A DNA stretch of 64,000 nt from a virus: positions 1 through 64,000 of the IMG/VR virus record IMGVR_UViG_3300009155_000050; one strand, given 5' to 3'. Each line of letters starts with the position of its first letter. Positions within the stretch are counted from its first letter, which is position 1. The translations under genes and the position numbers were made by a program. Positions 1-64,000 of the stretch are shown piece after piece. The notes under the pieces were generated by a model. It was not told the origin of the DNA, did not search any database, and saw only the letters and a list, made by a program, of their open reading frames with translations.

Positions 1-90
1 ACGACGGAAATTCACAGAGCACTAGCCGACGTCCTCGGCAGTGAAGCGTCCTGGAAGTTGTCACAATTCTGTGCCAATGCCGAGCAATAA
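1..90 (+). CDS. C-terminal fragment of a gene entering from the left edge
   Basis: An open frame runs from the first base to a TAA at 88-90 and encodes 29 residues ending SQFCANAEQ. No start lies in the window and no family can be assigned from the tail alone. It reads in the same direction as the small gene at 220. It could be a chance open frame; the only support is that it is open to the edge. Confidence 0.35.
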   Translation, partial: TTEIHRALADVLGSEASWKLSQFCANAEQ

Positions 91-153
91 CAGGTGATGC
101 CCCTCCGCCGCGCTGCGGGGGGGATTTCCCCCGGCGCCGGGGGCTGTCATAAT
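58..153 (+). promoter_or_regulatory. Plus-oriented copies of the left-arm spacer element
   Basis: Two copies of the core are seen in plus orientation, TTGTCACAATT at 58-68 and CTGTCATAAT at 144-153. A G-run/C-run hairpin (GGGGGGATTTCCCCC) lies between them near 116-132. Everywhere else in the left arm this element is on the minus strand ahead of minus-strand genes. Here it is on the plus strand ahead of a plus-strand gene, so its orientation follows the gene it precedes. Confidence 0.5.
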
Positions 154-219
154 AAAGCGGGGCCGGGGGGGAGCGAGCTGACGACCGGCAAGCCGCCCCC
201 AGCCACAAGGAGAAGACTG

Positions 220-450
220 ATGTTCGATTACGCCAGTGATAAAGTCAGAATCTTCAGAAAGCCAGTGGAATGGGAAGGTCTCAGTTTCCGCATCGTGCAA
301 GTATCTTACCCGAATGGTGTAATAAGTGAACGCGTGCATGGCAACACTTCTGACGCCATGAAAGCCCTCCAGGAGGATGAAGACCTTGAAGAATACTTGT
401 GCAAAGCGTATAGGCACTTGTTGCCTTCCAACCCATGGGGCACCAACTAA
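220..450 (+). CDS. Small hypothetical protein, 76 aa
   Basis: The start is fixed by AAGGAG seven bases before ATG 220. Longer readings upstream run through the GC-rich hairpin and are not credible. The product begins MFDYASDKVRIF and has a mixed beta-rich first half and an acidic helix-like stretch (EDEDLEEYLCKAY). I do not recognise the family. Its short size, strong ribosome site and the spacer element before it match the other early-arm genes, but it is one of the few on the plus strand. Confidence 0.7.
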   Translation: MFDYASDKVRIFRKPVEWEGLSFRIVQVSYPNGVISERVHGNTSDAMKALQEDEDLEEYLCKAYRHLLPSNPWGTN

Positions 451-483
451 CCACCACAAGACCCTGGACTAAACGAACAATGT

Positions 484-508
484 GGAATGGGTGAACTCCA
501 CCCATTCC
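484..508. terminator. Hairpin between convergent genes
   Basis: Perfect 10-bp stem GGAATGGGTG/CACCCATTCC with a 5-nt loop (AACTC). It lies between the plus gene ending at 450 and the minus gene ending at 511, the usual place for a two-way terminator. There is no clear U-tract on either strand, so it may stop transcription weakly or act as a 3'-end stabiliser. Confidence 0.5.
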
Positions 509-510
509 CA

Positions 511-885
511 TTAGATTACAATAAGACGACGACCCCTACTAATTATTTCAGAAAATACCATCCCATCGAGATTCTCAGCACACTCACCATCGCGAACCCA
601 ATAAGGTACAACCTTCGGATTAAAAGACAATATATTCTGATTATCTCGTGTTTCCAAGGAGGAACTATCGCCCACCTCAACCCGCTCACAATCAATCCAA
701 GCACACACCGTCTTATCCTCGCCAGCAAAAATCTTATCTGCCACTCGACGACGATTCTTCAAACGACAACCGAACATCCTTAAACACACCGCATCTGGAT
801 CGTAATACCGAACCACACCATTATCAATAACCTGCCACGTCTTAAAATTGGCACCACGCGCCAAATGAAACCGAACCTTAACCAT
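511..885 (-). CDS. Hypothetical protein, 124 aa
   Basis: The frame extends further upstream but then runs into the tRNA. ATG 885, with AAGG about 8 nt ahead, is the best start; an ATG at 894 sits directly against the same purine run. The product begins MVKVRFHLARGANFKTW and contains conserved-looking stretches (VRYYDPDAV, KTVCAWIDCE). I have an impression of similar short phage and bacterial hypothetical proteins but cannot name a family. The start lies 18 nt from the tRNA 3' end, so gene and tRNA are probably made from one transcript. Confidence 0.7.
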   Translation of the reverse strand: MVKVRFHLARGANFKTWQVIDNGVVRYYDPDAVCLRMFGCRLKNRRRVADKIFAGEDKTVCAWIDCERVEVGDSSSLETRDNQNILSFNPKVVPYWVRDGECAENLDGMVFSEIISRGRRLIVI

Positions 886-903
886 CCTTGACATCCTTTC
901 AAA

Positions 904-986
904 TCTCACCGATGGGACTCGAACCCATACGCCCTTTCGAGCAACGGATTTTAAGTCCGTTGTGGCTGCCATTACACCACGGTGAG
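904..986 (-). tRNA. tRNA-Leu (anticodon UAA)
   Basis: Read on the minus strand, the cloverleaf is complete. The acceptor stem is CTCACCG/CGGTGAG with discriminator A. The anticodon stem ACGGA/TCCGT carries loop CTTAAAA (anticodon TAA). A long variable arm is present (class II, as expected for Leu), and the T-stem ATGGG/CCCAT has loop TTCGAGT. No CCA is encoded. It reads UUA and, by wobble, UUG codons. It is the only tRNA I can find in the window. Confidence 0.93.
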
Positions 987-997
987 CAATAACCTAT

Positions 998-1390
998 TTA
1001 CTCATAATGCCTCGGACCAACCGAGGGCTGAGGAATCTCCTGGCCACAATAAACCCAATACCTACTCGGACCATCATCCTCAGGAAAGAAATCCGCATCC
1101 AAGCCGCGAGCATCCAACCACTCCAACTGCCGTAAACACCCCTCACCATACTCAGTGCGAGCTTGGGCCTCCAACTCAGCAGCCAACTCCTTCACGCGCT
1201 CCTTGGCTTGCAAAGCCGCTTCCTCGTTATTAAATACCGCGTACTTCAGCACGTCAGTATCATGTCCCCACCAGCCCCCTTCTTCCGGGCCTCCATAATA
1301 GGAGCTATCCTCCATGAGGACCACATACCACTTCTCCGACGGCTTGCTGTCCTTGATCACCGCATCAAACGCAGCTTCCAAGTAAGACAT
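998..1390 (-). CDS. Conserved hypothetical protein with YGGPEEGGWW motif, 130 aa
   Basis: The start at 1390 has AGGAGG six bases upstream; a longer frame runs through the spacer repeat and is rejected. The N-terminal half carries KWYVVLMEDSSYYGGPEEGGWW. I recognise this motif from uncharacterised small phage and bacterial proteins. A charged helix follows (residues about 70-95, KERVKELAAELEAQA), then an acidic C-terminus. No catalytic motif is evident. It is followed on the same strand by the tRNA. Confidence 0.8.
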   Translation of the reverse strand: MSYLEAAFDAVIKDSKPSEKWYVVLMEDSSYYGGPEEGGWWGHDTDVLKYAVFNNEEAALQAKERVKELAAELEAQARTEYGEGCLRQLEWLDARGLDADFFPEDDGPSRYWVYCGQEIPQPSVGPRHYE

Positions 1391-1450
1391 CCCAGACCTC
1401 CTAACGTTAGCTTTCCGTCCCCATCGAGCTGTGACAGCCCGACTACCTTG

Positions 1451-1498
1451 GTTACACCAAATTATGACAATAGAAGCCAGATGAAGAAATCCCCCCTC
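1451..1498 (-). repeat. Early-arm spacer unit
   Basis: The minus strand reads GGGGGGATTTCTTC, then TGTCATAATTTGGTGTAACC. The C-rich partner of the hairpin is lost here. A second partial core, GCTGTCACAGC, lies at 1432-1442. The unit separates the genes that end at 1501 and start at 1390. Confidence 0.7.
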
Positions 1499-1500
1499 CA

Positions 1501-1668
1501 CTATTGCTCGTATGGGTCGTAGAGTCTCCACTGGCCGGCCAAGCCATCCTTAATGATCTTGCTGCCACACGCGCCGCTGTCGATTTGGTCAGCAATCGAC
1601 CTGAGCATGGCCGACAGCTTCTCGGTGTCAGTTAACTGCACAGACATGTCAAATTCTAGCTCGATCAT
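1501..1668 (-). CDS. Small hypothetical protein, 55 aa
   Basis: ATG 1668 follows AAGGAGG by about 5 nt, and the frame runs to TAG 1501-1503. The product begins MIELEFDMSVQLTDTEKL and ends RLYDPYEQ. It is acidic, with a predicted amphipathic helix (TEKLSAMLRSIADQI). The gene fills the space between two spacer units exactly, which is the main support beyond its ribosome site. No family is recognised. Confidence 0.75.
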   Translation of the reverse strand: MIELEFDMSVQLTDTEKLSAMLRSIADQIDSGACGSKIIKDGLAGQWRLYDPYEQ

Positions 1669-1690
1669 TTTGGCCTCCTTGGTTATTGGT

Positions 1691-1743
1691 CGGTTACATT
1701 ATTTTGTGGCAGTAGAAGGTGGGGGAAGAAATCCCCCCCACCC
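1691..1743 (-). repeat. Early-arm spacer unit
   Basis: The minus strand has a hairpin of G- and C-runs around ATTTCTT, then TGCCACAAAATAATGTAACC and the Shine-Dalgarno of the gene starting at 1668. The TAATGTAACCGACC half matches the unit at 2868 almost base for base. Confidence 0.8.
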
Positions 1744-1755
1744 GTTTGCGTTCGA

Positions 1756-1938
1756 TTAAAGTTCAGGGCAAGGCTGTTCCGGTCCGGCATAAAATGGGTT
1801 ACGTACAAAGGTGTCATAAGGGGTGGTGAGCCAACAGCGATCAGGATGTTGGTCACCTACGCCACGAGCGTAATCATGAATTAGCTCGCTAAACGTAGGT
1901 GTGAAGAAATCATAATAAGATGAGGGTTCACCGTACAT
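1756..1938 (-). CDS. Small hypothetical protein, 60 aa
   Basis: ATG 1938 lies six bases after AAGGAG; the in-frame ATG at 1944 is too close to that site. The product is rich in aromatic and proline residues (MYGEPSSYYDFF, PFYAGPEQPCPEL). The start overlaps the end of the upstream gene by 11 nt, so the two are probably translationally coupled. The family is unknown. Confidence 0.7.
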   Translation of the reverse strand: MYGEPSSYYDFFTPTFSELIHDYARGVGDQHPDRCWLTTPYDTFVRNPFYAGPEQPCPEL

Positions 1939-2209
1939 TACCATCTCCTTCTTCTAAATTTAACCTAGGCAATTCTTCCAAATCGCAATCATGATTCCAC
2001 CTCAAATAATGGGTCGAATTTTGAACCGCTTCGAACTCCACCAAGTCTAGATCCAGTTCTACTGGGTCTAACCCGTCCACGAACTCATAATAGTCGAGCT
2101 CGACATTATCGACATTACGACGATGTTCGATCCAGTGGATACGAACTTGGCGGTCTTGACCGCCAACGTTAAACGTACTGACACAGTCACGATAACGCCA
2201 CACAGCCAT
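1928..2209 (-). CDS. Acidic hypothetical protein, 93 aa
   Basis: ATG 2209 follows an AAGGGA site by about 9 nt. Residues about 35-75 are strongly acidic (ELDYYEFVDGLDPVELDLDLVEFE). Many small early phage proteins that bind host enzymes are acidic, but nothing here names a target. It overlaps the next gene downstream by 11 nt. Confidence 0.7.
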   Translation of the reverse strand: MAVWRYRDCVSTFNVGGQDRQVRIHWIEHRRNVDNVELDYYEFVDGLDPVELDLDLVEFEAVQNSTHYLRWNHDCDLEELPRLNLEEGDGNVR

Positions 2210-2243
2210 AGCTAATATCCCTTTCTATGACCCACAAGCCCCA

Positions 2244-2265
2244 CCACAACAAATTGTGGCAGGGT
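2244..2265 (-). repeat. Early-arm spacer unit, hairpin variant
   Basis: The core CTGCCACAATTTG is here part of its own small hairpin, CCACAA-CAAA-TTGTGG (2244-2259). The usual G-run/C-run hairpin is absent. Confidence 0.6.
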
Positions 2266-2287
2266 CCCATGAATAGGATAATCACCC

Positions 2288-2488
2288 CTAGATAAAATTA
2301 TCCTCTGACTCGTACCCATCAAACCACCTTCCGCGCTCAGCAGTCAGAGCCACAGCCCAGGACTCCGACGCAGTCCTGGAACTTGTCTGCGGATCCTTGC
2401 AGTGAGTCTGCGCCTCCTCTAGGCTCAAACCCGTAGCGATCGATTCCCGGCTGCCGTTTTCAAAAAAACGCGTAATACTGTAAGTCAT
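2288..2488 (-). CDS. Small LSLEEAQxHC-family protein, 66 aa (copy 1)
   Basis: ATG 2488 is preceded by GGGAG at 7 nt. The sequence holds LSLEEAQTHCKDPQTSSRTA followed by WFDGYESE. I know this pattern from small uncharacterised phage and actinobacterial proteins. A second copy lies at 6559-6765 and shares LSLEEAQ, HC, DP/NPxTSS and the DGYE tail, so the two are paralogues. Function is unknown. Confidence 0.8.
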   Translation of the reverse strand: MTYSITRFFENGSRESIATGLSLEEAQTHCKDPQTSSRTASESWAVALTAERGRWFDGYESEDNFI

Positions 2489-2520
2489 TGTCGCACTCCC
2501 TGACACCAATTTCACCACCA

Positions 2521-2560
2521 GTAAATTGTGACAGTCTGCCAAATAGGGAGAAATCCCCCC
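2521..2560 (-). repeat. Early-arm spacer unit
   Basis: The minus strand reads GGGGGGGATTTCTCCC, then CTGTCACAATTTACTGGTGG ahead of the gene starting at 2488. The upstream gene's TAG immediately abuts the G-run. Confidence 0.8.
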
Positions 2561-2845
2561 CTACACAAACTTTCGTGTGATCTTGATGTCAACCTGTACG
2601 ATTGCCCAGTCACGCTGGTGACTATATGCCAGCCTAGCTTGTTTCTCTAATGCTTCCTCATGGTCGAAAGCCCTTTCGAAGGAACACCAGAGCCCGTCGG
2701 CAAAATAGCCGACCTCGAAAAAAATCCTGTGTTCCTCTTGAATGTAATCAATGATCTTCCCCTGATTGGCTCCCGGCGTGGGGAGCTCGACCGTGGGTGG
2801 GCGTCCAAATTTCCCGCCCCAAAGGATGCCTTTTTTGAATTCCAT
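2561..2845 (-). CDS. Hypothetical protein, 94 aa
   Basis: ATG 2845 follows AAGGAG by six bases; upstream extensions pass through the spacer unit and are discarded. The product begins MEFKKGILWGGKFGRPP. It has an aromatic, beta-like middle (HRIFFEVGYFADGLW) and a charged helix (EEALEKQARLAY). I do not recognise the family. Confidence 0.75.
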   Translation of the reverse strand: MEFKKGILWGGKFGRPPTVELPTPGANQGKIIDYIQEEHRIFFEVGYFADGLWCSFERAFDHEEALEKQARLAYSHQRDWAIVQVDIKITRKFV

Positions 2846-2867
2846 CGTCGTCTCCTTGGTTTGAGGT

Positions 2868-2918
2868 CGGTTACATAATTCTGTGGCAGCCAAAGGCGAG
2901 GGGAGAAAAATCCCCCTA
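2868..2918 (-). repeat. Early-arm spacer unit
   Basis: The minus strand reads GGGGGATTTTTCTCCCC, a short CGCCTTTGG joint, then TGCCACAGAATTATGTAACC. The same joint (CGCCTTTG) occurs in the unit at 3221, showing that the similarity extends beyond the hairpin and core. Confidence 0.8.
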
Positions 2919-3182
2919 CTCTGGCACTTCTGGGAATTCGACAAGCTGATGGATCTGGAGCAACAATTCTTGACTCTCTGGTTCAGAAAGCCCAACAGCA
3001 CTCTCCACAACAAGATCTCGACCATCTATTTCAGTATCGAACGTGAGAGCCCAAGGGGCAGCGGACCCAACTCTGGCGCCAGACAAAACCCACCGGTGCC
3101 ACTCGTCGTCGATTGTCTCGACAAACTTGATGATTGGTTGAGCTTGTACCATATTCGCAATTTCCGCAATTTGGTCTAGCAT
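2916..3182 (-). CDS. Hypothetical protein, 88 aa
   Basis: The start at 3182 has CGGAG at 7 nt. The product begins MLDQIAEIANMVQAQP, is acidic overall, and contains DDEWHRWVLSGARVG, a short beta-like segment. Its stop overlaps the beginning of the spacer unit. No family is recognised. Confidence 0.7.
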   Translation of the reverse strand: MLDQIAEIANMVQAQPIIKFVETIDDEWHRWVLSGARVGSAAPWALTFDTEIDGRDLVVESAVGLSEPESQELLLQIHQLVEFPEVPE

Positions 3183-3220
3183 TCCGTTTCTCCGTGTGTC
3201 ATTCGTCCCGTCACTCCCTC

Positions 3221-3258
3221 CTGTGACAGTCAAAGGCGGGGAGAGAAATCCCCCCACC
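3221..3258 (-). repeat. Early-arm spacer unit
   Basis: The minus strand reads GGGGGGATTTCTCTCCCC, CGCCTTTGA, then CTGTCACAGGAGGGAGTGAC. The second half of the core is diverged, so the invariant part is CTGTCACA. Confidence 0.75.
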
Positions 3259-3272
3259 AACATGCCTGTCCA

Positions 3273-3563
3273 CTATTCTATCGGGACCACCTTCACTACC
3301 ACGCTTCCCTTTGGGGTCTTAGGGCAGTCCAGACGCGATGGCATCAGGCCAAGGTATTTGTCCCACCATTCTGTGATGGCAACGTTGTTGTATTTTTCGC
3401 CGCCGGTTTTTCGCACACTCAACACCCTCTCACCTCCGTCGGTGAGACACGTAAGGTTGATGCCCTTACCATTTGGCGTGCGGCATGCCCGACCGATCTC
3501 CATGATTTCCCACTCTGCCATCGGGCCCACGATCCAAGGTTTGATGAACTCACGATATCTCAT
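3273..3563 (-). CDS. Hypothetical protein, 96 aa
   Basis: ATG 3563 follows GGAGG at 5 nt. The product begins MRYREFIKPWIVGPMAEW and is basic and tryptophan-containing. The core around residues 20-75 (GRACRTPNGKGINLTCLTDGG ... YNNVAITEWWDKY) looks like a small globular beta domain. No family or catalytic residues can be named. Confidence 0.75.
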   Translation of the reverse strand: MRYREFIKPWIVGPMAEWEIMEIGRACRTPNGKGINLTCLTDGGERVLSVRKTGGEKYNNVAITEWWDKYLGLMPSRLDCPKTPKGSVVVKVVPIE

Positions 3564-3599
3564 CTTAGCCTCCGCGGTTACTGGGAATCAAACTGCATC

Positions 3600-3634
3600 A
3601 AATTGTGACAGACATAACGACAGGGGAAAACCCA
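3600..3634 (-). repeat. Early-arm spacer unit
   Basis: CTGTCACAATTTGATGCAG on the minus strand with a short GGGTTTTCCCC hairpin. It is the left boundary of the minus-strand block; a plus-strand gene begins at 3695. Confidence 0.7.
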
Positions 3635-3694
3635 TTATCCCACATCAACTGCGCTGTCACAAACAATCGAGGTGATCCAACACAAGGAGATCAA

Positions 3695-3850
3695 ATGAGC
3701 TGCCCGCATTGCAAATACGAGTATAGTTTCTTCTTTGACGTTCAATTTCACGCCAAAGATTGCCCGGAGGCACCCAAGTGGCCAGAGAAATTCGCAGTAG
3801 CACCTAAGGTGCCACAAGACGCCCACAACAACCTACCCCAAAGGAGCTAA
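3695..3850 (+). CDS. Small putative zinc-binding protein, 51 aa
   Basis: ATG 3695 has AAGGAG at 5 nt. The product begins MSCPHCKYEYSFFF. A CxxC pair (residues 3 and 6) is followed by an H and C near residues 20-25 (FHAKDCPE), so a CCHC zinc site is possible. The C-terminal half is proline-rich and probably disordered. It is followed by the next gene with a 1-base gap, so the two are an operon. Confidence 0.7.
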   Translation: MSCPHCKYEYSFFFDVQFHAKDCPEAPKWPEKFAVAPKVPQDAHNNLPQRS

Positions 3851-3851
3851 C

Positions 3852-4151
3852 ATGCATTTCGATGACATAGTAAGTAGCACCGGCGACCATCAAGTTATCC
3901 TCTCATATGACGGAGAAGGATTAAATGGAGACTATGGCGAAGCAGACAATGACCAACCACTCGTCCGCTATACCATCTACTACAAAGACGAGCCAATTCA
4001 AGACGGATCAGCGTGCACTAGCTACAGTTGGCACACAGACCGAGACACCCTAACACGCGTCGCTAATAAGATCCTAGAGATCGTAGTGGCGGAGAATGTA
4101 ACCGACCGCATATCTCACAGCGCCAACCAACAGCTCTGGGCCGCCTCGTAA
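3852..4151 (+). CDS. Hypothetical protein, 99 aa
   Basis: ATG 3852 is preceded by AAGGAG at 5 nt, directly after the stop of the zinc-binding gene. The product begins MHFDDIVSSTGDHQVIL and is acidic, with an aromatic beta-rich centre (VRYTIYYKDEP) and a C-terminal helix (VANKILEIVVAENV). No family is recognised. Confidence 0.75.
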   Translation: MHFDDIVSSTGDHQVILSYDGEGLNGDYGEADNDQPLVRYTIYYKDEPIQDGSACTSYSWHTDRDTLTRVANKILEIVVAENVTDRISHSANQQLWAAS

Positions 4152-4202
4152 CCAACAGCTCTGGAAAAGTCCCAGGCTTTCCACTCTTCGCTTAACAAAA
4201 AC

Positions 4203-4228
4203 GGTGGTGGAGTAATTACTCTACCACC
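4203..4228. terminator. 26-nt near-perfect palindrome after the plus-strand pair
   Basis: GGTGGTGGAGTAA/TTACTCTACCACC: 12 of 13 base pairs are Watson-Crick and one is G-T, with no loop. It sits between the genes at 3852 and 4276. With no U-tract after it, an operator or a cruciform-forming site is as likely as a terminator. Confidence 0.5.
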
Positions 4229-4275
4229 CGGCTGATGCCAAAATGAAACGGACACGACTTAACCACAGGAGCAAT

Positions 4276-4575
4276 ATGAGCGCACCATTCAAAAAAGAAT
4301 TCAATGTAAATGGCCGACATATCACTACGGTTGTGATGGATGAACCAGATTTTGTCACCCTATGCGATGGCCTCGTCGGCATTTTCGATAGGCGAAACGA
4401 AGCAAGAACAGGACCAGACCAAATTGCTCTTTTAAAAAGAGAAAAACACATCCCATTAATTATGAAGGGCGAATTGACCAAACATATTTTCGAAAACTTC
4501 GACATTGCAACCGATTACGCTAGTTTTATTGTCCGCGGCCATGGAATGCATATATTTAATTCCCTCATCCAGTAG
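4276..4575 (+). CDS. Hypothetical protein, 99 aa
   Basis: ATG 4276 follows AGGAG at 4 nt and is preferred over an upstream ATG with no ribosome site. The product begins MSAPFKKEFNVNGRHITT and reads as a small alpha/beta domain (TTVVMDEPDFVTLCDGLVGIFD), then a basic middle (LLKREKHIPLIM). Function is unknown. Confidence 0.75.
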   Translation: MSAPFKKEFNVNGRHITTVVMDEPDFVTLCDGLVGIFDRRNEARTGPDQIALLKREKHIPLIMKGELTKHIFENFDIATDYASFIVRGHGMHIFNSLIQ

Positions 4576-4585
4576 CATACTACAT

Positions 4586-4602
4586 GTTCCAGAGAGGAAA
4601 CA
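4586..4602 (+). repeat. GTTCCAC/AGGAAACA 17-mer, copy 1
   Basis: GTTCCAGAGAGGAAACA, 11 nt after the stop of the plus gene ending at 4575. TTCC and GGAA can pair around a 5-nt loop. Sister copies are at 12534, 13556, 14428 and 15928. Confidence 0.6.
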
Positions 4603-4603
4603 C

Positions 4604-4631
4604 GCTGGGCGGGGAGAAATCCTCGCCCAGC
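4604..4631 (+). terminator. 12-bp hairpin with GAAA tetraloop
   Basis: GCTGGGCG and CGCCCAGC pair, continue through GGGA/TCCT (one G-T), and close on a GAAA loop. This GNRA-type loop is the same GGGA-GAAA-TCCC unit seen in the spacer repeats, here on the coding strand. It ends the plus transcript, followed by TCCTTATATATATG. Confidence 0.65.
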
Positions 4632-4654
4632 ATCCTTATATATATGAATAAAAA

Positions 4655-4680
4655 GGGAGGCAGCCTCTCGGCTGCCTCCC
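4655..4680 (-). terminator. Rho-independent terminator of the gene at 4687
   Basis: Perfect 11-bp stem (GGGAGGCAGCC/GGCTGCCTCCC) with a TCTC loop. On the minus strand it starts 7 nt after the stop codon and is followed by a TTTTT tract. Confidence 0.85.
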
Positions 4681-4686
4681 CATCAA

Positions 4687-4971
4687 TTACACATCATATT
4701 GCTTGCCACACGCTTCACACCAGATCTCCTCACCATCCCCCAACTGTGCCGGGCATTCTGAACATAACCCGCGTGTATTCCTATTCTTCTCAATTGTACG
4801 TTTCGCCTGGCTTACAACCCATTTAATGTAAGCTTCCTCAAACTCAGGCATCATATTATGCAACAGCATAATCTCATTGAAAATAATTTCAAAGGGCGCG
4901 TTTTGACGCACTAATACCAACAATCGCTCTGCACGAGTTTTCAACTTCGAGTAAGATTCATCAGTATCCAT
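4687..4971 (-). CDS. Small protein with C-terminal zinc ribbon, 94 aa
   Basis: ATG 4971 has GGAG at 8 nt. Residues 1-65 are helical and charged (MDTDESYSKLKTRAERLL ... AKRTIEKN). The tail has CSEC and CEAC pairs separated by 14 residues, a classic four-cysteine zinc ribbon. Such ribbons commonly bind nucleic acid or RNA polymerase, but no specific role can be read here. The gene is flanked by a strong terminator and, upstream, by the long inverted repeat at 4988-5042. Confidence 0.8.
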   Translation of the reverse strand: MDTDESYSKLKTRAERLLVLVRQNAPFEIIFNEIMLLHNMMPEFEEAYIKWVVSQAKRTIEKNRNTRGLCSECPAQLGDGEEIWCEACGKQYDV

Positions 4972-4987
4972 TGTTCATCTCCAAAAA

Positions 4988-5042
4988 TGATGGGGTGCCA
5001 CACAGCTCCAATTGCTGACCTCTCAATTGTGGCACCCCATCA
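4988..5042 (-). repeat. 15-bp perfect inverted repeat containing a spacer core
   Basis: TGATGGGGTGCCACA (4988-5002) and TGTGGCACCCCATCA (5028-5042) pair perfectly around a 25-nt loop. The right arm includes the GTGCCACAATT form of the spacer core. It lies just before the ribosome site of the gene starting at 4971, so it could be a leader hairpin or an upstream terminator. Confidence 0.65.
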
Positions 5043-5261
5043 AAGCTCCAAGAATCTCTCAATTACTTGAATCTAGGTTTAGTGTTTAATACCAACGCAG
5101 TACGCACCTAACCTAGGGCTTGTAACAGACGGAGAGTCTGTTCGCGCCAACACCATCCCCCGATATAAGGCACAGGTGATTGCACCGAACAACGTAAGGC
5201 TCAGGGGCTATACCTCCAGCTCCACCCCACAAGTACAAGGTGGCTCGGCAACTGGGTGCCG
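5043..5261. other. Non-coding stretch, no gene seen
   Basis: No credible frame is present on either strand. A 7-bp stem with a 5-nt loop (AACAGAC-GGAGA-GTCTGTT, 5124-5142) and a small CGGCA/TGCCG hairpin near 5246-5261 are visible. A structured RNA is possible but cannot be identified. Confidence 0.4.
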
Positions 5262-5354
5262 TTACGCATCAAGCTCACGCAACTGTCGCAACAAATCAAA
5301 GCGACGCTTTACCCTAATCAACAAATCCGCAGTAATCGTACCATTTGCACACAA
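5262..5354 (-). CDS. Possible remnant or TTG-started small gene, 30 aa
   Basis: The frame continues unbroken past the stop of the gene at 5388-5738, with no intervening stop. From TTG 5354 it reads through TITADLLIRVKRRFDLL to a TAA. The helical, basic text looks like the real tail of a protein. There is no ribosome site and no ATG, so it may be the remnant of a gene cut off by the arrival of its neighbour. Confidence 0.3.
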   Translation of the reverse strand: MCANGTITADLLIRVKRRFDLLRQLRELDA

Positions 5355-5387
5355 AGCACTAAAGAAAGGGGTGCGAGAGATTCCCCA

Positions 5388-5738
5388 CTATTTGAGCCCA
5401 CCACACAACAACTCAGTAGCAGCAGCCTTATCGAAAGCTCTGCAACTGACCAAGTGACCAGTAGGGTAAATCTCCCTCATCACAAAACCCACCTTCGACA
5501 AGTCGGAGTAGATCGTGTGAATGGTGTCTTGATCTTTCACCTTCACCTTCAATTCAAGCCTGTTACGCCTGGCAATCTCATCCAGGCAATAATTGACCTC
5601 ATCGAGGTAATACGACGCGTTCTCTCCCTCAGGGTAGGCCTGCGCAGCCTCCATTGCGTCCTTTGCAGTGTACCACAACGCACTCCAGCTTTTCTTCTGG
5701 AGGTTCTTTTGGTATTCAGCGTGATTCATCACTTTCAT
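5388..5738 (-). CDS. Hypothetical protein, 116 aa
   Basis: ATG 5738 follows AAAGGAG at 8 nt; a longer reading enters the spacer unit. The product begins MKVMNHAEYQKNLQKKSW and is helical (WYTAKDAMEAAQAY ... YYLDEVNYCLDEIARRNRLELK), then has a beta-like C-terminus ending ELLCGGLK. No family is recognised. Confidence 0.75.
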   Translation of the reverse strand: MKVMNHAEYQKNLQKKSWSALWYTAKDAMEAAQAYPEGENASYYLDEVNYCLDEIARRNRLELKVKVKDQDTIHTIYSDLSKVGFVMREIYPTGHLVSCRAFDKAAATELLCGGLK

Positions 5739-5753
5739 CGCAAAATCTCCTTT

Positions 5754-5813
5754 GGTTACATCAAATTGTGACAGCCCAAACGACATGGGAGAATATATTT
5801 ATATCTCCTCGCC
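5754..5813 (-). repeat. Early-arm spacer unit
   Basis: The best-preserved core, CTGTCACAATTTGATGTAAC, runs straight into AAAGGAG of the next gene. The upstream hairpin is an A/T variant (GGAGA ... TCTCC around TATAAATATA). Confidence 0.8.
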
Positions 5814-6074
5814 TTCAAACCATTTCCTAACGAAAGTAAGATTGGGTTTAAAAGACTCATGCCAAATCCGTGGCACTTTAAAAATCGTGCCACTCTTCAA
5901 CGACGGAAAATAATGAGCCACCTCACCACCAACTCCATCAAAATAATAAACACACTGTATCGCTTTATCTATATCACTACGAAACACATCCTCACATTCA
6001 AACAAACCCTCAAAATCATCTTGCGAAACATTCGACATTGTTTCAACACACTTACCAGCAGTATCAGATGACAT
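5799..6074 (-). CDS. Acidic hypothetical protein, 91 aa
   Basis: ATG 6074 follows AAAGGGG. The product begins MSSDTAGKCVETMSNVSQ and is acidic in the first half (DDFEGLFECEDVFRSDID). The second half (HYFPSLKSGTIFKVPRIWHESF) could be a small beta domain. The family is unknown; it is the second gene of a pair with 6095-6301. Confidence 0.7.
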   Translation of the reverse strand: MSSDTAGKCVETMSNVSQDDFEGLFECEDVFRSDIDKAIQCVYYFDGVGGEVAHYFPSLKSGTIFKVPRIWHESFKPNLTFVRKWFEGEEI

Positions 6075-6094
6075 ATTAACCCCTTTCTAAGTGT

Positions 6095-6301
6095 TTACAT
6101 CCACCCAAACATGTTAGACATATCAGCCAAATCATACTTCTCTATCTCACGCTCCACCGCCTCCGCTGGCGTGAAGCTATCAGAAAAATAATTTTCAACA
6201 ACCCCATCAGCACCACCATCCTCAATGGTAATACCGACGCGACGCAAGTATTCAGCAGCAAACTGCTTACGCCACACCGACAACGATTGCTTCTTTATCA
6301 T
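6095..6301 (-). CDS. Small hypothetical protein, 68 aa
   Basis: ATG 6301 is preceded by GGAGGTGAGCG. The N-terminus is basic and helical (MIKKQSLSVWRKQFAAEYLRR) and the rest acidic, ending MSNMFGWM. No family is recognised. It is separated by 20 nt from the gene at 5799-6074, which it precedes in the same transcript. Confidence 0.7.
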   Translation of the reverse strand: MIKKQSLSVWRKQFAAEYLRRVGITIEDGGADGVVENYFSDSFTPAEAVEREIEKYDLADMSNMFGWM

Positions 6302-6320
6302 CGCTCACCTCCAAAAAAGG

Positions 6321-6367
6321 ACACGATATTGTGGCACAACCAGAAGAGGATGAAAATCCCCCCCCCA
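6321..6367 (-). repeat. Early-arm spacer unit
   Basis: GTGCCACAATATCGTGTCC preceded by a long G-run (GGGGGGGGGATTTTC). The C-rich arm is missing, as at 1451. The G-run abuts the stop of the upstream gene. Confidence 0.65.
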
Positions 6368-6547
6368 CTATCCATTCTCCAATGCCCGACGCATATAATC
6401 CCTAGCAGCATCAATATCTAGACAAGGCAAGCCTTCAAGCTCGCAATCACTATCCAGATAAACCCCACTTGGATCATTCCAGGCAAGCCAACTGATAATC
6501 GCAGTGCGATCCCCACTATTGAGGATCGCTGACCAATCTTGCCACAT
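6368..6547 (-). CDS. Small hypothetical protein, 59 aa
   Basis: ATG 6547 lies 7 nt after AAGGAG; the ATG at 6553 is too close. It begins MWQDWSAILNSGDRTAII and ends RRALENG. It is acidic with three tryptophans. It is 5 nt downstream of the paralogue at 6559, so the two are co-transcribed. Confidence 0.65.
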   Translation of the reverse strand: MWQDWSAILNSGDRTAIISWLAWNDPSGVYLDSDCELEGLPCLDIDAARDYMRRALENG

Positions 6548-6558
6548 CACCATACTCC

Positions 6559-6765
6559 TTATAGAAACGAACCCTCGTCCTCGTACCCGTCGAACCGCGG
6601 GCCACGTTTCTCAGTTAATGTCACAGCCCATGAGGATGTGGCAGTTTTAGAGGACGTTTCTGGGTTACGGCAGTGAGCCTGAGCCTCCTCAAGGCTCAAA
6701 CCACGCTCTACCACCCCCCCCCTACAGGCATTCTGATATCTTCGAACTATCATGTAAGTTGTCAT
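6559..6765 (-). CDS. Small LSLEEAQxHC-family protein, 68 aa (copy 2)
   Basis: ATG 6765 follows AAGGAG at 6 nt. It carries LSLEEAQAHCRNPETSSKTA and FDGYEDE, matching the protein at 2288-2488 over most of its length. The two copies sit in different neighbourhoods but behind the same type of spacer unit, which fits duplication or cassette exchange. Function is unknown. Confidence 0.8.
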   Translation of the reverse strand: MTTYMIVRRYQNACRGGVVERGLSLEEAQAHCRNPETSSKTATSSWAVTLTEKRGPRFDGYEDEGSFL

Positions 6766-6785
6766 TTCTCACTCCTTGTTATTAC

Positions 6786-6830
6786 CACCACACAAAATTG
6801 TGACAGGGTTGAGAGAGGAGAGAAATCCCT
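6786..6830 (-). repeat. Early-arm spacer unit
   Basis: GGGATTTCTCTCCTCTC followed by CTGTCACAATTTTGTGTGG. The downstream TGTGTGGTGGTAA resembles that of the unit at 2244, which precedes a different gene. Confidence 0.75.
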
Positions 6831-6831
6831 A

Positions 6832-7086
6832 CTACGCACCACTACCAATCTCAACCAAATGATTAAATACCTGATTCTCAACAAATAAGGCAACCATACC
6901 ACCACCCACATTCCCCAACACAGCACCACTTGGTGGAGTAGTATCAGGCTTGGCGCCAACTTGATAAGACCAAAAGCCATCGTGCCCTTCCAAAACCCAC
7001 ACGGAAGCCAACGCCTCTTTCAACTTGGCATTCATGCCAGCAATTCCAGAAACACGATCAGTAACCTTCACCGCATTAACAGCCAT
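6832..7086 (-). CDS. Hypothetical protein, 84 aa
   Basis: ATG 7086 is preceded by GGAGGGTGTGCG. The product begins MAVNAVKVTDRVSGIAGM and is rich in Gly and Val (GAVLGNVGGGMVALFV). It has no transmembrane-length hydrophobic run and no recognised family. Its valine and glycine richness partly reflects the GT-rich coding strand of this block. Confidence 0.7.
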   Translation of the reverse strand: MAVNAVKVTDRVSGIAGMNAKLKEALASVWVLEGHDGFWSYQVGAKPDTTPPSGAVLGNVGGGMVALFVENQVFNHLVEIGSGA

Positions 7087-7100
7087 CGCACACCCTCCAA

Positions 7101-7304
7101 TTAATTAATTCTAATAACTCCAGTATTCATCCCAGTCTTAAACCGAATCAAAGGATTCCTGGGATGGGTCGGATTTGAATACCACCCGCGCCCGTGATAT
7201 AACATCACCATATCATCATTTGGAAATTTAAACAACGCACCAACATCAAGGTGCTTGATAATGCTGTTACAATCCAACTGATTAGCCCAAACAGCAGCTT
7301 CCAT
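7101..7304 (-). CDS. Small hypothetical protein, 67 aa
   Basis: ATG 7304 follows AAGGAGG at 7 nt. The product begins MEAAVWANQLDCNSIIKH, and the middle is aromatic (VMLYHGRGWYSNPTHPRNP). The stop is 14 nt before the next start. No family is recognised. Confidence 0.7.
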   Translation of the reverse strand: MEAAVWANQLDCNSIIKHLDVGALFKFPNDDMVMLYHGRGWYSNPTHPRNPLIRFKTGMNTGVIRIN

Positions 7305-7340
7305 CGTTGCGCCTCCTTATTATTATCAAACTGACAATTC

Positions 7341-7382
7341 GATGTGACAATAAAGGGGTGGGAGAGAAATCCCCCCACCCCA
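7341..7382 (-). repeat. Early-arm spacer unit
   Basis: GGGGTGGGGGGATTTCTC/CCACCCC hairpin followed by TTGTCACATCGAATTGTCAG. The core's ACAATT is displaced, appearing again as GAATTGTC. Confidence 0.7.
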
Positions 7383-7395
7383 TCAAGGGACGACC

Positions 7396-8037
7396 TTAAA
7401 CCTTCAAATATCGGACCAAAGCACTGCCGATTAATTCAACGAATCGGGAGATAGCACCCCTATCATGACCACAAATCTCAGTCAAATTATCAAGCTTCTT
7501 ATAAGCCACCTTCTGCTCGACATCCAACAACGAAATCTCAGGATCGATAGAGGCCACCTGCTCAACCAAGGCCTCAAGGGCCTTGCTAACAGCCTTCTCA
7601 ATCTGTGGGTTCATCAACGCCACACGATTGAAGCTGAACGTGGTCTCCTCGTACAAGAGACGATCAACCGCATCCGACCCAATCTCAACTACGAGCTGCT
7701 CACGAAGATCATCAGAGACCTTCACCTGGCCGCTGCGATCCTGCACCACATAGGTCAAGCTCTCTCCCTCAGGAGTCAACAGCTTCATCGGAGATTCTGG
7801 AGATCCAGATTCACGGACATAATCAGAAAGCCATTTTTCCTGAGCAACACCCTTAAGAATGTTCTTCCGAACATTAATCTTGGCATTGATAGCATCAACC
7901 TCACGGTCGAGCTTCACGATCTCGTTGACCGCGTCAATATGAGCTGCCTCAGTTAGCATCCAACTGGTGCCCTTCTTTGCACCAGTCTTAGTAGCCTTGT
8001 TAACCGACTTGGACTTTAGATTATTCAAGAAACTCAT
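7396..8037 (-). CDS. Hypothetical protein with basic N-terminus, 213 aa
   Basis: ATG 8037 follows GGGAGG at 6 nt. Residues 1-30 are basic (MSFLNNLKSKSVNKATK). Residues 35-75 form a likely coiled helix (HIDAVNEIVKLDREVDAINAKINVRKN), and the C-terminal half is helical. The size and early position suggest a nucleic-acid-associated early protein, but no motif proves it. It is one of the larger genes in this arm and stands alone behind its own spacer. Confidence 0.75.
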   Translation of the reverse strand: MSFLNNLKSKSVNKATKTGAKKGTSWMLTEAAHIDAVNEIVKLDREVDAINAKINVRKNILKGVAQEKWLSDYVRESGSPESPMKLLTPEGESLTYVVQDRSGQVKVSDDLREQLVVEIGSDAVDRLLYEETTFSFNRVALMNPQIEKAVSKALEALVEQVASIDPEISLLDVEQKVAYKKLDNLTEICGHDRGAISRFVELIGSALVRYLKV

Positions 8038-8090
8038 CGCAACCTCCCGCTTTCGCATTTGGTGAGGAAAAACCGTTCTCCCTCACCAAC

Positions 8091-8128
8091 CAATTGTGAC
8101 AGAAATCAGATGAGCAAGAAATCCCCTA
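8091..8128 (-). repeat. Early-arm spacer unit
   Basis: GGGGATTTCTTGCTC then CTGTCACAATTGGTTGGTG. A second stem, GGTGAGG/CCTCACC (8061-8087), lies between the core and the downstream gene. Confidence 0.7.
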
Positions 8129-8344
8129 TCACCCTGCAGAATTACAATATTCATCGACAGCAGCAGGACCATGCTCGGTCTTCAAATAAGATCGCAAAGC
8201 ACGCGTCATTACAGCAGTAAGAGTACGCTCCTCACGCCTAGCAGCCTCACGAATCAAAGCAGCCACAGACGGCTCAACCCGCAGTAAAATAGATTCACGA
8301 TTATCACGTGCACCTACGCCACCAACCTTAGCTCTACCCATCAT
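8129..8344 (-). CDS. Putative ribbon-helix-helix regulator, 71 aa
   Basis: The start at 8344 (or ATG 8341) follows GGAGGTG. After a Gly-rich lead, residues 18-60 read ESILLRVEPSVAALIREAA, then RREERTLTAVMTRALRSYL. This is the beta-strand plus two-helix pattern of ribbon-helix-helix DNA-binding proteins. Such proteins usually bind operators as dimers. Its start overlaps the end of the upstream gene, so they are coupled. It is the best candidate for a dedicated transcription regulator in the left arm. Confidence 0.7.
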   Translation of the reverse strand: MMGRAKVGGVGARDNRESILLRVEPSVAALIREAARREERTLTAVMTRALRSYLKTEHGPAAVDEYCNSAG

Positions 8345-8592
8345 ACACCTCCAATGTTAGAATTCCTAATACATTCAACAACCACACTCAAAGCATCAGC
8401 CAATTCAACCGCTTCAACTGTGAACCCGAATTCGCACTGCCCATTTGTAAAACCCATACCATCGAACTCTACATCATCCCGAGCAATACATTTATCATAG
8501 ATCCTATTGTTAATAACATTCAAACTAGTAGTAGGATCCATCACATTATCAACATCCACCTCAACACCAATAGTCAACTTAAAACTAGGCAT
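8341..8592 (-). CDS. Hypothetical protein, 83 aa
   Basis: ATG 8592 overlaps the stop of the upstream gene by one base and has AAGGAG ahead. The product is MPSFKLTIGVEVDVDN..., acidic, with alternating hydrophobic residues suggesting a beta-rich fold. Middle of a three-gene coupled set (9083, 8592, 8344). No family is recognised. Confidence 0.75.
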   Translation of the reverse strand: MPSFKLTIGVEVDVDNVMDPTTSLNVINNRIYDKCIARDDVEFDGMGFTNGQCEFGFTVEAVELADALSVVVECIRNSNIGGV

Positions 8593-9083
8593 TACGCACT
8601 CCTTGAAAATTTACAAGGGCAATCGGCAGCTTCAATATCCACACCAATAATTTTAGTATGCTTCCCCACCTTGGACAGTACACTATGATAAGTGTACAAT
8701 CCAGCACCCGATTTCTTTCTTTTAACCACATTAGCAAAACCACATTGATGTAAATCCTCTGCCAACCCCTTTCCAGAGAGCCTATCAATAGGGATAACCT
8801 GCTTCATCCCAATGCCCAAAGCGAACATACTCCACCACGTCAACAGCAATCCAAAAGCACTCTGATCATCCAAATCGCGCATTGCCTTCAGACATGCAAA
8901 CCGCCCATCATCCAGCAAATCAGTCTTAATTTCCACAATCGTCAAATTAGGTGCTTCCTCATGTATCTTCCTAATACGAGGAGGCGCAGCAGCAGTTAAC
9001 TCCATCGACGGCTTAGGCAATTCGAGTCGAAAATACGGCTCCTTGCACGCTTTAAAATCTTCCCAAATCTTAGTAAACGCCAT
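8592..9083 (-). CDS. Hypothetical protein, 163 aa
   Basis: ATG 9083 follows AGGAGGGG. It begins MAFTKIWEDFKACKEPYF and has a hydrophobic helix in the centre (FGLLLTWWSMFALGIG) that is probably buried. A basic segment follows (NVVKRKKSGAGLYTY), reminiscent of a winged-helix wing. The protein ends in CPCKFSRSA. No firm family; a nucleic-acid-binding role is only a guess. Confidence 0.7.
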   Translation of the reverse strand: MAFTKIWEDFKACKEPYFRLELPKPSMELTAAAPPRIRKIHEEAPNLTIVEIKTDLLDDGRFACLKAMRDLDDQSAFGLLLTWWSMFALGIGMKQVIPIDRLSGKGLAEDLHQCGFANVVKRKKSGAGLYTYHSVLSKVGKHTKIIGVDIEAADCPCKFSRSA

Positions 9084-9113
9084 AACACACCCCTCCTAAC
9101 ACGTGAACCACCG

Positions 9114-9158
9114 ACCACATGTGACAAAGAAAGTGCGAGAGGGCAATCCCCCTCGCAC
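9114..9158 (-). repeat. Early-arm spacer unit
   Basis: A stronger hairpin than most, GTGCGAG/CTCGCAC extending to an 11-bp stem with one mismatch around CAAT, followed by TTGTCACATGTGG. Confidence 0.75.
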
Positions 9159-9173
9159 CTAAACCAATAAATA

Positions 9174-10298
9174 TTATGCACTAAGGTGTAATTCCTTGAA
9201 GCCATTGCTATCCAAAGTCATCTTAGCACCCTCAAGATCATACTCGTTACTAATCAAACTACCAACCCACCCATGCAAACGCCGAGCAGCAGTAGTATCA
9301 GAATGGTGAGTAGCTACCTCAGTAGCAAAATTGATCAAGTCATACACACTACACTTAGCTGGCAACGTCTTCAATTTCTTAGTATTAACCATGCTAGTGG
9401 ACGCTAAACCATACAAGCTCGACACATCACCAGCCAGATTAACCAAAGATCTCGACACGCTAAACCGATTGCTCATCCCGTATTCCTGCTGCACCATCGA
9501 ACCAGCGGTATCCTCTGGTGCAACACTAGAAATATTCTCCTTAACACGGCTGATAGCGTTATAAAGATCAGTCACCTCAAACAACGACGCTCTAGAAGTC
9601 TGCGACGACGAAATCCGCTGCCTGATCGCAGAATAACCCTCATCATTACCATAACCTTGCAAATGGCGAGCAATGCTATAAGAAACATTGCCATCCTTCT
9701 TACCAACCGAAATCCGACTCTGGAAAGCCTTATCCATAGCAACCAACCCATTCGAACACACCTGACGCAGCAAGCTCAAATACAAACTAGGCAACCCATA
9801 ACCATCGATAGGTGCTGAAAGCGTAACATGTGGTGTAAACTGATCACCACCAATCGACACATCACCAGCACCAACCGCAGGTTTGTGACACGACTCAACC
9901 ACACCATTGGCATAACGAACCTTGTCACCACCCAAGGTGCTAGTCAAATCCATCAACTCATCATAAGTGATCAGACCAGAATTGGGATTTGTACAAGCAA
10001 GCAACTTATCAACCCCATTATCGCTCTCCACACACACCCGAATCTCCCTATCATCATCACGCTCCTGGAGACGCGTGAACACTTCATCATGGCTGAAGTA
10101 CTTGAAAAACGCACCATTGAACCCGTACATGCTATACAAGCTATTCCAAAACCTAGAGGTCGGATGGGCAGCCTGACCATCAATCTCAATCTTGTCGCAA
10201 GTCTTGCGTAACAACCGACCGGTTTTCGTCCGCTGCTCATCAACGTGAGCTCGCAAAGACTTAACATTGGTGGTCACGTAATTAAAAGTCGTCATCAT
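9174..10298 (-). CDS. DUF932-like protein, about 374 aa
   Basis: Four ATGs in a row (10304-10295) follow GAGGAG; the third has the best spacing. Residues about 140-200 contain PHVTLSAPIDGYGLPSLYL followed by LLRQVCSNGLVAM. This matches the DUF932/TIGR03299 phage-plasmid family, where a ligand-like core ends in a VCxNGL motif. The role of the family is not established; members are common in phages and plasmids near replication genes. The C-terminal third is helical. The gene lies directly upstream of the helicase stop on the other side, within the same strand block. Confidence 0.75.
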   Translation of the reverse strand: MMTTFNYVTTNVKSLRAHVDEQRTKTGRLLRKTCDKIEIDGQAAHPTSRFWNSLYSMYGFNGAFFKYFSHDEVFTRLQERDDDREIRVCVESDNGVDKLLACTNPNSGLITYDELMDLTSTLGGDKVRYANGVVESCHKPAVGAGDVSIGGDQFTPHVTLSAPIDGYGLPSLYLSLLRQVCSNGLVAMDKAFQSRISVGKKDGNVSYSIARHLQGYGNDEGYSAIRQRISSSQTSRASLFEVTDLYNAISRVKENISSVAPEDTAGSMVQQEYGMSNRFSVSRSLVNLAGDVSSLYGLASTSMVNTKKLKTLPAKCSVYDLINFATEVATHHSDTTAARRLHGWVGSLISNEYDLEGAKMTLDSNGFKELHLSA

Positions 10299-10335
10299 CA
10301 TCATCTCCTCTTGTTAAAAATCACCAAAACCACAA

Positions 10336-10370
10336 TACTATATGACAATATCGAAACACAAAAGATATTA
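10336..10370 (-). promoter_or_regulatory. Spacer core without hairpin; possible promoter
   Basis: TTGTCATATAGTATTGTGG is a diverged core. Just upstream on the minus strand is CCTATAATATC, a good match to a TATAAT -10 box, but no convincing -35 is visible. This is the only left-arm spacer with no G/C-run hairpin at all. Confidence 0.4.
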
Positions 10371-10381
10371 TAGGATAATAC

Positions 10382-11530
10382 TTAATCCAAAGGAGCTCCA
10401 AAGATCCGAGACTTCTTACGCTTATTCTTGGTAATAAACTGAGGCATCTCAGTAATAGCGCTAGCGCAAGCAACACGACTCATAATCGATATCTGCTCCA
10501 TCTTAGGATTAATAGTCAAACTCGACCACTTACCATCCTTAAACAAAGTCTGATAGCGAGGCTTAGCAACCCTAGTGAATGGCACACGTGTGGCAACACT
10601 CTGCACAATCTGCTTAACAGGCAAATTACCAAACTTCCGAAGCACCCGACCACCCATCTGCACAGTTGGACCCTTCACACTATCACGCACCCATACAGTT
10701 CTAAGAGCAGGGCAATCAAAACCCTCCGTAAGCTTCATACAATTAATCAAAACATCAATCTCACCAGACTCAAACCGAGCTATCTGCGCCTCATCATCAC
10801 TATTAGCAGTGACAACCTCAGACTCAACACCGTTAGCCTGCAAAATCGCATGGAATTCCTGGCACAAATTCGTGTTAACGAAATAAAATAAACTCTTGCC
10901 CCACTTACTACGATCAGCCAAGTAATGACGAGCTACCGTCTCAGGCTTCCAATCCTCTATACAATAATGATCATACTGACTCAAAAAACCCTCAGTAATC
11001 AACGTATGAATCCCAGCATCCTTCACAATCGCCTGATAGCTCAAACTAGCGCTATCAGTACGGTAAGGTGTAGCAGTACCACCAAGTACAAAATCAGGCT
11101 GTATCACATTGTGAATATTAGCCATAGTATTACAACTATCATGCTGATATTCATCCAACACCACAAGGATCTTACGACCCTCAGCCTTAGCTCTCAAAAC
11201 ATCTTCGAATTCTTTCCCAAACATAGAAAAGAACTGAATGTCAACTCCAACACCACGACGCGTATTCTCCTCAGCTGCCTGCCGCAACAAATTGCGACGC
11301 ATAGCAAACCAACAAACATACAAGCCGGGAATACTCTTCTGCATTTCTCTAGCGGTAAGAAGCATCATACAAGTCTTACCAGACCCAGTAGGACTCTCAA
11401 TCACAACGCTATTATAAACCTGCTTCTGGTCATTCTTGACATATTCACCCTTGAACATGTCTGTCACTTTCTTTATAATCCTCTGCTGATAAGGTCGCAA
11501 CTCAAAGCCAGTGCCAGCTGCAAAGTTCAT
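10382..11530 (-). CDS. SF2 DEAD/DEAH-type helicase, 382 aa
   Basis: ATG 11530 has GGAG at 7 nt. The motifs are clear: SPTGSGKT at 46-53 (Walker A), DEYQHD at 126-131 (motif II), GTATP at 151-155 (motif III), NCMKLTEGFDCP about 263-274 (motif V) and QMGGRVLR at 291-298 (motif VI). The layout matches small phage SF2 enzymes such as T4 UvsW-type or RadD-like helicases that remodel branched DNA. Motif III is GTAT rather than SAT. It is the only clear replication or recombination enzyme in the left arm. Confidence 0.9.
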   Translation of the reverse strand: MNFAAGTGFELRPYQQRIIKKVTDMFKGEYVKNDQKQVYNSVVIESPTGSGKTCMMLLTAREMQKSIPGLYVCWFAMRRNLLRQAAEENTRRGVGVDIQFFSMFGKEFEDVLRAKAEGRKILVVLDEYQHDSCNTMANIHNVIQPDFVLGGTATPYRTDSASLSYQAIVKDAGIHTLITEGFLSQYDHYCIEDWKPETVARHYLADRSKWGKSLFYFVNTNLCQEFHAILQANGVESEVVTANSDDEAQIARFESGEIDVLINCMKLTEGFDCPALRTVWVRDSVKGPTVQMGGRVLRKFGNLPVKQIVQSVATRVPFTRVAKPRYQTLFKDGKWSSLTINPKMEQISIMSRVACASAITEMPQFITKNKRKKSRIFGAPLD

Positions 11531-11555
11531 TTCATCACTCCAAGTACTGGTGAAT

Positions 11556-11568
11556 TTCCCGGCATGAT
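11556..11568 (-). repeat. Spacer core upstream of the helicase
   Basis: CTGTCACATCATG on the minus strand, followed within 40 nt by the helicase start. There is no hairpin, because this is the divergent promoter region between the helicase and the plus-strand gene at 11683. Confidence 0.5.
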
Positions 11569-11682
11569 GTGACAGACCACGAACATAGGAAAAATAACCC
11601 TCCAATACAACACACATAATTATTAAACAATATCAAACCTGCTACAATTAGCCAGTCACAACATCACAAACGGAGCATCACA

Positions 11683-11934
11683 ATGACCCAGATCACCAAA
11701 AAAGCATTATGGAAAACCTTAAACGATGAACCACTCATCAAGTTCGACATACGCCCATTAATCGTAGGACAAACCAATGGAAAACCAAAATACAACGGAG
11801 ACGACGTCACCGAAACAGTAACAGACGCAATCACCGCGCTAAAAGACGGCTACGCTATCATATCCTGGAAAGGCAGATGCGGAGAAGTACTCATAATCGG
11901 CTACAAACCAGAGGAACTTACAATCATCGACTAG
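11683..11934 (+). CDS. Hypothetical protein, 83 aa
   Basis: ATG 11683 follows GGAG at 7 nt. The product begins MTQITKKALWKTLNDEPL and appears to be a small alpha/beta fold ending GEVLIIGYKPEELTIID. The coding strand is AC-rich, so Thr, Lys, Asn and Pro are overrepresented. Family unknown; first gene of the rightward set beyond the divergent promoter. Confidence 0.75.
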   Translation: MTQITKKALWKTLNDEPLIKFDIRPLIVGQTNGKPKYNGDDVTETVTDAITALKDGYAIISWKGRCGEVLIIGYKPEELTIID

Positions 11935-11974
11935 CGATCATTTACCATCGAAAATACATGTAAAGGAGATAACA

Positions 11975-12523
11975 ATGAAAATTGATGACATGCTTAAAAG
12001 TTCATTACTAGCCCAAAAAAAGGCTATCGAAGAAAGTCGCGCACCAAAACAAGGACCATATTATTGGATACCTAAAGAGGTTAAAAAAACCAAAAACGGT
12101 ATCCAAATAGATTGGGACATTTACCCATGGTTTGAGAAAGATAGCAATGATGACATTACGCACCTCAGTATATGGCCTGAAGCACTAGAAACCCTAGCAT
12201 ATAATTTGAAAATACCAAAAACCAACTTACGAAATCTAGGAATGTCACATACCGCTCTACCGCGAGGCCGCGTAGGCCTTACAGCTGACGGAGTCTACAC
12301 CATCCTACATGGCGACAACTCACCACCACCGCACACCCTTGATGCTGTAATCAATGCTTACAGTCTAAGAGAATTAAACCGCAAAGGCAAGGTGAAAGCT
12401 ATCGTTGATCATCACGAGAAAATAGCCACAGATGACCTCATGGCATTGAAAAAAGCTATAGGTACAGACTTTAATTTAGAATCCGAAGAGCCAGATATGT
12501 CCTGGTTTGACAACTTAGACTAA
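11975..12523 (+). CDS. Hypothetical protein, 182 aa
   Basis: ATG 11975 has AAAGGAG at 6 nt. The product begins MKIDDMLKSSLLAQKKAI. Its middle contains YYWIPKEVKKTKNGIQID and PRGRVGLTADGVYTI, and its C-terminus is acidic (LESEEPDMSWFDNLD). No domain is recognised. It is preceded by a 40-nt gap after the gene at 11683 and followed by a GTTCCAC/AGGAAACA element. Confidence 0.75.
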   Translation: MKIDDMLKSSLLAQKKAIEESRAPKQGPYYWIPKEVKKTKNGIQIDWDIYPWFEKDSNDDITHLSIWPEALETLAYNLKIPKTNLRNLGMSHTALPRGRVGLTADGVYTILHGDNSPPPHTLDAVINAYSLRELNRKGKVKAIVDHHEKIATDDLMALKKAIGTDFNLESEEPDMSWFDNLD

Positions 12524-12533
12524 ATCTCGCATG

Positions 12534-12550
12534 GTTCCACCGAGGAAACA
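12534..12550 (+). repeat. GTTCCAC/AGGAAACA 17-mer, copy 2
   Basis: GTTCCACCGAGGAAACA, 11 nt after the stop of the gene ending at 12523. Similarity with the copy at 13556 continues into TACGA. Confidence 0.65.
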
Positions 12551-12561
12551 TACGAGATTAA

Positions 12562-12786
12562 CTACACAAGCGATCCATTGGCATATTCTACAATAGTCAA
12601 AGCAGTTTGTCTTGTAGTTTCCAATCTATCACGTGTCACGAACTCGCCGGCCTCATCAGCGTCAATGGATGCCAGCTCACGCAACAAGTTATCCACCTTT
12701 TCTGCCATTCCGGATTCATGATGATAATTCAAACGATAGATTGCATAGTGCAAAGCGAATTCGACAGAAGCGCGATTCTTCCTCAT
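12562..12786 (-). CDS. Small hypothetical protein, 74 aa
   Basis: ATG 12786 follows GGAGG at 5 nt. It begins MRKNRASVEFALHYAIYR and is helical throughout (EKVDNLLRELASIDADEAGEF). No family is recognised. It is convergent with the gene ending at 12523, with the 17-mer element between them. Confidence 0.65.
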   Translation of the reverse strand: MRKNRASVEFALHYAIYRLNYHHESGMAEKVDNLLRELASIDADEAGEFVTRDRLETTRQTALTIVEYANGSLV

Positions 12787-12833
12787 AGATCCCTCCATGA
12801 ACCGTCAGATAATTTTGTTCTTAATTTAATACA

Positions 12834-13055
12834 TCATTCGATAAATTGTCGACGGACACCACTCTTATGGTCAATAATTTGAATAATTTTAACAGCTCCA
12901 CCTTGAACATTCACCACATCACCAACACACAGGTTGCCAGCCAATTGACCAGCTATCTCATCATCACTGTACCAGTCATCCAATTCTCCCTCAACCAGGT
13001 ATTTGCCACATGTTATTCTAGGATTATAACTGACAATAGTATTCAAGGGTGACAT
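12834..13055 (-). CDS. Small hypothetical protein, 73 aa
   Basis: ATG 13055 has a GGGGA site upstream; a longer frame from 13100 has none and would overlap the ligase start. The product begins MSPLNTIVSYNPRITCGK. It contains VGDVVNVQGGAVKIIQII, a beta-barrel-like run, and ends in a basic tail. It is divergent from the ligase-like gene. No family can be assigned. Confidence 0.65.
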   Translation of the reverse strand: MSPLNTIVSYNPRITCGKYLVEGELDDWYSDDEIAGQLAGNLCVGDVVNVQGGAVKIIQIIDHKSGVRRQFIE

Positions 13056-13098
13056 GATCACTTCCCCATCGTATATTTTATCATTTGAAGGAGAATCC

Positions 13099-13836
13099 AT
13101 GGCAATGAATACTCAATTGGAATATATTAAAAAGGGAGGGCGACCTATGATCGCACAACAGAGCAAATACATCTTCCCGCCACGCGCTAAGGAAGCCATC
13201 CCACCAGAAGATATGAACCTATATGCCACTCTAGGTTATCAGGCTCAATTAAAATACAACGACACCAGAACCCTATACAAACTACTACCAAATAACCAAC
13301 TGCAACTTTGGAGCAGACATGGCGAACGTCTAAAAGACTACAACCTACCAGAATGGCTAGAGCCACAATTTCACGAACTTCGCGAACGCCTAGCTATAGA
13401 TCCCGACTCATGGACGCTAATTGACGGAGGTGTCATAGATTGCAAACACAAAGCTATCAAAGATCACTTCGCCATCTGGGATATCCTAGTGTTAAATGGA
13501 AACCACCTCATAGACACCACATATCAAGAAAGATACGACCTCCTACGCAACACATGTTCCACAGAGGAAACATACGAATTCAAAAACTCCGCTGGCGTGT
13601 TCAACCTAGGCACCAAAGCTACAGACAACATCATCATACCAGATCTCATCCCACCAAAAAAATGGCAACAAACCTGGGATCAAATCCTCACCCTAAACAA
13701 ACCATATCAACAACCACTCATAGAAGGTCTAGTATTTAAACAAATGCAAGGCAAACTCACCTACGGCCACCAAGTTAACAACAACACCACCTGGATGGCC
13801 AAAACCCGAGTGCAAACCGGCAGGCATCGATATTGA
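13099..13836 (+). CDS. Small ligase-like nucleotidyltransferase, 245 aa
   Basis: ATG 13099 follows AAGGAG at 6 nt; ATG 13147 also has a GGGAGG site and is an alternative. The ligase/capping-enzyme signature is visible in order: motif I KYNDTR (52-57), motif III LIDGG (107-111) with FAIWDILVLNG, motif IV EGLVFK (209-214) and motif V WMAKTR (232-237). The family transfers AMP or GMP through the motif I lysine. Here the usual KxDG is KYND, so the glycine is replaced and activity is uncertain. There is no OB-fold domain, as in minimal phage ligases. Confidence 0.75.
   Translation: MAMNTQLEYIKKGGRPMIAQQSKYIFPPRAKEAIPPEDMNLYATLGYQAQLKYNDTRTLYKLLPNNQLQLWSRHGERLKDYNLPEWLEPQFHELRERLAIDPDSWTLIDGGVIDCKHKAIKDHFAIWDILVLNGNHLIDTTYQERYDLLRNTCSTEETYEFKNSAGVFNLGTKATDNIIIPDLIPPKKWQQTWDQILTLNKPYQQPLIEGLVFKQMQGKLTYGHQVNNNTTWMAKTRVQTGRHRY
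13556..13572 (+). repeat. GTTCCAC/AGGAAACA 17-mer, copy 3 (inside the ligase gene)
   Basis: GTTCCACAGAGGAAACA inside the coding sequence of the ligase-like gene, where it encodes part of TCSTEETYE. It matches the intergenic copy at 12534 closely. This region of the protein lies between motifs III and IV and is a plausible loop. Confidence 0.6.
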
Positions 13837-13847
13837 AAATCAAACTT

Positions 13848-13887
13848 AACTGCCGAAGGCGAATGGTGTCAAGCAGAAGTTCCCCAG
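13848..13887 (+). repeat. 40-bp exact repeat, copy 1
   Basis: Starts AACTGCCGAAGGCGAATGG and ends AGCAGAAGTTCCCCAG; identical over 40 bp to 16075-16114. It begins 12 nt after the ligase stop and ends 23 nt before the next start codon. Confidence 0.9.
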
Positions 13888-13910
13888 ACACCGATACTAA
13901 AAGAACCACA

Positions 13911-14138
13911 ATGGCCAACAAAATCACCATCAAACTAAACGAAACCCAAACCACACAACTCCTAGATATCCTAAAGGACACTTATGAAACCAACAACACC
14001 CTACCAACAAACCCAAAAACCATCCTAAAAATCAAAGAAGCCATAGAAAACAGCCTAGAATGGCACCGAAGATTCGTAAAAGGATCACCCTTATACAACA
14101 TGAAACGACCCACATGGACCAGAACAACTTCGAGATAA
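13911..14138 (+). CDS. Hypothetical protein, 75 aa
   Basis: ATG 13911; an upstream extension would cross the 40-bp repeat and is rejected. The product begins MANKITIKLNETQTTQLL. Its N-terminal beta strand followed by helices (LLDILKDTYETN ... KIKEAIENSLEW) would fit a small DNA-binding fold, but this is not diagnostic. The ribosome site is weak. The extreme AC content of the coding strand drives its Thr/Asn/Lys richness. Confidence 0.6.
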   Translation: MANKITIKLNETQTTQLLDILKDTYETNNTLPTNPKTILKIKEAIENSLEWHRRFVKGSPLYNMKRPTWTRTTSR

Positions 14139-14174
14139 TAGCCAAACAGGGAAACTAGACTGGAGTCCAAAGAA

Positions 14175-14414
14175 ATGCAGACTTTCAAGGATAAATGGGA
14201 TACTACACTCTGCACAGATCGTGTTGAAGCATATGCCGAAATCATCATAATCGAACCCTGTGAACGCCGATTTACCATGTATTTTTCTGCACAAGAAGCT
14301 AGGAAGATTGGTAGAGCATTGGTCGAGTTAGCGAATGAGATTGAGCCTCCAATGGATTGCGGCGAGTCTTCCTTTAAGGTTTTACCGCCAGCAGCGTACC
14401 CCCAAACCCCGTAA
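14175..14414 (+). CDS. Hypothetical protein, 79 aa
   Basis: ATG 14175 with GGAG about 9 nt ahead. The product begins MQTFKDKWDTTLCTDRVE and contains an aromatic strand pair and a helix (SAQEARKIGRALVELANEIE), then a proline-rich tail. Base composition is balanced, unlike the AC-rich sequence on either side, so the gene may be a recent arrival. Confidence 0.7.
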   Translation: MQTFKDKWDTTLCTDRVEAYAEIIIIEPCERRFTMYFSAQEARKIGRALVELANEIEPPMDCGESSFKVLPPAAYPQTP

Positions 14415-14427
14415 GCAATAACCCTGC

Positions 14428-14444
14428 GTTCCACCTAGGAAACA
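14428..14444 (+). repeat. GTTCCAC/AGGAAACA 17-mer, copy 4
   Basis: GTTCCACCTAGGAAACA, 14 nt after the stop of the gene ending at 14414, in a short AC-rich strip between two balanced-composition genes. Confidence 0.65.
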
Positions 14445-14455
14445 CTTACCAAACC

Positions 14456-14536
14456 ATGGACGAACTAGAAGAACGACGACCAAAACTGAAAGGACCCCAA
14501 CAATGCTCATCTTCTGCTACAGCGCAATACTCATAG
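14456..14536 (+). CDS. Possible 26-residue peptide
   Basis: ATG 14456 to TAG 14536 encodes MDELEERRPKLKGPQQC and a Ser/Ala-rich tail. The AC-rich strip and the acidic-basic start look gene-like. There is no ribosome site, and a second ORF overlaps its 3' end, so it may be the truncated front of a gene. Confidence 0.25.
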   Translation: MDELEERRPKLKGPQQCSSSATAQYS

Positions 14537-14565
14537 CCCTCATCAGAACTGGGGTGATGGCATGA
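14503..14565 (+). CDS. Possible 20-residue hydrophobic leader peptide
   Basis: ATG 14503 lies 8 nt after AAGGA and encodes MLIFCYSAILIALIRTGVMA. Its TGA overlaps the ATG of the next gene (ATGA at 14562), so it could couple translation of that gene. It would span a membrane once. Its small size makes it uncertain. Confidence 0.35.
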   Translation: MLIFCYSAILIALIRTGVMA

Positions 14566-14837
14566 ACAGACACCAATTGGCCACACTACTTTCTTGGACC
14601 GGGGAACAAGGATTTTCTGGGCGCAAGCGCCTGCAAAAAGTCGTTTTCTTCCTTCAGCAAGCAGGTTGTGATTTAGGGTGCCACTACATGCTCCATCGCT
14701 TCGGACCGTATTCACAAGACGTCGCCGATGCCTGCGACGAGATGGTGGCCGCTGGATTGGTCATTGAAACTGGCGGTCCGCAAAGCACGACGAAGCAATA
14801 CTCATATACGCTAAAGCCGGAAATACGAGGTGAATGA
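14562..14837 (+). CDS. YwgA/SocA-like helical protein, 91 aa
   Basis: ATG 14562, coupled to the short peptide before it. The pattern GRKRLQKVVFFLQQAGC, then HYMLHRFGPYSQDVADACDE and GLVIE, matches the YwgA/Panacea-type fold, whose members include regulators and phage-exclusion antitoxins. The key KLQKxxFF and GPYS elements are present. In phages such proteins are sometimes antitoxins or anti-defence factors. The role here is not shown by context; the next gene overlaps by ATGA. Confidence 0.65.
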   Translation: MNRHQLATLLSWTGEQGFSGRKRLQKVVFFLQQAGCDLGCHYMLHRFGPYSQDVADACDEMVAAGLVIETGGPQSTTKQYSYTLKPEIRGE

Positions 14838-15247
14838 TGAATGAACCAGTATTGTGTTTTATTAAAGACAACACAGCGTATTTTACTACGCAAGAATTGA
14901 GTAAGCAGACAGGTGACGACTGGAATGATGCTCCGTATGAGCATAATGCTGGGAGACCCTACAGCCCTTTTCGTTCTATTCCGGAAGATTGGAATGAAGA
15001 TGGAACACCTAAATGGGAGATAAGTCAAGTCATATTTAAAACTGACTTGGTAACCCCAGAGGAATATCATTACGGTAATTCATCATACTGTGTTGAAGAT
15101 ATCAACGCTAAGTATGTACCATGGTTGGCAACGGCAAAGTATTCTAGTGATCCCAAAGTAGTCATTCACGCTGGTGTAACCATCACGGAATTCAAGAGGT
15201 TGATCCGTAGTGCTGGTGGTAAAATCTATGTGGAGGAAAAGGAATGA
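14834..15247 (+). CDS. Conserved phage hypothetical protein, 137 aa
   Basis: The start at 14834 (or ATG 14837) overlaps the previous stop. It contains TGDDWNDAPYEHNAGRPY followed by DWNEDGTPKWEI and VEDINAKYVPWLA. I recognise this motif set from many uncharacterised phage proteins of similar length. It is acidic and aromatic. It is coupled to the next gene, whose ATG overlaps its stop, giving a three-gene operon with balanced base composition. Confidence 0.8.
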   Translation: MMNEPVLCFIKDNTAYFTTQELSKQTGDDWNDAPYEHNAGRPYSPFRSIPEDWNEDGTPKWEISQVIFKTDLVTPEEYHYGNSSYCVEDINAKYVPWLATAKYSSDPKVVIHAGVTITEFKRLIRSAGGKIYVEEKE

Positions 15248-15459
15248 GCATGAGTAAAAAAATGGATCTTAATATTGTTCCATGCATACGTGCTCATAAG
15301 CATTTGTTTAATGCGCACAAAATATGTCAGTGGTGTAATGTGCCAAAAGACGAAATCGAATTAAAGGCATCTAGGCTACGAATAAAGCAATTGGAAGAAG
15401 CCATTGCCAAACATAAAAAATTCGTTAAGGAGATGATCTATATAATTTTCAGTACATGA
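15244..15459 (+). CDS. Small protein with Cys pair and basic coiled tail, 71 aa
   Basis: ATG 15244 overlaps the previous stop (ATGA). The N-terminal half has C14 and HKICQWC (28-31), possibly a zinc site with nearby histidines. The rest is a basic helix (RLRIKQLEEAIAKHKKF). Function is unknown; third gene of the 14562 operon. Confidence 0.65.
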   Translation: MSMSKKMDLNIVPCIRAHKHLFNAHKICQWCNVPKDEIELKASRLRIKQLEEAIAKHKKFVKEMIYIIFST

Positions 15460-15463
15460 GGAC

Positions 15464-15609
15464 ATGGTAAATGCAATTGAAGATTTAGCTGAAGTGTATA
15501 AAGTCCACAAGCAGACCCTGAACCGTTCGACACCAACCCAATCACCCACGAACTGATCAAAATCGACATATCCACAGAACAAACAACCCGACAAGCCATA
15601 GATAAATAG
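15464..15609 (+). pseudogene. Probable broken gene
   Basis: ATG 15464 opens a 30-residue frame (MVNAIEDLAEVYKVHKQ). At about 15505 the composition switches to AC-rich, and a different frame carries protein-like text to a TAG at 15607-15609 (PFDTNPITHELIKIDIS). The join looks like the boundary where an inserted block meets the tail of an older gene. Confidence 0.35.
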
Positions 15610-15621
15610 AACACTATTCCA

Positions 15622-15652
15622 GTCAAATCTATTATAGAATGATAGATTTGAC
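15622..15652. terminator. 11-bp hairpin
   Basis: GTCAAATCTAT/ATAGATTTGAC with a 9-nt loop, between the convergent plus block and the minus gene ending at 15661. The A/T-rich stem and lack of a U-tract make it a weak terminator or a transcript-end stabiliser. Confidence 0.45.
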
Positions 15653-15660
15653 CAAACAAA

Positions 15661-15783
15661 TTAATTAAAATCACTTATACTAACACATGTACCACTCGCC
15701 AGCACTCTCATCTCAGCCAAATCAGAAGGACCATTCGGATCTTCACTAATCAACTTTGCGATATATCTAGGATCAACTGCCAT
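15661..15783 (-). CDS. Small hypothetical protein, 40 aa
   Basis: ATG 15783 follows AAGGAG at 7 nt, and the frame ends at TAA 15661. It encodes MAVDPRYIAKLISEDPNG and ends SISDFN. It is acidic with one helix. A spacer core (CTGTCACA) lies just upstream, exactly as for the other left-arm minus genes. No family is recognised. Confidence 0.7.
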   Translation of the reverse strand: MAVDPRYIAKLISEDPNGPSDLAEMRVLASGTCVSISDFN

Positions 15784-15813
15784 AACCAAACTCCTTAAAA
15801 ATTAAGCAGTAAC

Positions 15814-15826
15814 TTTACTATGTGAC
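15814..15826 (-). repeat. Spacer core upstream of the 40-aa gene
   Basis: ATGCTGTCACATAG, then AAGTTACTG on the minus strand. This is the rightmost copy of the core; none is seen beyond the composition switch at about 16.6 kb. Confidence 0.6.
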
Positions 15827-15865
15827 AGCATAAATCCGCAATCGGTAAATATACCATCCAACCTA

Positions 15866-15905
15866 ACCAAACCAAACCAAACCAAACCAAACCAAACCAA
15901 ACCAA
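15866..15905. repeat. Tandem pentanucleotide (ACCAA)x8
   Basis: Eight perfect copies of ACCAA (TTGGT on the other strand), with a diverged unit on the left. It lies in the gene-poor repeat segment near the composition switch. An open frame through it on the minus strand is produced by the repeat and is not a gene. Confidence 0.95.
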
Positions 15906-15927
15906 CTTCACATCAGTTACGACCTCC

Positions 15928-15944
15928 GTTCCACAAAGGAAACA
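15928..15944 (+). repeat. GTTCCAC/AGGAAACA 17-mer, copy 5
   Basis: GTTCCACAAAGGAAACA in the non-coding segment, 23 bp after the ACCAA array. It has no gene ending directly upstream. Confidence 0.6.
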
Positions 15945-16074
15945 CAGAGACAAGAGCAAACCAAATGCTGGCTGGAAAAACACCACGGCAAACCCGGCCC
16001 CGCATAACCACATAAATAAAATAACCACTGGGGTAGGGAGGGATGTTTTCACCATTTCCTGTCATCCCATAAAC

Positions 16075-16114
16075 AACTGCCGAAGGCGAATGGTGTCAAG
16101 CAGAAGTTCCCCAG
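16075..16114 (+). repeat. 40-bp exact repeat, copy 2
   Basis: Identical to 13848-13887. It ends 12 nt before ATG 16127. On the minus strand both copies contain TTGACA and a GCC-TTC-GGC mini-hairpin. On the plus strand both lie in the leader of a small gene. Confidence 0.9.
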
Positions 16115-16126
16115 TGGCCCAATAAA

Positions 16127-16321
16127 ATGCGATATACAATCAACCCAAACACCGACATCAACAGCCCCTTCTGGATAGAAGACCCAAACGGCGACTGGAC
16201 CCGCGACCAAATAGGCAATAGATACATCTACCGACACCGCCCCCAGATTAGCCTACTCCCCTCGGCACCGAATGAAACACACCAAAACGTAAAACAGAAT
16301 CAACCACACTGTCATCACTAG
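16127..16321 (+). CDS. Possible hypothetical protein, 64 aa
   Basis: ATG 16127, directly after the 40-bp repeat, encodes MRYTINPNTDINSPFWIE, then GDWTRDQIGNRYIYRHRP. No Shine-Dalgarno is evident. Beyond its stop another frame stays open and protein-like to about 16431 (SISHSAHEIELEWNF), so a frameshift may have split a longer gene. AC-rich sequence yields few stops, which weakens both readings. Confidence 0.4.
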   Translation: MRYTINPNTDINSPFWIEDPNGDWTRDQIGNRYIYRHRPQISLLPSAPNETHQNVKQNQPHCHH

Positions 16322-16559
16322 AAAAATCAATCTCACATAGCGCACACGAAATTGAACTCGAATGGAACTTCACCCAATCAAAAAACAAAACAATCAACAC
16401 ATGTGACGCATCATCTGAATAATCGACCCGACACAGCGGATCAATTAAAGAGACACATACCATCCTAGGTAGGGGGCTATAGACGCCATGGATGTGAAAA
16501 GTAAGATGAGCCACCCGACTCTCCAGGAGTGACCTGAGGTACTCCCCGACGAAAATTAA

Positions 16560-16760
16560 ACTACTCATCGGAACTATCGACGATTAAAAATAAGATACCT
16601 GTCATGTATTTTCGCAGCCTCCAAAGGGATGGATTATTATTCTATACGACGGGGTTTATAGAATATTATCGGGCTGCACTTATAAGAGTCGAATGTTCTG
16701 AGAATTAACGGGCTATAAACGAACATTTTTGTGTTATTCTTTTTCCTCACTTCATTTTCT
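16560..16760. other. Candidate replication origin (strand-composition inflection)
   Basis: Left of this point the plus strand is markedly A/C-rich whichever way genes point; to the right it is G/T-rich although genes are on the minus strand. Minus genes at 6-11 kb have GT-rich coding strands, while minus genes at 17-19.5 kb have AC-rich ones. Coding bias therefore cannot explain the switch. Bidirectional replication starting here would. The switch falls in the one repeat-rich, gene-poor stretch of the arm. Confidence 0.55.
16639..16664. repeat. Inverted repeat in the switch region
   Basis: ATTCTATA/TATAGAAT with a 10-nt loop (CGACGGGGTT). A/T-rich arms with a G-rich loop in the putative origin. 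Confidence 0.5.
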
Positions 16761-16846
16761 TCTGATTTCACCGAGGCGATGAGATGGCCACTGAGTTCCT
16801 TCTCCCGTTCCCGCTAACTTTTTTAATTTTTCCTTTTTTTCTCGCA

Positions 16847-17125
16847 TTACCATCCTATGTAGCTGGTGCAGTCTCTTGGTGGTAGTATGTTGGCTTCCGG
16901 GTCTTTGGGTTTTGTTTCTATCATATCTGCGTATTTGGTGAGGAGTGCTGAGATTTTTCTGATGTTTTGGGCTGAATCTGTTACCCATATTCCTTCGGGA
17001 TTTGCGATTGCTACGGTTTTTTCGTCAAATGCGATTTCGAGTATGTCTTGCCGGTTGTCTAGGTAGTATGTTTTTATGATTGGGGTTTTTTGGTCTTTTT
17101 TGGTGTCTTGGTTTTTTATGTTCAT
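16847..17125 (-). CDS. Hypothetical protein, 92 aa
   Basis: ATG 17125 follows AAAGGA. The product begins MNIKNQDTKKDQKTPIIK and has a small alpha/beta pattern (YYLDNRQDILEIAFDEKTVA ... GIWVTDSAQNIRKI), ending PPRDCTSYIGW. No family is recognised. It is the last gene of the minus transcript that runs into the composition-switch region. Confidence 0.7.
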   Translation of the reverse strand: MNIKNQDTKKDQKTPIIKTYYLDNRQDILEIAFDEKTVAIANPEGIWVTDSAQNIRKISALLTKYADMIETKPKDPEANILPPRDCTSYIGW

Positions 17126-17202
17126 TTTTAGTTCCTTTGCTTAGTTTAGCTTATTGTATTAGAGGTCGTATTGTAGTCTTTCGATTTCTTTTTCGTGGTC
17201 TG

Positions 17203-17334
17203 TTATTGTGTCGTTGCTTGTAGCTTTTCTATAAGTTGGTATGCTTCTTGGTGGCATGTGGGGCAGTTTTTGCAGCTTATGCCTTGTTTGATTTGGTATT
17301 CTGCGCAGTCTGTTTTTTTCTTTGTTGTGGTCAT
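17203..17334 (-). CDS. Small cysteine-rich protein, 43 aa
   Basis: ATG 17334 follows AAGGAA at 6 nt. The peptide begins MTTTKKKTDCAEYQIKQG and has CxxxxxxxxxxxC, then NCPTCH, five candidate zinc ligands in 25 residues. A small zinc-finger peptide is likely. A shorter frame nested in its 3' half (ATG 17257 to TAA 17159) is also protein-like but has no ribosome site. Confidence 0.6.
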   Translation of the reverse strand: MTTTKKKTDCAEYQIKQGISCKNCPTCHQEAYQLIEKLQATTQ

Positions 17335-17419
17335 ATGTCTTCCTTTTTGGTGGTCGGGTGGGTTAGTTGTTTGATTATTTATGATGAGGTGAGTTGGTAG
17401 TGCTATGTTTTTATTGTGT

Positions 17420-17515
17420 TTATTTGGTTTTCCTTTTGTTTATTGTATCTGGTTGGTTGTGGTCGTTCTTTCCGTTGATTGTTGGGGATCCTTTGTGGTG
17501 GTTGGTTTTGTCCAT
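17420..17515 (-). CDS. Doubtful 31-residue peptide
   Basis: ATG 17515 to TAA 17420 encodes a very polar Asn/Lys/His peptide (MDKTNHHKGSPTINGKND). It has no ribosome site, and the AC-rich strand makes short open frames common. It is listed because it fills an otherwise empty gap between 17334 and 17523. Confidence 0.2.
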   Translation of the reverse strand: MDKTNHHKGSPTINGKNDHNQPDTINKRKTK

Positions 17516-17522
17516 TTTTTTG

Positions 17523-17870
17523 TTATTTGGTACCTTTGTGTTTTTGTTGTGACAGGTATGAGCTTCGTTGATAAGTGTGGAATTTGTGGGTGAGTGCTGT
17601 TCTGATGTCGATTGAGCTGAAAACAGCAGGCCGATGGTTGAAGATAGCTAGATTTTTAATTAGACTGGGTAAAACCGTGTGATCTGTCGTGATGTCTATT
17701 TTTGATAGTTCTATGAAGCCTATGGGGATGTTTGAATTGGATTTAAGCGTTAGTGATACATATTCGAATTGATCTAAATCATCGATGTGATATTCATGGG
17801 TATATTCTGGATGTAGGATTTCGTGTAGTATTGGTGCTAGATAGGTATCGTATATCTCTTTAGTGGTCAT
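17523..17870 (-). CDS. Hypothetical protein, 115 aa
   Basis: ATG 17870 has AAAGG about 10 nt upstream. The product begins MTTKEIYDTYLAPILHEI. It has a helical start, an alternating central region (FEYVSLTLKSNSNIPIGFI) and a basic His-rich C-terminus. No motif is recognised. The start overlaps a tiny Cys-rich frame that ends just before it. Confidence 0.65.
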   Translation of the reverse strand: MTTKEIYDTYLAPILHEILHPEYTHEYHIDDLDQFEYVSLTLKSNSNIPIGFIELSKIDITTDHTVLPSLIKNLAIFNHRPAVFSSIDIRTALTHKFHTYQRSSYLSQQKHKGTK

Positions 17871-17871
17871 T

Positions 17872-17937
17872 TTAACATTGCCTTTGCATGGTACCTTTGA
17901 TCATTCCGCATTTTTTGCAGCATATCATAGCCACCAT
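17872..17937 (-). CDS. Possible 21-residue Cys-rich peptide
   Basis: ATG 17937 (or 17928) to TAA 17872 encodes a peptide with CCKKCG and a final Cys, a possible zinc-knuckle fragment. It ends 2 nt before the next ATG. No clear ribosome site; it may be a gene remnant. Confidence 0.25.
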   Translation of the reverse strand: MVAMICCKKCGMIKGTMQRQC

Positions 17938-17970
17938 TCGTGTTTGTCTAGCTTAATCTCAGTCATCTGC

Positions 17971-18093
17971 TTACCACATAAGGCTAAGATATGCCAGTTT
18001 CCAGAGATTGATGATTATAATCAATGCAATCGGTGCTGTAATGGTCATTGAAATCAGAATTTTAGCGATTTCATCACTATTGGGTTTAGTCAT
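17971..18093 (-). CDS. Small membrane protein, 40 aa
   Basis: ATG 18093 follows AGGAG at 7 nt. The peptide has a polar start (MTKPNSDEIAK), then a single hydrophobic span (TITAPIALIIIINLW). One membrane-spanning helix is expected, with the short N-terminus on one side. Its base composition is balanced, unlike its AC-coding neighbours. Phage peptides of this kind can act in lysis or superinfection control, but nothing here decides which. Confidence 0.7.
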   Translation of the reverse strand: MTKPNSDEIAKILISMTITAPIALIIIINLWKLAYLSLMW

Positions 18094-18103
18094 TCTTATG
18101 CTC

Positions 18104-18340
18104 CTAGGTTGTGTGGTTATTTATCGGGTGGTCTATGAGTTGTTGTATCATTTGTTCTGTTTGTTGGTGGTTTTCTATTGGCAGTTGGTTGCCGTTGATC
18201 TTTTGTGTGTGGGTTGGTGTTTTAATGGTTAGGGTGAAGTGGGATTTTGTGGTGTGTTGTGTGAAGTAGTAGACGTATGGTTTGGTTCCTCTGTATTGTT
18301 GGAGGATTTGGGTGATGTAGTTTATTGTTGGTGTGTGCAT
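18104..18340 (-). CDS. Hypothetical protein, 78 aa
   Basis: ATG 18340 begins 2 nt after the stop of the HExxH/VWA gene. The frame is also open far upstream as the off-frame shadow of that gene, so only this 3' part is real. The product begins MHTPTINYITQILQQYRG and is rich in Thr, Gln, His and Asn. Translation is probably coupled to the upstream gene, as no separate ribosome site is visible. Family unknown. Confidence 0.65.
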   Translation of the reverse strand: MHTPTINYITQILQQYRGTKPYVYYFTQHTTKSHFTLTIKTPTHTQKINGNQLPIENHQQTEQMIQQLIDHPINNHTT

Positions 18341-18342
18341 TG

Positions 18343-19548
18343 TTAGTTGATGTGGATGTTGTGTCCCCATGTTGGTCCTTTTTGGTTTGTGGTGATGATG
18401 ACTATTGATGGGTATGGTTTGGGTGGGGCCCAGTTGGTGTGTCCGTCTGTTAGGAGTATTTGTAGGTCTGCGATGAGGTTGTTGTTTTCGAGCCATTCGT
18501 ATGGTGTTGCCATGTCGGTTCCTCCTCTGCCGTTGATGTTTATTTTTTTCCAGTCTCCTCTTCGGTATTGGGTGTAGCCCTGGTATTGCATGTCCCATTG
18601 TAGGATGTGTGTTTTGGTTTTGCTTGATATTGTGTCGATTTCGGCGAAGAATGTGGCTAGGTCTTTTTGGTTTATGCTTCCGCTTGTGTCGATGATGATG
18701 TTGACTGTGGCGGCTGCGTGGTGGCTTGTGCCTTTGATGCCGAATTGGTCGGTTCGTCTGTTGCGGCGGCTGTGGGTGTATCGTTTGTTGCCTAGGTGTT
18801 GGCCTATGTAGCGGCGTAGGAGTTCGCGCCATCGTATTTTTGGTGTGGATAGTTCTTTTATTGCTTCTGTGAGGTGGCTTGGGTATTTGCCTTGGTTTCT
18901 GGTGATAGCTTGGTTTGTCATTTCTTTGATTATTTGTCTGGCTTCGTCTTCGCTTATGTCGCTTTGTTGCCAGATGTCGTGGTTGTCTAGTGTTTGGCCT
19001 TGGGTGCATGTGCATTTTGGGTGTTGGTCTTTGTTTTTGCCGTGTTTTTTGCAGTCTTGTGCTTGGTTGGTGAGTCGTTTGTAGTATTCTTCTGCGCTTG
19101 CGTCTTCTGGCCATCCTAGGGGGATCCATACGAGTTTGTCTTCGTGTGGGAGGGTTCGTCCGCCATATTCTCCTGATCCTAGGCTGGTTGTTGGGTAGCC
19201 GACTCGTGGGTTTCTTTTTACGCCGTTTACTGTCATGTCGGCGGCGATATTGTATTGCATTTGATGTAGGGTGGATCCTCTGAGGCAGTGGAGTCGTATG
19301 ACGTGTTCGATTTCGTGCATTATGACTCCGTAGCATTCTTCTATGGTTAGGTTGTCTATGAAATTGGGATAGTATACGATGTCGATGTTGCCGGTGGACA
19401 TCATGCGTACTGCTATGGTTTTAGCTTCCTCTTGCATGTTGGGGAAGTCGTATGGTTGGTATGTGAGTCCCATGGCGAATGAGCCGTAGAAGGGTTCTCT
19501 GGTGATGAGGCGGCATCGGGCGTTCATCAATTTTTCGTGTGCTTGCAT
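18343..19548 (-). CDS. HExxH metallopeptidase-like / VWA protein (DUF2201 type), 401 aa
   Basis: ATG 19548 follows AAAGGAG. It has two domains. The N-terminal domain has HEIEH at residues 78-82, the zinc-binding HExxH motif of the DUF2201_N family. The C-terminal VWA-like domain has DTSGS at 287-291 and later GGTD and LLTDGH, the metal-ion-dependent adhesion site. Proteins of this build pair with MoxR AAA+ ATPases, and one lies at 20015. The pair is thought to act as a metal-dependent chaperone or protein-remodelling system. A CxC/H cluster (CTCTQ, 179-183) sits between the domains. Confidence 0.85.
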   Translation of the reverse strand: MQAHEKLMNARCRLITREPFYGSFAMGLTYQPYDFPNMQEEAKTIAVRMMSTGNIDIVYYPNFIDNLTIEECYGVIMHEIEHVIRLHCLRGSTLHQMQYNIAADMTVNGVKRNPRVGYPTTSLGSGEYGGRTLPHEDKLVWIPLGWPEDASAEEYYKRLTNQAQDCKKHGKNKDQHPKCTCTQGQTLDNHDIWQQSDISEDEARQIIKEMTNQAITRNQGKYPSHLTEAIKELSTPKIRWRELLRRYIGQHLGNKRYTHSRRNRRTDQFGIKGTSHHAAATVNIIIDTSGSINQKDLATFFAEIDTISSKTKTHILQWDMQYQGYTQYRRGDWKKININGRGGTDMATPYEWLENNNLIADLQILLTDGHTNWAPPKPYPSIVIITTNQKGPTWGHNIHIN

Positions 19549-19566
19549 GTTGTGCTCCTTTGTTTA

Positions 19567-19914
19567 TTACCATGTGAGGGCGGTAATGCTTGCGTTAGCG
19601 TTAATGTGGGTTGGGGTGCCGTTTCCTTGGATTTCAAGGGTTTTTATGCATCCTGTGGTGAGGAGGATGAGTAGGATACTTGTGTTTTTTACAAAGGTAA
19701 GTAGCGTTGCGATACCGGGGATTATGGTGTCGCTTACTACGTCTTTTTGGCCGCTTTTGAGTGTTGCTTGTAGCCATTCCATTGCCATCCAGGCTGCGTT
19801 GAGTTCTTGGATGGCTAGGTAGGTGCTCATCGTTTTATCGATGTGGTCTATGTAGTTTACCGTGATGATTGTAGCGCAGGTGACTGCTCTAGCTATGAAT
19901 ATTGTCTCTTTCAT
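19567..19914 (-). CDS. Membrane protein, 115 aa
   Basis: ATG 19914 lies about 9 nt after AAGGA and overlaps the stop of the 23-aa gene (ATGA). A first hydrophobic stretch (IFIARAVTCATIITVNYI) and a second (IATLLTFVKNTSILLILLTT) suggest two membrane helices with a soluble loop containing AWMAMEWLQATLKSG. It lies between the MoxR and VWA genes on the same strand and could anchor that system, but this is only inferred from position. Confidence 0.7.
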   Translation of the reverse strand: MKETIFIARAVTCATIITVNYIDHIDKTMSTYLAIQELNAAWMAMEWLQATLKSGQKDVVSDTIIPGIATLLTFVKNTSILLILLTTGCIKTLEIQGNGTPTHINANASITALTW

Positions 19915-19982
19915 TGTGTAACGTCCTTGTTAGTAAGTATGTCTTGTAAGATGCAGATTGCTAGCACTGTCCAAAATACCAT
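19911..19982 (-). CDS. Tiny hydrophobic protein, 23 aa
   Basis: ATG 19982 has a perfect AGGAGG at 5 nt. It encodes MVFWTVLAICILQDILTN and ends TQ; its TGA overlaps the next ATG. The strong ribosome site and overlap argue for real translation, either as a small membrane peptide or as a leader that couples the next gene. Confidence 0.6.
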   Translation of the reverse strand: MVFWTVLAICILQDILTNKDVTQ

Positions 19983-20014
19983 TGTATCCTCCTGATACGT
20001 TTGGTTCTTTAGCT

Positions 20015-21337
20015 CTAGTTGGCAGAGCCCCATGCGGCTTCCGACACCATTTTTTGCAGTTCTGGTCTGTCGTGTAAATGATTCAGGAATGTGGGCTTGG
20101 TTTTGGTGGCTTCTGCGAACATTTTGGCTAGTTTTATGTTGGTGAGTGCGGCGGTAGCTAGATTGCTTTTGCTATCTCCGTTGTTGTTGCTTGACCTGAC
20201 GCAAGATCTGAGGAACGCTACCACTAGGTCTTGGTCTTTGGCGTTCTTTAACAGATGCTCGGCGTAGTCGAGGCATATTGTGGCGGTTGCTTTTTTATCG
20301 ATGTCGTCCTTTGCGGCGTTGCTTAGACCCCACATGAGCCCGACGCTTTGGTTTCGAGTTAGCGACGATAGGGTCTTGGCGTGAGCTTTAATGCCGTCTT
20401 TCAGCAGTTGCGTCGGCTTTAGTGGGCAATTGTATCTGGTGTACGATATTGCTATTTCTCTACCTATAAGACCAGATATAACTTCCAGCTTGGTAACATC
20501 GGTGTACGTTTCTTTGGAGCAGACCAGTTCGATTTTTTGGACCATCTCCCAAGTTCTACGACTTGGCTGGATGCTGAAACCCAGATCTTTTGCTCCAAGG
20601 TCGCCATCTAGGTATTTGATGTCATTTGCCGTGAAGTCGACGATAGATTGGCAGCTTGATCCGTACTTTGACATCATAAATTCGATCCATTCGTCGTAGG
20701 TACTTTGACCTCCTGATAATATTAAGTGGCAGAAGCGATTGACGAAAGCTGGGTCGCTGAATCCCGACACTTGATAACCTTCCATGAAGTTACCTGCGCA
20801 GACGATACTCCAACCATCCGGTAAGATATACTGGCCGATCCTACGGTCTAGGACTAATTGAAATATAGCTTGGGTTACGTCGTCTTGTGCTCGGTTTACT
20901 TCGTCTAGGAAGAGAATGCCTTTATTACGTCGATATGCTAGTCTATCTGTCGCTGCTTGTCGTTCGAATGCTTGCATATCTGCCAATTGTTCGTCGCTAA
21001 TTTTGGTGCCTTCGGGAAACGCTTCGATGCGTTTAGTAATCATGTCGTGGCTGGTGGTAGTTACTAGCAATTGGAATTGTTCTTCGTCGAGATCGCCTGT
21101 GGGCAGGTCTGCTGGCGGCCGGTATACCGTTCTACCGTCTTCTTTGTCCGGTAGTCCTCGGAGATCACTTGCTTCGATTTGCGAAGCTCTAAAATCGATA
21201 AAGCCCATTTTGCCAGTTTCACACATTTGCTTAACAAGGCTCGACTTTCCGAGTCCTCTATCTCCCCAAATGAAGGCGGTTATTTTCGCCTTGGCACACA
21301 GGGTCACAGCTTCTTTAATCGTCGCTATCGTAGCCAT
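20015..21337 (-). CDS. MoxR-family AAA+ ATPase, 440 aa
   Basis: ATG 21337 follows AAAGGAG at 6 nt; upstream readings lack a site. Walker A is GDRGLGKS (25-32) and Walker B/sensor is ILFLDEVNRA (141-150), followed by AGN and a QVSGFSDPAFVNRF arginine-finger region. This is the AAA_5/MoxR pattern. MoxR ATPases work with VWA partners, and the partner is encoded about 470 bases downstream. A poly-charged linker (EEQFQLLVTTTSHD) precedes Walker B. The likely role is remodelling a host or phage protein complex, but the target is unknown. Confidence 0.85.
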   Translation of the reverse strand: MATIATIKEAVTLCAKAKITAFIWGDRGLGKSSLVKQMCETGKMGFIDFRASQIEASDLRGLPDKEDGRTVYRPPADLPTGDLDEEQFQLLVTTTSHDMITKRIEAFPEGTKISDEQLADMQAFERQAATDRLAYRRNKGILFLDEVNRAQDDVTQAIFQLVLDRRIGQYILPDGWSIVCAGNFMEGYQVSGFSDPAFVNRFCHLILSGGQSTYDEWIEFMMSKYGSSCQSIVDFTANDIKYLDGDLGAKDLGFSIQPSRRTWEMVQKIELVCSKETYTDVTKLEVISGLIGREIAISYTRYNCPLKPTQLLKDGIKAHAKTLSSLTRNQSVGLMWGLSNAAKDDIDKKATATICLDYAEHLLKNAKDQDLVVAFLRSCVRSSNNNGDSKSNLATAALTNIKLAKMFAEATKTKPTFLNHLHDRPELQKMVSEAAWGSAN

Positions 21338-21472
21338 CGTCTTATCTCCTTTGAATGTTATCGTCCTCGGCAGTGTAACAGATTGCAAGCTGCTGGGAAA
21401 TGGTATTGCTACGAACCATAAATACTGCCACGGGTTATCGGTTCAATTCACTTTAATTCTTGGAGGGCTGAG

Positions 21473-21739
21473 ATGAATTTACGAGTTAAGATTCTTGCAA
21501 AGTTAACTGATGGCAGTTTCACAGCTACTGATTTGGCGCGATCACTGAGATCGGTGTCGGTACCGACGTACCTATGGCGTTTGCGTCGTGATGGTCTGGT
21601 CTCGGTTATAAAACCTCATCTGCCTGCTGGTGGAATTCGCAAGGTGCTGGAGCGAAATGGCATTTCTCAACGATATGTGATTACTGCCAAAGGTAGTAAG
21701 TGGCTACTAGGCAGTCTTATTAAGCACGTTGGGAGTTAG
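21473..21739 (+). CDS. Winged-helix DNA-binding protein, 88 aa
   Basis: ATG 21473 follows GGAGGGCTGAG. Residues 8-45 (LAKLTDGSFTATDLARSLRS then VPTYLWRLRRDGLVSV) are a winged-helix turn-helix, with the recognition helix at SVPTYLWRLRRDG and a following wing (YVITAKGSKWLL). It is a likely transcription regulator. It is divergent from the MoxR operon, so it may control the shared 130-bp promoter region. Confidence 0.75.
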   Translation: MNLRVKILAKLTDGSFTATDLARSLRSVSVPTYLWRLRRDGLVSVIKPHLPAGGIRKVLERNGISQRYVITAKGSKWLLGSLIKHVGS

Positions 21740-21741
21740 GT

Positions 21742-22038
21742 ATGAGTTGGCAAAGCGTTAATGATAGGCGTGGCAATCCTGGTTCTTATGAGCAGCTTGA
21801 AGCTGCAGGCACACGCCTATTTATGGTAGGAAGTCTTGTTACTGTATGGTTCTATGGGTCGGCTTTAGTGATAGCGCTTGTTGCTTGCGCTTGCGCTGCG
21901 GCTCTGGCGCCATTCGTCTGGATCGTGTACGCTATCGCTCACTTCGGATTGGCTAAGGCGTTTTTCATGCTCTTGGGTGTTTTGGCGGTAGGTTGGTTGT
22001 TATGTCGGTTTGCATACTGGGTTATAAGGGGAAGTTGA
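21742..22038 (+). CDS. Membrane protein, 98 aa
   Basis: ATG 21742 is 2 nt after the previous stop. Three hydrophobic stretches are visible: LVTVWFYGSALVIALVACAC, then ALAPFVWIVYAIAHFG, then FFMLLGVLAVGWLLC. A polar N-terminus precedes them (MSWQSVNDRRGNPGSYEQ). An unrecognised integral membrane protein; operon with the regulator before it. Confidence 0.75.
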   Translation: MSWQSVNDRRGNPGSYEQLEAAGTRLFMVGSLVTVWFYGSALVIALVACACAAALAPFVWIVYAIAHFGLAKAFFMLLGVLAVGWLLCRFAYWVIRGS

Positions 22039-22074
22039 TCTCATCTGTATTGGTGGTATAATAGGAGGTGCGCT

Positions 22075-22266
22075 ATGCCTGTTTTATCCGCTGATCAGAC
22101 TACTACCATGTTGATTATAGTGTTTACGACCTTGTTCGTGCATTCATTAGGGTTATTGACTGGATTGCTGGTTAGGTCGCCTAGGCAGGCTAAGCCTGTT
22201 TTGGTTGCTAAACCTACTGCCAAACCTACGATTGTTATGCAGAAGGCTAAGGCTAATGAAAAGTGA
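22075..22266 (+). CDS. Single-span membrane protein, 63 aa
   Basis: ATG 22075 follows AGGAGG at 7 nt. Residues 12-32 are a hydrophobic helix (MLIIVFTTLFVHSLGLLTGL), then a basic, Pro/Ala/Lys tail with KPTAKPT repeats. Topology is probably N-out, C-in. Size and shape fit small phage membrane proteins of unknown role. Confidence 0.7.
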   Translation: MPVLSADQTTTMLIIVFTTLFVHSLGLLTGLLVRSPRQAKPVLVAKPTAKPTIVMQKAKANEK

Positions 22267-22269
22267 GAT

Positions 22270-22524
22270 ATGATGATTGTCGATGATGTTACTTGTAAGT
22301 GTGCTGATTTCATTACTGGAATACTTGGAGAATTGCGGCCCGATGAAGTCTGGCATGTTCGTATTGGCAGTGATGCCTTTCAGTGTATGCGTTTTGATTA
22401 CTCGTCATCAGTTTTTAGTATCGAAGAATTCAAAGTGCTGCAGGCGGAGCTCTCTGATCCCGATCTTTATCAACTGATTAAGACTAGACTAGTGGATGCC
22501 CAATTGATCAGGAAGCCCAATTGA
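22270..22524 (+). CDS. Hypothetical protein, 84 aa
   Basis: ATG 22270 or 22273, 3 nt after the previous stop. It begins MMIVDDVTCKCADFITGI and is acidic, with a beta-like centre (DEVWHVRIGSDAFQCMRF) and a helical end. No family is recognised. Its 3' end lies inside the inverted repeat at 22482-22551. Confidence 0.7.
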   Translation: MMIVDDVTCKCADFITGILGELRPDEVWHVRIGSDAFQCMRFDYSSSVFSIEEFKVLQAELSDPDLYQLIKTRLVDAQLIRKPN

Positions 22525-22551
22525 TCAAAAGCGATATCAACTAGTCTAGTC
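22482..22551 (+). repeat. Inverted repeat enclosing two direct repeats
   Basis: GACTAGACTAGT (22482-22493) and ACTAGTCTAGTC (22540-22551) form perfect 12-bp arms. The loop holds GCCCAATTGATCA twice (22498-22510 and 22515-22527), 17 bp apart. It lies 60 bp before the rarA-like gene and could be an operator or a terminator for the upstream operon. Confidence 0.7.
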
Positions 22552-22610
22552 TAACGCTAGGATCAAGGTTTCGTGCCTTCGTTTAATAAATTTTTACAGA
22601 TTGGCTATTT

Positions 22611-23714
22611 ATGAATTGCTTAGCGACAGTACTCAGACCGCAAACGTTATCTGCGGTCTTAGGCCAGGATCATCTTGTAGGGCCCGGCATGATCTTTAGC
22701 AAGATGGCCGAGGGCAAACGTCTGCAGCACGTGCTGCTTTGGGGTCCTCCTGGTACCGGTAAAACGAGCATAGCGTTTGCGTTGGCTAACGACACGGACT
22801 GCGCTTTTGCTAAGATGAATGCGACTGCGGACGGCACAAAGGAGCTTAAGGCTGTCTTAAAGCAAGCCGCAGCTTCCGAGAAGCGCACGATCGTTTTAGT
22901 GGATGAAATCCATCGCTGGTCTAAGAACGTTCAGGATATCCTGCTGCCAGCGATTGAAAATAACGAGGTGACGCTGATCGGCCTGACTGTCGAATCCGCA
23001 CGATTTGCTGTGAATAAGGCGTTGCTTTCTCGCTGTCTGGTGCAGGAGACGAAGCCTTTAGATAACGCAGCATTGGTTAAGTTAATCCATCGAGTTAAGG
23101 ATTACTACAAGTCTAGCGGGAAAGCAGTCAAGATAGAAGTAGATGCAGCTAAGTCTTTAATTAATCGTTGCAGTGGGGATGCGCGGAAGTTGGTTTTGGT
23201 GTTAGAGACTCTGGTCGAGATCCTCTGCGAGGACGGCCATATCACTTGTGCGGCATTAGACGTAGCGATGCCACATAAGAATTTATGCTTCGATTCTAGT
23301 GGCAATGATCATTTTGATTTGGCCCACTGTTACCAGGAGAGTATTCAGCATAGTGATGTGGATGCTGCAATTTATTGGTTAGCTAAGTGGCTTTCTAGTG
23401 GTGAGGATCCGGCTTATATTTGTCGTAGGATGTTAATTACTGCTTTTGAGGATTGCGCTAGTAATCCTCATGCCGTTACAACGGCTATGGCTGCTTGCTA
23501 TACTACCGAAAAGACCGGTATGCCAGAGTGCATGATTCCGATGGCTTTGGCTACTGTTGAGATGGCACGGTCTGAACGTGATAAGACTGCGTTTAATGCA
23601 ATTCACGCAGCGATGAGAGATGTGGAGAATAACGCGACTATTCATGTGCCGCCGATTTTAAGGGCTGGTATGGGTCATCAGTATGTTCATGCTATCACAA
23701 AGAAGTACGTCTAA
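22611..23714 (+). CDS. rarA: RarA/MgsA-like AAA+ ATPase, 367 aa
   Basis: Walker A GPPGTGKT is at 45-52 and Walker B DEIH at 98-101. The family-specific start (LRPQTLSAVLGQDHLVGPG) and the arginine finger in SRC (R141) are present. The C-terminal tetramerisation region is recognisable (AIYWLAKWLSSGEDPAYI and AMRDVE). RarA acts at stalled replication forks, and its fold is close to clamp loaders. At 367 aa it is shorter than bacterial RarA (about 440). No ribosome site is obvious. Phage-borne RarA is uncommon; it could assist fork restart or clamp handling. Confidence 0.9.
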   Translation: MNCLATVLRPQTLSAVLGQDHLVGPGMIFSKMAEGKRLQHVLLWGPPGTGKTSIAFALANDTDCAFAKMNATADGTKELKAVLKQAAASEKRTIVLVDEIHRWSKNVQDILLPAIENNEVTLIGLTVESARFAVNKALLSRCLVQETKPLDNAALVKLIHRVKDYYKSSGKAVKIEVDAAKSLINRCSGDARKLVLVLETLVEILCEDGHITCAALDVAMPHKNLCFDSSGNDHFDLAHCYQESIQHSDVDAAIYWLAKWLSSGEDPAYICRRMLITAFEDCASNPHAVTTAMAACYTTEKTGMPECMIPMALATVEMARSERDKTAFNAIHAAMRDVENNATIHVPPILRAGMGHQYVHAITKKYV

Positions 23715-23722
23715 GCACTTCT

Positions 23723-24154
23723 CTACATTTCCAAATATTCGTCGAATTGGTTAGGATCTGAATAAACTTGATTTATGCTCACGTCGTGTGGTTTTAACGT
23801 TATGTTGGGAATTTTGCTCCAAGTATATGCACTGCCTCTCTCATAGACATGTGGAGGGATATTGATCTCGTAAACGCCTTCTGCGAACTTGGCAATCACA
23901 TAGACGTGGACATCGCCGATCATTTGCGAGTAAGCCACCGCCTCGATATTATGAGCATTTAGCACCGCAGCCATTGCGTCGGCTATGTCGTGGCAGATAC
24001 CACCTTCTCCGTATTCATGATCGTAGCCATCTTCGTTTTGCTCCCACTGGTCGTACACGGCTTGCGCGGCGCTTAGTAGTGAAGACATCACAGTATTAAC
24101 GCTACTAATAGAAGGGAGTGATTCCGTCTGTTCAATTATAAGTTTAAGTTTCAT
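23723..24154 (-). CDS. Cys/His peptidase-like protein with capsid-targeting-like N-terminus, 143 aa
   Basis: The best start is ATG 24154, giving MKLKLIIEQ, the shared MKLxxIxE peptide. A ten-residue upstream extension has no ribosome site. The catalytic-like pattern GGICHDIADAMAAVL (C54) followed by VHVYVIA (H83) and YEINIPP (N98) resembles transglutaminase/papain-fold proteins. The third position is Asn where Asp is usual, so activity is uncertain. Inference: a packaged head protein cut after IIE and possibly delivered to the host. Confidence 0.6.
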   Translation of the reverse strand: MKLKLIIEQTESLPSISSVNTVMSSLLSAAQAVYDQWEQNEDGYDHEYGEGGICHDIADAMAAVLNAHNIEAVAYSQMIGDVHVYVIAKFAEGVYEINIPPHVYERGSAYTWSKIPNITLKPHDVSINQVYSDPNQFDEYLEM

Positions 24155-24196
24155 AAGATAGATTTGGCGGCAGGTGTGGTCCATTTAAACAATTGG

Positions 24197-24733
24197 CTAA
24201 TTGAATTGATATAGTCTTAAATGGTACACATCTTTAGACTCGTGGATGACATGAATGCAATTGATCTTATCGGAGATTAATTTGGCCACTAATTTACTAG
24301 AATCTTCGAAAACTAGTGGCTTATTATAATGTTTAATAATGTTCATCTTCATTAAAGCATCACTATGACCTAGCCCTATGAATTCAGTGTCTTTTCCTAG
24401 ACGCTTTCGAATGTCGTCTGCCGCTTTATGCGGTCTGGCACTTAGGATGAGCTTGTTGTTGATTTGCTCGTAGAAGTCAAGTACGTCTTGTATTGGTGTT
24501 GCCTTGGTGAAGTCCACCGATCTAAAGTTAATAAAACTATTGTCATCAAATGACTCATCGGGTGCCATGACATAATTTGCGAATTGCGGCGATGTCACTT
24601 CGCAATAGGTCTTATCACCCAACCGCCGAGTGCCACGTGGACTACTGATCAGTACTGTTTCGACGGTCTTGAATAACGTATAATCGAAATCGAAGATATA
24701 TTTATCTGCGTCTGGTAATTTAAGCTTTGCCAT
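24197..24733 (-). CDS. HAD-superfamily phosphatase, 178 aa
   Basis: ATG 24733. HAD motifs are in order: DFDYT (15-19, D15 nucleophile), LSARP with S98 (motif II), KMNIIKHYNK (lysine 129 or 134, motif III) and VFEDSS (E143/D144, motif IV). HAD enzymes transfer phosphate from small molecules, proteins or nucleic acid ends. The size and LSARP motif are similar to the 3'-phosphatase domain of phage polynucleotide kinases, but there is no kinase domain, so the substrate is unknown. Confidence 0.8.
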   Translation of the reverse strand: MAKLKLPDADKYIFDFDYTLFKTVETVLISSPRGTRRLGDKTYCEVTSPQFANYVMAPDESFDDNSFINFRSVDFTKATPIQDVLDFYEQINNKLILSARPHKAADDIRKRLGKDTEFIGLGHSDALMKMNIIKHYNKPLVFEDSSKLVAKLISDKINCIHVIHESKDVYHLRLYQFN

Positions 24734-24762
24734 GATAGCGACCTGGCTGGAATGACTACTAC

Positions 24763-25120
24763 CTACAGGCGACAGTTATTGCACTTGATCAAGCCCTCGG
24801 TGGAACTGTGCGCTCCCAGAAACCTCCGTAAAACCTCCCGGACAAAAGGATCCGTGCAGATGGCCTTGTACGCCACAATGTCGGCCCTCTCCCTTTCTAA
24901 GGCTGTCAATGTGCGCTCTGCCAAGGGAAAGGTGAGCCGTGCCGCTCCCTCCCTTGGGTGGGTTGATTGTTTCCCTTGGCCCCAAGGTCTCGCCACGAAC
25001 GCCTTGCCCGGGCTCGACACATTTGGGCATGGGTGGGTATTTGCGGGGCGGCTGGGGCGGCTTGGTGTTATAATACACAACCAATAGGTCTATCAGCCAT
25101 CTCCAAAAAGTTATTATCAT
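24763..25120 (-). CDS. GC-rich locus with two competing minus-strand frames
   Basis: ATG 25120 follows AGAGGGG and opens a membrane-like N-terminus (MIITFWRWLIDLLVVYYN). That frame continues to 24776 but becomes low-complexity Gly/Pro. From about 24990 the neighbouring frame (+1) is much more protein-like: ARLTFPLAERTLTALERERA, VREVLRRFLGAH and a terminal CNNCRL, stopping at 24763. Either one gene has a frameshift (programmed or mutational) or two genes overlap. The segment is clearly more GC-rich than its surroundings. Confidence 0.4.
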
Positions 25121-25306
25121 CGTTTCCCCTCTCTAAAAGTAAAGTTCTTGAGGTGTTGGCTCACGAAACCTTTCGATCAGCAGGCCATCCACTGACACAT
25201 TTTATTAATACTTCTTCTTCATTACCGGACACTGGTCTAATGCACCAGTTGCAAAATGATCGTTCGCTGCATCTTTAAACCTGATGGGGCTAATAATAGG
25301 GACCAA

Positions 25307-26107
25307 TTAAACGGACGTGCTTTTGCTTTTAGCCCTGAATAATGATTTTAAAGCTGCCTTGTCAGTAGACGTAATCCAAGCGCCGACCTGGTTAGATTTT
25401 ATAGCATCATATTTTCTTTGATTATCGCAGTATGCTTCGGCGTAACCCAATAAAGTAACGCTGCCATCTTCGATAGGATGATACTTGACTAAGCAATACC
25501 CTTCAAATGCTTGATATATCATCCCTCTGACCTTAGTTTGAATTTTAGGGTTAGTATCGTATATGACTTGTCCCAGATTACTTGAATGACGAGACATCAA
25601 TCGATCAAATTGCTGTATTGACTCCGGCGTAAACAGATCGGTGGCGTTAAGCCGCTCCAATTGCGAACTGATACTGTAATCTGTGCCCAGAATTTTCTTT
25701 GCGACGCCCAGAGGAGTTATCAAGTATTTGTCAAGGCCAGTCACTTTGAGTTTCAATATCATGGATCCATATGTTCTGTCCATCATAGACTCGAATTGAT
25801 CATCGATGAATAAGGTAGCGTATAACCCTGCACCAAAACCTGTGCCGCCGCCTGTATCCCATGATTTCGATAATATAGCTTCGAGATTTTCAGGTTTGGT
25901 TCTATGGTAAACTACTGCTGTCCTATTAGGATAAATGTCTTCATTTAATGAATTCTTAGACTTTCGTCCCCAATTAATAAACTTATCTCGATCCTTAGGA
26001 TGCACAAGGAGAGACATCCTCCCTTTTTTCTGCTTGGTAATACAATTGGGATAATTACCGGGAGCGATTTCCCAGTGACCTGCTTCAAGAATGTATTGTA
26101 GCTTCAT
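25307..26107 (-). CDS. Candidate ADP-ribosyltransferase with capsid-targeting-like N-terminus, 266 aa
   Basis: ATG 26107 opens MKLQYILEAGHW, the shared MKLxxILE peptide. Residues 64-70 (AVVYHRT) and 88-98 (GTGFGAGLYAT), with strands after them (YGSMILKLKVTG), resemble the first two conserved elements of PARP-like ADP-ribosyltransferases. A later FEGYCLVKY could supply the glutamate. T4 Alt is an ADP-ribosyltransferase carried in the head behind just such a peptide and modifies host RNA polymerase. I infer an Alt-like role; the catalytic assignment is by eye. Confidence 0.55.
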   Translation of the reverse strand: MKLQYILEAGHWEIAPGNYPNCITKQKKGRMSLLVHPKDRDKFINWGRKSKNSLNEDIYPNRTAVVYHRTKPENLEAILSKSWDTGGGTGFGAGLYATLFIDDQFESMMDRTYGSMILKLKVTGLDKYLITPLGVAKKILGTDYSISSQLERLNATDLFTPESIQQFDRLMSRHSSNLGQVIYDTNPKIQTKVRGMIYQAFEGYCLVKYHPIEDGSVTLLGYAEAYCDNQRKYDAIKSNQVGAWITSTDKAALKSLFRAKSKSTSV

Positions 26108-26199
26108 ACAGTAGATTTTTCTTGTGGCTTAACAATGTCACAGGTCACTGTAAGGAACTGACCCACATGGAAGTGTTAACTTTAACAAGGGTATGAGAA

Positions 26200-26487
26200 A
26201 TGCGAATGTTAGCTGGTTTAGCCTTGTGTTCTTTGGTTGGTTGCATTAACAAATATAACAATCCACCGCGGGTTTGGGATAGTAGCATGGGCCCACCACC
26301 TCCTGGGGCGATCATTCCGACGCCTAATTTTCCTCCTGTGTACCCTGCGGCGCCGGTTCCCGCCGCACCAGCGGAGACAGTTCCGCCACCGGTTTTTAGC
26401 CAGCCACAGGCACCGTCACTTGGTACTCCGTCACCATTGCCTACGGTGAAGCCGACTGGCGCAAGTCCAGCACCACGTGGCACTTAG
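26200..26487 (+). CDS. Proline-rich lipoprotein, 95 aa
   Basis: ATG 26200 after a GAGAA site. The signal sequence MRMLAGLALCSLVGC ends in an SLVGC lipobox, so the mature protein would be lipidated at C15. The rest is strongly proline-rich (PPPPGAIIPTPNFPPVYPAA). Rz1-like outer-membrane spanins are small proline-rich lipoproteins, so a lysis role is possible, but no inner-membrane partner is next to it. It supports a host with an outer membrane. Confidence 0.75.
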   Translation: MRMLAGLALCSLVGCINKYNNPPRVWDSSMGPPPPGAIIPTPNFPPVYPAAPVPAAPAETVPPPVFSQPQAPSLGTPSPLPTVKPTGASPAPRGT

Positions 26488-26498
26488 GATATATAAGT

Positions 26499-26529
26499 TG
26501 TGCGTCGAGTCTAACCGATTCGGCGCACA
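26499..26529 (+). terminator. Hairpin after the lipoprotein gene
   Basis: TGTGCGTCGA pairs with TTCGGCGCACA (one G-T) around a GTCTAACCGA loop. It lies 12 nt after the stop and just before the ribosome site of the next gene; no U-tract follows. Confidence 0.5.
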
Positions 26530-26546
26530 TATAATTGGAGCTATTA

Positions 26547-26795
26547 GTGGCTAACTATATCGATCATTACTGGATAGGTAATCAAGTTGCTTTAAGCGAC
26601 ACCCCATACTATGTCACGCTTGGGCCACATAGCCTAAAGAAAGTGGACGTTAGTCAGCTGGATTCTTTGAAGGAGGATGCAAGATGCTTGCAAGTTAAAT
26701 ATCCGAGTTTAAAAGTTGTAATTGTTCACGAGGTCAAGCAATTTAAGTCTAAGCCGTCTAAGCTGGACGGTAAGACGAGCGTCCCGATAGTCTAA
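26547..26795 (+). CDS. Hypothetical protein, 82 aa, GTG start
   Basis: GTG 26547 has GGAG at 6 nt, better than the upstream in-frame TTG. It begins VANYIDHYWIGNQVALSD and is a small alpha/beta protein (YYVTLGPHSLKKVDVSQL) with a central hydrophobic strand (LKVVIVHEVK) and a basic tail. Unrecognised. Confidence 0.65.
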   Translation: MANYIDHYWIGNQVALSDTPYYVTLGPHSLKKVDVSQLDSLKEDARCLQVKYPSLKVVIVHEVKQFKSKPSKLDGKTSVPIV

Positions 26796-26808
26796 ATGGA
26801 GCAGTAAC

Positions 26809-27141
26809 TTGAAATTAAGGAATATCTTGTTAATTAGTGTTATTTTCACATTGTGCGCCGACAGTATACAGGCTCGGCCACGGTTGTTACGTCATCGCGC
26901 CGTCAGCACTGCTGATGAAGGTGGCGATAACTCAACCGCTCAAGGTGTCGCTCTGATGCAAGCAGCTCGGTGCCGCCTGGGGCATTGTGGCGGGTTTGCT
27001 GGATTCGAAGGGGTGGGTCGTGGAAATACCTCGGATGAGGCGGTTTCTAACTGCTGCTACTGGGGGAAACGTGTTCCTGCTGAGATAGGTGTAGCGGTGG
27101 GATCAGATGGCAAGTTTTATGCTTGCGTGCGGTATCAGTAA
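26809..27141 (+). CDS. Secreted protein of planctomycete-like type, 110 aa, TTG start
   Basis: TTG 26809 follows GGAG at 7 nt and opens a classic signal peptide (MKLRNILLISVIFTLCADSIQA, cleavage near residue 22). The mature part has QGVALMQAARCRLGHCGGFA, GFEGVGRG and SNCCYWGKRVPAEIGVA. I associate this arrangement with small secreted proteins abundant in planctomycete genomes. That memory is the main basis for the host suggestion, and it needs a database check. Function is unknown. Confidence 0.65.
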   Translation: MKLRNILLISVIFTLCADSIQARPRLLRHRAVSTADEGGDNSTAQGVALMQAARCRLGHCGGFAGFEGVGRGNTSDEAVSNCCYWGKRVPAEIGVAVGSDGKFYACVRYQ

Positions 27142-27149
27142 GAATAAGA

Positions 27150-27169
27150 GGGGGGCTACCTAGCCCCCC
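27150..27169. terminator. Bidirectional terminator between convergent genes
   Basis: GGGGGGCTA/TAGCCCCCC with a 2-nt loop. It lies 8 nt after the plus gene stop and 4 nt after the minus gene stop, with ATTTCTATT on the plus side. Confidence 0.75.
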
Positions 27170-27173
27170 ATTT

Positions 27174-27620
27174 CTATTCCTTACCGAATACTTGGCAGAG
27201 ATACCAGACCCCGTTTGCGCCAAGGCCAGTACCTATTGTCGTCCAGTCAGGGTCTAATATATTTTGCCTATGTGATGGTGACGGCATCCATGAGTTACGC
27301 ACCACTTCAGTTGGCACGTAACCGTACGCAATATTCTCACCAACCATATGTGTATAACCGTGGCTGGCGGCTCTGGTGCCCGGGTTCCCACCAAGAAGGT
27401 AATGGCTCATGCGTCGCACTCTGGCCATGTTATTAGCGTGCATCCTCGCTGCTGCGCAGAGACGTAGGTCAAATCGGACTGGCTTGAGACCATGTTCACG
27501 TCTTACCTCGTTTGTGTCTCTCATAATGCGAATTTCATCTCTTGTGGGTAAGACATCCTTGTTCCTTATAGCTGAATATAGATCGCTGCCTATGATCGCT
27601 AAACACATGAATACAACCAT
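27174..27620 (-). CDS. CAP-domain (SCP/YkwD-like) protein, 148 aa
   Basis: ATG 27620 follows AGGAGG. A hydrophobic start (MVVFMCLAIIGSDLYSAI) suggests secretion or membrane anchoring. The CAP signature follows: NEVRREHGLKPVRFDLRLC, AARMHANNMA, HGYTHMVGENIAYG, SPSHRQNILDPDWTTIGTG and YLCQVFGK. All four conserved CAP boxes, with the two cavity histidines (H in HGYT and SHR), are present. Bacterial CAP proteins are extracytoplasmic and bind or cut surface polymers. In a phage this may alter the envelope. Confidence 0.85.
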   Translation of the reverse strand: MVVFMCLAIIGSDLYSAIRNKDVLPTRDEIRIMRDTNEVRREHGLKPVRFDLRLCAAARMHANNMARVRRMSHYLLGGNPGTRAASHGYTHMVGENIAYGYVPTEVVRNSWMPSPSHRQNILDPDWTTIGTGLGANGVWYLCQVFGKE

Positions 27621-27678
27621 CGATTCCTCCTGTAGGTTTGGAAAAAATCTCAAATACATACGTTAAGTGGGGTGCTAT

Positions 27679-28401
27679 ATGTTAAACTTAAAAAATGTGA
27701 CCTTGTTTTTGGCTGACGGCCGTAGCGATGAATTATCCTACCGGCAGTCAGCGTTCGCCATCGAGCAGTGTACTTCTAAGGCCGACTTCGCCAAGATCGA
27801 ATTTTTGTCAGGTTACCAACATGGTGACGGCAGATTCGGCTACCGTAAGATGGATCCATTCGACATTCACGAATACAGCTACCTATTAAGCAAAAAGTTA
27901 CACCAGTACGTTGATACTGATTATGCTTTAGTGATTCAGCATGACGGGTTTATATTGAATACGCAAAATTGGGATGATAGATTCTGGAATTACGATTATA
28001 TCGGTGCTCCGTGGAGCGTCGACTCGACGCAACGTCCTGAATGCAGGGTTGGCAATGGTGGGTTTAGCTTGCGTAGTAGAAAATTGATTGACGCCTGTAA
28101 CGTGGTATACAACGGCCGCAAGGTCGCAGATGCCGTGGAGCCTTCTGTTAAAAGGATCAGCCATCATCAATCGGAGCCAGAAGCGCACGTCTACGGCAAT
28201 GAAGACTGGCATATTTGTCTGATAGACAAGCCTATCTTTTTGAAACACGGGATAAAATTTGCGCCGCTTGAGATCGCTGCTAAATTTTCGATGGAGGCGC
28301 ATTTACCTGATTGTGATAACGAGATTAGAAACAAGTTTGGCTTTCACGGTGCGCGACATTTTGATGCTTTAAAATCAATCTACGGATTAGTTCTTTCTTA
28401 A
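27679..28401 (+). CDS. DUF5672 protein, 240 aa
   Basis: ATG 27679 is chosen over a GTG 12 nt upstream. The family's signature is present: ALVIQHDGFILN, DYIGAPW, GNGGFSLRSRKL and GNEDWHIC. This is a glycosyltransferase-like alpha/beta fold with acidic metal-binding residues (HDG, NED). DUF5672 members usually sit in polysaccharide or surface-modification clusters, and many sugar-transfer genes follow 2 kb downstream. The predicted role is transferring a sugar; donor and acceptor are unknown. Confidence 0.8.
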   Translation: MLNLKNVTLFLADGRSDELSYRQSAFAIEQCTSKADFAKIEFLSGYQHGDGRFGYRKMDPFDIHEYSYLLSKKLHQYVDTDYALVIQHDGFILNTQNWDDRFWNYDYIGAPWSVDSTQRPECRVGNGGFSLRSRKLIDACNVVYNGRKVADAVEPSVKRISHHQSEPEAHVYGNEDWHICLIDKPIFLKHGIKFAPLEIAAKFSMEAHLPDCDNEIRNKFGFHGARHFDALKSIYGLVLS

Positions 28402-28446
28402 GACACCGTATTGGAAGAGCAACTTGATGCTAGGAAGGCTACTATA

Positions 28447-28677
28447 ATGCAAGTGGTGAATGATGCGATTATGCTCTACAGAGATGAAGGTGACTATCTG
28501 TGGGGCTTAGCAAGCGAATGTGGACTGGATTACACCGGTACTCGCTACAGTCACGTAATGGAAGCGATCGAGGCTGCTCGGACTGCTTTCCCGGGTTTGC
28601 CATTCATGAGCACCGGCATTAATAGAGCGACGATTGTCAAGTGCGGTATTGAATTGTTAGAATTCATTTACCTTTAA
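28447..28677 (+). CDS. Hypothetical protein, 76 aa
   Basis: ATG 28447 has a GGAAGG site upstream; a TTG start at 28411 would add 12 residues. It begins MQVVNDAIMLYRDEGDYL and is helical (HVMEAIEAARTAFPG), ending IELLEFIYL. No family is recognised. Confidence 0.65.
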   Translation: MQVVNDAIMLYRDEGDYLWGLASECGLDYTGTRYSHVMEAIEAARTAFPGLPFMSTGINRATIVKCGIELLEFIYL

Positions 28678-28703
28678 ACCCCTGTTAGTAGAAAGGTGGA
28701 TTT

Positions 28704-28886
28704 ATGAAAAAGAGTTACGAGATACGAGACTACGGCAATCGCATCATTGATAAAGGTAGCAAAGAGCATTGTGTAAAGGTTGGTGAGAAGTATGGTAAAA
28801 ACGAGATAGTAGGTTACGATACCACAGGCAAAGCTATAATGCTCTACACCATTACCCCCATCAGCTACGAACGGGAATTAGTGTGA
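28704..28886 (+). CDS. Small basic protein, 60 aa
   Basis: ATG 28704 follows AAAGG. It begins MKKSYEIRDYGNRIIDKG and reads as a compact beta-rich domain with many lysines. Its TGA overlaps the next start. Unrecognised. Confidence 0.7.
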   Translation: MKKSYEIRDYGNRIIDKGSKEHCVKVGEKYGKNEIVGYDTTGKAIMLYTITPISYERELV

Positions 28887-29131
28887 TGCCACGTTATAAC
28901 CTGCGTTGGAGGACCAAAGACGGTCACACTCTAGCTCTTGGAGAGATAGGGGACGATCATCTTGCTAACATCATTGCTAAATTAAAAAGAGACGGCGATG
29001 ATGAGATACACTATGGATGCAGCGGGCCTAGTGCAGATGATATGTATTATGACAGCGATCCAAATCCGATGTATCTAGCACTTGTCAGGGAATACAGGAG
29101 ACGTAAGTTGCCCATACTCAAGGATCAATAA
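28886..29131 (+). CDS. Hypothetical protein, 81 aa
   Basis: ATG 28886 overlaps the previous stop (TGATG). It begins MPRYNLRWRTKDGHTLAL, with acidic central text (RDGDDEIHYGCSGPSADDMYY) and a basic C-terminus (REYRRRKL). Translationally coupled; family unknown. Confidence 0.7.
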   Translation: MPRYNLRWRTKDGHTLALGEIGDDHLANIIAKLKRDGDDEIHYGCSGPSADDMYYDSDPNPMYLALVREYRRRKLPILKDQ

Positions 29132-29178
29132 TACTGCCACATGTAGTTGGGTTCAGAGTGGAATATAGGGGGAGTATC

Positions 29179-29430
29179 ATGGCTGAGATATTGAGTTCGA
29201 ACATGGCTAAAGAAAAAGAAATAAAAGTCAAGGTGTCGGTTGACGACATAGTCGAGTCACTCTGGACCAAGGTTGATAAGCCGATTTTCGATAAATCCTT
29301 GTGCCATCATTTATTCGGACGCTATTATCGCATTAACGTCTTCAAATCCAACACCTACGGTAGCACGATGGTAGGTAGTTATTTCGCTAGCGTTAATGAC
29401 AACCAAGTTGATATGATTCACGCCGATTAA
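29179..29430 (+). CDS. Hypothetical protein, 83 aa
   Basis: ATG 29179 follows GGGGAG. It begins MAEILSSNMAKEKEIKVK, then KVSVDDIVESLWTKVDKP and a beta-rich end with FGRYYRINVF and MVGSYFASV. No family is recognised. It is followed by a textbook terminator. Confidence 0.7.
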   Translation: MAEILSSNMAKEKEIKVKVSVDDIVESLWTKVDKPIFDKSLCHHLFGRYYRINVFKSNTYGSTMVGSYFASVNDNQVDMIHAD

Positions 29431-29437
29431 ATGACGT

Positions 29438-29470
29438 CGCCCAGGGTGTATAATCCTGGGCGTTTTTGTT
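29438..29470 (+). terminator. Rho-independent terminator
   Basis: CGCCCAGG/CCTGGGCG stem with a 9-nt loop followed directly by TTTTTGTTT, 8 nt after the stop of the gene ending at 29430. Confidence 0.9.
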
Positions 29471-29494
29471 TATACACGTCATAGAGAGGAAGCT

Positions 29495-29878
29495 ATGCGC
29501 GAGATTCCTATGAACTGCCAAAGAGCGCCACAATTTGACGCTGTAATAGGTAATATCAATTACTTTGGTTTTGATTTTATCTTCCCTGACGGTGAACTCG
29601 CCAGCTGCAACAAGCTATGCAGTTTAGGAGTGAAGGTGTTCTTTGGCAGCACTATACCAGAATATGCTAGTCTGAGACTTTATTTGAGCGATGCCTCTCG
29701 GAGACCGTCAGTAGAAGGCGTCAGAATGCGTAGGTTTAAAAAGGTGTATGACAATGGGGTCATCCATCTCCAATTGATAGATGGCAGCAGAACAACAATG
29801 TCGTTCGAACCAGGCGATAGATTATACGATTGGCTCGGAGCTGAGGGGCCTTGCTTCTTCGGTGCAAGAGTCCTATAA
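29495..29878 (+). CDS. Hypothetical protein, 127 aa
   Basis: ATG 29495 has AGAGGAAG just upstream. The product begins MREIPMNCQRAPQFDAVI. It has a beta-rich middle (INYFGFDFIFPDGELA ... VKVFFGSTIPEYASLRLYL) and ends GPCFFGARVL. No family is recognised. Its 3' end overlaps the sigma-like gene on the other strand by 6 nt. Confidence 0.7.
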   Translation: MREIPMNCQRAPQFDAVIGNINYFGFDFIFPDGELASCNKLCSLGVKVFFGSTIPEYASLRLYLSDASRRPSVEGVRMRRFKKVYDNGVIHLQLIDGSRTTMSFEPGDRLYDWLGAEGPCFFGARVL

Positions 29879-30442
29879 TTCAGATAAAAATTCACCTAGA
29901 TCCTTAACATAATATAAGAATTCCTTAAGCAGTGCTAAATTCGCTTTCATTAACTGTCTAACTCTGTTTTTGGTAATCCCATACGCCTTACCGATTTCTT
30001 CAGTCGTCATTCCATTCACGTAGTGATCTATTATCATTTGACGTTGGGCTTTTGGCTGGTCAAACAGCAAGACTTCTACAACGTGCTCTATTCCACCGTT
30101 TGTTTTAAGGAAGTTGTGCCATGCGGTGTTTAAAGTGTTCATTTGTGTAGCCTCCAGTTTATCAACTAGATCCTTGCCCCTAAGTCTCAGGGCTACGTTC
30201 TGATTTTCCTTAAGAATAAATTGATAGATTATACGATATAAGCTGATAAAAAAATAATAGCGCCAATGAGTCTCGTATACTTTGCACTTGTGGTAGCAAG
30301 TCCATGCAAAGCCCCAAAAGTCGCATGGCCTATACGATACCTTAAGGGCTTTATTTATGTAATGTACCAACTTTACTAAGATCGATTCAATATAGTTGCA
30401 TTCTACTGAAGGAATGTCAGGAGAGCTAAATCTATTTCCCAT
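29873..30442 (-). CDS. Sigma-70-like factor, 189 aa
   Basis: ATG 30442. The C-terminal part (residues about 140-175) reads QRQMIIDHYVNGMTTEEIG, then KAYGITKNRVRQLMKANL, a sigma region 4 helix-turn-helix. Upstream, DFWGFAWTCYHKC and WRYYFFISLYRIIYQFI look like a diverged region 2. Such small phage sigma factors direct host RNA polymerase to middle or late promoters. It stands alone, convergent with one gene and divergent from the sugar cassette. Confidence 0.7.
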   Translation of the reverse strand: MGNRFSSPDIPSVECNYIESILVKLVHYINKALKVSYRPCDFWGFAWTCYHKCKVYETHWRYYFFISLYRIIYQFILKENQNVALRLRGKDLVDKLEATQMNTLNTAWHNFLKTNGGIEHVVEVLLFDQPKAQRQMIIDHYVNGMTTEEIGKAYGITKNRVRQLMKANLALLKEFLYYVKDLGEFLSEL

Positions 30443-30492
30443 CCTTTAATTTTGGGTAATTATATAGTACAGAGAATACTAAAGGTGTCGCA

Positions 30493-31197
30493 ATGAGTGC
30501 TTTAAACCAATATCTGGCTCAACTAGATGAGCCTATAGCATTTAACGTGAGGGATGACTCTAAGCTAGACCATTCATTAAACTATACACCAGCCAGATTT
30601 ATCGAATACATGGATGCGGTCCGAACCGGAGCGACTTATTATTACGGCGAAACTGACGCATGGCTCTATCAAGCACTAAGGCAGTACCCTATAGTTGGCA
30701 TGGATGTTCTACTAATAGGTTCAGCTAACCCATGGTATGAGGCTATCTGCCTTGTATTTGGAGCAGCTACTGTCACCGTCTCAGAATATGGCGATCGGCC
30801 ATTTGTCAATGAGGCCATTAAGTATGTGAAGCCCGAAAGCCTAAACCGACGCTTCGACGCTTGCCTTAATATCTCTTCCGTGGAACATGATGGCCTTGGA
30901 AGATATGGCGATCCTATTGATGCTAACGGCGATTTAAAGACTATGACAAAATTGGTAGACCTAGTTAGGCCCAATGGTTTGCATTTTTTAGCTGTTCCAG
31001 TCGGTAGGGATCTTACAGTTTTCAACGTGCACCGCATCTACGGAAAAAGGCTGATAAAATTATGTGAACGGTGGAATATTCTGGATCAATTCGGCCTTAC
31101 GGCGAATTGGTGGGAGCAGACGATAAATACGGTGGAGATGACGCCATATCAACCTGTGCTGGTACTGATGAACGGTAAACACCATGAAAGAATTTAG
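30493..31197 (+). CDS. DUF268 family protein, 234 aa
   Basis: ATG 30493 follows AAAGG. The family pattern is clear: VLLIGSANPWYEAICLVFGA, then ISSVEHDGLGRYGDPIDANG, then GLHFLAVPVGRDLTVFNVHR and IYGKR. DUF268 is a SAM-methyltransferase-like fold found in polysaccharide gene clusters. The nucleotide-binding-like GSANPW loop is present, but a standard GxGxG is not. First gene of the glycan cassette; its stop overlaps the next start by 14 nt. Confidence 0.8.
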   Translation: MSALNQYLAQLDEPIAFNVRDDSKLDHSLNYTPARFIEYMDAVRTGATYYYGETDAWLYQALRQYPIVGMDVLLIGSANPWYEAICLVFGAATVTVSEYGDRPFVNEAIKYVKPESLNRRFDACLNISSVEHDGLGRYGDPIDANGDLKTMTKLVDLVRPNGLHFLAVPVGRDLTVFNVHRIYGKRLIKLCERWNILDQFGLTANWWEQTINTVEMTPYQPVLVLMNGKHHERI

Positions 31198-31954
31198 GTC
31201 AGATTTGACCCATTTGCATACCAAGATGCTAAATGGTGAAAACTTTGCATTCACGCGCTACTCCGATGGCGAAATGTTTATCATGCAAGGAAAGCGTTTA
31301 AGGCTTAGCGCAGATGAGTCGATAGTTGGCGATCAGAGGTATCATGCTGCCTGGGCTCCAGAGGATCACAAAGACGTAGATCCGGTGGCTCACCGACAGA
31401 TAGTCGACAAGTTGATAGCTTCATTTAAGTACGATGCGCCAGAGTACTATAAAGGTATATCATGCAAATGTTGCGTGGGCCACGAGAACAGGATGTTCTT
31501 CGATACCTTGTGTGCAGAGACTAAATATTGGACTTGGGCTAATCTTCTTGTAAATGGCAATTATCCGTATTTTTTAGACCACATATTGCCGTTGATCCTT
31601 GCACATCCCACGTTAGTTTTAATAGCTAACGGCAGCGCCAATCTGCATCCTACAGTTAAGCCTGTGAAATGGTTTAAAGTAGGCACTAACTGTATAGTGA
31701 ATGATCAGCCACTTATTGAGGAAATGACCCAATGGGTGCAGGAGTCTCAAATAACGAATCATCTTTTCATCTTCTCAGCGTCTAGCTTGACTCAAATGCT
31801 CATTCATAGACTACATCAAGTTAATCCACAGAACACTTACATTAATGTTGGCACTACGATGAATCATCTACTTGGACTTACATGCAATAGGGGCTACCTC
31901 CATATACATAAAGGTGAAACGCACGATGATATGAGGAAGCTATGCATATGGTAA
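31184..31954 (+). CDS. GT-D-like (DUF1792-type) protein, 256 aa
   Basis: ATG 31184 overlaps the end of the DUF268 gene. The N-terminal FAFTRYSDGEMFIMQGKRL is the RYxDGE element of DUF1792/GT-D glycosyltransferases, which use Asp and Glu rather than DxD for metal and donor binding. The rest is less conserved (HPTLVLIANGSANLHPT). Predicted sugar transfer to a cell-surface or virion glycan. Ends in overlap with the GNAT gene. Confidence 0.65.
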   Translation: MKEFRSDLTHLHTKMLNGENFAFTRYSDGEMFIMQGKRLRLSADESIVGDQRYHAAWAPEDHKDVDPVAHRQIVDKLIASFKYDAPEYYKGISCKCCVGHENRMFFDTLCAETKYWTWANLLVNGNYPYFLDHILPLILAHPTLVLIANGSANLHPTVKPVKWFKVGTNCIVNDQPLIEEMTQWVQESQITNHLFIFSASSLTQMLIHRLHQVNPQNTYINVGTTMNHLLGLTCNRGYLHIHKGETHDDMRKLCIW

Positions 31955-32352
31955 AGTATAAACTGGTGAATTGCTCTCTTGATTATTGGGGTTTCGTCCG
32001 AAGCTTAAGGAACGATCCACGCAATGCCCAAGGGTTTATACAGCAAGTCCAAATTACTCCAGACCAGCAGACAGCATATATGATGGATCATCATCAAGAT
32101 TACAAGATTTGTGTCACAGATGCTGATGAGCCTGTTGGTTTCGTGGGGGACATAGATGGCGACCTGAGGGTTTGCGTTGTGCACGAGCACAAGAACAAAG
32201 GCATAGCGTCGTTCATGATCAACGAATACCTAAAAAATCGCAAAGGACTTTACGCAAAGGTGAAGGTTGATAACGAGGCTAGTCTTCAGCTGTTCCTAAA
32301 GGCTGGCTTTAAACAGAAGTATTACATCCTGGAACGTGATGATGCCCGCTAA
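31942..32352 (+). CDS. GNAT N-acetyltransferase, 136 aa
   Basis: ATG 31942 or 31948. The acetyl-CoA binding motif A is visible as LRVCVVHEHKNKGIASFMIN, followed by KVDNEASLQLFLKAGF (motif B). GNATs in such clusters often acetylate the amino group of an amino sugar made by the neighbouring aminotransferase. The residues before motif A (VGFVGDIDGDLRV) form the usual beta strands. Overlaps both neighbours. Confidence 0.85.
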   Translation: MHMVKYKLVNCSLDYWGFVRSLRNDPRNAQGFIQQVQITPDQQTAYMMDHHQDYKICVTDADEPVGFVGDIDGDLRVCVVHEHKNKGIASFMINEYLKNRKGLYAKVKVDNEASLQLFLKAGFKQKYYILERDDAR

Positions 32353-32980
32353 TCTATCGAAGCATAACCCTTTTAAAATCGTTGAGATGTTTGAAGATGA
32401 AGTGGCACATTATACCGGAGCACCTTATGCAGTCTCCGTAGATTCATGTACAAATGCGATATTCCTTTGCTGCAAGTACTTGAATGTGCAAACTGTCACC
32501 ATTCCAGCAAAGACTTACCTCAGCGTGCCGATGTCGATAATCCACGCCGGTGGTGAAGTAGTCTTTGATAAGAGTGGGAGCGTAAACCACTGGACTGGCC
32601 AATACCAGCTTAAACCGTATCCTATCCACGACAGTGCTAAACGTTTCACCTCGAAAATGTATAATGCAGGCCAGTTTTACTGCTTGAGTTTTCATATTAA
32701 GAAGCAGTTGAATATTGGCAAAGGCGGCATGATATTGACTGATAATATAGATGCCGTTAATTGGCTTAAAAAAGCGCGTTATGAAGGACGGTCCGAGAAA
32801 TTCTACAAGGAAGATGATATCACGTTCTGTGGCTGGAACATGTACATGGCGCCTTCTGTCGCAGCCCGGGGCTTAGAGCTGATGCACAATTATCCCGAGC
32901 ATGTTCCTGATAGCCAAGAGATCAATGGCTATCGAGATTTAACTGAGTTCAGTGTTTTTAAAAATATGAGGACCATATGA
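32342..32980 (+). CDS. DegT/DnrJ-type PLP aminotransferase, short form, 212 aa
   Basis: ATG 32342 is the last of GTG-ATG-ATG. The sugar aminotransferase pattern is present: EVAHYTGAPYAVSVDSCTNA, TVTIPAKTYLSVP, HDSAKRF and SFHIKKQLNIGKGG, in which the second lysine of HIKK is the PLP-binding position. Full-length family members are about 370 residues, and the C-terminal half is missing here. The product may be a minimal enzyme or may need a partner. A likely substrate is a keto-sugar nucleotide, with the GNAT acting next. Confidence 0.8.
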   Translation: MPANLSKHNPFKIVEMFEDEVAHYTGAPYAVSVDSCTNAIFLCCKYLNVQTVTIPAKTYLSVPMSIIHAGGEVVFDKSGSVNHWTGQYQLKPYPIHDSAKRFTSKMYNAGQFYCLSFHIKKQLNIGKGGMILTDNIDAVNWLKKARYEGRSEKFYKEDDITFCGWNMYMAPSVAARGLELMHNYPEHVPDSQEINGYRDLTEFSVFKNMRTI

Positions 32981-33834
32981 TAACGTTTTCTAGAATCGGC
33001 ACTATGGGTCGATTTGGTAACCAGTTGTTCCAGTACGCTGCACTCAAAAGCTTAGCCCTGACGAATAACTACGAAATGTGTTTACCGCCCACCGACACCA
33101 AAATATGGCACAATCAAGAATGCCTACTGAAGCATCTAAACATCCCAGAAGAATTTAAAGAAGTCAAAACCGGTTGCACCGTAGAAGAAGCTAGCACATA
33201 TACTGACGGATTTTTTCAAACACCTGACAATGTCGATATCGCTGGATATTTTCAAGATGTACGCTACTTCGAACAGCATCTGCCTCAGATAAGGAAGTGT
33301 GTAGGCCTTAACGCTAACTCTAACACGTTCGCCAGCGCACATCATAAGTTTGAAGCAATAGCGCCGTCACGCAAGCACAGTAAAGTCGTTAGCCTGCATT
33401 TACGCCTGGGCGATAACATATTCATGAGCCCACAGAAAGATACGTGCGAAGCTGTGATGATGGGCGATCCATTGAAAAATTATCTAGACAGAGCCTTCGA
33501 ATACTTCGGTAATGCCGATTATTTCGTCTTCGCTGGCGGGTCAAGAGATGTTAAGGAAGGCCAACATGACCGTGATTTAACTGCAGCAAAACAGATCCTA
33601 GCAGAATATCGTTATAATTTCATCTTTTCCAGCGGAAATAACACACTTGAAGATTTTAAACTAATGGAATTGTGTGATGGCAGCATCTTATCGCCATTCA
33701 CCACTTTTGGTCTATGGGTTGGTTATTTAGCCAAACCCGTAAAATCAATTGTAGCGCCAAAAGATTACTTCATGGGTACTGAGCCAGATTTATTGCATCG
33801 TAGGCTTTATTTAGATAATTGGATCAAAATGTGA
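32977..33834 (+). CDS. GT11 fucosyltransferase-like protein, 285 aa
   Basis: ATG 32977 overlaps the previous stop (ATGA). The start TMGRFGNQLFQYAALKSLA is the hallmark of glycosyltransferase family 11 (alpha-1,2-fucosyltransferases and relatives). SLHLRLGDN supplies the HxRxGD donor-binding motif, and ILSPFTTFGLWVGYL is the third motif. It transfers L-fucose, or another GDP-sugar, to a glycan. It belongs to the tightly overlapping cassette. Confidence 0.85.
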   Translation: MITFSRIGTMGRFGNQLFQYAALKSLALTNNYEMCLPPTDTKIWHNQECLLKHLNIPEEFKEVKTGCTVEEASTYTDGFFQTPDNVDIAGYFQDVRYFEQHLPQIRKCVGLNANSNTFASAHHKFEAIAPSRKHSKVVSLHLRLGDNIFMSPQKDTCEAVMMGDPLKNYLDRAFEYFGNADYFVFAGGSRDVKEGQHDRDLTAAKQILAEYRYNFIFSSGNNTLEDFKLMELCDGSILSPFTTFGLWVGYLAKPVKSIVAPKDYFMGTEPDLLHRRLYLDNWIKM

Positions 33835-34427
33835 TAATAGTAAATCTAGGCGGCTACGGCGGCTGCATGTTAACCACTGTAATTAGGAAGTTTAACCAAC
33901 CAGCGTACCCGTTTGACTGGAATATCACTTCTCAATCCTTCGTCACCAAATGTATTGCGTCTGGCGGCAAGCATTTCTTCGATTTTAATATGCGTTACCT
34001 GCGTGACGGGTTTCTATTGTCTCCAGACAATGATGCCTTCTTGTTCCATGAATATGCACGCGTTGAACCATGGTGGGTAGAGAACGACGAGGTCAGAACC
34101 ACGTATCAGAGAAGATTACACCGTTTGCTCAGCGTATTCTACAGCACAGATGAAATATTGTTCTGTAGACACGCTATAGACGAAGATCCATATAACGATT
34201 ATGCCAAATCAAGCTGGTCAGTTTTACCATTTGTTGTAACATACGATCGAGTGAAATTATGGGAATATTTCATACACAGTCGGCCTAATAGTAAGCTATT
34301 ACTATTAACTAACAATCCGCAGATGGCGAGCAGACACCAAGATGTATATATTGAACACATAACAGATGTGCGTGGCGATCGCTGGACCGACCAGGTCCAT
34401 TCGGCCATACAGCGTCTTGTGAGCTAG
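33831..34427 (+). CDS. DUF1796-like papain-type protein, 198 aa, GTG start
   Basis: GTG 33831 overlaps the previous TGA. The family elements NLGGYGGCMLTTVI (Cys in a family-typical loop), PAYPFDWNITS and later HFFDFNMRY and RHAIDED are seen in DUF1796, predicted cysteine peptidases often found with glycosyltransferases. Whether it cleaves anything is unproven. Its position inside the sugar cassette suggests a role in surface-glycan assembly. Confidence 0.7.
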   Translation: MIIVNLGGYGGCMLTTVIRKFNQPAYPFDWNITSQSFVTKCIASGGKHFFDFNMRYLRDGFLLSPDNDAFLFHEYARVEPWWVENDEVRTTYQRRLHRLLSVFYSTDEILFCRHAIDEDPYNDYAKSSWSVLPFVVTYDRVKLWEYFIHSRPNSKLLLLTNNPQMASRHQDVYIEHITDVRGDRWTDQVHSAIQRLVS

Positions 34428-34438
34428 TGAGGCTGGCT

Positions 34439-35509
34439 ATGAAGATCGGCATCATAGGTGTTGGGAAATTAGGCTTATGTCTTGCCCTTAATCTTGACAA
34501 AGCGGGCCACCAAATCTATGCATGTGACACAGATGCTAAATTGGTCGAGGCGATCAGGACCAAAGCACTACACACTGCGGAGCCAATGGTAGAGAGTTAC
34601 CTTGCCGATTCAAGGTTGATCATCGGAGATGACCTCTCTCACATCGCAGAGGCAGATGTCATCTTCATAGTCCTGCCCACACCCAGCTTGCCTGATGGGT
34701 CTTACGATCACACTTTGATCACGCAGGCGCTGCATGATATCCGAGCCTTAGGGCTACGTGATAAAGTAATAGCCATTAATTCTACTGTTATGCCAGGCTA
34801 TTGCGCTACTGTGCTAAATCTAGTGGATCATAACCATCTCATTTATAACCCTGAATTCATCGCTCAGGGGTCGATCATTCGAGACCAGCAGAACCAAGAC
34901 GTGGTGTTGATCGGGGGCACCGACACAAGGTCGATGTCCATAATTGCAGAATTACATCGCAGCATTTGTCTCAATAAGCCGTCCGTAAAGATGATGTCGT
35001 TTGCCGAGGCTGAAATTACCAAATTAGCAACCAATGTTTTCCTGACGATGAAGATAGCGTATGCTAATAAAGTAGGCGATATGGTATCTAGATATAAAGG
35101 CAACTCTGATGTGGTACTAAATGCTATAGGCGACGACAGAAGAATAAATCACCATTGTCTTAAGTACGGATTTGGCTATGGTGGACCGTGCTTACCTCGC
35201 GACAATAAAGCTTATATTAAAGCTTCTGAGGATGTGAAAATCTCGGCTGAACTAAACGTAGCCATAGATCAAGCAAACGACTCGCACTTGATGTTTATGG
35301 TTGACGAGGCTAAGGACCAAACGTCCATTGTGATGGACCGTGTGACCTTTAAAGATGAATCAACTATATTAGATAATTCGCAGCGTCTCGCTTTTGCTAA
35401 CGCAATCGCCGCTAAGGGCACGAAGGTCACTATAGTAGAACGTCAGCAGGTCATAGATCAATTGAGAAAGATGTATGGCTGGAAGTTTGAATACGCTTTA
35501 GAGGAATAA
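34439..35509 (+). CDS. UDP-glucose/GDP-mannose dehydrogenase family, 356 aa
   Basis: ATG 34439 follows GAGG at 6 nt. The Rossmann motif MKIGIIGVGKLGLCLALNLD opens the protein. VLPTPS, NSTVMPG, YNPEFIAQGS and the catalytic Cys in GYGGPCLPRDN follow. The family oxidises a UDP-sugar C6 alcohol to the acid in two NAD-dependent steps. The C-terminal NAD domain is shorter than in bacterial enzymes (about 430 aa). With WecB next, the pair can make UDP-N-acetylmannosaminuronate from UDP-GlcNAc. Confidence 0.85.
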   Translation: MKIGIIGVGKLGLCLALNLDKAGHQIYACDTDAKLVEAIRTKALHTAEPMVESYLADSRLIIGDDLSHIAEADVIFIVLPTPSLPDGSYDHTLITQALHDIRALGLRDKVIAINSTVMPGYCATVLNLVDHNHLIYNPEFIAQGSIIRDQQNQDVVLIGGTDTRSMSIIAELHRSICLNKPSVKMMSFAEAEITKLATNVFLTMKIAYANKVGDMVSRYKGNSDVVLNAIGDDRRINHHCLKYGFGYGGPCLPRDNKAYIKASEDVKISAELNVAIDQANDSHLMFMVDEAKDQTSIVMDRVTFKDESTILDNSQRLAFANAIAAKGTKVTIVERQQVIDQLRKMYGWKFEYALEE

Positions 35510-35510
35510 C

Positions 35511-36515
35511 ATGCCGATTTTACTATGCTACGGCACCAGACCTGAATATATTAAGCTTAAACCGATCATCAAGGAATGCAAAGCCCGTAGCATTTCCTAC
35601 AGGACATTATATATTGGCCAACACTATAATCTAGAGGTGACCGAACCAGCTGACCACGTGCTTTCAGTATCGTATGCTGATAACAGACTTGATGCAATAG
35701 TTAGCTCAATTGGAGCTATGACTGACCAGATCTTCAACGGTATTAGCCATGTGATTGTGCAGGGCGATACGGCTACTGCATTAACTTGCGCTCTGGCTGC
35801 GTTTCATCGCAACAAGATCCTTTTGCATCTAGAAGCTGGGCTTAGAACGTACGATCTGAAGCGTCCATATCCGGAAGAAGCATATAGGCAGATGATCAGT
35901 CGAATAGCTACGATCAATCTTTGTCCTACGCAACGGGCTGCCACCAACCTACGTAATGAGAAGATTTACGCTCTAGCACCAGTGATCGGTAATACGGCAC
36001 TCGATAATCTTAGGGATCTTAGCGTCACTTATGGTGATGAAGTGCTAATTACCATGCATCGTCGTGAGAACTTGCAGCATATAGAAGCATGGTTTAAGGC
36101 TTTCGAAAATCTAGCCTTAGCTTACCCGGAGCTTAAATTCATATTACCAGCGCATCATAACCCTAGTGTAACCAAGCACGTGAGCATCTTAAGAAAAGTG
36201 CACGCTGTGGACCCTTTGCCTCATGACGACTGCCTTGCTTTGCTGGCGAGATGCAAGCTGGTGATTACCGACTCTGGTGGGATACAGGAGGAGGCTTCAT
36301 TTCTCAAGAAGACAGCGATTGTATGTCGTGCGAGTACGGAACGCGTAGAGGGTATCGATACTCATGCATTCTTGTGTCCTAGTCCACGCCAATTACATGA
36401 ATTATTTTCAGCTAAATTACAGTATCGCGTTGTGTTACCGTCACCTTACGGTGATGGTTTCGCAGCCGGTAAACTGTTAGATCTTCTTTATAATGAGGAA
36501 CAAGATCGAATCTAA
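35511..36515 (+). CDS. wecB: UDP-N-acetylglucosamine 2-epimerase, 334 aa
   Basis: ATG 35511, 2 nt after the previous stop. Family motifs are all present: CYGTRPEYIKLKP, VIVQGDTATAL, HLEAGLRTYD, ITMHRREN and DSGGIQEEA with RASTERVEG. The enzyme interconverts UDP-GlcNAc and UDP-ManNAc. Together with the dehydrogenase before it, it would supply UDP-ManNAcA. It ends in a 39-nt overlap with the GT2 gene on the opposite strand. Confidence 0.9.
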   Translation: MPILLCYGTRPEYIKLKPIIKECKARSISYRTLYIGQHYNLEVTEPADHVLSVSYADNRLDAIVSSIGAMTDQIFNGISHVIVQGDTATALTCALAAFHRNKILLHLEAGLRTYDLKRPYPEEAYRQMISRIATINLCPTQRAATNLRNEKIYALAPVIGNTALDNLRDLSVTYGDEVLITMHRRENLQHIEAWFKAFENLALAYPELKFILPAHHNPSVTKHVSILRKVHAVDPLPHDDCLALLARCKLVITDSGGIQEEASFLKKTAIVCRASTERVEGIDTHAFLCPSPRQLHELFSAKLQYRVVLPSPYGDGFAAGKLLDLLYNEEQDRI

Positions 36516-37739
36516 CATATGATTTGTGTCTGGATTTGTGCTATTTGACCCATTTAGCTTGATGATAGAATTCTTGCCTTCAACCGGTGCCCCAACCATA
36601 GCTTCTAACTGTTTAAGCATATCGATGTGCTGGCCATTTTCGGGATGTTCCGTAGCTCCGTTAAAAAGGCTTGAACCAATATAGTAACCACCGTGATTAA
36701 TCAGGTCGATCTTACTGCGCAAGCGCTCAATGCAGTCCGCTTGGCTTAGATCTATTCCCTTCACGTCAACGTAAATGGTTGGTTTTTCAGTATCCAGTGG
36801 GAACGGATGCTTGTTTACCAGCGACATCGACTCACTATTATACTTTACTGACATGGTAGTATTAAGGCGTGCTAGCGTAGCAAGGAATTTATAAGCAAGG
36901 CCCAATTCATATGGGGTACGCCAGTCTGGCGCTCCATCTGAGACCGTAGCATCGTAAACATCTATAAATTTAAATTGTGTTATTAAGTATGGTCTTTGGT
37001 AATTATCTTTTAGCAGCTTGAAACCTCCACTTCGTATCTTGAACAGGTAATCGTTGAATTTAACGTTGCAATTGGTGCCATGTGAAATTGCGACCGGCTC
37101 CATCCCATATTTCATCGCTTTTTCCGGAATTGAACCGTAGAGTGATTGATCTTGAGCTGGATGCGGTGGGACTAAAGTAGGCAAGTTCGCATATTTTTGC
37201 AGCATGTATGAGAAGTGCATGTCTTCGCCGCATAGGTAAAATTTACGGTCTGGGATTTCTCGCCAGAAATATTCTAGCATTTTCTTTTCAAAGAACCAAC
37301 TGTGACCGACTATGTCTACTTGTTTAATATCGTCAATGGGAGTATCCCAGCCGAAGCGCCTGATTTGTCCATCGTAGCCTTGGTCTGTGTCGAAAACGAC
37401 ACCGATGGTACCGAAGAGCCCCCTTCGTTTTTTCATCGAGGTCACGCAGTTTTCGAGCCATCTTGGGGCCGGAACTGTGTCGTCATCGAAGACGCAAACG
37501 TATTCGCCTTCCGCTAGCAGGGCTAACGCAAATCGTCCCCATACACCCACATTTACGCTACTGGTAAATGATTGACATCTGGCAATTAGGTCTTGGTCAA
37601 AGGTGGCGTCGCTGGCATTTTTCCAAAACATAATTTGAACGGGCTTGATTGTCTGACTTTCGATAGCTTGCAACTGCTCGGCTAACACGTGTGGTCGTTT
37701 ATAGCCGTTAAGGATAACGGTAATTGCGGCATCAGTCAT
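36477..37739 (-). CDS. GT2-type glycosyltransferase, 420 aa
   Basis: ATG 37739 follows AGGA at 7 nt. The GT-A fold is shown by ITVILNGYKRPHVLAEQLQA at the start and VCVFDDDTVPAP (DDD metal/nucleotide-binding) near residues 84-95. KFYLCGEDMHFSYML near residue 165 would provide the catalytic-base region. The C-terminal 180 residues are unrecognised (YVDVKGIDLSQADC), possibly an acceptor domain. It is convergent with the sugar cassette, so it may be regulated separately. Confidence 0.8.
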   Translation of the reverse strand: MTDAAITVILNGYKRPHVLAEQLQAIESQTIKPVQIMFWKNASDATFDQDLIARCQSFTSSVNVGVWGRFALALLAEGEYVCVFDDDTVPAPRWLENCVTSMKKRRGLFGTIGVVFDTDQGYDGQIRRFGWDTPIDDIKQVDIVGHSWFFEKKMLEYFWREIPDRKFYLCGEDMHFSYMLQKYANLPTLVPPHPAQDQSLYGSIPEKAMKYGMEPVAISHGTNCNVKFNDYLFKIRSGGFKLLKDNYQRPYLITQFKFIDVYDATVSDGAPDWRTPYELGLAYKFLATLARLNTTMSVKYNSESMSLVNKHPFPLDTEKPTIYVDVKGIDLSQADCIERLRSKIDLINHGGYYIGSSLFNGATEHPENGQHIDMLKQLEAMVGAPVEGKNSIIKLNGSNSTNPDTNHMLDSILFLIIKKI

Positions 37740-37783
37740 AATCAAATCCTGCAGTAGCGTGTGCTTTATTTATTGATCGACTA

Positions 37784-39190
37784 TTAAAACGGTAGCGCCT
37801 CTTTGGCTGTTAGCCAGTGTTGGTAATCATTTGCATATTTCGACGCCATAATTATAGGTTCTGCTTCTGGCCACCTTGCGTTAATAACACGCCTAGCATA
37901 ATTATATGCTTTGTAAGGATCGTTGATCACAGCTTGCTCAAATTCAGGCAGCGACTTTGGGCCATTTGGAAGGCGATTGAGTACCAACCTTGTGTATTCC
38001 ATCATGGCAAACAGCGGCTGATCCATTTTTGCGATACGATGCTCTAGAGCTGGCCAGCGCCCTTCTAATACTTTACCAGCATAGAGTATGGCATGTATTA
38101 CCTCACCTTCGTTAAGCAGATATGGTTCGGCTTCAAGCCATCTGTCACCCCCGAAGAAGGCAATGGCGTAGCTAACGGCAGTAGCGCTTTTGGCAATGAT
38201 AGATTCAGCTTCGAGCCATCGACCACCGATGACTCTATCAGCGTAAGCATATGCCGTTTTAGGATCATGTATCAAATACGGCTCTGCCGCTGGCCAACGG
38301 CCTACTCTGTAGTGTTTTGCATAATCGATGAGATGGTAAGCTGCCTCTTCGTCCTCGCCATTTTCGCATTGTTGTAATAGATACTGCTCAATCACTTCAG
38401 ATGGTTGAATGAAAGTCGGTAAGTTTCCACTCAGGTAACGAGCAAGAATTTCAGGCACTTCAGACAGCATTGAGGTATCGTATTCGTAAACTGCAGCGGC
38501 GAATTTTAGAGTATCGTTGATAGGTCCCACATAGTCTAACATTATGAGCGCTGACGCTTTGTCTGGTATGCTATATTCGGGAAGATTGTGAGTGTCCTTA
38601 AATTCACTAGAGTCGAATTGATATAATGGCTTTTTATCTTTGTAAAGCACATACTGTGTGTCTGTGCTTAAATGTTCAGCTGCCTTATTAACTCTACCGC
38701 CTCTTCTCGTGCACCAACGAGTACCCACTCCCAATCGCTCTAAGCTGTCGATTGCCTCTGGGCTCGTACCTTCGATTTTAAAGAGAACATACTGACCATC
38801 ATCATATATGACCTTTGCGCCTGGGTACTCCGTGCCCATGTGCGTCACGCCTGAACCGCGCACTGATGATGCTTTAATGGCCTTATGTTCTCGGATCTTT
38901 TCTAAAGCATCATTAAAATAAGCTAAATTTTTACCATTTAAGTCAGCATCGATATTTAGATTACGCAGCACTTGCTTGTTTCTATCCCATTCGACGATTG
39001 AATCTCGCAATTGCGGTGTTAGAAATTGGTCTGTGTTCGCTTGTTTAAATCTTTGCACCAACCATTCATAATAAAAGCCACCGGTCGGATCCGTGTCTAC
39101 GATTTTTTGCACTGCTGGGTGATCTTTACCGAGCTGTTTTTCGAGCCAAGTATGATTAAGCTTCGCCTCTAAAATAAGTGATAACTTCAT
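37784..39190 (-). CDS. WCTR-domain / alpha-repeat protein with capsid-targeting-like start, copy A, 468 aa
   Basis: ATG 39190 opens MKLSLILEAKLN. The next about 195 residues are a globular domain shared with the two genes upstream. It contains GTRWCTR (146-152), TQYVLYKDKKPLYQF and a DLNGKDLAYF-like segment. I know WCTR/WCTA domains from uncharacterised phage proteins. The C-terminal half is a run of about 26-residue two-helix units with WPAAEPYLIHDPKTAYAYA-type text (4-6 units, degenerate). Inference: packaged head protein cleaved after ILE. Confidence 0.75.
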   Translation of the reverse strand: MKLSLILEAKLNHTWLEKQLGKDHPAVQKIVDTDPTGGFYYEWLVQRFKQANTDQFLTPQLRDSIVEWDRNKQVLRNLNIDADLNGKNLAYFNDALEKIREHKAIKASSVRGSGVTHMGTEYPGAKVIYDDGQYVLFKIEGTSPEAIDSLERLGVGTRWCTRRGGRVNKAAEHLSTDTQYVLYKDKKPLYQFDSSEFKDTHNLPEYSIPDKASALIMLDYVGPINDTLKFAAAVYEYDTSMLSEVPEILARYLSGNLPTFIQPSEVIEQYLLQQCENGEDEEAAYHLIDYAKHYRVGRWPAAEPYLIHDPKTAYAYADRVIGGRWLEAESIIAKSATAVSYAIAFFGGDRWLEAEPYLLNEGEVIHAILYAGKVLEGRWPALEHRIAKMDQPLFAMMEYTRLVLNRLPNGPKSLPEFEQAVINDPYKAYNYARRVINARWPEAEPIIMASKYANDYQHWLTAKEALPF

Positions 39191-39311
39191 TTTATGAATA
39201 CCTGTAAATTGGGTACATGTTAAATTTGCTATGATATGAGCGCAGGAAGCGGCTAGTGGCCGTGGTGGTTTAGGCTTTGATGGCTCTATATTGTTTGGCT
39301 TTCTCTAGCGC
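39191..39311. other. 121-bp spacer between paralogues
   Basis: Contains no gene. The sequence GCGGCTAGTGGCCGTGG can form a short hairpin. It is the longest gap in this block, so it may hold a promoter for copy A, but no box is convincing. Confidence 0.3.
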
Positions 39312-40775
39312 TTATATATTTCGTGCATCAACCCAACTCGACGAGTCATCATAGGCGTCCGCACCTCTGCTGATATCCTTATTAACCCAATCAAAATAAA
39401 GTTTAGCGGCCTCGGGATTCTTCTTGATGTACGGTTCGGCCTCTGGCCATCGCTCCCTTTTTAGAAACCTAGCGTAAGCATATGCTGTATATGGTTCAGT
39501 CATTATGTATGGTTCCGCCTCTGGCCATTCACCATTTATGAAAGCATAAGCATACTTGTATGCTACCTGAGGATCTCGCATTATGATGGGTTCAGCTGCT
39601 GGCCAGCGGTCTTCCCTCACGTAAGCAGCATAATTGTAGGCCACCTGAGGATCCTGCATGATATACTTTTCTGCGTCTGGCCATTCACCTTTTATGATTC
39701 TTTGGGCGTATTCGAACGCCATGCGAGCGTCCTTTTCGATATACGGCTCGGCTTCAAGAAATCGTTCGCCTTTATTAAATAATTTTCTAGCGTATAGTAT
39801 AGCATATCCGGGATCTTGCTTGATATATTTTTCAGCTTCCGGCCATCGACCCTTTAGATGTATAGCATAAACCACGGCAGACTGAGGGTCTGTCATGATA
39901 TACGGTTCGGCGTCAGGCCACGTTTCCCCTAAGACGTTTAATGCGTATTCTCGGGCCCACTTTGGTGATGTTTTAATGATTGGCTCAGCTTCTGGCCATC
40001 GCTGTTTCATGGCCACAGCATAGCGACACAGGTCTTCGGGTGATGCATCGGCGAAGTTGTTTGATTCAGCTATCCTTTGTCCTATCTCTAGCGTCTTTAA
40101 TTGATCATTAATTGGGCCGACCACTTTAAGTATTAATCGTAACACATCAGCAGGTGGCTTGTATTCTTCATCACGCACATCTTTAAAGTCTTGTCTACTG
40201 AATTGACAGATAGGCTCACCATTTTTATACAACACATATTGCGTATCAGATAAGTATTCTTCAGCGGCACCCTCCACATCGCCGCCTAGCCTGGTGCACC
40301 ATCCGGTTCCGATTCCGAGTTTCTGCAAGCTGTCTATCGATTCTTCGTTCTTGCCTTCGACTTTAAACATGATATAATTGCCGTCATTATAAATAGCTTC
40401 GGCCCCTGGATAATTATTGAATAAATAATAGGCCCCACTATTTTTAGTGTGTGAGGCTTTAATGGCTTTATACTGCCGCATTTTTGCTAGCACGTCATAG
40501 AAGTATGCGAGATCTTTACCGTTCAAGTCTGAGCTTAATCCTGCACTTTTGATAGCTCTTGCGTTATTGGCCCATTCTCCGATGTCGGCTTTTAATTCGG
40601 GCGTGAGAAAATCATCGGATTGCGACTTTTGATAAAGCGCAGTTAACCATTTGTAATAAGATCCGCCAGTTGGGTCGGTGTCTACGATTTTTTGAACAGC
40701 TGGATTATCTATACCGAGCTGTTTTTCGAGCCAGGGGCGATTAAGTTTAGCCTCTAGTATGAGTGATAGTTTCAT
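39312..40775 (-). CDS. WCTR-domain / alpha-repeat protein with capsid-targeting-like start, copy B, 487 aa
   Basis: ATG 40775 opens MKLSLILEAKLNRPWLEKQL, nearly identical to copy C. The WCTR domain (GTGWCTRLGG) is followed by eight clear tandem units of about 26 residues, consensus RWPEAEPYIMxDPxxAYxYA. These should form an alpha-solenoid like TPR or Sel1 arrays, usually protein-binding. The DNA of the repeats is similar enough for recombination to change copy number. Function is unknown. Confidence 0.8.
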   Translation of the reverse strand: MKLSLILEAKLNRPWLEKQLGIDNPAVQKIVDTDPTGGSYYKWLTALYQKSQSDDFLTPELKADIGEWANNARAIKSAGLSSDLNGKDLAYFYDVLAKMRQYKAIKASHTKNSGAYYLFNNYPGAEAIYNDGNYIMFKVEGKNEESIDSLQKLGIGTGWCTRLGGDVEGAAEEYLSDTQYVLYKNGEPICQFSRQDFKDVRDEEYKPPADVLRLILKVVGPINDQLKTLEIGQRIAESNNFADASPEDLCRYAVAMKQRWPEAEPIIKTSPKWAREYALNVLGETWPDAEPYIMTDPQSAVVYAIHLKGRWPEAEKYIKQDPGYAILYARKLFNKGERFLEAEPYIEKDARMAFEYAQRIIKGEWPDAEKYIMQDPQVAYNYAAYVREDRWPAAEPIIMRDPQVAYKYAYAFINGEWPEAEPYIMTEPYTAYAYARFLKRERWPEAEPYIKKNPEAAKLYFDWVNKDISRGADAYDDSSSWVDARNI

Positions 40776-40788
40776 GTGATCTCCGTGC

Positions 40789-42465
40789 CTACTTTGATTC
40801 GCTGTACAGAGCCCATGGCTTTTGGCCGGGCATTCCTGTACGTCCTGACGGTTGGTTAGTTAAGCCTTGATGACCCATGGCATAATTGAATTCTTTAAAA
40901 TACGCTTCAATGTCTGGATGGTTAGGCCGACCAAGCGAGATTATATTTTCAGCAGCAGGCCACCGTCGCTTTAATACCTCAAGTGCGTACCTCGCTGCGA
41001 AAACAGGTTCCGGATACGGATACTGTCCATCACGCGGCTTAGTTGCTAAAGAGGACTTCATAGCCGCTATGGCTTTATCTTCGAAATCTGGAATCGGTTT
41101 ACCATCCGTCACATGGGCTACGTAATCCTTGACATGGAAGATTGAGCACTCTGCCGCCAGCCAATTCTCTACGGCTATGGAACGTTTGTGTACGTGTATA
41201 GCATACCGTAAACCCTCTAAGCTAGCACTGTTAAGGAGTCTTTTCTCACCTTCCGGCCATTCTCCAACTTTGAGGTCCCATAGGTAATTTAATATCAGAT
41301 TTAGATTGCCATCTTCTACAAAATCCACGGGTACCAAATTAACGGCGGCTAACAGCCATTTTTCCAATTCAGGCGAACGTTCTATTAACACGTTGGGTTG
41401 AGTGCGGCGTTGCACAAAATAACGTGTATATGCAGCCAAATTCTCCTTCAGCAGTTCTTCACCCTCCGGCCATTCCTCAAATTTGCAGCATGATAACAGG
41501 TAGTTAGTCAAGTGGTCAGTAAAGTAGCGCTGTGTATGGGATCTAAACTTATTGTTATTATTAATGAACCATTCCTCGATTTCCGGCACGCGCCTTTTTA
41601 GAATTTGGGTGGCGTACAAGATGTATTCGTGCATGTCTGACTTGATAAACGCTTCCAACGCTGGAATGCGTTGAAAACCGGTAACTCCATCGAAACGGTA
41701 TACACCTTGCTTGTACTTATTGACCATGTCTTGCGTCATATTGACAGATTTCGGATCGCCATAGGCTATCTGAGCCACCATCAATGCTTCATTACACGCA
41801 TATCCCATGGCATCAAGGATCTTCGAAGCGGCATCACGCTCAGGGATAACATTTTCATTTCTAGCATTCATGAAGTCTTTATCATCGAATTGATATAGAG
41901 GTTTTTTATCCCTATATAGAACATACTGCGTGCGTGATTTTAGATATCGCTGCGCAGCCCCACTGATATTACTGCCTTTTCTAGTACACCAAGACGTGCC
42001 CATCCCAAGTCGCTCAAGACTATCAATCGAAGCTGCGTCTTTGCCCGCTATCTCGAACAGAATATACTGTCCGTCATTCAGTAATATTTTAGCGCCTGGA
42101 TAATCTTTACTGAGGTGATAGACACCGCTGCCTAAGCCTGTAGACGCTCTCAAAGCCCTATCGTACCTTAATGATTCTAGATTGTCCGCCAAGTACGTCA
42201 AGTCCTTGCCGTTTAAGTCACTGCTGATTTCAAGATTTTTCAATGCTTGTTTATTGCGATCCCATTCGTCGATGTCTGCGCGTAATTCCCGAGTTAAGAA
42301 GTCATCTGATCCGCGCTTCTTGTACAAAGATGCCAACCATTGGTAATATGAACCTTCGGTTGGATCAGTGTTCACGATTTTTTGAACAGCTGGATTATCT
42401 TTACCGAGCTGTTTTTCGAGCCAAGGGCGGTTAAGCTTCGCCTCTAGAATAAGTGCAAGTTTCAT
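40789..42465 (-). CDS. WCTR-domain protein with capsid-targeting-like start, copy C, 558 aa
   Basis: ATG 42465 opens MKLALILEAKLNRPW. The first 210 residues align with copies A and B (GTSWCTRKGSN, TQYVLYRDKKPLYQF). The C-terminal 340 residues carry only scattered, decayed units (EEWPEGEELLKENLAAYTRY and EVLKRRWPAAENII), so this copy has diverged most. It is 13 nt upstream of copy B, and the three form one transcript. Confidence 0.75.
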   Translation of the reverse strand: MKLALILEAKLNRPWLEKQLGKDNPAVQKIVNTDPTEGSYYQWLASLYKKRGSDDFLTRELRADIDEWDRNKQALKNLEISSDLNGKDLTYLADNLESLRYDRALRASTGLGSGVYHLSKDYPGAKILLNDGQYILFEIAGKDAASIDSLERLGMGTSWCTRKGSNISGAAQRYLKSRTQYVLYRDKKPLYQFDDKDFMNARNENVIPERDAASKILDAMGYACNEALMVAQIAYGDPKSVNMTQDMVNKYKQGVYRFDGVTGFQRIPALEAFIKSDMHEYILYATQILKRRVPEIEEWFINNNNKFRSHTQRYFTDHLTNYLLSCCKFEEWPEGEELLKENLAAYTRYFVQRRTQPNVLIERSPELEKWLLAAVNLVPVDFVEDGNLNLILNYLWDLKVGEWPEGEKRLLNSASLEGLRYAIHVHKRSIAVENWLAAECSIFHVKDYVAHVTDGKPIPDFEDKAIAAMKSSLATKPRDGQYPYPEPVFAARYALEVLKRRWPAAENIISLGRPNHPDIEAYFKEFNYAMGHQGLTNQPSGRTGMPGQKPWALYSESK

Positions 42466-42471
42466 GTGAGT

Positions 42472-43335
42472 CTACTGTTGCAGAGGGTTAGGACTAGCCA
42501 CCGCCGTAGAGATCTCTCTGGCTGATTTCTGAATATCTTGCATTTGTGCTTGCTTAGCCTGAAATGACCCTGGTGCATCACCTCTTGCTATATCTAGAAG
42601 AGCCAATAACGATTCTTGGAAGTCGTTCGGACTTTCGAGCGTCTCACATGTGATGCGGTGGATTGGTATATCAGTTCCAGTCTGTGCGTTCTTTACTGTG
42701 AATATTAGACTTAATCCGTCATTAGATTTTTTATATTGGATACCTTTGGATTTTAGGATGTCTTGTATTGCACCTATCCCTAAATTGTTACCAAGGCTTC
42801 TCAATGCGACTCCGAATTTCTGGAATAGAGCTTTAGGCTGTTCGCCGGTAGCTGTCGCTATGCCATGTATACTCTCTGATACGGCAGTTCTTCTTGTAGG
42901 TAGTGTTCTTTTACCGGCGTACGTTGCCCTTTTCGGGTCGTAGTACTGCCGCTGACGACTTGACTGGTTCGCTCTGGTAATACCAGACGTCGCTGATTTG
43001 AATTGATCTTCTTGGAGCGCCCTGTCGAGTCTGTTTTCAAAGGTGCCTAAGTTTATCTGCTCACCAAGCAAGGAACCGATGATGGCGGTTTCGTGCTCGG
43101 AAAGGGCTCGGTGACTAATCATGCAAACTCGCCCACCTCTGACTCTGGCGTCCTCACAATGCAAGCCCCATGCCTCGCATTTGGCTCTTACGGTTGATAT
43201 CGCAGGTAGCAGGTCTTTCTGGTTACCAGCTACGACGAAGCTTAACATGTTAGTATCTTCATAAACTGGCATGTAGGAGGCCTGGTTTCCAATCGCTGCC
43301 TTAATAACTGAGACTATGCTCTTAAGAGATAACAT
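42472..43335 (-). CDS. Hypothetical virion-region protein, 287 aa
   Basis: ATG 43335 follows GAGGAG and overlaps the previous stop. It begins MLSLKSIVSVIKAAIGNQ. The N-terminal half looks like a globular alpha/beta domain (VRAKCEAWGLHCEDARVRGG). The middle is basic and probably disordered (RQRQYYDPKRATYAGKRTL), and the C-terminal half contains GIQYKKSNDGLSLIFTVKN. Overlap coupling with the two genes upstream suggests a head-assembly operon. No family is recognised. Confidence 0.7.
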   Translation of the reverse strand: MLSLKSIVSVIKAAIGNQASYMPVYEDTNMLSFVVAGNQKDLLPAISTVRAKCEAWGLHCEDARVRGGRVCMISHRALSEHETAIIGSLLGEQINLGTFENRLDRALQEDQFKSATSGITRANQSSRQRQYYDPKRATYAGKRTLPTRRTAVSESIHGIATATGEQPKALFQKFGVALRSLGNNLGIGAIQDILKSKGIQYKKSNDGLSLIFTVKNAQTGTDIPIHRITCETLESPNDFQESLLALLDIARGDAPGSFQAKQAQMQDIQKSAREISTAVASPNPLQQ

Positions 43336-43855
43336 CGGCGCTCCTCGAAAATTGGACAAGTTGCATCAAATTGGCTGATTTACCTTCGATAATCAACACT
43401 CCGTCATGATCAGTTATGTCTTCGCCTAAGCTTTTATAGGCTAGACGGAAAAATTCAGCTATTTTGGCTATTAATTCGGTCAATGGTGTACTCAGCAGTA
43501 AGACAGCCCTTGCGTCTCGCTTGAATCTGTTAGCGAACGCTGAATCGGCACTGTCGACGCTCCAAAATTGCTTCTTGAAGTCTGGTTTTAGTAGAAGATG
43601 CTTGCTTTTATAGCCTACTTTGCAATTGTTTCTATGAATATTAATATTTAAATTAGGGTATTCCTTCCTAAATTGCATAGCTAACTCGCAATTTAGTTTA
43701 TGGTGCAGTGTCTTGAGCTTATGTTCTAGATTCATCAATTTGTAGCGCGTTTTTTCTAATTCTTTCGAAGTGTGGATGCAGTCTTGCAGGACGCTATTGC
43801 GTTCAACTTGCTTCGGGTCGACCATCAGGAGGTCAAGTGTGTCTGAGAATGTCAT
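43322..43855 (-). CDS. Hypothetical helical protein, 177 aa
   Basis: ATG 43855 overlaps the previous TGA (ATGA), so it is preferred to the in-frame ATG at 43891. It begins MTFSDTLDLLMVDPKQVE. A long coiled helix follows (KELEKTRYKLMNLEHKLKTLHHKLNCE), then a basic region and a small C-terminal domain. A scaffold- or chaperone-like role is possible given the position, but there is no direct evidence. Confidence 0.7.
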   Translation of the reverse strand: MTFSDTLDLLMVDPKQVERNSVLQDCIHTSKELEKTRYKLMNLEHKLKTLHHKLNCELAMQFRKEYPNLNINIHRNNCKVGYKSKHLLLKPDFKKQFWSVDSADSAFANRFKRDARAVLLLSTPLTELIAKIAEFFRLAYKSLGEDITDHDGVLIIEGKSANLMQLVQFSRSADVIS

Positions 43856-44115
43856 TTTACCGTTGGATCCTTGAAGGTTGGGATCATCCATGAGAAGGTA
43901 TCCATCGCTTTTTCTGTATCATCAATGCTGGTAGTGAGTAGATCAGTCTCTTCTGCACCCGGTGATGATAGGTTAACGTCTGTGGGTTCGTTATCGGGCG
44001 TGTGTAATTCTGGATCCATGATATCTTGTGCCATCTTGGCCCCAGCCCATGAATTTACTCCAGCCGGTTGGACTGAATTGAAGTTACTGTCTTCTATTAT
44101 CCGATTTAGTTTCAT
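43852..44115 (-). CDS. Small protein with capsid-targeting-like start, 87 aa
   Basis: ATG 44115 opens MKLNRIIEDSNF, another MKLxxIxE start. The rest is acidic and low-complexity (DPELHTPDNEPTDVNLSSPG), like phage internal head proteins or scaffold pieces. It is first in the leftward operon 44115-37784 and divergent from the gene at 44161. Predicted cleavage is after IIE. Confidence 0.65.
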   Translation of the reverse strand: MKLNRIIEDSNFNSVQPAGVNSWAGAKMAQDIMDPELHTPDNEPTDVNLSSPGAEETDLLTTSIDDTEKAMDTFSWMIPTFKDPTVK

Positions 44116-44160
44116 AATTTATATTTCGTTAGTACATACATTTAGAAAAGGAGGTGGCTT

Positions 44161-44484
44161 ATGAATTATCCGGCAGATGTCCCAGTTCAAGAAATGCTCA
44201 ACGTAGTAAAGCTGTTGAGGGCTGGCACAGTCGTAGAGAATCGGGCTCAATTCGCCCTAGATGCTTGGGTGGTACAAGGTTACTGCCAAAAGCAAATCCT
44301 TGGTGCTCCAGAGGGCACACAATTCGTCTCGCAAGCAGCCGAGCAAGACCCTTTAACACTAATAGAGATCGTCGCTAACGGCGAGCCTCAACCGCATTTG
44401 CTATTCCCTTGGGAACTGATCGCTAGCTTCCTGCTTAAAAAGATCATCGAGTACATTCTCACTAATGTCACTCCAAAAATCTAA
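44161..44484 (+). CDS. Hypothetical protein, 107 aa
   Basis: ATG 44161 follows AAAGGAGGTGG. It begins MNYPADVPVQEMLNVVKL and is helical and hydrophobic toward the C-terminus (FPWELIASFLLKKIIEYIL), possibly membrane-associated. Its end overlaps the next gene by 20 nt. Unrecognised. Confidence 0.7.
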   Translation: MNYPADVPVQEMLNVVKLLRAGTVVENRAQFALDAWVVQGYCQKQILGAPEGTQFVSQAAEQDPLTLIEIVANGEPQPHLLFPWELIASFLLKKIIEYILTNVTPKI

Positions 44485-45001
44485 TCATACGGGCCACATT
44501 GAACTAATCAGTGTGGCCCTAATCGTATATCCTGACGCACATGATAACGCCATGGAGTTGCTTTCTAATGTTCAAGAGCAAGATTATCCATATAAAGAAA
44601 TCATCTTGCTTAATAATACCAGTAATTTAACCAAAGCCGCTGATCTAGATATTGAAGCGGCGCGTATGGTGTCGATTTATGATACCGAGGAAGACTTAAC
44701 TGTCGGCACGTGTCTAAACCTCGCAAGCCATAACAGCTTAGGTCCTTGCTTCATATATTGGAATAGTGTCAAGCCAAAAGATCTACTATCGAAAATGAAA
44801 CAAGCGTTGGACGATTACAAGGCTGACGTTGTATTTGCAACGGATCAATTTGGAGCTGTTGATCTTCGCAGCTGTCTTATACGGAAGCATCGGGAATTAT
44901 ATTACCAACCTACTGAATTTCCTTTTCGTGAGTTTCTAGACCGAGCAAAAGTCAACCACAATCTGTTATACCTTCCCATGAAAAATAATAAAACGCTATG
45001 A
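44465..45001 (+). CDS. Small GT2-like glycosyltransferase, 178 aa
   Basis: ATG 44465 overlaps the upstream gene. Residues 14-52 (LISVALIVYPDAHDNAMELL, then YPYKEIILLNNTS) match the first beta-alpha-beta of GT-A family 2 enzymes. FATDQFGAVDLRS may stand in for the acidic motif. It is shorter than usual (about 250), so the acceptor part is reduced. Confidence 0.6.
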   Translation: MSLQKSNHTGHIELISVALIVYPDAHDNAMELLSNVQEQDYPYKEIILLNNTSNLTKAADLDIEAARMVSIYDTEEDLTVGTCLNLASHNSLGPCFIYWNSVKPKDLLSKMKQALDDYKADVVFATDQFGAVDLRSCLIRKHRELYYQPTEFPFREFLDRAKVNHNLLYLPMKNNKTL

Positions 45002-45011
45002 GGTTACTTCG

Positions 45012-46826
45012 ATGGATTTTAAATCTTCTTTATCGGCATCTTTGGCTCGGCTGATAGCTGAAAGCGCTGCAGCATTTAAGCTGATCCTTTCTGAAGCAGA
45101 CAGTAAGACTGCGCCTTGGATAGATCCCTACGCAGCTGGTTATAATCGTGGCTATGCAGAAGACATATTGCATAATACGATCAATCCGCTCGATAGCAAG
45201 GCGCATTATACAAAAGAATGGCGCAGCAAGAATTTTACCCCACCGCCGGACTTTGCTCCCGGCGGGCCAGCGCCGCAATTCACGCCTGAGCAATTCATCA
45301 TCGCGGTAGCGGGAGACCCCACCGTAGCTATCACTGGGCAGACACGTAGTGATACCGAAAAGGGACGATCACCACGCAATCCTGGCTCATACGGATCGGC
45401 GCCAGTTTATCGCATAGCGAAAAAGCTAGCTGGCAAAGGAAGCCGTTCTGGGTCTTGGGAAGACTATTATTCGCTTGGCCTAACAGCTCTAAGTCAAATG
45501 ATTCGGCCAGGTGTAGACAGAGGCGAACCACCATTCATCAAACGGCTCATGGTAGACGTAAAGCACGCAATGCTTAACGGCTTAGGCGGCACAGCCGAGA
45601 CTATGGCTGCATCAGGAAAGTCATCGCAACTACACAAAAACCACCCTTTATATGGAATAAAGGGCCTGCAATCGATCATTGACAATCCTACCGCAGAGCA
45701 AGCGCTAAAGGTAGCAGCACAAGTCAAGCCCCCATTCGACGTTGAATCGCGCAGTGACAAAAACATAGATAACCCATTTGGCTGGTACAGCACCGACATC
45801 GTCAAAGCCTGTAAAGAGTTTGCCGCTATAGCATCCTCAGGAGACGAGGAAGCTACCAAAAAGGCACTGCAGGGGATAATAGCACTACAAGAACGCATTG
45901 ACTTCTTTAATCAGGCGTCATCTAAGGGTGCTTCCACCGGTATGCTTAGTACAATCGACACGCCGGACCGCGTAACCCAGATTAAAACGACCAGCCTCGA
46001 TAAGCCCAAGGAAGGCCCCGAAGGTGGTGTCACCTCAGCCGCAGGGTCGGTTCCAGACCGTATGACTCAAGAAGCTGATCGCTTAGATCCTGGTATGATC
46101 AGCGACATGATAGAGTTAATGCTGTACGGCTACGCAGACATGATAAAAGACACGCCATATCTAGCTAAACTTACTGAGCTTGGCCTACCGACTGGCGGTC
46201 AATCGACCTACGACACCACCAAGGTGAAGGAGACCGAATACCGGATGCTCCTCCGGATCTTAGGTGAAGCCGCTGCTAGTTACCCTGGCAAAGGCACAGA
46301 AAGATCTAATATCCAAATACCACGTGGTAATCCGGGCTGGTACGTCGCTGGGACGGAAGACCCTGAGTTAGAACCAAGCAAAGAAGGCCCACCATACAAA
46401 TCGCCTTGGCTGCGTAGCGGAATGCCAGTCTTATCACTTGATGGCATCCGTCGCAGTTTCGAGACGGAAGAGGAAGAATTAACAGAACTGGCTAAAGAAG
46501 GAAAAGTAGCACCACCAGGCAAGCTAACTTACAGCAATAAACTGAGCCGAGACAGATACAACGAGGTACTTGGAAAATTAAAAGCCGTCGCTTTGATCTT
46601 GCGTAACGAAGCGTCCGAAGGCGGCACGAAACGCAAGGCCAAAACAGAGCAAGAAAAGGCATTGCAACAGCAGCAGAGCGCTTACAATTTCTTTAACGAA
46701 TGGGATGCGATCGACCGTGCGATCATTGTAGAATCATTAGATAAGCTCTTGCGTTCAATCGACACCCGCATTACAATGAGTGTCCTCGCTGAAAGTAAGC
46801 TGCTGCGTAATTTCATTAGAGGGTAA
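45012..46826 (+). CDS. Large hypothetical virion-region protein, 604 aa
   Basis: ATG 45012, 10 nt after the GT2 gene. Residues about 150-200 (SWEDYYSLGLTALSQMIRPG, then PFIKRLMVDVKHAMLN) faintly resemble sigma region 2 or a structural helix bundle. The rest is Lys/Glu/Gly-rich with long linkers (EGGVTSAAGSVPDRM). The C-terminus is helical (AIIVESLDKLLRSIDTRI). No family is assigned. The size and place between glycosyltransferase and virion genes suggest a structural or assembly function. Confidence 0.65.
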   Translation: MDFKSSLSASLARLIAESAAAFKLILSEADSKTAPWIDPYAAGYNRGYAEDILHNTINPLDSKAHYTKEWRSKNFTPPPDFAPGGPAPQFTPEQFIIAVAGDPTVAITGQTRSDTEKGRSPRNPGSYGSAPVYRIAKKLAGKGSRSGSWEDYYSLGLTALSQMIRPGVDRGEPPFIKRLMVDVKHAMLNGLGGTAETMAASGKSSQLHKNHPLYGIKGLQSIIDNPTAEQALKVAAQVKPPFDVESRSDKNIDNPFGWYSTDIVKACKEFAAIASSGDEEATKKALQGIIALQERIDFFNQASSKGASTGMLSTIDTPDRVTQIKTTSLDKPKEGPEGGVTSAAGSVPDRMTQEADRLDPGMISDMIELMLYGYADMIKDTPYLAKLTELGLPTGGQSTYDTTKVKETEYRMLLRILGEAAASYPGKGTERSNIQIPRGNPGWYVAGTEDPELEPSKEGPPYKSPWLRSGMPVLSLDGIRRSFETEEEELTELAKEGKVAPPGKLTYSNKLSRDRYNEVLGKLKAVALILRNEASEGGTKRKAKTEQEKALQQQQSAYNFFNEWDAIDRAIIVESLDKLLRSIDTRITMSVLAESKLLRNFIRG

Positions 46827-47133
46827 TGACATAGGAATGGTTAGATTTTAACGGTAAAGCGCCAATAATGCCTGAAGGTGGCACGACCCTCTTAAAGATC
46901 ATCCGGCCCTGTTCGTATATCCTTAACACGAACCCGTGAGCGGGCACTCCATTGAAACTAAATTCACCGATGAATTGATGGCCTTTCAGGCCTTTCGAGA
47001 AGGGACTTACGGGTTCATGTTCTAAAGGGTCAGTTAGTAGTGCTCGTCTTATTTTGACCTTGATGTTTTCTTCGGTAGCAGAGACCTTGTGCGTGCCTCT
47101 GCTAACCGCCAATCTCCGAGTAAACTTAGCCAA
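46816..47133 (-). CDS. Hypothetical protein, 105 aa, TTG start
   Basis: No ATG fits; TTG 47133 follows GGAAA at 8 nt and overlaps the end of the large gene before it. It begins (M)AKFTRRLAVSRGTHKV and is basic in the first 40 residues, then beta-like (FIGEFSFNGVPAHGFVLRIY). Its stop overlaps the plus-strand gene by 11 nt. Unrecognised. Confidence 0.6.
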   Translation of the reverse strand: MAKFTRRLAVSRGTHKVSATEENIKVKIRRALLTDPLEHEPVSPFSKGLKGHQFIGEFSFNGVPAHGFVLRIYEQGRMIFKRVVPPSGIIGALPLKSNHSYVITL

Positions 47134-49747
47134 GATTTAGATTTCCGTAGATGTATTCGTTGAACAATTGCACTTGTCCCTTGATATCGATATCCCTAAT
47201 CACGGCTCCGGGGAAGCATCGAATACCGTATTTACCTTCCATTTCCTTTTGATAATAAGCAGGGCTTGCACTCGTGAGAGCACTGAAGTCTTTCATCAGA
47301 TAGTATGGCTGAGTGATTTGGAACGTAGGTGGATTTTGTTGAGCGTTAGTCTCATTAGCATTTGGTGGGATTAAGAGGTCGTTCCACCAAATCCAGACTT
47401 GCTCACTTTTAACCATAATCGTCAGTTCGTTCCAATACTCTTTACCATCGCTACTTCCAAAACTACCGCCTTCAACGATGAAGAATGAGCTTACGCTGCT
47501 TGGTGGTTTGGTGCCAGTACCAAAGTACAAGCCATTCTGCTGGTAGATCGCACTACTGATCGGACCACCGTAAGTGCCTGTATCATTCAGGCCCCTGATA
47601 ATGTCACTAGCTTGGGGTTCCGTTGCCTCTACAGGGTAAGTGTTATAATTGTAAGGTTTGGTCATATCAAGCATACCGACTGTAAATTGCAAAGTGGTGA
47701 TCGGTTGCCCATCGACGACTTGATAATTCCAGATGGTCCTTGCGACTGGATTTGAGTAATCCTGTTGGATGAATCTGACGATGTCACCCGCTTGACCAAC
47801 GTATGGTTCAGCGCCGGTGTACGTGTTCAGCAGTACGGTACCCATGACCAGATCCTTGACGGTGCCAGTTCCAGTCCCACCTGCAAAGATCGTCTTGCGG
47901 TTAAATTGGAAAGTCTTACCAGCCGTCGCAGAGCTGGTGCTGATTATTTCTATAGTTCCGAACTTGGGAATATCGTGGAACGCAACACCAGATATTTGGA
48001 TGAACGGATATCCATCGAAAGTACCAATGGCTTCGACCTGGCCATAAGCTTCCATCTCTTCATCAATCTTAGCCTTCAATAGCACGTCGAAGTAGTTTCT
48101 GCCTATGACCGGGCCAAAGTATGAACTCAAACCACCAATGGTCCCAGGAGACCCTGGCCGCCCCATTCTGATACGTATCAAACCATCTTTAAGGCTTGAC
48201 CGACTCCAAATCATAGTGGGCTGCTGGTAGTTTCCGAAAGGCGCTGTGCCAGCTGACGTGTGCGCGTTTGGATAAACCAATAATGCTGGTCTTGTCGTGT
48301 CGATGTAAGCGCCGTTGAGGTCGCTAGCCTGCACAGGTCCGGTTCCAGTTACTCCATTTGCGGTGATTGGGATGATTGGTACGTCGTAATTGGTTATACC
48401 CCAGCGGCTCAATTCTATGTTACGACCGTCATCGTAAATGGTAGCAGGCTGAACGTCAGTCGTCATCGGAAAGCCATCGACACTGTGTGCTATTTCATTT
48501 TGGATGTCACGTGCTACGACGGTGTCGCCGAAGCTTACGTGGTCGATCGTGGACCAGATTTGATTCGGGTTAATACTTGGCCGTTGATTAAAGAAATATC
48601 GGTAGTTAACCACGCCGTTCACTTCACCGACTTGAAATGCCCAGATATCGGTTAACGTTCCAATTGGCAAGATATCGATTGTATAGTCAAGCATCAACGC
48701 CTGAGCGCTGGTACCAGTGCTGACGCTGCCGGGATTTTTGTACATCCAAACGTTAGTGGCTGTATAAGAATCGCCAATGGGTTTTTGATTTAGGATATCC
48801 CATTGGCGCCATTGATAGATGTTACTGGTCAGGATTGATGAATCATATCCTGTAACCACTCCCATCTTCTTTGTAATTAGATTGCCTTTGTACAACAGCA
48901 TGCCGAGGGCATTAGAGTCAGAATCTGGTTTAAATTGGAAGCTGGTTTGCTTGCCGTCGGCATCCAAGCCAGTAAACCAGATGCATTCGGCTACTCCACC
49001 TACCGCTCCGGGGGTGAAAGCCCACCCAGTCTCCATTACGAGCTTATTTAATGAGCTGCGCTTAAGGGTCAATTCGAATTCAGCCGACCCAGGTGATAAT
49101 GTATCATCATAGCGTTTAAAGATCAATGATGGATAATTGCCTTTTAGATTTAACTTGGCCGACGGGTTATTTGGATCAACTATCGTGCTCTGCGGAAAGA
49201 CGTAGACCTTTAACTCGCCATAGGAGTTAACACCAGGCAATTTGCCTGAGCAAACGGGAGGGCGGACACTTGCGGTGTCTGTATCATCTTGCACCCAGAA
49301 AATCTGGTTACATGATTCGCATGAGCATGTAAGCGGGACTGGGCTATCGACAGTAAAGCGGACAACGTTGCCGATACGTTCGAGGCTGATAAATTCCGTG
49401 CCTGCAGCCAAAATGATATCGCCTTGGAGCCAACCGCCATCGTCTGGGAATCCGGCACCTTGAAAACCTAGTACGCCGATTCTGGTCTGCAACAACGCAT
49501 CGAGCTTACATTTGTCGTTAGCTGACAGTAACCCTGGCGTGTCGCACGTTGCTCCAGGGATCGGGTCTTCGCTGATGTGCGTCGTGCCGTGTAGAAACGT
49601 AGCCGCTTGCGCATCCTTGAACCACAGCGCTCGGCTTTGAGCGTCGAATAGGTAATCAGTAGCCAGACCATCTGGGCCTGATATTGCTACAGTCGACGCA
49701 TCCGTAAGTTGTGTGTAGGGAGGAATCCGAGTATAAGCTGTGGCCAT
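47126..49747 (-). CDS. Large virion structural protein (fiber/baseplate type), 873 aa
   Basis: ATG 49747 follows AAGGAG at 6 nt. The protein begins MATAYTRIPPYTQLTDAS. It is rich in Gly, Thr, Ser, Asn and beta-turn text, with few helices, as in phage fibers, tail spikes or decoration proteins. A Cys pair cluster (TCSCESCNQ, about 155-163) may bind metal. Late parts (VRFIQQDYSNPVARTIWNYQ) look like beta-solenoid. Its position and length support a structural role; the exact part of the virion is unknown. Confidence 0.7.
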   Translation of the reverse strand: MATAYTRIPPYTQLTDASTVAISGPDGLATDYLFDAQSRALWFKDAQAATFLHGTTHISEDPIPGATCDTPGLLSANDKCKLDALLQTRIGVLGFQGAGFPDDGGWLQGDIILAAGTEFISLERIGNVVRFTVDSPVPLTCSCESCNQIFWVQDDTDTASVRPPVCSGKLPGVNSYGELKVYVFPQSTIVDPNNPSAKLNLKGNYPSLIFKRYDDTLSPGSAEFELTLKRSSLNKLVMETGWAFTPGAVGGVAECIWFTGLDADGKQTSFQFKPDSDSNALGMLLYKGNLITKKMGVVTGYDSSILTSNIYQWRQWDILNQKPIGDSYTATNVWMYKNPGSVSTGTSAQALMLDYTIDILPIGTLTDIWAFQVGEVNGVVNYRYFFNQRPSINPNQIWSTIDHVSFGDTVVARDIQNEIAHSVDGFPMTTDVQPATIYDDGRNIELSRWGITNYDVPIIPITANGVTGTGPVQASDLNGAYIDTTRPALLVYPNAHTSAGTAPFGNYQQPTMIWSRSSLKDGLIRIRMGRPGSPGTIGGLSSYFGPVIGRNYFDVLLKAKIDEEMEAYGQVEAIGTFDGYPFIQISGVAFHDIPKFGTIEIISTSSATAGKTFQFNRKTIFAGGTGTGTVKDLVMGTVLLNTYTGAEPYVGQAGDIVRFIQQDYSNPVARTIWNYQVVDGQPITTLQFTVGMLDMTKPYNYNTYPVEATEPQASDIIRGLNDTGTYGGPISSAIYQQNGLYFGTGTKPPSSVSSFFIVEGGSFGSSDGKEYWNELTIMVKSEQVWIWWNDLLIPPNANETNAQQNPPTFQITQPYYLMKDFSALTSASPAYYQKEMEGKYGIRCFPGAVIRDIDIKGQVQLFNEYIYGNLNLG

Positions 49748-49763
49748 TATAATCTCCTTCTCT

Positions 49764-51413
49764 TTAGCTTTGCCGGGGTGGGAATTCACTGGGCCATGTC
49801 TCTGATGCGCCTCTAATCGAGGCCATCGTCTCATCCTTTTTCAACAATAGCAAATAATACGGAGGTTTTCTAGATTTGAACCTATTGATTAACGAGAAGA
49901 CACGCTCAGGCTTGTACAAATTAATAGTGTCACCAATATGCCAAGCACTAGCATATATTAAAATCCTATCTGCCTTACTGAAGAATCCCTCTAACATCCA
50001 AGGCTTCACTTTATATGTCTTAGACAGGCAAACCAGAAGGTCATACTTGCGATACGGATCCTCTCTGTAGGCGTAGATACCGATGGATTTTAAACGTTTT
50101 ATATTGTCATCGCTTATCACTCTGCTATGATAGTGCACATTAGCCATATGTGCTGAGATAGCATTTAAGCCTTTATTAGGCCAAAGATCTACCATGGTCT
50201 CCGGTTTTATCTCTTCTAAAATGAATCTTAAAAGGGACGGCTCTGGAAGTAGATCCGGGTGTCTGCTATTTCGTCGGTGTTGACATACCTGATTTAGCAT
50301 ATCGAAAGTGGTGGGATTTTGAATTTTATCGAAATAACGATGCGGAGCCCAGCGCAAAAACTTCGGCATGCTATACCATTTATTAACATATTCAGATAAA
50401 CCCCAACAATGGAAAGCAATGCGTCTACCCTTCTGTTTCTTGTTACCCTGCATGCTATGGAAAAACCATTTCCCATTTCTGGTGATCAATGAGCGTTTAG
50501 TATCATAGCATTGTTGTAAATCGGCTAGTAGATCAGATTTATCGAAATCGAATCTTCCGTTTTGTGCTTTGAACATGTCAAAGAATTGCATTCGGACCGC
50601 TATCCTATGCAAGGGATGGGCTGAGAAATCCATCGTGGCTTTAAGATATGCGGGATTAGCCTGCTCTTGCGTTAGATCGCCTTCTTTGCACGAGACAAAG
50701 ATTCGATCCCAGTCGGTTATAGCTGGTTTTTGCCATAGCGTGATCTGCAGACCATCTGTGACCTTGTTTACGAAATGCAATGTTATAAAATACCGTTTCC
50801 TCAAATTAGCGTAAAGCATGATGAACTTTTGGTCATGCCAAATTACCGACAGCCACTGACAGTTGCGGATTTGCCTGAAGGTCGAGACATAATGCTCGTG
50901 AAATCTCTGGTGTTTGCTGATCCCTATGTGTCGGATAGGCACTCTATGCTTCGTTAGCCAATTCATAATGGTACCATATGCTACTCCAGCTCTCTTGGCT
51001 AAGCGAGCTACGTTTAATCTCTTTACCCAATAATAAAAAAATAACCATTGTCTGTTATTATAGGGGCTAACCGGTACAACTGGTTTCGATATTCGGAATT
51101 TTGTTAAGTAATCTGTTATCCTCTTACTTGATATGCCGAAGTGCCTGGCAAGATCTCGCACGGAGTGCTTGGCGTAGGCGTCACGTAACCAGACAGGGTC
51201 ACTGTAATGGCCATCTGGTGGGATACATGGTAGCGGGTTACCCGTTGGTTTAAAATTCGATACCCCTTTCGGCTTGCCTGCTGTCCTAATCCTACGTCTA
51301 TAGGCTTCTAGAGAAATCCCTAGAATATAAGCTTGTTCTGATTGCGATATATGCTTATTTTTTAGGGCCCATTGCAAGAGATCTTTACCGAATTTGTTAA
51401 CTGGCGGACGCAT
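49764..51413 (-). CDS. Multi-HTH protein with Rossmann-like C-terminus, 549 aa
   Basis: ATG 51413 is preferred over a GTG at 51440, but the ribosome site is weak. Three helix-turn-helix-like units are visible in the first 170 residues: ISQSEQAYILGISLEAYRRR, SVRDLARHFGISSKRITDYL and NVARLAKRAGVAYGTIMNWL. The middle is basic and aromatic (SEYVNKWYSMPKFLRWAPHR). Near residues 420-490, MVDLWPNKGLNAISAHM and YDLLVCLSKTYKVKPWML look like a methyltransferase-type fold without its SAM motif. Function unknown; unusual for a structural region. Confidence 0.6.
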   Translation of the reverse strand: MRPPVNKFGKDLLQWALKNKHISQSEQAYILGISLEAYRRRIRTAGKPKGVSNFKPTGNPLPCIPPDGHYSDPVWLRDAYAKHSVRDLARHFGISSKRITDYLTKFRISKPVVPVSPYNNRQWLFFYYWVKRLNVARLAKRAGVAYGTIMNWLTKHRVPIRHIGISKHQRFHEHYVSTFRQIRNCQWLSVIWHDQKFIMLYANLRKRYFITLHFVNKVTDGLQITLWQKPAITDWDRIFVSCKEGDLTQEQANPAYLKATMDFSAHPLHRIAVRMQFFDMFKAQNGRFDFDKSDLLADLQQCYDTKRSLITRNGKWFFHSMQGNKKQKGRRIAFHCWGLSEYVNKWYSMPKFLRWAPHRYFDKIQNPTTFDMLNQVCQHRRNSRHPDLLPEPSLLRFILEEIKPETMVDLWPNKGLNAISAHMANVHYHSRVISDDNIKRLKSIGIYAYREDPYRKYDLLVCLSKTYKVKPWMLEGFFSKADRILIYASAWHIGDTINLYKPERVFSLINRFKSRKPPYYLLLLKKDETMASIRGASETWPSEFPPRQS

Positions 51414-51666
51414 CGATTGCACATTTCCTAAAAATGTCACTTAGCTGTAACAGCGTGTCTTTCACATCATGTTCCGGACTTGCCATTTGTTCAAGTGAGT
51501 TAATCACGGCTTCTATAGTAGACTTGACTTCCGGTGTAGCAGCTGCTGCAGACTTTATAAGATTATCTACTACCTCGCCCAATGTATCTTCGAAATCAGA
51601 TAGAAACAATTCTTGCGTGTCTAGTTCTTCCAAGATAGTCTGCAATGCTTGCATTGGTGTAGACAT
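51397..51666 (-). CDS. Acidic helical protein, 89 aa
   Basis: ATG 51666 follows GGAG at 6 nt; the ATG at 51678 lacks a site. It begins MSTPMQALQTILEELDTQ and is helical throughout (VKSTIEAVINSLEQMAS). It overlaps the multi-HTH gene by 17 nt, so they are coupled. No family is recognised. Confidence 0.7.
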   Translation of the reverse strand: MSTPMQALQTILEELDTQELFLSDFEDTLGEVVDNLIKSAAAATPEVKSTIEAVINSLEQMASPEHDVKDTLLQLSDIFRKCAIDASAS

Positions 51667-51701
51667 GGTCGGCTCCATCTTAATCAGACGTTCAATAAAA
51701 G

Positions 51702-51721
51702 TATCTTTTAATTAAAAGATA
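51702..51721. promoter_or_regulatory. Perfect 20-bp palindrome in a divergent promoter region
   Basis: TATCTTTTAATTAAAAGATA between genes transcribed away from each other (51666 minus and 51774 plus). It is AT-only except for one C and one G, so it could be an operator or a symmetric promoter element. Confidence 0.5.
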
Positions 51722-51773
51722 GATAATTGATTGATGCCTAGTGAAGATACCTTAACACTTAAGGAGAGATGCG

Positions 51774-52190
51774 ATGCCTGATCCAGATATCACAACGACT
51801 ACCACGGAAGCGCCTGTAACACCTGATGTCACCACCACCACGATTGCTCCAAGCATCCCTGAGCCAGTATTTCCAGAAGTTCCAGCGACCGACCCTACGG
51901 TGGTCCCACCTGTGCCTGGTGCAACCTACGACCAATGGTTCCTACTCGGGTGCAACATCCTATCTGATGATGGATCGAATTTCAGCTCAGAAAGCTTCTG
52001 GATAAAAGGCAACGCTACTGAATTATCTACGATAAAGACCAATAACATTCTGCGCAATATCACATCTGTTGAAGCCTTAGCTACTCAGTTGGGGCAAGAA
52101 TGGCTTGATGCAAACCCAGATGTTATAGAAATAATGCCACAGTTTCTGACGGTTTTAGCGAAGATAGCTAAAAGGCAAGGTGTATTGTAA
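51774..52190 (+). CDS. Thr/Pro-rich protein, 138 aa
   Basis: ATG 51774 follows AAGGAG; this site lies inside a small CCTTAA/TTAAGG hairpin (51750-51764). Residues 1-50 are Thr/Pro/Val repeats (TTTTTEAPVTPDVTTTTIAP), an extended linker as found in virion or cell-surface proteins. Residues 50-138 are a small helical domain (YDQWFLLGCNILSDDGS ... LAKIAKRQGVL). Probably a minor structural or decoration protein. Confidence 0.65.
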   Translation: MPDPDITTTTTEAPVTPDVTTTTIAPSIPEPVFPEVPATDPTVVPPVPGATYDQWFLLGCNILSDDGSNFSSESFWIKGNATELSTIKTNNILRNITSVEALATQLGQEWLDANPDVIEIMPQFLTVLAKIAKRQGVL

Positions 52191-52220
52191 CCATCGAGCC
52201 TAGCGAACGTACGATAAAAT

Positions 52221-53084
52221 ATGGACGTGCTAACAATAGGCTTGCCAGTTTATGATGATTACGATGGCGCTTATTTCACTGTACAAGCGCTTAGGATGTA
52301 TCACGGCAATGCCTTCAAAATCATCGTGATCGACACCCAACCTAGCGGACAGCATGCCTTACGAGACCTGTGTACATCAGCTCAAGCCGCCTATTACCAC
52401 GAGCCACATGGGATCGGGCCAGCATATGGAAAGCAGAAGGTCTTCGAGCATAGTACCACGCCATTTACCATGTGCATCGATTGTCATGTGCTTCTCCCTT
52501 CAGATTCTATAAAGAAACTATCCAAGTTCCTGCTTGATAATTGGAATTCGAATGATCTGTACCAAGGTCCTCTCGTCTACGATGATATGATCAACGTAAG
52601 TACCCATTTCGATCCCGTTTGGTCAGGTGATATGTTCGGTACTTGGGGCACAAACCCGCAGCACGCTAGCGGCGATCCATTCGAAATACCTATGCAAGGT
52701 TGTGGTTTGCTCCTGATGCGAACTAAATCTTGGCCCGGCTTTAACTACAATTTTCGAGGTTTTGGCGGTGAAGAGGGTTATATCCAAGAGAAAACGAGAC
52801 AGAAAGGCGGTAAAAACATCTGTTTACCATTTCTGAAATGGCTACATCGCTTTAACAGACCAAAAGGCATTCCATTTCGCTTAGTACTAGAAGACAGAAT
52901 ATTTAATTATATCGTCGGCCGTATCGAATTGGGGCTACCTTACGATGATGTGTTAGATCATTTCAAGACGAAAATCACGCAAGAGAAAATGGCCGAGTTG
53001 CTTGCGGAGGCTCAACAGGTTCAGGCACCAGGCATGCCAAGATCCTTTTCGCCTGGCTTATTGCCGGTACGCGCCAATGCTTGA
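52221..53084 (+). CDS. GT2/GalNAc-transferase-like glycosyltransferase, 287 aa
   Basis: ATG 52221, with only weak upstream complementarity. It begins MDVLTIGLPVYDDYDGAYFT (GT-A start). TPFTMCIDCHVLLPSDSI takes the place of the DxD/DxH motif, and GCGLLLMRTKSWPGF and FGGEEGYI supply the acceptor-side elements. This order resembles the GT2/GT27 group. The target may be a virion protein, since the genes around it are structural. Its 3' end overlaps the next gene on the opposite strand by 64 nt. Confidence 0.75.
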   Translation: MDVLTIGLPVYDDYDGAYFTVQALRMYHGNAFKIIVIDTQPSGQHALRDLCTSAQAAYYHEPHGIGPAYGKQKVFEHSTTPFTMCIDCHVLLPSDSIKKLSKFLLDNWNSNDLYQGPLVYDDMINVSTHFDPVWSGDMFGTWGTNPQHASGDPFEIPMQGCGLLLMRTKSWPGFNYNFRGFGGEEGYIQEKTRQKGGKNICLPFLKWLHRFNRPKGIPFRLVLEDRIFNYIVGRIELGLPYDDVLDHFKTKITQEKMAELLAEAQQVQAPGMPRSFSPGLLPVRANA

Positions 53085-53917
53085 TCGATCTTTTGATTTA
53101 TTACCGGCTGTACCGGTTTCTCCTCGCTAACTTCATCAAGATCTTGCTCAGGCGTATCTGTTGCTTCAATTTCTTCGGGTTCTTCAAATGGCACAGGATC
53201 CTGTAATTCTGGTGTCGGTTCCGCCAATTCTACTGTCTCGGGCGCTTGCATCACGTCCAGTTCGGTGTCCGGCTTCGACAGTTCATCTGCTTCAGGTGGT
53301 GTCTCTTGCTGCATCGACATTTGGCTGGTTAAGCGTGCGTCAGTAGCAGCTTGCTGCTCTTCTTGAGCCTTTTCTACTTCAGGGACCGGTACCTGAGAAT
53401 CGGAGTCGATATCTTTGATCGCTACGTCTAATTTATCATCGAATTCTTGCGGTGTCTGCACTGTTTTCTTCATCTCCTGATATGATTCAGGATCGATGTT
53501 ATCTAAATCTTCTATCTCTTGTTTTCTAGGCGTGCGACCGAGTGCCTTGTTAAACAGTGATTTTGCGAATTGCCCAATACGTTGCAAAACACCCATCGTG
53601 GGATAAATTACATCTTTCTCTAACCCCTTAATCTCGCTAGCTTTATATGTTCTGTATTTGTTAGTGAAAACGCTAGGGAACAATTGCCTACCGATGTGAT
53701 ATCGCTGATAGAGCGACTTACCGGCTGCGAATTTATCTAAGGCGGATCGAATTTGATTTATCTCTTTATCTGTGCAATAATTAAGATTAACGCCGCCGAC
53801 TAAAGTGTTACCAGTCCCAGGATTCTTATAACTACCAAGCAATAGAATATCTGGCCTAGGATCTGTCTTATACCTAGCGTACCTGAATTTCCATCTTGGG
53901 TATTCTAATGCGGCCAT
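53021..53917 (-). CDS. Virion-region protein with acidic tail, 298 aa
   Basis: The ATG at 53917 overlaps the previous TAA (TAATG). The N-terminal 110 residues (RPDILLLGSYKNPGTGNTLV, then YCTDKEINQIRSALDKF) are well ordered and, to my memory, are similar to uncharacterised T4-type phage proteins. Residues 150-290 are very acidic and Pro/Glu-rich (LQDPVPFEEPEEIEATDTPE) and probably disordered. Coupled to the HTH gene before it. Confidence 0.65.
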   Translation of the reverse strand: MAALEYPRWKFRYARYKTDPRPDILLLGSYKNPGTGNTLVGGVNLNYCTDKEINQIRSALDKFAAGKSLYQRYHIGRQLFPSVFTNKYRTYKASEIKGLEKDVIYPTMGVLQRIGQFAKSLFNKALGRTPRKQEIEDLDNIDPESYQEMKKTVQTPQEFDDKLDVAIKDIDSDSQVPVPEVEKAQEEQQAATDARLTSQMSMQQETPPEADELSKPDTELDVMQAPETVELAEPTPELQDPVPFEEPEEIEATDTPEQDLDEVSEEKPVQPVINQKIDQALARTGNKPGEKDLGMPGA

Positions 53918-54633
53918 TATTTGCTATTACGCTTCTTTTTACCTAGACCCTTGGTCTTGCCGCTTTTTCGGTTAGCTCCTCTGGTCTTGGGCTTGCGGGT
54001 TAGCAGATCAGGAAACAAGCTTTCCACTCCTGTCTGAAGTACGCTTGCGAGCTTAGCTGCTACCTGGATGCTAGGATTACGACCACCCGGATCTGCAGAT
54101 CCCTTAGTCTCGCGTGGTCTGCGCATCAGTCGGCTTATGGTAGATCGATGGACCCCGCAAGCATCGCCTAGTTCTTCCTCTGACATGCCACTGTTCTGTT
54201 TAGCAGCATGCAGCGCTGTGCGATCGGCTTTCCTAGTCTTGCTAGTATAATCCTCACCTGAATCGTCGCCTTCAGCCAACACTTTTTCTACGCTATGATA
54301 ATTATTAATGAGGTCCTTGGTCCGGATCTCGAACGTGTCGGCAGGCCGATCGAAAGCCTCAGGATACCTACTGATATCCTCCGACCTAATCAATTGTGTG
54401 TTATCCTTATCGCTGGTCCAAATCAAATACTGACCAGAAGGCACAGATAATGCTTGGCTGCCGAATCTGGTAATATTGAGCAAGGCCCCTTCGACCAGCG
54501 TAGATTGTAGCTCAATGGCTGAAGCGAAGCTAGCCGCATGGTTGATAACAGGCAGCGTGAATTCGTAGCTCTCAGACAAAATCCTAGCCTGAGATGAAAC
54601 AACGCGGTCCAGCTTTTTACGAAATGTAGCCAT
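53917..54633 (-). CDS. XRE-type HTH protein, 238 aa
   Basis: ATG 54633 follows GGAGATAGTA. Residues about 138-200 form a helix-turn-helix of the XRE/Cro type (SEEELGDACGVHRSTISRLM), with a following helix (VAAKLASVLQTGVESLFPDL). The N-terminal 110 residues are an unknown domain (FTLPVINHAASFASAIELQ). The C-terminus is very basic (TRGANRKSGKTKGLGKKK), as in DNA- or scaffold-binding proteins. A repressor-like protein inside virion genes is unusual. Confidence 0.7.
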   Translation of the reverse strand: MATFRKKLDRVVSSQARILSESYEFTLPVINHAASFASAIELQSTLVEGALLNITRFGSQALSVPSGQYLIWTSDKDNTQLIRSEDISRYPEAFDRPADTFEIRTKDLINNYHSVEKVLAEGDDSGEDYTSKTRKADRTALHAAKQNSGMSEEELGDACGVHRSTISRLMRRPRETKGSADPGGRNPSIQVAAKLASVLQTGVESLFPDLLTRKPKTRGANRKSGKTKGLGKKKRNSK

Positions 54634-54656
54634 TACTATCTCCTATTACTGTATAT

Positions 54657-55547
54657 TTAACTGTACTGGCTCCATAAAGTAGCACTATTCGTTATAATCC
54701 TATCATGCCAGTCATAACATTCGATGTAACCATACTCTGTATCCAAGTTAGTCCCAAAGATCTCAGGGTCATCTGTGCCTAAGGTAAGTCGGCACTTGTG
54801 TTTCATAAAGTCGTGGACAGGATGTTGTGAGACATCGGAGATGGTGCCGGTAGCTAGGTTACTAGTAATGGCCATATCGATGAAAATACCATTATCCTCA
54901 ACCAGTTGATAGAATTCTTTAAATTGATTTAAATAAATACCGTGCGCCAATCCGTCAATCAAGCCATCTTTTAGTAATTGAATGCCGACTATATTTGGCT
55001 GCCTTTCTGCCACATGAGCTCTACGATACTTCCCTTTCATGGCTTTGAGCAAGTCAACGACTAAAGGCTTTTGAAGTCTTCGTTCGTCGCTGATGAAATC
55101 GATTCCACTGATGACATCGGTGACTCTCGATGAACTTAAAGCCCGTATTAGCTTGGTATAATCTCTCTCCACAGACTCATACTTAACACCAAGGAGCAGT
55201 TTAATATTCTGTGATTTATCTAGTATAGAATCTGCAATATGAAAAACAGCGTCTGTATAATTATGGTAAACCGCCAAATACTTATCGACGCTGAAACTTA
55301 AAATGGTCCTGTAGCCTTCGGCATTAATTCGCTCAGTCACGTGATCCAAGAGCAGTTCGACCTTTTCCTCAGTCCAATTAATCAGGTCTAAGCAGTTAAA
55401 TCGACTAAAGAAATAATCAAATGTGCATTTAGCATCAACGCCGTACCGGTACTCATCGTGGAACAGCCGCTTGAGATCGATAGCATCAAAAAACGATTCC
55501 GGGACGCTACCGCCTAGATGACGGTGTGTGTCAATCCGTTTTTTCAT
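54657..55547 (-). CDS. Adenosine deaminase-like protein, 296 aa
   Basis: The ATG at 55547 overlaps the previous stop. The zinc-binding start MKKRIDTHRHLGGSV matches HxH of adenosine/AMP deaminases. DGLAHGIYL, then SNLATGTISDVSQHP, then GTDDPEIFGT match the later family boxes, with zinc Asp in TDD. The HGE glutamate that usually protonates the purine is not obvious, so purine deaminase activity is uncertain. Such an enzyme could alter nucleotide pools or base-modify signalling molecules. Confidence 0.75.
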   Translation of the reverse strand: MKKRIDTHRHLGGSVPESFFDAIDLKRLFHDEYRYGVDAKCTFDYFFSRFNCLDLINWTEEKVELLLDHVTERINAEGYRTILSFSVDKYLAVYHNYTDAVFHIADSILDKSQNIKLLLGVKYESVERDYTKLIRALSSSRVTDVISGIDFISDERRLQKPLVVDLLKAMKGKYRRAHVAERQPNIVGIQLLKDGLIDGLAHGIYLNQFKEFYQLVEDNGIFIDMAITSNLATGTISDVSQHPVHDFMKHKCRLTLGTDDPEIFGTNLDTEYGYIECYDWHDRIITNSATLWSQYS

Positions 55548-55785
55548 GTAACGCCTGCTCTATTGAATTCATTTGCGCTAGAATTGGCACAGCTTTATTT
55601 AAGTAATTTTTACCATAATGCTGTTCAATGAATTCAATACGAGCCTGATAAGGCATCTGCTCCAGTTGCTTGCTTAACACTAAATTCTGTTCACGAGTTC
55701 GGACTTTGTCCATCGCAAGAAGCGCATGTAGCTTATTATTGAGATTTAACCAAATGTTAGCCGCCGCATTCTGATCCTTGTTCAT
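55531..55785 (-). CDS. Small helical protein, 84 aa
   Basis: ATG 55785 follows AAAGGAG. It begins MNKDQNAAANIWLNLNNK and is an all-helical, charged protein (ARIEFIEQHYGKNYLNKA). Its end overlaps the deaminase-like gene by 17 nt. Family unknown. Confidence 0.7.
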   Translation of the reverse strand: MNKDQNAAANIWLNLNNKLHALLAMDKVRTREQNLVLSKQLEQMPYQARIEFIEQHYGKNYLNKAVPILAQMNSIEQALHEKTD

Positions 55786-55791
55786 ATCAGT

Positions 55792-55818
55792 CTCCTTTCA
55801 GATATATATCTAAAGGAG
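55792..55818. promoter_or_regulatory. Palindrome joining two divergent ribosome sites
   Basis: CTCCTTT, then AGATATATATCT, then AAAGGAG: the two Shine-Dalgarno sequences are the arms of one near-perfect palindrome between genes starting at 55785 (minus) and 55828 (plus). A single extra C interrupts the symmetry. Confidence 0.55.
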
Positions 55819-55827
55819 TGATCACAA

Positions 55828-56568
55828 ATGTTTCCTACCTTGTTCCACGAGAACGACAAACATCCTTATGGAGGGCTCAATCCGCATTCCATCACTAACA
55901 TCGAAGTATCTAAAGCATTGACAGGCCTGATCAAGCAATTTGGAAACCTTCGACCTGGTAAGCAGATACTAGATCTTGGTTGTGGAACTGGCAGGATCCT
56001 CTTTGAGCTAAAAAACCACATCGTCCCTTCACAATATGTGGGCATTGATTGTAACGATGCATACTTGGATATACTGAAAAAGACCCACGGCGAGCAATTC
56101 AGAACCATCCATATCGATGCCGAGAATCCGGCATTTAACCCCACTGGGGGCATAAAATCTAACGAATTTAGCATACCCCTGCCAGATGGTTCACAGACGT
56201 TAATTTTATGCTTCGCATTATTTAATCATCAGCCTTTCGACTGGATCAACGTGTACCTCAAGGAAATGGATCGTCTTCTTGCAAACGACGGCATTGTGCT
56301 ATCGACATGGTTTTTACTAAGCCGCTATTACGCAAAAGAAAAGCCAAATCTGCAGCACGCTTACCAGTTTAATCACGTTAAAAATCTTGAATATCACATC
56401 GATGCTGCGTGTAGTTATAAAAATCTAGCCTACGCCGAAAGTGACATCCGTGCAGCTATCACACAGCAAAACCTAAGAATAATCGAACCCATCAAATATG
56501 GCCAGTGGGTCAACGGACCGTCAGCTGTCACCGGCCACGACTTCATCATAATGCGGAAGCGCACGTGA
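55828..56568 (+). CDS. SAM-dependent methyltransferase, 246 aa
   Basis: ATG 55828. Motif I is ILDLGCGTGRILFEL (residues 48-62), with post-I YVGIDCNDAYLD and motif IV-like LILCFALFNHQPF. This is a class I SAM fold of the small-molecule/UbiE type. It sits next to a putative glycosyltransferase, so methylation of a sugar or surface group is plausible. The stop overlaps the next GTG start. Confidence 0.8.
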   Translation: MFPTLFHENDKHPYGGLNPHSITNIEVSKALTGLIKQFGNLRPGKQILDLGCGTGRILFELKNHIVPSQYVGIDCNDAYLDILKKTHGEQFRTIHIDAENPAFNPTGGIKSNEFSIPLPDGSQTLILCFALFNHQPFDWINVYLKEMDRLLANDGIVLSTWFLLSRYYAKEKPNLQHAYQFNHVKNLEYHIDAACSYKNLAYAESDIRAAITQQNLRIIEPIKYGQWVNGPSAVTGHDFIIMRKRT

Positions 56569-57239
56569 AAATCATAATCATTTTTCATCAAAGCAGAAAA
56601 ACGTTAGCACAAATCCAATACAACCATCTCAGATCGTTCTATAAAGGAGATATACACTATATCTGCCACAATTGCCCAGCACCAGTTGACGAACCATTTA
56701 CCAGAGTCAATATAGAAAAATACAGCCGCCAGCTGCTATTAGACACTCTCATTAACCATTCAGGCCTTGTTTGCATGTTAGATTGTGACCGATTAATCCA
56801 CGAAAAATTTATAACAATCATACCACCTGGCACTGCACTATATCCACGATATCTGTACTACACCGGGCGGCCACATGTTGATTTTCAAACTGACCTCTCG
56901 ACCGCCAAGCACGAAAAATTAATAAATGTATACAAAGAAGTGAACAGCTCCAAAGTGCCTACAAGCGGCACAACTTTAATGTACGTCGAAGACTGGGCCA
57001 AGAGTAAATCAGCGAATTATTTTCAAGGATATGGTTATGGAGACGTAGCTACATTCCTAGATATGCAACGTAACGGCATTAGATTCTTACCGTCTAATGC
57101 TCCAGTGTTACATCTGCACCATGATTATGACATGCCACATACGGAATTCGTAAGACAGAACAAGGCTAATGCATATAAGCTGTCAGCACTGTACCATTTA
57201 CCGATCAGCGATCAAGTTAAGCAACTTCCATCAACGTAG
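56565..57239 (+). CDS. Putative glycosyltransferase, 224 aa, GTG start
   Basis: GTG 56565 overlaps the preceding TGA, and an upstream frame reading into the methyltransferase is rejected. It begins VKIIIIFHQSRKTLAQIQ. The motif LVCMLDCDRLIHEKF near residues 65-79 is a GT-A style DxD, and YVEDWAKSKSANYFQGYGYG resembles the later acceptor side. It ends in a 23-nt overlap with the large tail gene on the other strand. Confidence 0.6.
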   Translation: MKIIIIFHQSRKTLAQIQYNHLRSFYKGDIHYICHNCPAPVDEPFTRVNIEKYSRQLLLDTLINHSGLVCMLDCDRLIHEKFITIIPPGTALYPRYLYYTGRPHVDFQTDLSTAKHEKLINVYKEVNSSKVPTSGTTLMYVEDWAKSKSANYFQGYGYGDVATFLDMQRNGIRFLPSNAPVLHLHHDYDMPHTEFVRQNKANAYKLSALYHLPISDQVKQLPST

Positions 57240-60200
57240 TAATGTAACCGTCTAATTTAATTCCACCGGCTCCAAAATCCTCATCTGATTTTAAGACGCT
57301 AGATATCAAACAACTATCATAGCTTGGATCTATAATACCATTTTTATAAATGCCATCAGGTACCGTGAAGGTGACTTGACCGTCAACTACCTTAACCCCA
57401 TTTAGATCAAGCCTGTAACCCATGCCACTTAAAATGCCGCTACTGAGTCTAAACGCCATGGTAAATGGTCCCGTACTACCAGACGGGACACCAAGAAGTT
57501 CAAACGCTTCTACTCTCGCTGGATCTTCAAAGTAACTGTAAGTGAAATAACCTCGCTCGCTTGGATTACCGGCCGCGACATCTAATATTTCGGTATTCAA
57601 AAACTCAGCAGAAGTGAATAGCGCCGGACTTACATTAATGACATTATCTGTACCAAGTTCACTTAGGCAATCGAAAGAAACATAGGAACGGCTTGGTGCT
57701 TGGTCAAAAATTGTATGTACAATGCCAGATAATTCTATATCTTCCCCTGGTAAATTTTCCAGCGTGTCAATGTCCGCCGGAATTCCGTTGCCGATGATTG
57801 TATAAGGAGTATTGTAACTTGCTGCACTACACAATGAACCGTCCCAAGGCCTAAATCTATATGTCGGACTAGTGAAGGTGGACTTTAGATTACGCATATT
57901 TGGAAATCTGCATCCCGGCAGATGGAAAATGGGATTTACGATATTTAAACTGGGCTTCCGATAAGCTATGAAAGATTCTAGTGGCTTATTCGGATCGAAA
58001 TCATCAGTGAACAGTAATTCTTGTGGACGCAATGCCCTTTCAGTAGTCTTTCTTGTCTGCGGGTCGAACTCCCTGATCTGGACTGCATAACTCCTAGCAA
58101 GGTTACCTAAAAAAGACTGACCTGGTTCTTGCACTTTTAACGGAGTCGTGTTCACCTGACGATCGCTCTGACTACCGTAGCAAGGATCCAAAACTCCAGG
58201 CCGAATGGTCCTGATTCCAAGAGGATAGGTAGCGTAACAGCCAGTCCCAAACACTGCGCCAAAGTTTAAAGTGATCAGCTCGTCTGATAAACACGTTGGC
58301 TGAAGTAGCATATGGTCGGTAGACCTACCAAGATAAAAATAATCTCCAGTAGTAGGAATTTCACATAATGTCGCTGGCGACGTGGTAGCCTGAAGACTGA
58401 AGGCACCAAACATACTATTATCGCCACCGTAGGTCGTGATTATAGCAGGCTCTGGAGAGATAATCTGATTATAGTCCCAATTACCAGCTGCTTTAGTCGG
58501 ACTGTAATACACTAAGTCTGGGCGTTCCCAGTACCCGCCACATGGAGATCGTGCTATGAAGCTGTCGTTGTAGTCGGTTTCATCAGCCCGCCCATTTAGT
58601 GCTATAGTCTGACCTCTCTCGTTATATGGGCAGTCTCCTAACAAAGCTGTAAAATAAGCCGGTCTATAAGATCCATCATTAGCATCACCATATACCACAT
58701 AAATGCCACTACCAGTGGTAGAGTTATAACTCCGATACGCGTTTAATTCATTTAATAAATTATCGATTAAGCGTTTGCGGTACCTGATATCTGCTTCAGT
58801 GTAACCGTAATTGACGGGGTCGTCGTAAGCACATTTACCAGTTTGTGGAGTAAGGATTCTCTGTCGCCCTTCTGGCACCTGCCATTTACCAAAGTCGACC
58901 GTGTGTTTCTGAGGGAAGTCCCCACCAATGCTCATATCTGCTACGAGGTAGCTCTCGGAGATATCGAGCCTGTATCTGACCAGGTTAATGATGCTGTGGG
59001 CTGATTGGACGTTCTGCAGGTACTCCAAGGCAAACAAGATCGTTTTTGGGTTGATGGGATCACCACTGACCTTGTCAATAATTTCGATAGTGGCCCTGTT
59101 GCTGAACAGGTTTTTAACTAATGAGTCTTTGACTACCAGGTCCTGAGTCCAGTAGGTTGCAAACACGTAAAGCCGCAGATTTTTTATCGTATAATCAGCG
59201 TTTGTGTTGTTGTATAGAGGGATATTAATGTTTATCTTGATTCGGTTATTGGTAAGATCAAGCGTTAGGCCATTAGATTGGCCAAATTCATCTCCCCGCT
59301 TAAATTGGTATGGTTGACATAAAATCACTTGATTTTGGTCGCCCGATACGAAATGTTGAGATTCGACGCCATTCGTAATTAGAACCGGAATCGGCGAATC
59401 TATCACGTTAGCGTACGTCTGAGCGACGAATCCTGCTTTGCCAGTGAACCAAGGTGTAGCCGCCAGGCAATCAACTCTCGGATCAATAATACCTGGCTCA
59501 GTGATAAGATTTCCATTTTCGTCGATAATATATGCAGTTTCGTAGTAAGCAGGTGGTACCTCATGTATTACGTCTAAAGCTAAAGCTTTGAGATATTCTT
59601 GCGCCGCTGATCCTTCTATTACTCCAATGACCTGTACCGTTGCACCTCTGTACGAAGACGGTAAATCGTTTCTTAAGGCCGATGGGCCATTGCTGAGGTT
59701 TTTGCGAAGAGGTGCAGTGAAAGAATAGAAGCCTTGTTGGCCTATTGCTTTTATCGAATCATTTAGTAGACTATTCTCAGGAGTCCAGTCATTTATCAAA
59801 ATGTCTGTATACCCGACATATGAAGATGTTAAATATTGCACTCCGTTATAATAATCATTTGGAGCTATGAACTGTTTACCATCTGGTGTCGCCCATAGTT
59901 TCTCTAATTTAATATCATATCCCAATATCTCGAAAAGATAAGTTATCGAATTAAGACTACCGCGGATTCCTTGCAATTCTACGGTTCTACGCAGCAGAGC
60001 CTTACGAATCCCCGCAGTATCGTTAGCTGGAAAATATGGGGCTGCCCAGCCCAAGATATAACTTAGATAAGGGAATGTCTCGTTAGTGCTATTGTAAACG
60101 TAATTTATTTGTGGTATCAATCTCTGTTCGTCATAAATATCCTGAAATATGTCAGTGAATGGCCTGTAAAACTGTAATGTAGGTTCATCTGCTGGATGAG

Positions 60201-60855
60201 CGCCAGTGAAAATGAACGCCGGAGTGCCTCGTTGGAAGAAACTGAGCAGATCACCAGGGTGGTTTAAATTGAGCTGTAATTCGCTCTTGCCTGAAGCGAC
60301 ATCGCTGATGCAATAAAACTCATTGAGAAGCCCCTCAGTCAAAAGCCTAAGATTAAAAGTCGCAGTGTAAGCCGCCCTATAGTGGCCGTTCGGTAGTGAT
60401 CTCGTGTCAATAAAGTGATTAGAGATATCATAGACAATCATATCCTGATAGTATTCCATCCTTACGAGATGACCAGATCTAGCGGTAAACTGAAAAAATG
60501 TTAAGCCTTCGATGGAACAAAAAGAGCCATTCGCTAAATTAATTGCGTAATCGGCTAAGAGCTCAACGCCACCAATCTCAAATTCTACTAACGGATATGA
60601 AGGTATGTAAGCGTTCTCAGACCTTAACAGAGCTGCATCATCACCATATAGGGATATCTTGAATGAATCTATCGGACCACGGTTCGTTATATAGCCATCT
60701 GAGATCGCCCTCGGACAACTTATCACAACCGGATAAGAGAAAGGCTGATAGCATGTGCGATCATTGTTAGTAGGCAATAAATGCAGTTGCGGCTGGTTAC
60801 GATCAATTTTAATGATGGTAGCCCTAAGATCTATACTACATGCGGACTGAACCAT
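57217..60855 (-). CDS. Large tail/baseplate protein with gpI-like domain, 1212 aa
   Basis: ATG 60855 follows GGAG at 6 nt. Residues about 275-345 (LSYILGWAAPYFPANDTAGI, then KALLRRTVELQGIRGSLNSI and EILGYDIKLEKLW) match the P2 gpI / TIGR02242 tail-protein module at the baseplate. The remainder is beta-rich with many Pro/Asn/Tyr, as in virion proteins. At over 1,200 residues it is much longer than gpI of P2 (176 aa), so most of it is extra. Probable baseplate wedge or periphery. Confidence 0.75.
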   Translation of the reverse strand: MVQSACSIDLRATIIKIDRNQPQLHLLPTNNDRTCYQPFSYPVVISCPRAISDGYITNRGPIDSFKISLYGDDAALLRSENAYIPSYPLVEFEIGGVELLADYAINLANGSFCSIEGLTFFQFTARSGHLVRMEYYQDMIVYDISNHFIDTRSLPNGHYRAAYTATFNLRLLTEGLLNEFYCISDVASGKSELQLNLNHPGDLLSFFQRGTPAFIFTGAHPADEPTLQFYRPFTDIFQDIYDEQRLIPQINYVYNSTNETFPYLSYILGWAAPYFPANDTAGIRKALLRRTVELQGIRGSLNSITYLFEILGYDIKLEKLWATPDGKQFIAPNDYYNGVQYLTSSYVGYTDILINDWTPENSLLNDSIKAIGQQGFYSFTAPLRKNLSNGPSALRNDLPSSYRGATVQVIGVIEGSAAQEYLKALALDVIHEVPPAYYETAYIIDENGNLITEPGIIDPRVDCLAATPWFTGKAGFVAQTYANVIDSPIPVLITNGVESQHFVSGDQNQVILCQPYQFKRGDEFGQSNGLTLDLTNNRIKININIPLYNNTNADYTIKNLRLYVFATYWTQDLVVKDSLVKNLFSNRATIEIIDKVSGDPINPKTILFALEYLQNVQSAHSIINLVRYRLDISESYLVADMSIGGDFPQKHTVDFGKWQVPEGRQRILTPQTGKCAYDDPVNYGYTEADIRYRKRLIDNLLNELNAYRSYNSTTGSGIYVVYGDANDGSYRPAYFTALLGDCPYNERGQTIALNGRADETDYNDSFIARSPCGGYWERPDLVYYSPTKAAGNWDYNQIISPEPAIITTYGGDNSMFGAFSLQATTSPATLCEIPTTGDYFYLGRSTDHMLLQPTCLSDELITLNFGAVFGTGCYATYPLGIRTIRPGVLDPCYGSQSDRQVNTTPLKVQEPGQSFLGNLARSYAVQIREFDPQTRKTTERALRPQELLFTDDFDPNKPLESFIAYRKPSLNIVNPIFHLPGCRFPNMRNLKSTFTSPTYRFRPWDGSLCSAASYNTPYTIIGNGIPADIDTLENLPGEDIELSGIVHTIFDQAPSRSYVSFDCLSELGTDNVINVSPALFTSAEFLNTEILDVAAGNPSERGYFTYSYFEDPARVEAFELLGVPSGSTGPFTMAFRLSSGILSGMGYRLDLNGVKVVDGQVTFTVPDGIYKNGIIDPSYDSCLISSVLKSDEDFGAGGIKLDGYITTLMEVA

Positions 60856-60896
60856 CTGCTTCTCCAAAGATACCTAAAATAGATTTAAGGTGACAC

Positions 60897-61391
60897 ATGG
60901 CTTGGTGGCAAAATTCCGGGAATCTATCTTACAAGGACGGCTATGATAATATTTATACCGTTAGCTGGATCAAAAAATCCGCCACTAACCAAGGGCAAAT
61001 GATATTCGACTTCACCACCAAAATACTTGGCCCAATCTGGGGTCAGACTCCGCAAATAAAAATCGCCGCTAATCGCACGCAATTAATCGAGTGCGAACAA
61101 ACTACCATAGAACAAACGATACAAGTCTATGGAGAGTCATTGCCGAGTGATTACAGCCTGACTACAGTGTCCGCTGTGACAGAAATCGTGTACAAGTATC
61201 TCGGTGTTAATTGTGTAGCAAATATCAAGAACCCATTTAAATACGGATTAAATAATGCTATAATAGACAATGACGCAATAGGCGTAGATGGCCCCGGTTG
61301 CTGGAGTGACCCAAATGACCCCAACAGTGTAATATGGAACGATGTTGGTTCAGGCGATTTGTTCTGGGTAGATGTGTGGGGCCCATCGTAG
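60897..61391 (+). CDS. Hypothetical virion-region protein, 164 aa
   Basis: ATG 60897 follows AAGGTG. It begins MAWWQNSGNLSYKDGYDN and is beta-rich with Asn/Thr/Trp (VSWIKKSATNQGQMIFDF). The C-terminal part is Gly/Asp-rich (GPGCWSDPNDPNSVIW). A small tail or decoration protein is likely. It is the first of two plus genes between large minus ones. Confidence 0.65.
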   Translation: MAWWQNSGNLSYKDGYDNIYTVSWIKKSATNQGQMIFDFTTKILGPIWGQTPQIKIAANRTQLIECEQTTIEQTIQVYGESLPSDYSLTTVSAVTEIVYKYLGVNCVANIKNPFKYGLNNAIIDNDAIGVDGPGCWSDPNDPNSVIWNDVGSGDLFWVDVWGPS

Positions 61392-61394
61392 CAG

Positions 61395-61514
61395 ATGAGT
61401 AATGTGGATCTAAGCAACGTGTACAATGGCAGTCCGTTTGCAGTTTTAGGCGCTGTGACACAACCATTAGACTACGTTTATAATGGTCAGCCGTTCACTA
61501 AGACTAGCAGCTAA
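61395..61514 (+). CDS. Tiny virion-type protein, 39 aa
   Basis: ATG 61395, 3 nt after the previous stop, encodes MSNVDLSNVYNGSPFAVLG, then QPLDYVYNGQPFTKTSS. The two VYNGxPF segments are an internal repeat; similar YxGQPF peptides occur in phage virion proteins. No strong ribosome site; translation may be coupled. Confidence 0.6.
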   Translation: MSNVDLSNVYNGSPFAVLGAVTQPLDYVYNGQPFTKTSS

Positions 61515-61534
61515 ATTAAATGTGCGATAACCAA

Positions 61535-62236
61535 TCAATATGCTAGATTATTTTTCTTCCTGTAATCAATAATAAGAGAGACACACCATGCAGCATTGCG
61601 CGATAAATTCTCTTCTCGGAAAACAAAGGGTCGCCCATCCACTCTAGTGTGGAACTGCCCACCATGACCGCCAAGCCATGAGCCAACGTACATCTCTTGG
61701 TCAAGCTTAGGAAATTCACCGCTTTTATTAGTGCCGTACAAATATGCTTTATCTGTGCCTTTATCAATTAACAACACAGAATCTTGACAATATTCTTTGC
61801 CTAACTGTATAATCAGATTTTTGAAATCTGGGTCATCTTTAAGATTTACCACGAACATGCTATCTTCTCTAACATCGACTGCTTTGGATGTACCGAAGTT
61901 TTCGGTAAATGATCCATCAACCTCAGTGACGCCACATCCGTGTTGCCGCAAAACTGCCTTAAGATCTCTATTATTGACTTTATTGATTTCGCTATAAAGT
62001 CCGCCATAATTTTTGATAAATTCATACCTATCGTTTATAGCTATTTCTCCGCTTTTATTATGCATAATCGTATCGATATTGCGCTGCTTAAGTTTCTCAA
62101 CAGCTGTAACGTCAGCTGCGCAAGCAGTTAAATCGCACGGGTTTTGTCTGTGTGCTGTTATTATTGCGCAATCATGCTGTGTCATGCCGCTGTGTGTCCT
62201 CGATAAACCACTTTCACAAATGTCTTTAAGTCTCAT
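61535..62236 (-). CDS. Phage protein with capsid-targeting-like start, 233 aa
   Basis: ATG 62236 gives MRLKDICESGLS, a variant of the shared peptide (cleavage would follow ICE). A longer frame from 62257 lacks a ribosome site. Residues about 15-35 (MTQHDCAIITAHRQNP) and the later RNRDLKAVL-like, GSFTENFGT and GKEYCQDSVLLIDKG segments remind me of uncharacterised phage proteins of similar length. It ends with a Gly/His-rich loop (GSWLGGHGGQFH). Function unknown; possible packaged protein. Confidence 0.65.
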   Translation of the reverse strand: MRLKDICESGLSRTHSGMTQHDCAIITAHRQNPCDLTACAADVTAVEKLKQRNIDTIMHNKSGEIAINDRYEFIKNYGGLYSEINKVNNRDLKAVLRQHGCGVTEVDGSFTENFGTSKAVDVREDSMFVVNLKDDPDFKNLIIQLGKEYCQDSVLLIDKGTDKAYLYGTNKSGEFPKLDQEMYVGSWLGGHGGQFHTRVDGRPFVFREENLSRNAAWCVSLIIDYRKKNNLAY

Positions 62237-62288
62237 GATACACCTATGTGGCACCATTAAATGTTAGCGGAAAGGTCATACTGTATAT

Positions 62289-62918
62289 TCACTCGCTGTC
62301 GTCCGCAAGTCGCCTAGCAAGATAAGCTACCTCATAGTCTATCGTACCTTTTAGATGATTAATAACACTATCAGTAGTTGAATAGTCTAAGTATGCAAGT
62401 TCAATGATAATATTCCAAGCTTCTGGATTAGGATATAAAATCAACGTTAGATATCTCTTACTAAAGCGGTGTTTCCATCCCGTAGGCAATAAAGACTTGA
62501 TAATTGGCTTAATTAATCTCTTTGCGATATAAAATTCTGTTTCATTCATGGCTTTAAGTAAATCGTCATTTCCTTGCTTATCAATAAACCATTAATACAT
62601 AGCAATAGCCGTATGATTGCTCTGCCGGATTAACTTCTTGCCGTACTGGTCAGATATTCATCGAGTTCTTGTTTCGCCTTCTTCATCTAAGAATGTCCAT
62701 GGTATTTGTGGGTACTCTGCTACGTAACTCGCTATAGCTTCAGCAACATGTGGCTTTTGTGCTAATCTATCTTTAGCTATAGCGCATCACCACAAATAAT
62801 ATTCACCCCCAGTAGGATCAACCGCTATGATTCTGTCGATTATCGGATTGCCTTTACCCGATTGCTTGTCTAGCCATAATTTATTAAGTCTGGCCTCTAA
62901 AATAATAGACAGTTTCAT
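62289..62918 (-). pseudogene. Inactivated copy of the MKLSxILEA family, three in-frame stops
   Basis: ATG 62918 opens MKLSIILEARLNKLWLDKQS and continues IAVDPTGGEYYLW, clearly the start of the WCTR family at 37784-42465. The frame then meets TGA (62787-62789), another TGA and a TAA, yet stays in register to the stop at 62289. The last 86 codons (from 62549) are open and protein-like. No frameshift has occurred, so decay is recent or the text is under unusual constraint. It lacks the WCTR core, so an internal deletion is likely too. Confidence 0.7.
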
Positions 62919-62998
62919 TAAATATCATCTAAAATGCTAAAGTACTTTCATTTGCGCATTAAATAGATAATCACACCAATTCGCATAGGCTTAAACAG

Positions 62999-63026
62999 CA
63001 ATGCCCCGGATTGCTCCAGGGCATTG
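62999..63026 (-). terminator. Hairpin downstream of the capsid gene
   Basis: CAATGCCC/GGGCATTG stem extended by GGA/TCC past one mismatch, TTGC loop, 27 nt after the capsid stop. On the minus strand it is followed by CTGTTTAAG, a weak U-rich end. Confidence 0.65.
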
Positions 63027-63052
63027 AGATTCCGTATTATGTAACCATCTGA

Positions 63053-64000
63053 TTAGAGATTGGTGACGTTGATGGTACCGTAGTAGAGGCCGCCGTCTTC
63101 GATCAGCTTCTTACCGTAACGGGTCATGATGCCCTTGTTAGGTGTGAAGCTGTTGGGGTCGAGAACGGTTGGGGTGGAGAGAAGCGGAATGTAAGGCGCG
63201 TAGAAATAGCCCGCATCGAGAACGCTCGATCCCTTGAACCCGAGGAGGATCTTACAGTTGGGGAAGAGGGGGTCCTTGTAGAGGCGCATCTTGCCTTGGA
63301 TGGTACCAATGTTCATGATGCCGATGTCAACACCTTCGGTGGTGAGCGCATCGCTCGCACGGAAGTCGTTAAGCTGCTCGAACTTGGAAGCGATGTCAGA
63401 AGACATCACCAACCAGTTGGCAGGGCCACGGAGGGTGGTCCGGTGGATGATGTTAGCCACTTCGAGCGTCTTGTACATCAAAGCGATGTTGCGGTCGGTG
63501 TAGTTAACGCTAGCACCAGCAGCGGTCGCAAAGTTGTGTGTCGCACGGATGGAAGCGGCAACGATGAGGTCGTTGATGATTTCACGGTCGATTTCGGCGA
63601 CCATTTCATCGGCCATGAGGTCGGTGAGGGTCGATTCGGCATCGATGTTGTGAACTGCCTTAAGATCCTGAGCGGCTTCCAAAGACCAAGAGGTTTTAAG
63701 CTTACGGGTGATAGCTGCAACGCTGTCACTGTCGATGCTTAAGGTCACTTCTGGTTGGAAAGGGTTAGCTTCGAGATCATACTCGTAGTTAACGTACGCT
63801 ACGGCGCCAACTGGGAACGAGCCTGCGCGCAAGGTCACGGTAACTGCACCGGTGGTGCTGTTGAAAGCCGTGGCGCCTGGGGTAGCGGTGTTTACGGCGA
63901 TAGTGCTGGTGAAGCCCGTGCAGTCGCCGATCAGGATGACGTCAGGTGAGCCTGTGCTATCGAAAGAAACCCTGAGGCAGGGAGTTGCGTCGTTGCAATC
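63053..64000 (-). CDS. Major capsid protein, gp23-like (C-terminal 315 residues, cut by window edge)
   Basis: The frame is open from base 64000 to the stop at 63053, so the start lies outside the window. The T4 gp23 family signature is strong: TRKLKTSWSLEAAQDLKAVH, then IDAESTLTDLMADEMVAEID and REIINDL, followed by NWLVMSSDIASKFE and PNKGIMTRYGKKL. It forms the hexamers of the prohead and is usually cleaved by the gp21-type protease after an (I/L)xE site. Codon use is more GC-rich at third positions than in neighbours, typical of a very highly expressed gene. Confidence 0.95.
   Translation of the reverse strand, partial: DCNDATPCLRVSFDSTGSPDVILIGDCTGFTSTIAVNTATPGATAFNSTTGAVTVTLRAGSFPVGAVAYVNYEYDLEANPFQPEVTLSIDSDSVAAITRKLKTSWSLEAAQDLKAVHNIDAESTLTDLMADEMVAEIDREIINDLIVAASIRATHNFATAAGASVNYTDRNIALMYKTLEVANIIHRTTLRGPANWLVMSSDIASKFEQLNDFRASDALTTEGVDIGIMNIGTIQGKMRLYKDPLFPNCKILLGFKGSSVLDAGYFYAPYIPLLSTPTVLDPNSFTPNKGIMTRYGKKLIEDGGLYYGTINVTNL

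What the first reader, a model, noticed from the sequence alone, without database searches (positions are those of the whole stretch)
5800..19600. Extreme strand-composition switch at about 16.6 kb, a candidate replication origin
From about 6 kb to 16.5 kb the plus strand is strongly A/C-rich irrespective of gene direction; from 16.75 to 19.6 kb it is G/T-rich. Minus-strand genes on the two sides therefore have opposite coding biases, which excludes a coding or transcription explanation. The turning point falls in the only repeat-rich, gene-poor stretch (ACCAA array, 40-bp repeat, hairpins).
Basis: seen in the sequence. Interest (0 to 1): 0.75.

Follow-up and report, generated by a model that had tools for sequence, protein, structure and literature searches.

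The report
Probable phage origin with extreme skew
The strand-composition switch is real, recurs in four other large phages, ignores gene direction and very likely marks a place where this uncultured phage starts copying its DNA in both directions, with an unusually strong mutational footprint close to the start site.

Summary
The A/C-to-G/T switch of the plus strand lies at 16,725 (interval 16,624-16,857). It is the largest in the 99.9-kb record (0.63; next 0.12). Skew ignores gene strand: a helicase/DUF932-like pair on opposite strands in two phages shows the same genomic bias. A gene 2.3 kb from the switch has fourfold sites 99% A/C on its coding strand; its orthologue 66 kb from a switch does not.

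Four other phages (G003, G021, G022, G024) carry the same switch; twelve other records do not. Bias fades within 5-20 kb. T4 oriA and oriF show no such jump. This phage, G021, G022, G024 and G008 also have a weaker switch at a conserved noncoding element (weak match here; about -8 kb, outside the window); G003 has the element at its record end. TTTCC-N5-GGAAA-type palindromes concentrate between the two sites in all five.

Best reading: a bidirectional replication origin, one of two, with strand-specific mutation consistent with long single-strand exposure. Origin likely; single-strand mechanism inferred; divergent antisense transcription not excluded. Nothing here is experimental.

The parts
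16624..16857 (.). Turning point of the strand skew (best estimate 16,725): proposed bidirectional origin, ori1
   Evidence: Likelihood change point and interval, log-likelihood gain 238; cumulative keto minimum falls at 16,599
1..16623 (.). A/C-rich arm of the plus strand (leftward replichore of ori1 in the proposed model); in the overlapping contig G001 it continues to about 3.1 kb left of the window
   Evidence: fourfold sites in plus- and minus-strand genes
16858..24000 (.). G/T-rich arm of the plus strand, strongest at 16.9-20 kb and fading to about zero by 24 kb (rightward replichore)
18343..19548 (-). DUF2201 metallopeptidase/VWA gene: fourfold sites A 0.53, C 0.46, G 0.00, T 0.01 on the coding strand (n=159)
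   Evidence: Pfam PF13203 and PF09967
10382..11617 (-). ResIII/DEAD-type helicase; homologue in G003 is on the opposite strand with the same genomic bias
   Evidence: 48-49% identity
9174..10304 (-). DUF932-like protein (E 0.0017, below Pfam cut-off), same natural experiment as the helicase
13054..13836 (+). ATP-dependent DNA ligase-like gene (weak, just under the Pfam cut-off), plus strand, A/C-rich fourfold sites (keto -0.53)
14175..15459 (+). Block of small genes without keto skew inside the A/C arm, between the two 40-nt repeats: probably a recent insertion
   Evidence: repeat coordinates; insertion is inference
15860..15905 (+). AACCA tandem array; the surrounding ~165 bp are tandemly duplicated in the overlapping contig G001
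13848..13887 (+). Copy 1 of a 40-nt exact direct repeat
16075..16114 (+). Copy 2 of the 40-nt repeat; forms the 3' hairpin of a sub-threshold CyVA-1 RNA match at 16,030-16,112
   Evidence: 24.7 bits, gathering 41.4
12534..12555 (.). One of 6 TTCC-N5-GGAA palindromes of this record (others start at 652, 4587, 13557, 14429, 15929); none lies right of the turning point

Best explanation
The switch is a bidirectional DNA replication origin (ori1) of a large tailed phage. Two forks leave about 16.72 kb. On each side the strand that is copied discontinuously, minus to the left and plus to the right, spends more time single-stranded near the origin and loses C and A (C to T, A to G), so it becomes G/T-rich whichever strand the genes use. 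Because the bias is near saturation within 2-5 kb and falls away within 5-20 kb, I infer that lagging-strand synthesis starts late, or that initiation is often repeated or abortive, close to the origin. A second, weaker origin (ori2) lies about 25 kb to the left, outside the window. Shown here: position, recurrence, independence from gene strand, decay, second site. Inferred: that the cause is replication, and that it is single-strand damage.
For: Jump 0.63 against 0.12 for the next in the record and 0.39 for the best of 5000 block permutations. Origin-type switches (AC to GT) also in G003 (0.62), G021 (0.46), G022 (0.94) and G024 (0.46); the strongest opposite jump in any of these is 0.34. 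Fourfold sites within 5 kb left of the G003 switch: keto -0.72 in plus genes, -0.69 in minus genes. Helicase and DUF932-like homologues on opposite strands in two phages: genome-strand bias -0.64/-0.43 and -0.68/-0.33, coding-strand bias of opposite sign. Orthologues far from a switch are weakly biased: VWA +0.97 at +2.3 kb against +0.21 at +66.5 kb; ligase -0.53 and -0.86 near, -0.15 at +43.7 kb. Bias decays with distance on both sides. A second switch with a convergence point between. G/T enrichment of the strand left single-stranded is the vertebrate mtDNA pattern (PMC3269012, passages read).
Against: Cumulative GC skew of the record has its minimum at 88 kb, not here. No conserved sequence was found at ori1 in all five phages; the 40-nt element shared by G021, G022 and G024 at the switch is dispersed, with 7 further sites at 24 bits or more in six records (two best per record listed) and no skew there. 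No excess of DnaA-box-like sites: TTWTNCACA 2 found, 6.75 expected, neither near the switch. No consistent hairpin at the turning points. The left arm of the G021 switch is uneven between gene strands within 5 kb (-0.69 against -0.14). Two of 13 orthologue families do not follow distance to the main switch. T4 and T7 show no jump above 0.08, so an origin need not leave this mark. The two assemblies of this phage differ at too few sites (23) to give a mutation spectrum.
Confidence: 0.78

Rival explanations
1. Two strong divergent, largely antisense transcripts start at 16.7 kb; the non-template strands are exposed and lose C and A; termination explains the decay with distance. Replication need not start there.
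For: The strand polarity would be the same as for an origin. In G021, G022 and G024 a conserved leader-like element (AAAGGAGAAG type, minus strand) faces left exactly at the switch. T4 origins form R-loops that prime synthesis (PMC3016281, start of abstract in the listing).
Against: The nearest genes on both sides of the window's switch point towards it, not away, and sense transcription does not change the bias: plus and minus genes beside the G003 switch are equal. Only 3 sigma-70-like sites in 15.5-18 kb, fewer than in shuffles (6.1). The leader element elsewhere carries no skew.
Confidence: 0.12
2. Inversion or acquisition: the right arm is a piece of the A/C-rich region flipped by recombination, or the skewed region came from an element with one-sided replication.
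For: The region has repeats and an apparent recent insertion (14.2-15.5 kb); the bulk of the genome lacks keto skew.
Against: The same type of switch in 5 phages, always AC to GT, with bias peaking at the junction and decaying both ways; an inversion would give two opposite sharp junctions, and the largest opposite jump is 0.34 against 0.46-0.94.
Confidence: 0.05
3. Coding or codon-usage bias of small accessory genes.
For: Small genes without named relatives are frequent there.
Against: Homologous genes on opposite strands keep the genomic, not the coding, bias; fourfold sites of plus and minus genes agree in G003.
Confidence: 0.02

Closest known systems
Skew-marked bidirectional replication of huge phages (Al-Shayeb et al. 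2020, PMC7162821; passages and a figure legend read)
   Different: The passages seen describe genome-wide origin-to-terminus skew. Here the bias is local (5-20 kb), near saturation at fourfold sites, in AT as much as GC, and there are two sites.
Vertebrate mitochondrial strand-displacement replication (PMC3269012, passages read)
   Same: The strand left single-stranded becomes G/T-rich; effect graded with exposure.
   Different: Here both directions from one site, in a phage whose relatives measure 147-408 kb; no replication intermediates known.
T4 origins oriA and oriF (NC_000866 annotation)
   Same: Several defined origins in one phage genome.
   Different: No skew jump there (at most 0.08 in the two 50-kb stretches); these phages encode a family-A-type DNA polymerase and a DnaB-type helicase, with no family-B hit.

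Membership tests
Bidirectional replication origin recognised by strand skew | Sharp sign change of skew, G/T on the leading side | tested here: met
Bidirectional replication origin recognised by strand skew | Bias independent of gene direction | tested here: met
   (G021 arm uneven; two of 13 gene families do not fit)
Bidirectional replication origin recognised by strand skew | Extreme of the whole-genome cumulative skew | tested here: inconclusive
   Keto yes, GC no, in an incomplete record
Bidirectional replication origin recognised by strand skew | Physical initiation (read depth, intermediates) | not testable with these tools
   No reads or cultures at hand
DnaA/oriC-type origin | Cluster of DnaA boxes at the switch (box consensus recalled) | tested here: not met
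   2 found, 6.75 expected, none near 16.7 kb; relaxed scan 52 against 70.3 expected
T4-type origin | T4 origins leave comparable skew | tested here: not met
   Jump at most 0.08 in stretches with oriA and oriF
T4-type origin | R-loop primer at a promoter | not testable with these tools
   Needs transcript data
Mitochondrial-type strand displacement | C and A both depleted on the exposed strand, graded with distance | tested here: met
Mitochondrial-type strand displacement | Delayed second-strand origin (stem-loop) on the displaced strand | tested here: inconclusive
   Palindromes between the two switches have 5-bp arms; no function shown
CyVA-1 RNA (RF02965) | Score above Rfam gathering threshold | tested here: not met
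   24.7 bits against 41.4

The most novel reading that the evidence does not exclude
A clade of uncultured large phages starts replication from two conserved sites 11-32 kb apart. From the main site both forks leave long-lived single-stranded arms, a two-way relative of mitochondrial strand displacement, and the interval between the sites is a special accessory zone marked by TTTCC-N5-GGAAA-type palindromes (binding sites of a dimeric phage protein, or priming sites on the displaced strand).
Probability: 0.35. Interest if true: 0.8.

Novelty: new variant of a known kind. Interest (0 to 1): 0.63.

Why it matters
Origins of uncultured large phages are rarely mapped (recall). This signal places one to about 230 bp from sequence alone, gives a second one with a conserved element, and recurs in five phages, so initiation and lagging-strand timing could be tested in metagenomic read depth without a culture. 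Fourfold sites that are 99% A/C in a gene 2.3 kb away are, to my knowledge (recall, no survey made), an exceptionally strong strand asymmetry.

Tried and rejected
Conserved ori1 sequence: blastn between switch regions found a 27-nt match between G021 and G022, extended in G024, but a position-weight scan showed it dispersed in several genomes without skew: rejected as origin-specific, kept as leader/promoter-like.

Cruciform or hairpin at the turning point: not supported. DnaA boxes: not supported. RNA structure in the ori2 element: RNAalifold gave 6 weak pairs, folding term -1.85 and a positive covariation term, not supported. Rfam at gathering threshold found only one tRNA in window plus L003 and two tRNAs in seven further loci; the CyVA-1 match stays sub-threshold.

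Mutation spectrum from the two assemblies of the same phage: 23 differences, indels included, too few. A collection scan for one exact palindrome form returned 33 stretches; of these only those of G003 and G022 had more than one TTTCC-N5-GGAAA and a jump above 0.3, so the 21-nt form alone is not specific. The last scan, for an exact ori2 pattern, found only G024 itself. Whether the palindromes are intergenic was not settled: 34 of 55 lie inside a crude ORF set that covers 77-89% of the intervals. A literature search for CyVA-1 gave one paper, one passage read. No paper describing this local double-switch pattern was seen in seven searches of the library; I looked at listings and the passages named, so this is not proof of absence.

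Selection of records: of the 67 TerL loci I searched the records of 20 (G001 reached through L005) and took DNA from 13 of those 20 (G001-G009, G012, G015, G017, G019); G010, G011, G013, G014, G016, G018 and G020 were not read for skew. G021, G022, G023 and G024 came from the helicase/DUF932 searches. The last 391 bases of G009, 5,177 of G017, 7,598 of G002, 5,776 of G006 and 6,091 of G023 were not fetched. L233 and L234 were not examined for skew.
Full report
What the record is. The window is bases 1-64,000 of a 99,898-bp virus record with no long repeat shared between its ends. It is a tailed phage: major head protein and portal, and a long ORF at L003:12,620-14,596 that I read as the large terminase subunit from its sequence (recall; it found 67 related loci). 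A 115,614-bp contig, G001 (IMGVR_UViG_3300027963_000048), is 99.97% identical over 93 kb and extends 22.5 kb left of the window. TerL relatives reach 231-275 kb, so the record is probably a fragment. A near-identity search of 8,000-19,600 in 50,697 phage records found nothing. Distant homologues of the helicase lie in a Planctomycetota MAG and in Blastopirellula marina, a weak hint at the host.

The observation. Plus-strand GC skew is negative and AT skew mostly positive from base 1 to about 16.6 kb and reversed from 16.75 to about 20 kb, fading by 24 kb. The change point is 16,725 with interval 16,624-16,857. The 3-kb jump in keto content is 0.63, next best 0.12; 5000 block permutations gave at most 0.39. 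The cumulative keto minimum of the record is here; the cumulative GC minimum is at 88 kb. The AACCA array and the 40-nt repeats lie to the left of the turning point.

Recurrence. I computed the same statistic in 18 IMG/VR records (17 phages, since G000 and G001 are one). Strong AC-to-GT switches occur in six of the 18 records, five phages: G000/G001 0.63, G003 0.62 at 32.5 kb, G021 0.46 at 192.1 kb, G022 0.94 at 197.6 kb, G024 0.46 at 143.8 kb. The other twelve records reach at most 0.36 (G007), then 0.32 (G006) and 0.27 (G005). G003 came from the TerL search, the others from helicase/DUF932 searches. Among records with a near full-length helicase relative (E 7e-115 or better: G001, G003, G021, G022, G024) 5 of 5 have the switch; a record with a partial one (G019) and one found only by the DUF932 relative (G023) do not. 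In T4 (two 50-kb stretches that hold the annotated oriA and oriF), T7 and the first 50 kb of phiKZ the largest jump is 0.10.

Not coding bias. At fourfold-degenerate sites within 5 kb left of the G003 switch the plus strand has keto -0.72 in plus genes and -0.69 in minus genes. The helicase and DUF932-like gene lie 5-7 kb left of the switch in both G000/G001 and G003 but on opposite strands; their plus-strand fourfold bias has the same sign (-0.64 and -0.43; -0.68 and -0.33) and their coding-strand bias the opposite sign. Orthologues lose the bias away from a switch: VWA gene +0.97 at +2.3 kb in G001 and +0.21 at +66.5 kb in G022; ligase -0.53 and -0.86 close, -0.15 at +43.7 kb. Against this, two of 13 families in that table (the 179-aa/147-aa and 319-aa/341-aa families, 16-41 kb from the main switch) do not follow distance to the main switch, and near the G021 switch minus genes are less biased than plus genes (-0.14 against -0.69).

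Decay. Raw keto in the first kilobase is -0.29 to -0.50 on the left and +0.30 to +0.63 on the right of the five switches and mostly about 0.2 or less beyond 4 kb, with longer left arms in G000/G001 and G003. A weak same-direction bias persists in far parts of G021 and G022 in both gene strands. A constant leading/lagging bias would not decay this fast, hence the inference of an origin-proximal process.

A second site. In G021, G022 and G024 a weaker switch lies 11-29 kb left of the main one and holds a conserved noncoding element (CGGAAAATA..., GAGAGCAACC..., CTACCAATACTTAG). A sequence-only model of these three found G008, not used in building, at E 2.4e-12. A model of the four, searched over 2.59 Mb in 131 sources, found the held-out G003 at its record start (E 7.7e-5) and, weakly, two places in G001 (E 0.1 and 0.22), plus one weak hit in G022 (L205, E 0.085) away from the two switches; none in the window. 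The element coincides with the largest up-jump outside the main switch in G021, G022 and G024, with the largest of all in G008, and with the second largest (0.44 against 0.45) in G001. In G001 it lies about 8 kb left of the window; cumulative keto peaks between the two sites at about -3.1 kb, as expected for converging forks. For G003 the element is 61-144 bases from the record end, so its left side is unseen.

Palindromes between the sites. TTTCC-N5-GGAAA is enriched only at spacing 5 and lies between the two sites in 12 of 12 (G003), 16 of 17 (G021), 7 of 12 (G022) and 10 of 10 (G024) cases; the variant TTCC-N5-GGAA in 10 of 10 in G001, one of which sits in a 165-bp tandem duplication. Binomial P is 2e-7 to 7e-14; control spacings show no such concentration. 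The motif was noticed at switch points before this test, so P values are descriptive. Half-sites one helical turn apart suggest a dimeric DNA-binding protein (inference).

Replication genes. A DNA polymerase A family match and a DnaB_C match occur in 5 of 8 records searched, DNA polymerase B in 0 of 8; the window's own record, G001 and G002 lack both, being incomplete.

Mechanism. G/T enrichment needs loss of C and A on that strand, as described for the vertebrate mitochondrial heavy strand, which is left single-stranded (PMC3269012, passages). The fork geometry exposes the G/T-rich strand on each side of the switch. I therefore propose a bidirectional origin with delayed or repeated initiation. 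Shown: position, recurrence, gene-strand independence, decay, second site. Inferred: replication as cause, single-strand damage as process. Divergent antisense transcription remains the main rival.

Novelty. Skew-marked bidirectional replication is reported for about 30% of huge phages (PMC7162821, passages). The local, near-saturated, two-site form with a conserved element and an inter-site palindrome family was not seen in seven literature searches (listings and named passages only). I file it as a new variant of a known kind.

Noticed in passing
G003 1-32,492; G021 163,240-192,250; G022 183,270-197,584; G024 132,870-144,076; window 652-15,941: A family of TTTCC-N5-GGAAA (in this phage TTCC-N5-GGAA) palindromes with variable 5-nt centres is concentrated between the two skew switches.
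   Followed up: partly
L194:3186-3295, L207:3228-3332, L242:12814-12922, L111:8232-8352(-), L085:61-144, L084:1243-1308(-): Conserved noncoding element at a second origin-type switch in several of these phages.
   Followed up: yes
window 16030-16112 and 13850-13876: Sub-threshold CyVA-1 RNA match (24.7 bits, E 0.035 in 5 kb) whose 3' hairpin is the 40-nt exact repeat; the second copy lies 2.2 kb away.
   Followed up: partly
window 14175-15459: Small genes without the surrounding skew, between the two 40-nt repeats; looks like a recently gained cassette.
   Followed up: partly
G021 192,212 and 129,868; G022 197,522 and 357,166; G024 144,067 and 104,834; G023, G008, G012: Dispersed leader-like element (minus strand AAGGGAAGCYAAAGGAGAAGCTCGGAG) often just before an ATG; possibly a phage promoter or translation leader.
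   Followed up: partly
window 15825-15990: About 165 bp with the AACCA array is present twice in tandem in the overlapping contig G001.
   Followed up: no
window 904-986: tRNA-Leu (TAA) gene on the minus strand.
   Followed up: no
L004 16,870-16,898: The record ends inside a short tandem repeat (CACTGG units), the likely reason why the assembly stopped.
   Followed up: no

Follow-up and report, generated by a model that had tools for sequence, protein, structure and literature searches.

The 64,000 nucleotides of DNA analysed here (the window) correspond to positions 1 to 64,000 of a virus record of 99,898 bases. As a sequence-only reading of this DNA had described, eight loci in it, all on the minus strand and starting at positions 24154, 26107, 39190, 40775, 42465, 44115, 62236 and 62918, open with nearly the same peptide; seven of these starts read MKLxxIxE, one of them in a pseudogene, and MRLKDICE is the eighth peptide (Table 1). 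The strict DNA pattern ATGAARYTNNNNNNNATNNTNGAR, corresponding to MK[L/F]xxI[hydrophobic]E, matches the window seven times, where shuffled sequences give 0.01 matches on average, and these are exactly the reported MKLxxIxE loci and nothing else; a looser DNA pattern gives seven matches against 0.25 in shuffles. MRLKDICE deviates at residue 2 and is missed by the strict pattern, and all its support comes through homologues. The ORFs of 24154 and 62236 have earlier ATGs (at 24184 and 62257, respectively); the tagged start is preferred at 24154 because a promoter-like box at −12 fits, and at 62236 because the homologue alignment fits. The pseudogene at 62918 (MKLSIILEARLNKLWLDKQSGKGNP...) is a fourth copy of the family formed by the three paralogues at 39190, 40775 and 42465, which amends the earlier view that only those three bodies are related; the remainder are indeed unrelated, so that the number of independent bodies in the window is five: those of 24154, 26107, 44115 and 62236, and that of the paralogue family. 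The other 36 kb of the record contain no further clear MKLxxIxE gene. The phage is also represented by another assembly (G001, 115.6 kb, 99.97% identical), in which one extra tag occurs, MKLSVISE at 114496, and this assembly and relatives of the phage supplied the additional tagged ORFs for which the sequence-only reading had proposed a search.

Table 1. Tagged loci, upstream boxes and head genes (positions in the window unless stated; a slash marks the predicted cut)
Feature	Position	Strand	Basis
Tagged gene, MKLKLIIE/Q..., 143 aa	23723..24154	minus	sequence; homologue L082:17880
Candidate capsid-targeting tag MKLKLIIE	24131..24154	minus	pattern match
Promoter-like box CAAATCTA, −12 to −5 of tagged ATG	24159..24166	minus	upstream sequence, family motif
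Tagged gene, MKLQYILE/A..., 266 aa	25307..26107	minus	sequence, homologues
AAAATCTA box at −12 of tagged ATG	26112..26119	minus	upstream sequence
Tagged paralogue 1, MKLSLILE/A..., 468 aa, WCTR domain and RWPEAEP helical repeats	37784..39190	minus	
Tagged paralogue 2, MKLSLILE/A..., 487 aa	39312..40775	minus	
Tagged paralogue 3, MKLALILE/A..., 558 aa	40789..42465	minus	
Tagged gene, MKLNRIIE/D..., 87 aa	43852..44115	minus	
GAAATATA box at −12 of tagged ATG	44120..44127	minus	
Tagged SAM lyase (PF23780), MRLKDICE/SGLSR..., 233 aa	61535..62236	minus	profile match, homologues
Paralogue-family pseudogene, MKLSIILE/A..., in-frame stops	62289..62918	minus	same in G001
gp23-type major capsid protein, runs on to 64627 of record	63053..64000	minus	
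gp21-type S77 protease, outside the window	69996-70745 of record		profile match

The SAM lyase (P0007) is the only tagged protein of the window with a recognised function. The body of the 24154 protein has a likewise tagged homologue (MKLRVLYE/N...), and a Pfam search with this protein gave no match; by eye only, its GGIC...HVYV stretch recalls a cysteine-protease/transglutaminase fold. In the 26107 protein a small GHW...RLSFLVHP domain, which also occurs as stand-alone tagged proteins of 58–62 aa in three relatives (L118, L131 and L195), is fused to a C-terminal part; Pfam gave no match, and the AlphaFold model (pLDDT 34) is unusable for the fold. The C-terminal part resembles an ADP-ribosyltransferase (ART) by eye only, and we do not claim this label. 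The three paralogues combine an unnamed WCTR domain with C-terminal helical repeats, which also appear in a structure model (pLDDT 71, pTM 0.48) whose fold search gave no useful match. For the 44115 protein, neither a Pfam match nor a homologue was found. P0001, P0002 and P0004 had zero tblastn relatives among 50,697 phage records, alignment-driven IMG/VR scans returned no more than this phage itself and a handful of members of its clade, and PDB sequence searches gave no match, with none at a useful E-value for P0007.

The record encodes an S77 protease (PF03420, E = 1.7e-19; phrog_207, 1.6e-41), the gp21-type prohead protease that the sequence-only reading had suggested looking for, together with a gp20-type portal, a large terminase and the gp23-type major capsid protein (MCP) that the same reading had recognised. 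T4 gp21 cuts after L/I-x-E, and the T4 capsid-targeting sequence (CTS) comprises ten residues (PMC9026906). The phage's own MCP has a predicted maturation site, VILE/NQTTT, at residues 76–79, and the MCPs of relatives carry at the T4 gp23 cut position a hydrophobic residue (usually I/L), then L/F/M, then E; the variants in aligned relatives are ILE, IFE, LLE and IME, after which come a residue of the acidic or amide type and a run of TTT, just upstream of a conserved ...VGVQPM. The predicted maturation site of the capsid is the same [IL]xE as the end of the tag.

A capsid-protein search identified 80 IMG/VR relatives with contigs of up to 408 kb. The loose tag pattern gave 82 matches in the records of 21 relatives versus 13 for the reversed pattern, the 82 being somewhat redundant because G004/G005 and G020/G021 share matches at identical sequences. 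Clustered without their first ten residues, 83 tagged proteins fell into 64 unrelated body clusters, 54 of them singletons, and these 64 bodies behind M-K-L-x-x-[I/L]-x-E come from 23 relatives, mostly giant T4-like phages. The MKVYLFPE/MKIYLFPE matches of the 21-record scan were discarded as not being tags: all come from a single family, and their start lies deep within longer ORFs. In a test covering every ORF predicted around the capsid gene, and so independent of the tag search pattern (893 nonredundant ORFs of MCP-anchored loci), 16 starts read MK[LI]xx[IL]xE, 11 of them outside the window, against a chance expectation of 0.14–0.17 and a maximum of 3 in 500 shuffles; the glutamate excess in this set peaks at position 8. 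Across 56 unrelated representatives, information is found at residues 2–9 and almost none at residues 10–30. E8, K2 and the hydrophobic residues 3 and 6 ([IL] at position 6 in 54 of 56) are partly fixed by the search pattern; residue 9, which the pattern does not set, is S/A/G/D/N/T in 46 of the 56 (82%) versus a background of 38%. Such a conservation profile is what a putative short signal with an adjoining protease site would give, and unlike that of a shared domain. The idea that the peptide is what survives of a single ancestral N-terminal domain, inherited in common and without a targeting role, does hold for the three paralogues and the pseudogene, the GHW-domain group and a few other pairs. 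Between clusters, however, conservation drops to about 0 bits at residue 10, and the same body stands behind unrelated leaders in other phages. Body clustering, the conservation profile and the SAM-lyase leaders described below largely refute common descent as the explanation, which we regard as extremely unlikely; the sequence-only reading had likewise expected no shared ancestral domain.

The best single test of the tag reading is the comparison of the SAM lyase with its homologues. P0007 matches PF23780 with 44.3 bits (curated cut-off 28; E = 2.1e-11), and homologues occur in Microcystis phage Mel-JY01, Alishewanella phage Slickus01, Campylobacter phage CPt10, cyanophage S-CREM2 and Lak phages. 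Their common body opens with SSLSR (or SGLSR, KSLNR, SSINR), i.e. with a sequence of the S-[SG]-[LI]-[SN]-R type, and in five other phage lineages it is preceded by unrelated leaders of about 8 to 40 residues. Every SAM-lyase leader ends in [I/L/F]-x-E exactly where the body begins: the window junction is MRLKDICE/SGLSR, and those of the homologues are MQFKQYILGE/SSLSR, ...INALSE/SSLSR, ...NFNE/SSLSR, ...ESLEE/SSLSR, ...ELNE/KSLNR and ...TINE/SSINR. The same cargo behind lineage-specific leaders, joined at what would be a prohead-protease site, is difficult to account for unless the leaders serve for targeting and are cleaved off. In S-CREM2, the homologue ORF6 was detected in CsCl-purified virions by mass spectrometry (19 unique peptides, 26.3% coverage); the authors proposed that it shields incoming DNA from restriction and considered co-purification possible (PMC10665884). 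The SAM-lyase junction and the virion detection in S-CREM2 favour packaging. A peptide addressing another phage structure (e.g. a replication compartment or a membrane-bound portal site), with only a coincidental match of [I/L]xE to the gp21 site, is very unlikely, since the small residue 9 in 82% of bodies is as expected for a protease P1' position, [IL]xE is also the capsid's own cut site, and homologous bodies in other T4-like phages begin exactly after [ILF]xE.

The tagged genes also share an upstream element. A promoter-like box, [CT]AAAN[AT]T[AT], precedes 18 of 57 tagged genes, nearly always exactly 12 nt before the ATG, compared with 19 of 693 other genes, counted at any upstream position (p = 3e-12); within the window, variants of it precede 24154, 26107 and 44115. 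Shine-Dalgarno-like sites accompany 21% of tagged genes versus 55% of the others. Scanning IMG/VR for the box followed by the tag returned 53 stretches versus 27 with a scrambled box, and about 26 of the 53 opened an ORF of at least 45 codons, as did only two of the scrambled-box stretches. In T4 late promoters, TATAAATA sits roughly 13 to 6 nt before the point where the transcript begins; with the same placement, transcripts of the tagged genes would start at the ATG and would thus be leaderless late messages. The association with the box supports late expression, short of proof. It would also suit the view that the conserved start is a transcription or translation start signal (a late promoter or ribosome site reaching into the first codons) rather than a functional peptide. 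Yet conservation lies at the amino-acid level while codons vary, it is spaced to [I/L]xE and extends to the small P1' residue, and the box is missing from many tagged genes and present at some genes without a tag, making a purely nucleic-acid signal exceedingly improbable.

Among the tagged proteins, Pfam identified GNAT acetyltransferases (L012 and L150), a NUDIX hydrolase (L197, 1.3e-18) and a phosphoribosyltransferase (PRTase) domain (L113). Three further matches fell short of their curated cut-offs: an ART of polyvalent proteins (L138), a DEDDh-type exonuclease (L107) and, only narrowly, a Tat signal (L166). Domains lie close behind the tag, with NUDIX beginning at residue 11 and ART at residue 13, and in three tagged proteins a predicted Tat export signal starts right behind the cut site. 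The tag could be a prohead targeting and cleavage signal while most of the proteins carrying it help to build the head, as structural or core (morphogenetic) components, instead of being injected as effectors. A tagged family of about 80 aa recurs in relatives (L129, L139, L162 and L194), many tagged bodies lack an enzyme domain, and T4 IPIII influences head morphogenesis (PMC9026906). However, 64 unrelated and patchily distributed bodies are unlike conserved structural parts, and several of them are enzymes (GNAT, NUDIX, ART, PRTase, SAM lyase), so that we consider a mainly structural role unlikely.

Very probably the tag serves for capsid targeting and is then cut off by the prohead protease, which is how T4 treats its internal proteins. 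We consider it highly likely that MKLxx[I/L]xE is the CTS of this giant T4-like phage clade, cut off by the gp21-type protease, and that its cargo is packaged, injected and acts as effectors. For this phage we infer core binding, cleavage, packaging, injection and effector roles, and propose the following hypothetical sequence of events in which (i) the tagged proteins are made late in infection; (ii) the first tag residues bind the prohead core, so that the protein is built into the head; (iii) the gp21-type protease cuts after the glutamate of [I/L]-x-E, removing the eight-residue tag; (iv) the mature protein stays among the DNA in the head; and (v) it enters the next host by ejection and acts there early as an effector; a SAM lyase, for example, would deprive SAM-dependent restriction or BREX of its cofactor. 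Since the tag is only a short N-terminal stretch that is later cut off, gaining it could recruit any gene to the cargo. More tentatively, and with considerable doubt, head targeting across the T4 superfamily may consist of lineage-specific tag dialects, with bodies moving between phages and taking on the local tag, an arsenal readable from genomes and some cargo exported by Tat after injection. If so, an injected folded protein with a Tat signal would leave the cytoplasm again for the host envelope, and the head-delivered effectors of any T4-like phage could be read from its genome. Since the virions of only a few giant phages have been analysed by proteomics, most of what these phages inject in the first moments of infection has yet to be identified. 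The eight-residue tag would make the cargo list readable from sequence and would provide a short removable label for loading proteins into giant phage heads. It singles out dozens of candidates for anti-defence or takeover functions, among them proteins with SAM lyase, ART, GNAT, NUDIX and PRTase domains.

T4 provides the precedent for CTS-directed packaging, described there for the internal proteins IPI, IPII and IPIII (Mullaney and Black 1996; PMC9026906, PMC12373910). IpI-III inhibit GmrSD restriction enzymes and have only the N-terminal leader in common (PMC12373910). IpII and IpIII both begin MKTYQEFIAE/A, the peptide that the sequence-only reading had named for them; it had attributed the same peptide to Alt, which lacks it and is cut after ITE-6 (PMC5694885). 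Like the tagged proteins proposed here, Alt, an ADP-ribosyltransferase, is packaged, injected and trimmed by gp21 at [I/L]xE, but it has another leader and is also trimmed at the C-terminus, and the window holds no confirmed ART. Black's group suggested that the CTS is the means by which T4-like phages recruit various head proteins (PMC9026906), a suggestion made testable by the same SAM-lyase cargo carrying different leaders in different lineages. The clade resembles T4 in having a short N-terminal peptide on unrelated proteins that ends in [I/L]xE plus a small residue, a gp21-type protease and a T4-like capsid, and the T4 internal-protein cargo is thought to disarm host defences. It differs from T4 in an eight-residue tag, MKLxx[IL]xE, instead of ten residues (MKTYQEFIAE), in many more bodies, enzyme cargo and giant phages, and in a late-promoter-like box at −12, whereas in T4 the box is placed farther from the gene and a Shine-Dalgarno site is present. 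No T4 gene shows the MKLxx pattern; the two peptides follow a similar logic with another sequence and length, and eight residues cannot show homology.

Phage T3 makes its SAM lyase after DNA entry. Unlike the T3 enzyme, P0007 carries a putative head-packaging leader, while belonging to the same PF23780 family as the T3 and Svi3-3 SAM lyases, and would be expected to counter restriction or BREX by using up SAM (PMC7877911). S-CREM2 ORF6 has a homologous body behind a leader that ends in LEE before SSLSR, and was itself detected in virions, but its leader is different and longer, its C-terminal part is much longer and its phage has a Synechococcus host (PMC10665884). The N-terminus of P1 DarB is a signal sufficient for head packaging (PMC9024508), as proposed for the clade tag, and polyvalent proteins (PMC5512222), like those of P1, are head-delivered anti-restriction enzymes; P1, however, is not T4-like and its Dar proteins have no common consensus tag. 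The ejection proteins of phiKZ and SPN3US likewise belong to giant phages with a gp21-related protease (gp175/gp245) that cuts after x-x-E (PMC5694885), but mostly have long propeptides (>100 residues) and an S/A-x-E motif. Our literature search, which covered open-licence papers, found no description of an MKLxx[I/L]xE tag. Compared with these systems, what appears to be new is the eight-residue dialect across a giant-phage clade, its large enzyme-rich repertoire, the exchange of leader and body in the SAM lyases, and the Tat signals behind the cut.

In three tagged proteins, that is, proteins opening with the inferred head-packaging peptide MKLxx[I/L]xE, a twin-arginine (Tat) signal motif lies a few residues past the predicted cut after Glu8. 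Their bodies are unrelated to one another, and no other convincing Tat-type N-terminus occurs in all the DNA examined. The three proteins might, once injected and cleaved, be exported to the host envelope. In contrast to an effector role, we propose that a tagged family of about 80 aa, common to relatives (stretches L129, L139, L162 and L194), is a candidate conserved head component. A further tagged family combines an unnamed WCTR domain with 26-residue RWPEAEP helical repeats; it comprises three tandem copies and a decayed one, the latter adjoining the SAM lyase gene.

Many tagged genes in relatives, as well as three window sites, carry a late-promoter-like box, [CT]AAANATA, exactly 12 nt 5' of the ATG. 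Because of this fixed spacing and the scarcity of Shine-Dalgarno sites at these genes, the arrangement suggests late, leaderless transcripts.

Features of the window, of the later stretch L003 of the same record, and of other DNA (L numbers, mostly from relatives)
Feature	Location	Strand	Sequence
Tagged, Tat motif	L166:2770-3624	-	after cut: AEFTRRNFLKSMAGAAAALSG
Tagged, Tat motif	L043:4817-5644	+	after cut: SGMTRRNFLANTG
Tagged, Tat motif	L021:12784-12987, also L017	+	after cut: VDSRRDFLKKSG
WCTR/RWPEAEP, tandem copies	window 37784-42465		
WCTR/RWPEAEP, decayed copy	window 62289-62918		
Late-promoter-like box	window 24159-24166		
Late-promoter-like box	window 26112-26119		
Late-promoter-like box	window 44120-44127		
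Putative sugar gene run	window 30493-37745	mostly +	
Sigma-70-like	window 29873-30442		
Sigma-70-like	L003:11716-12657 (record 91716-92657)		
1463-aa ORF	L003:2693-7084 (record 82693-87084)		CFDGKTEIITRDG...
Five-protein cluster	OQ508957.1 87862-97396		MKI[DE]xLYES or MKFDDLLE starts

Two sigma-70-like proteins are encoded; the one in L003 has regions 2 and 4, with region 2 under its cut-off, and could be the late sigma factor. By eye, the 1463-aa ORF resembles an intein-interrupted ribonucleotide reductase. Also by eye, sugar dehydrogenase-like, UDP-GlcNAc epimerase-like and aminotransferase-like genes are among those of the putative sugar gene run, which resembles glycosyltransferase and nucleotide-sugar functions; it may represent phage-carried surface-sugar modification.

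The cultured Alishewanella phage Slickus01 (OQ508957.1) encodes a five-protein cluster with a putative related tag dialect, four of its members being ART-like by eye (YHGS/FHAT), and provides a handy test site for this dialect. The 540 kb Prevotella Lak phages (L214, L215) encode SAM-lyase homologues; since their leaders end LNE/INE at the same leader/body junction, these sequences suggest that Lak megaphages, too, package a SAM lyase.
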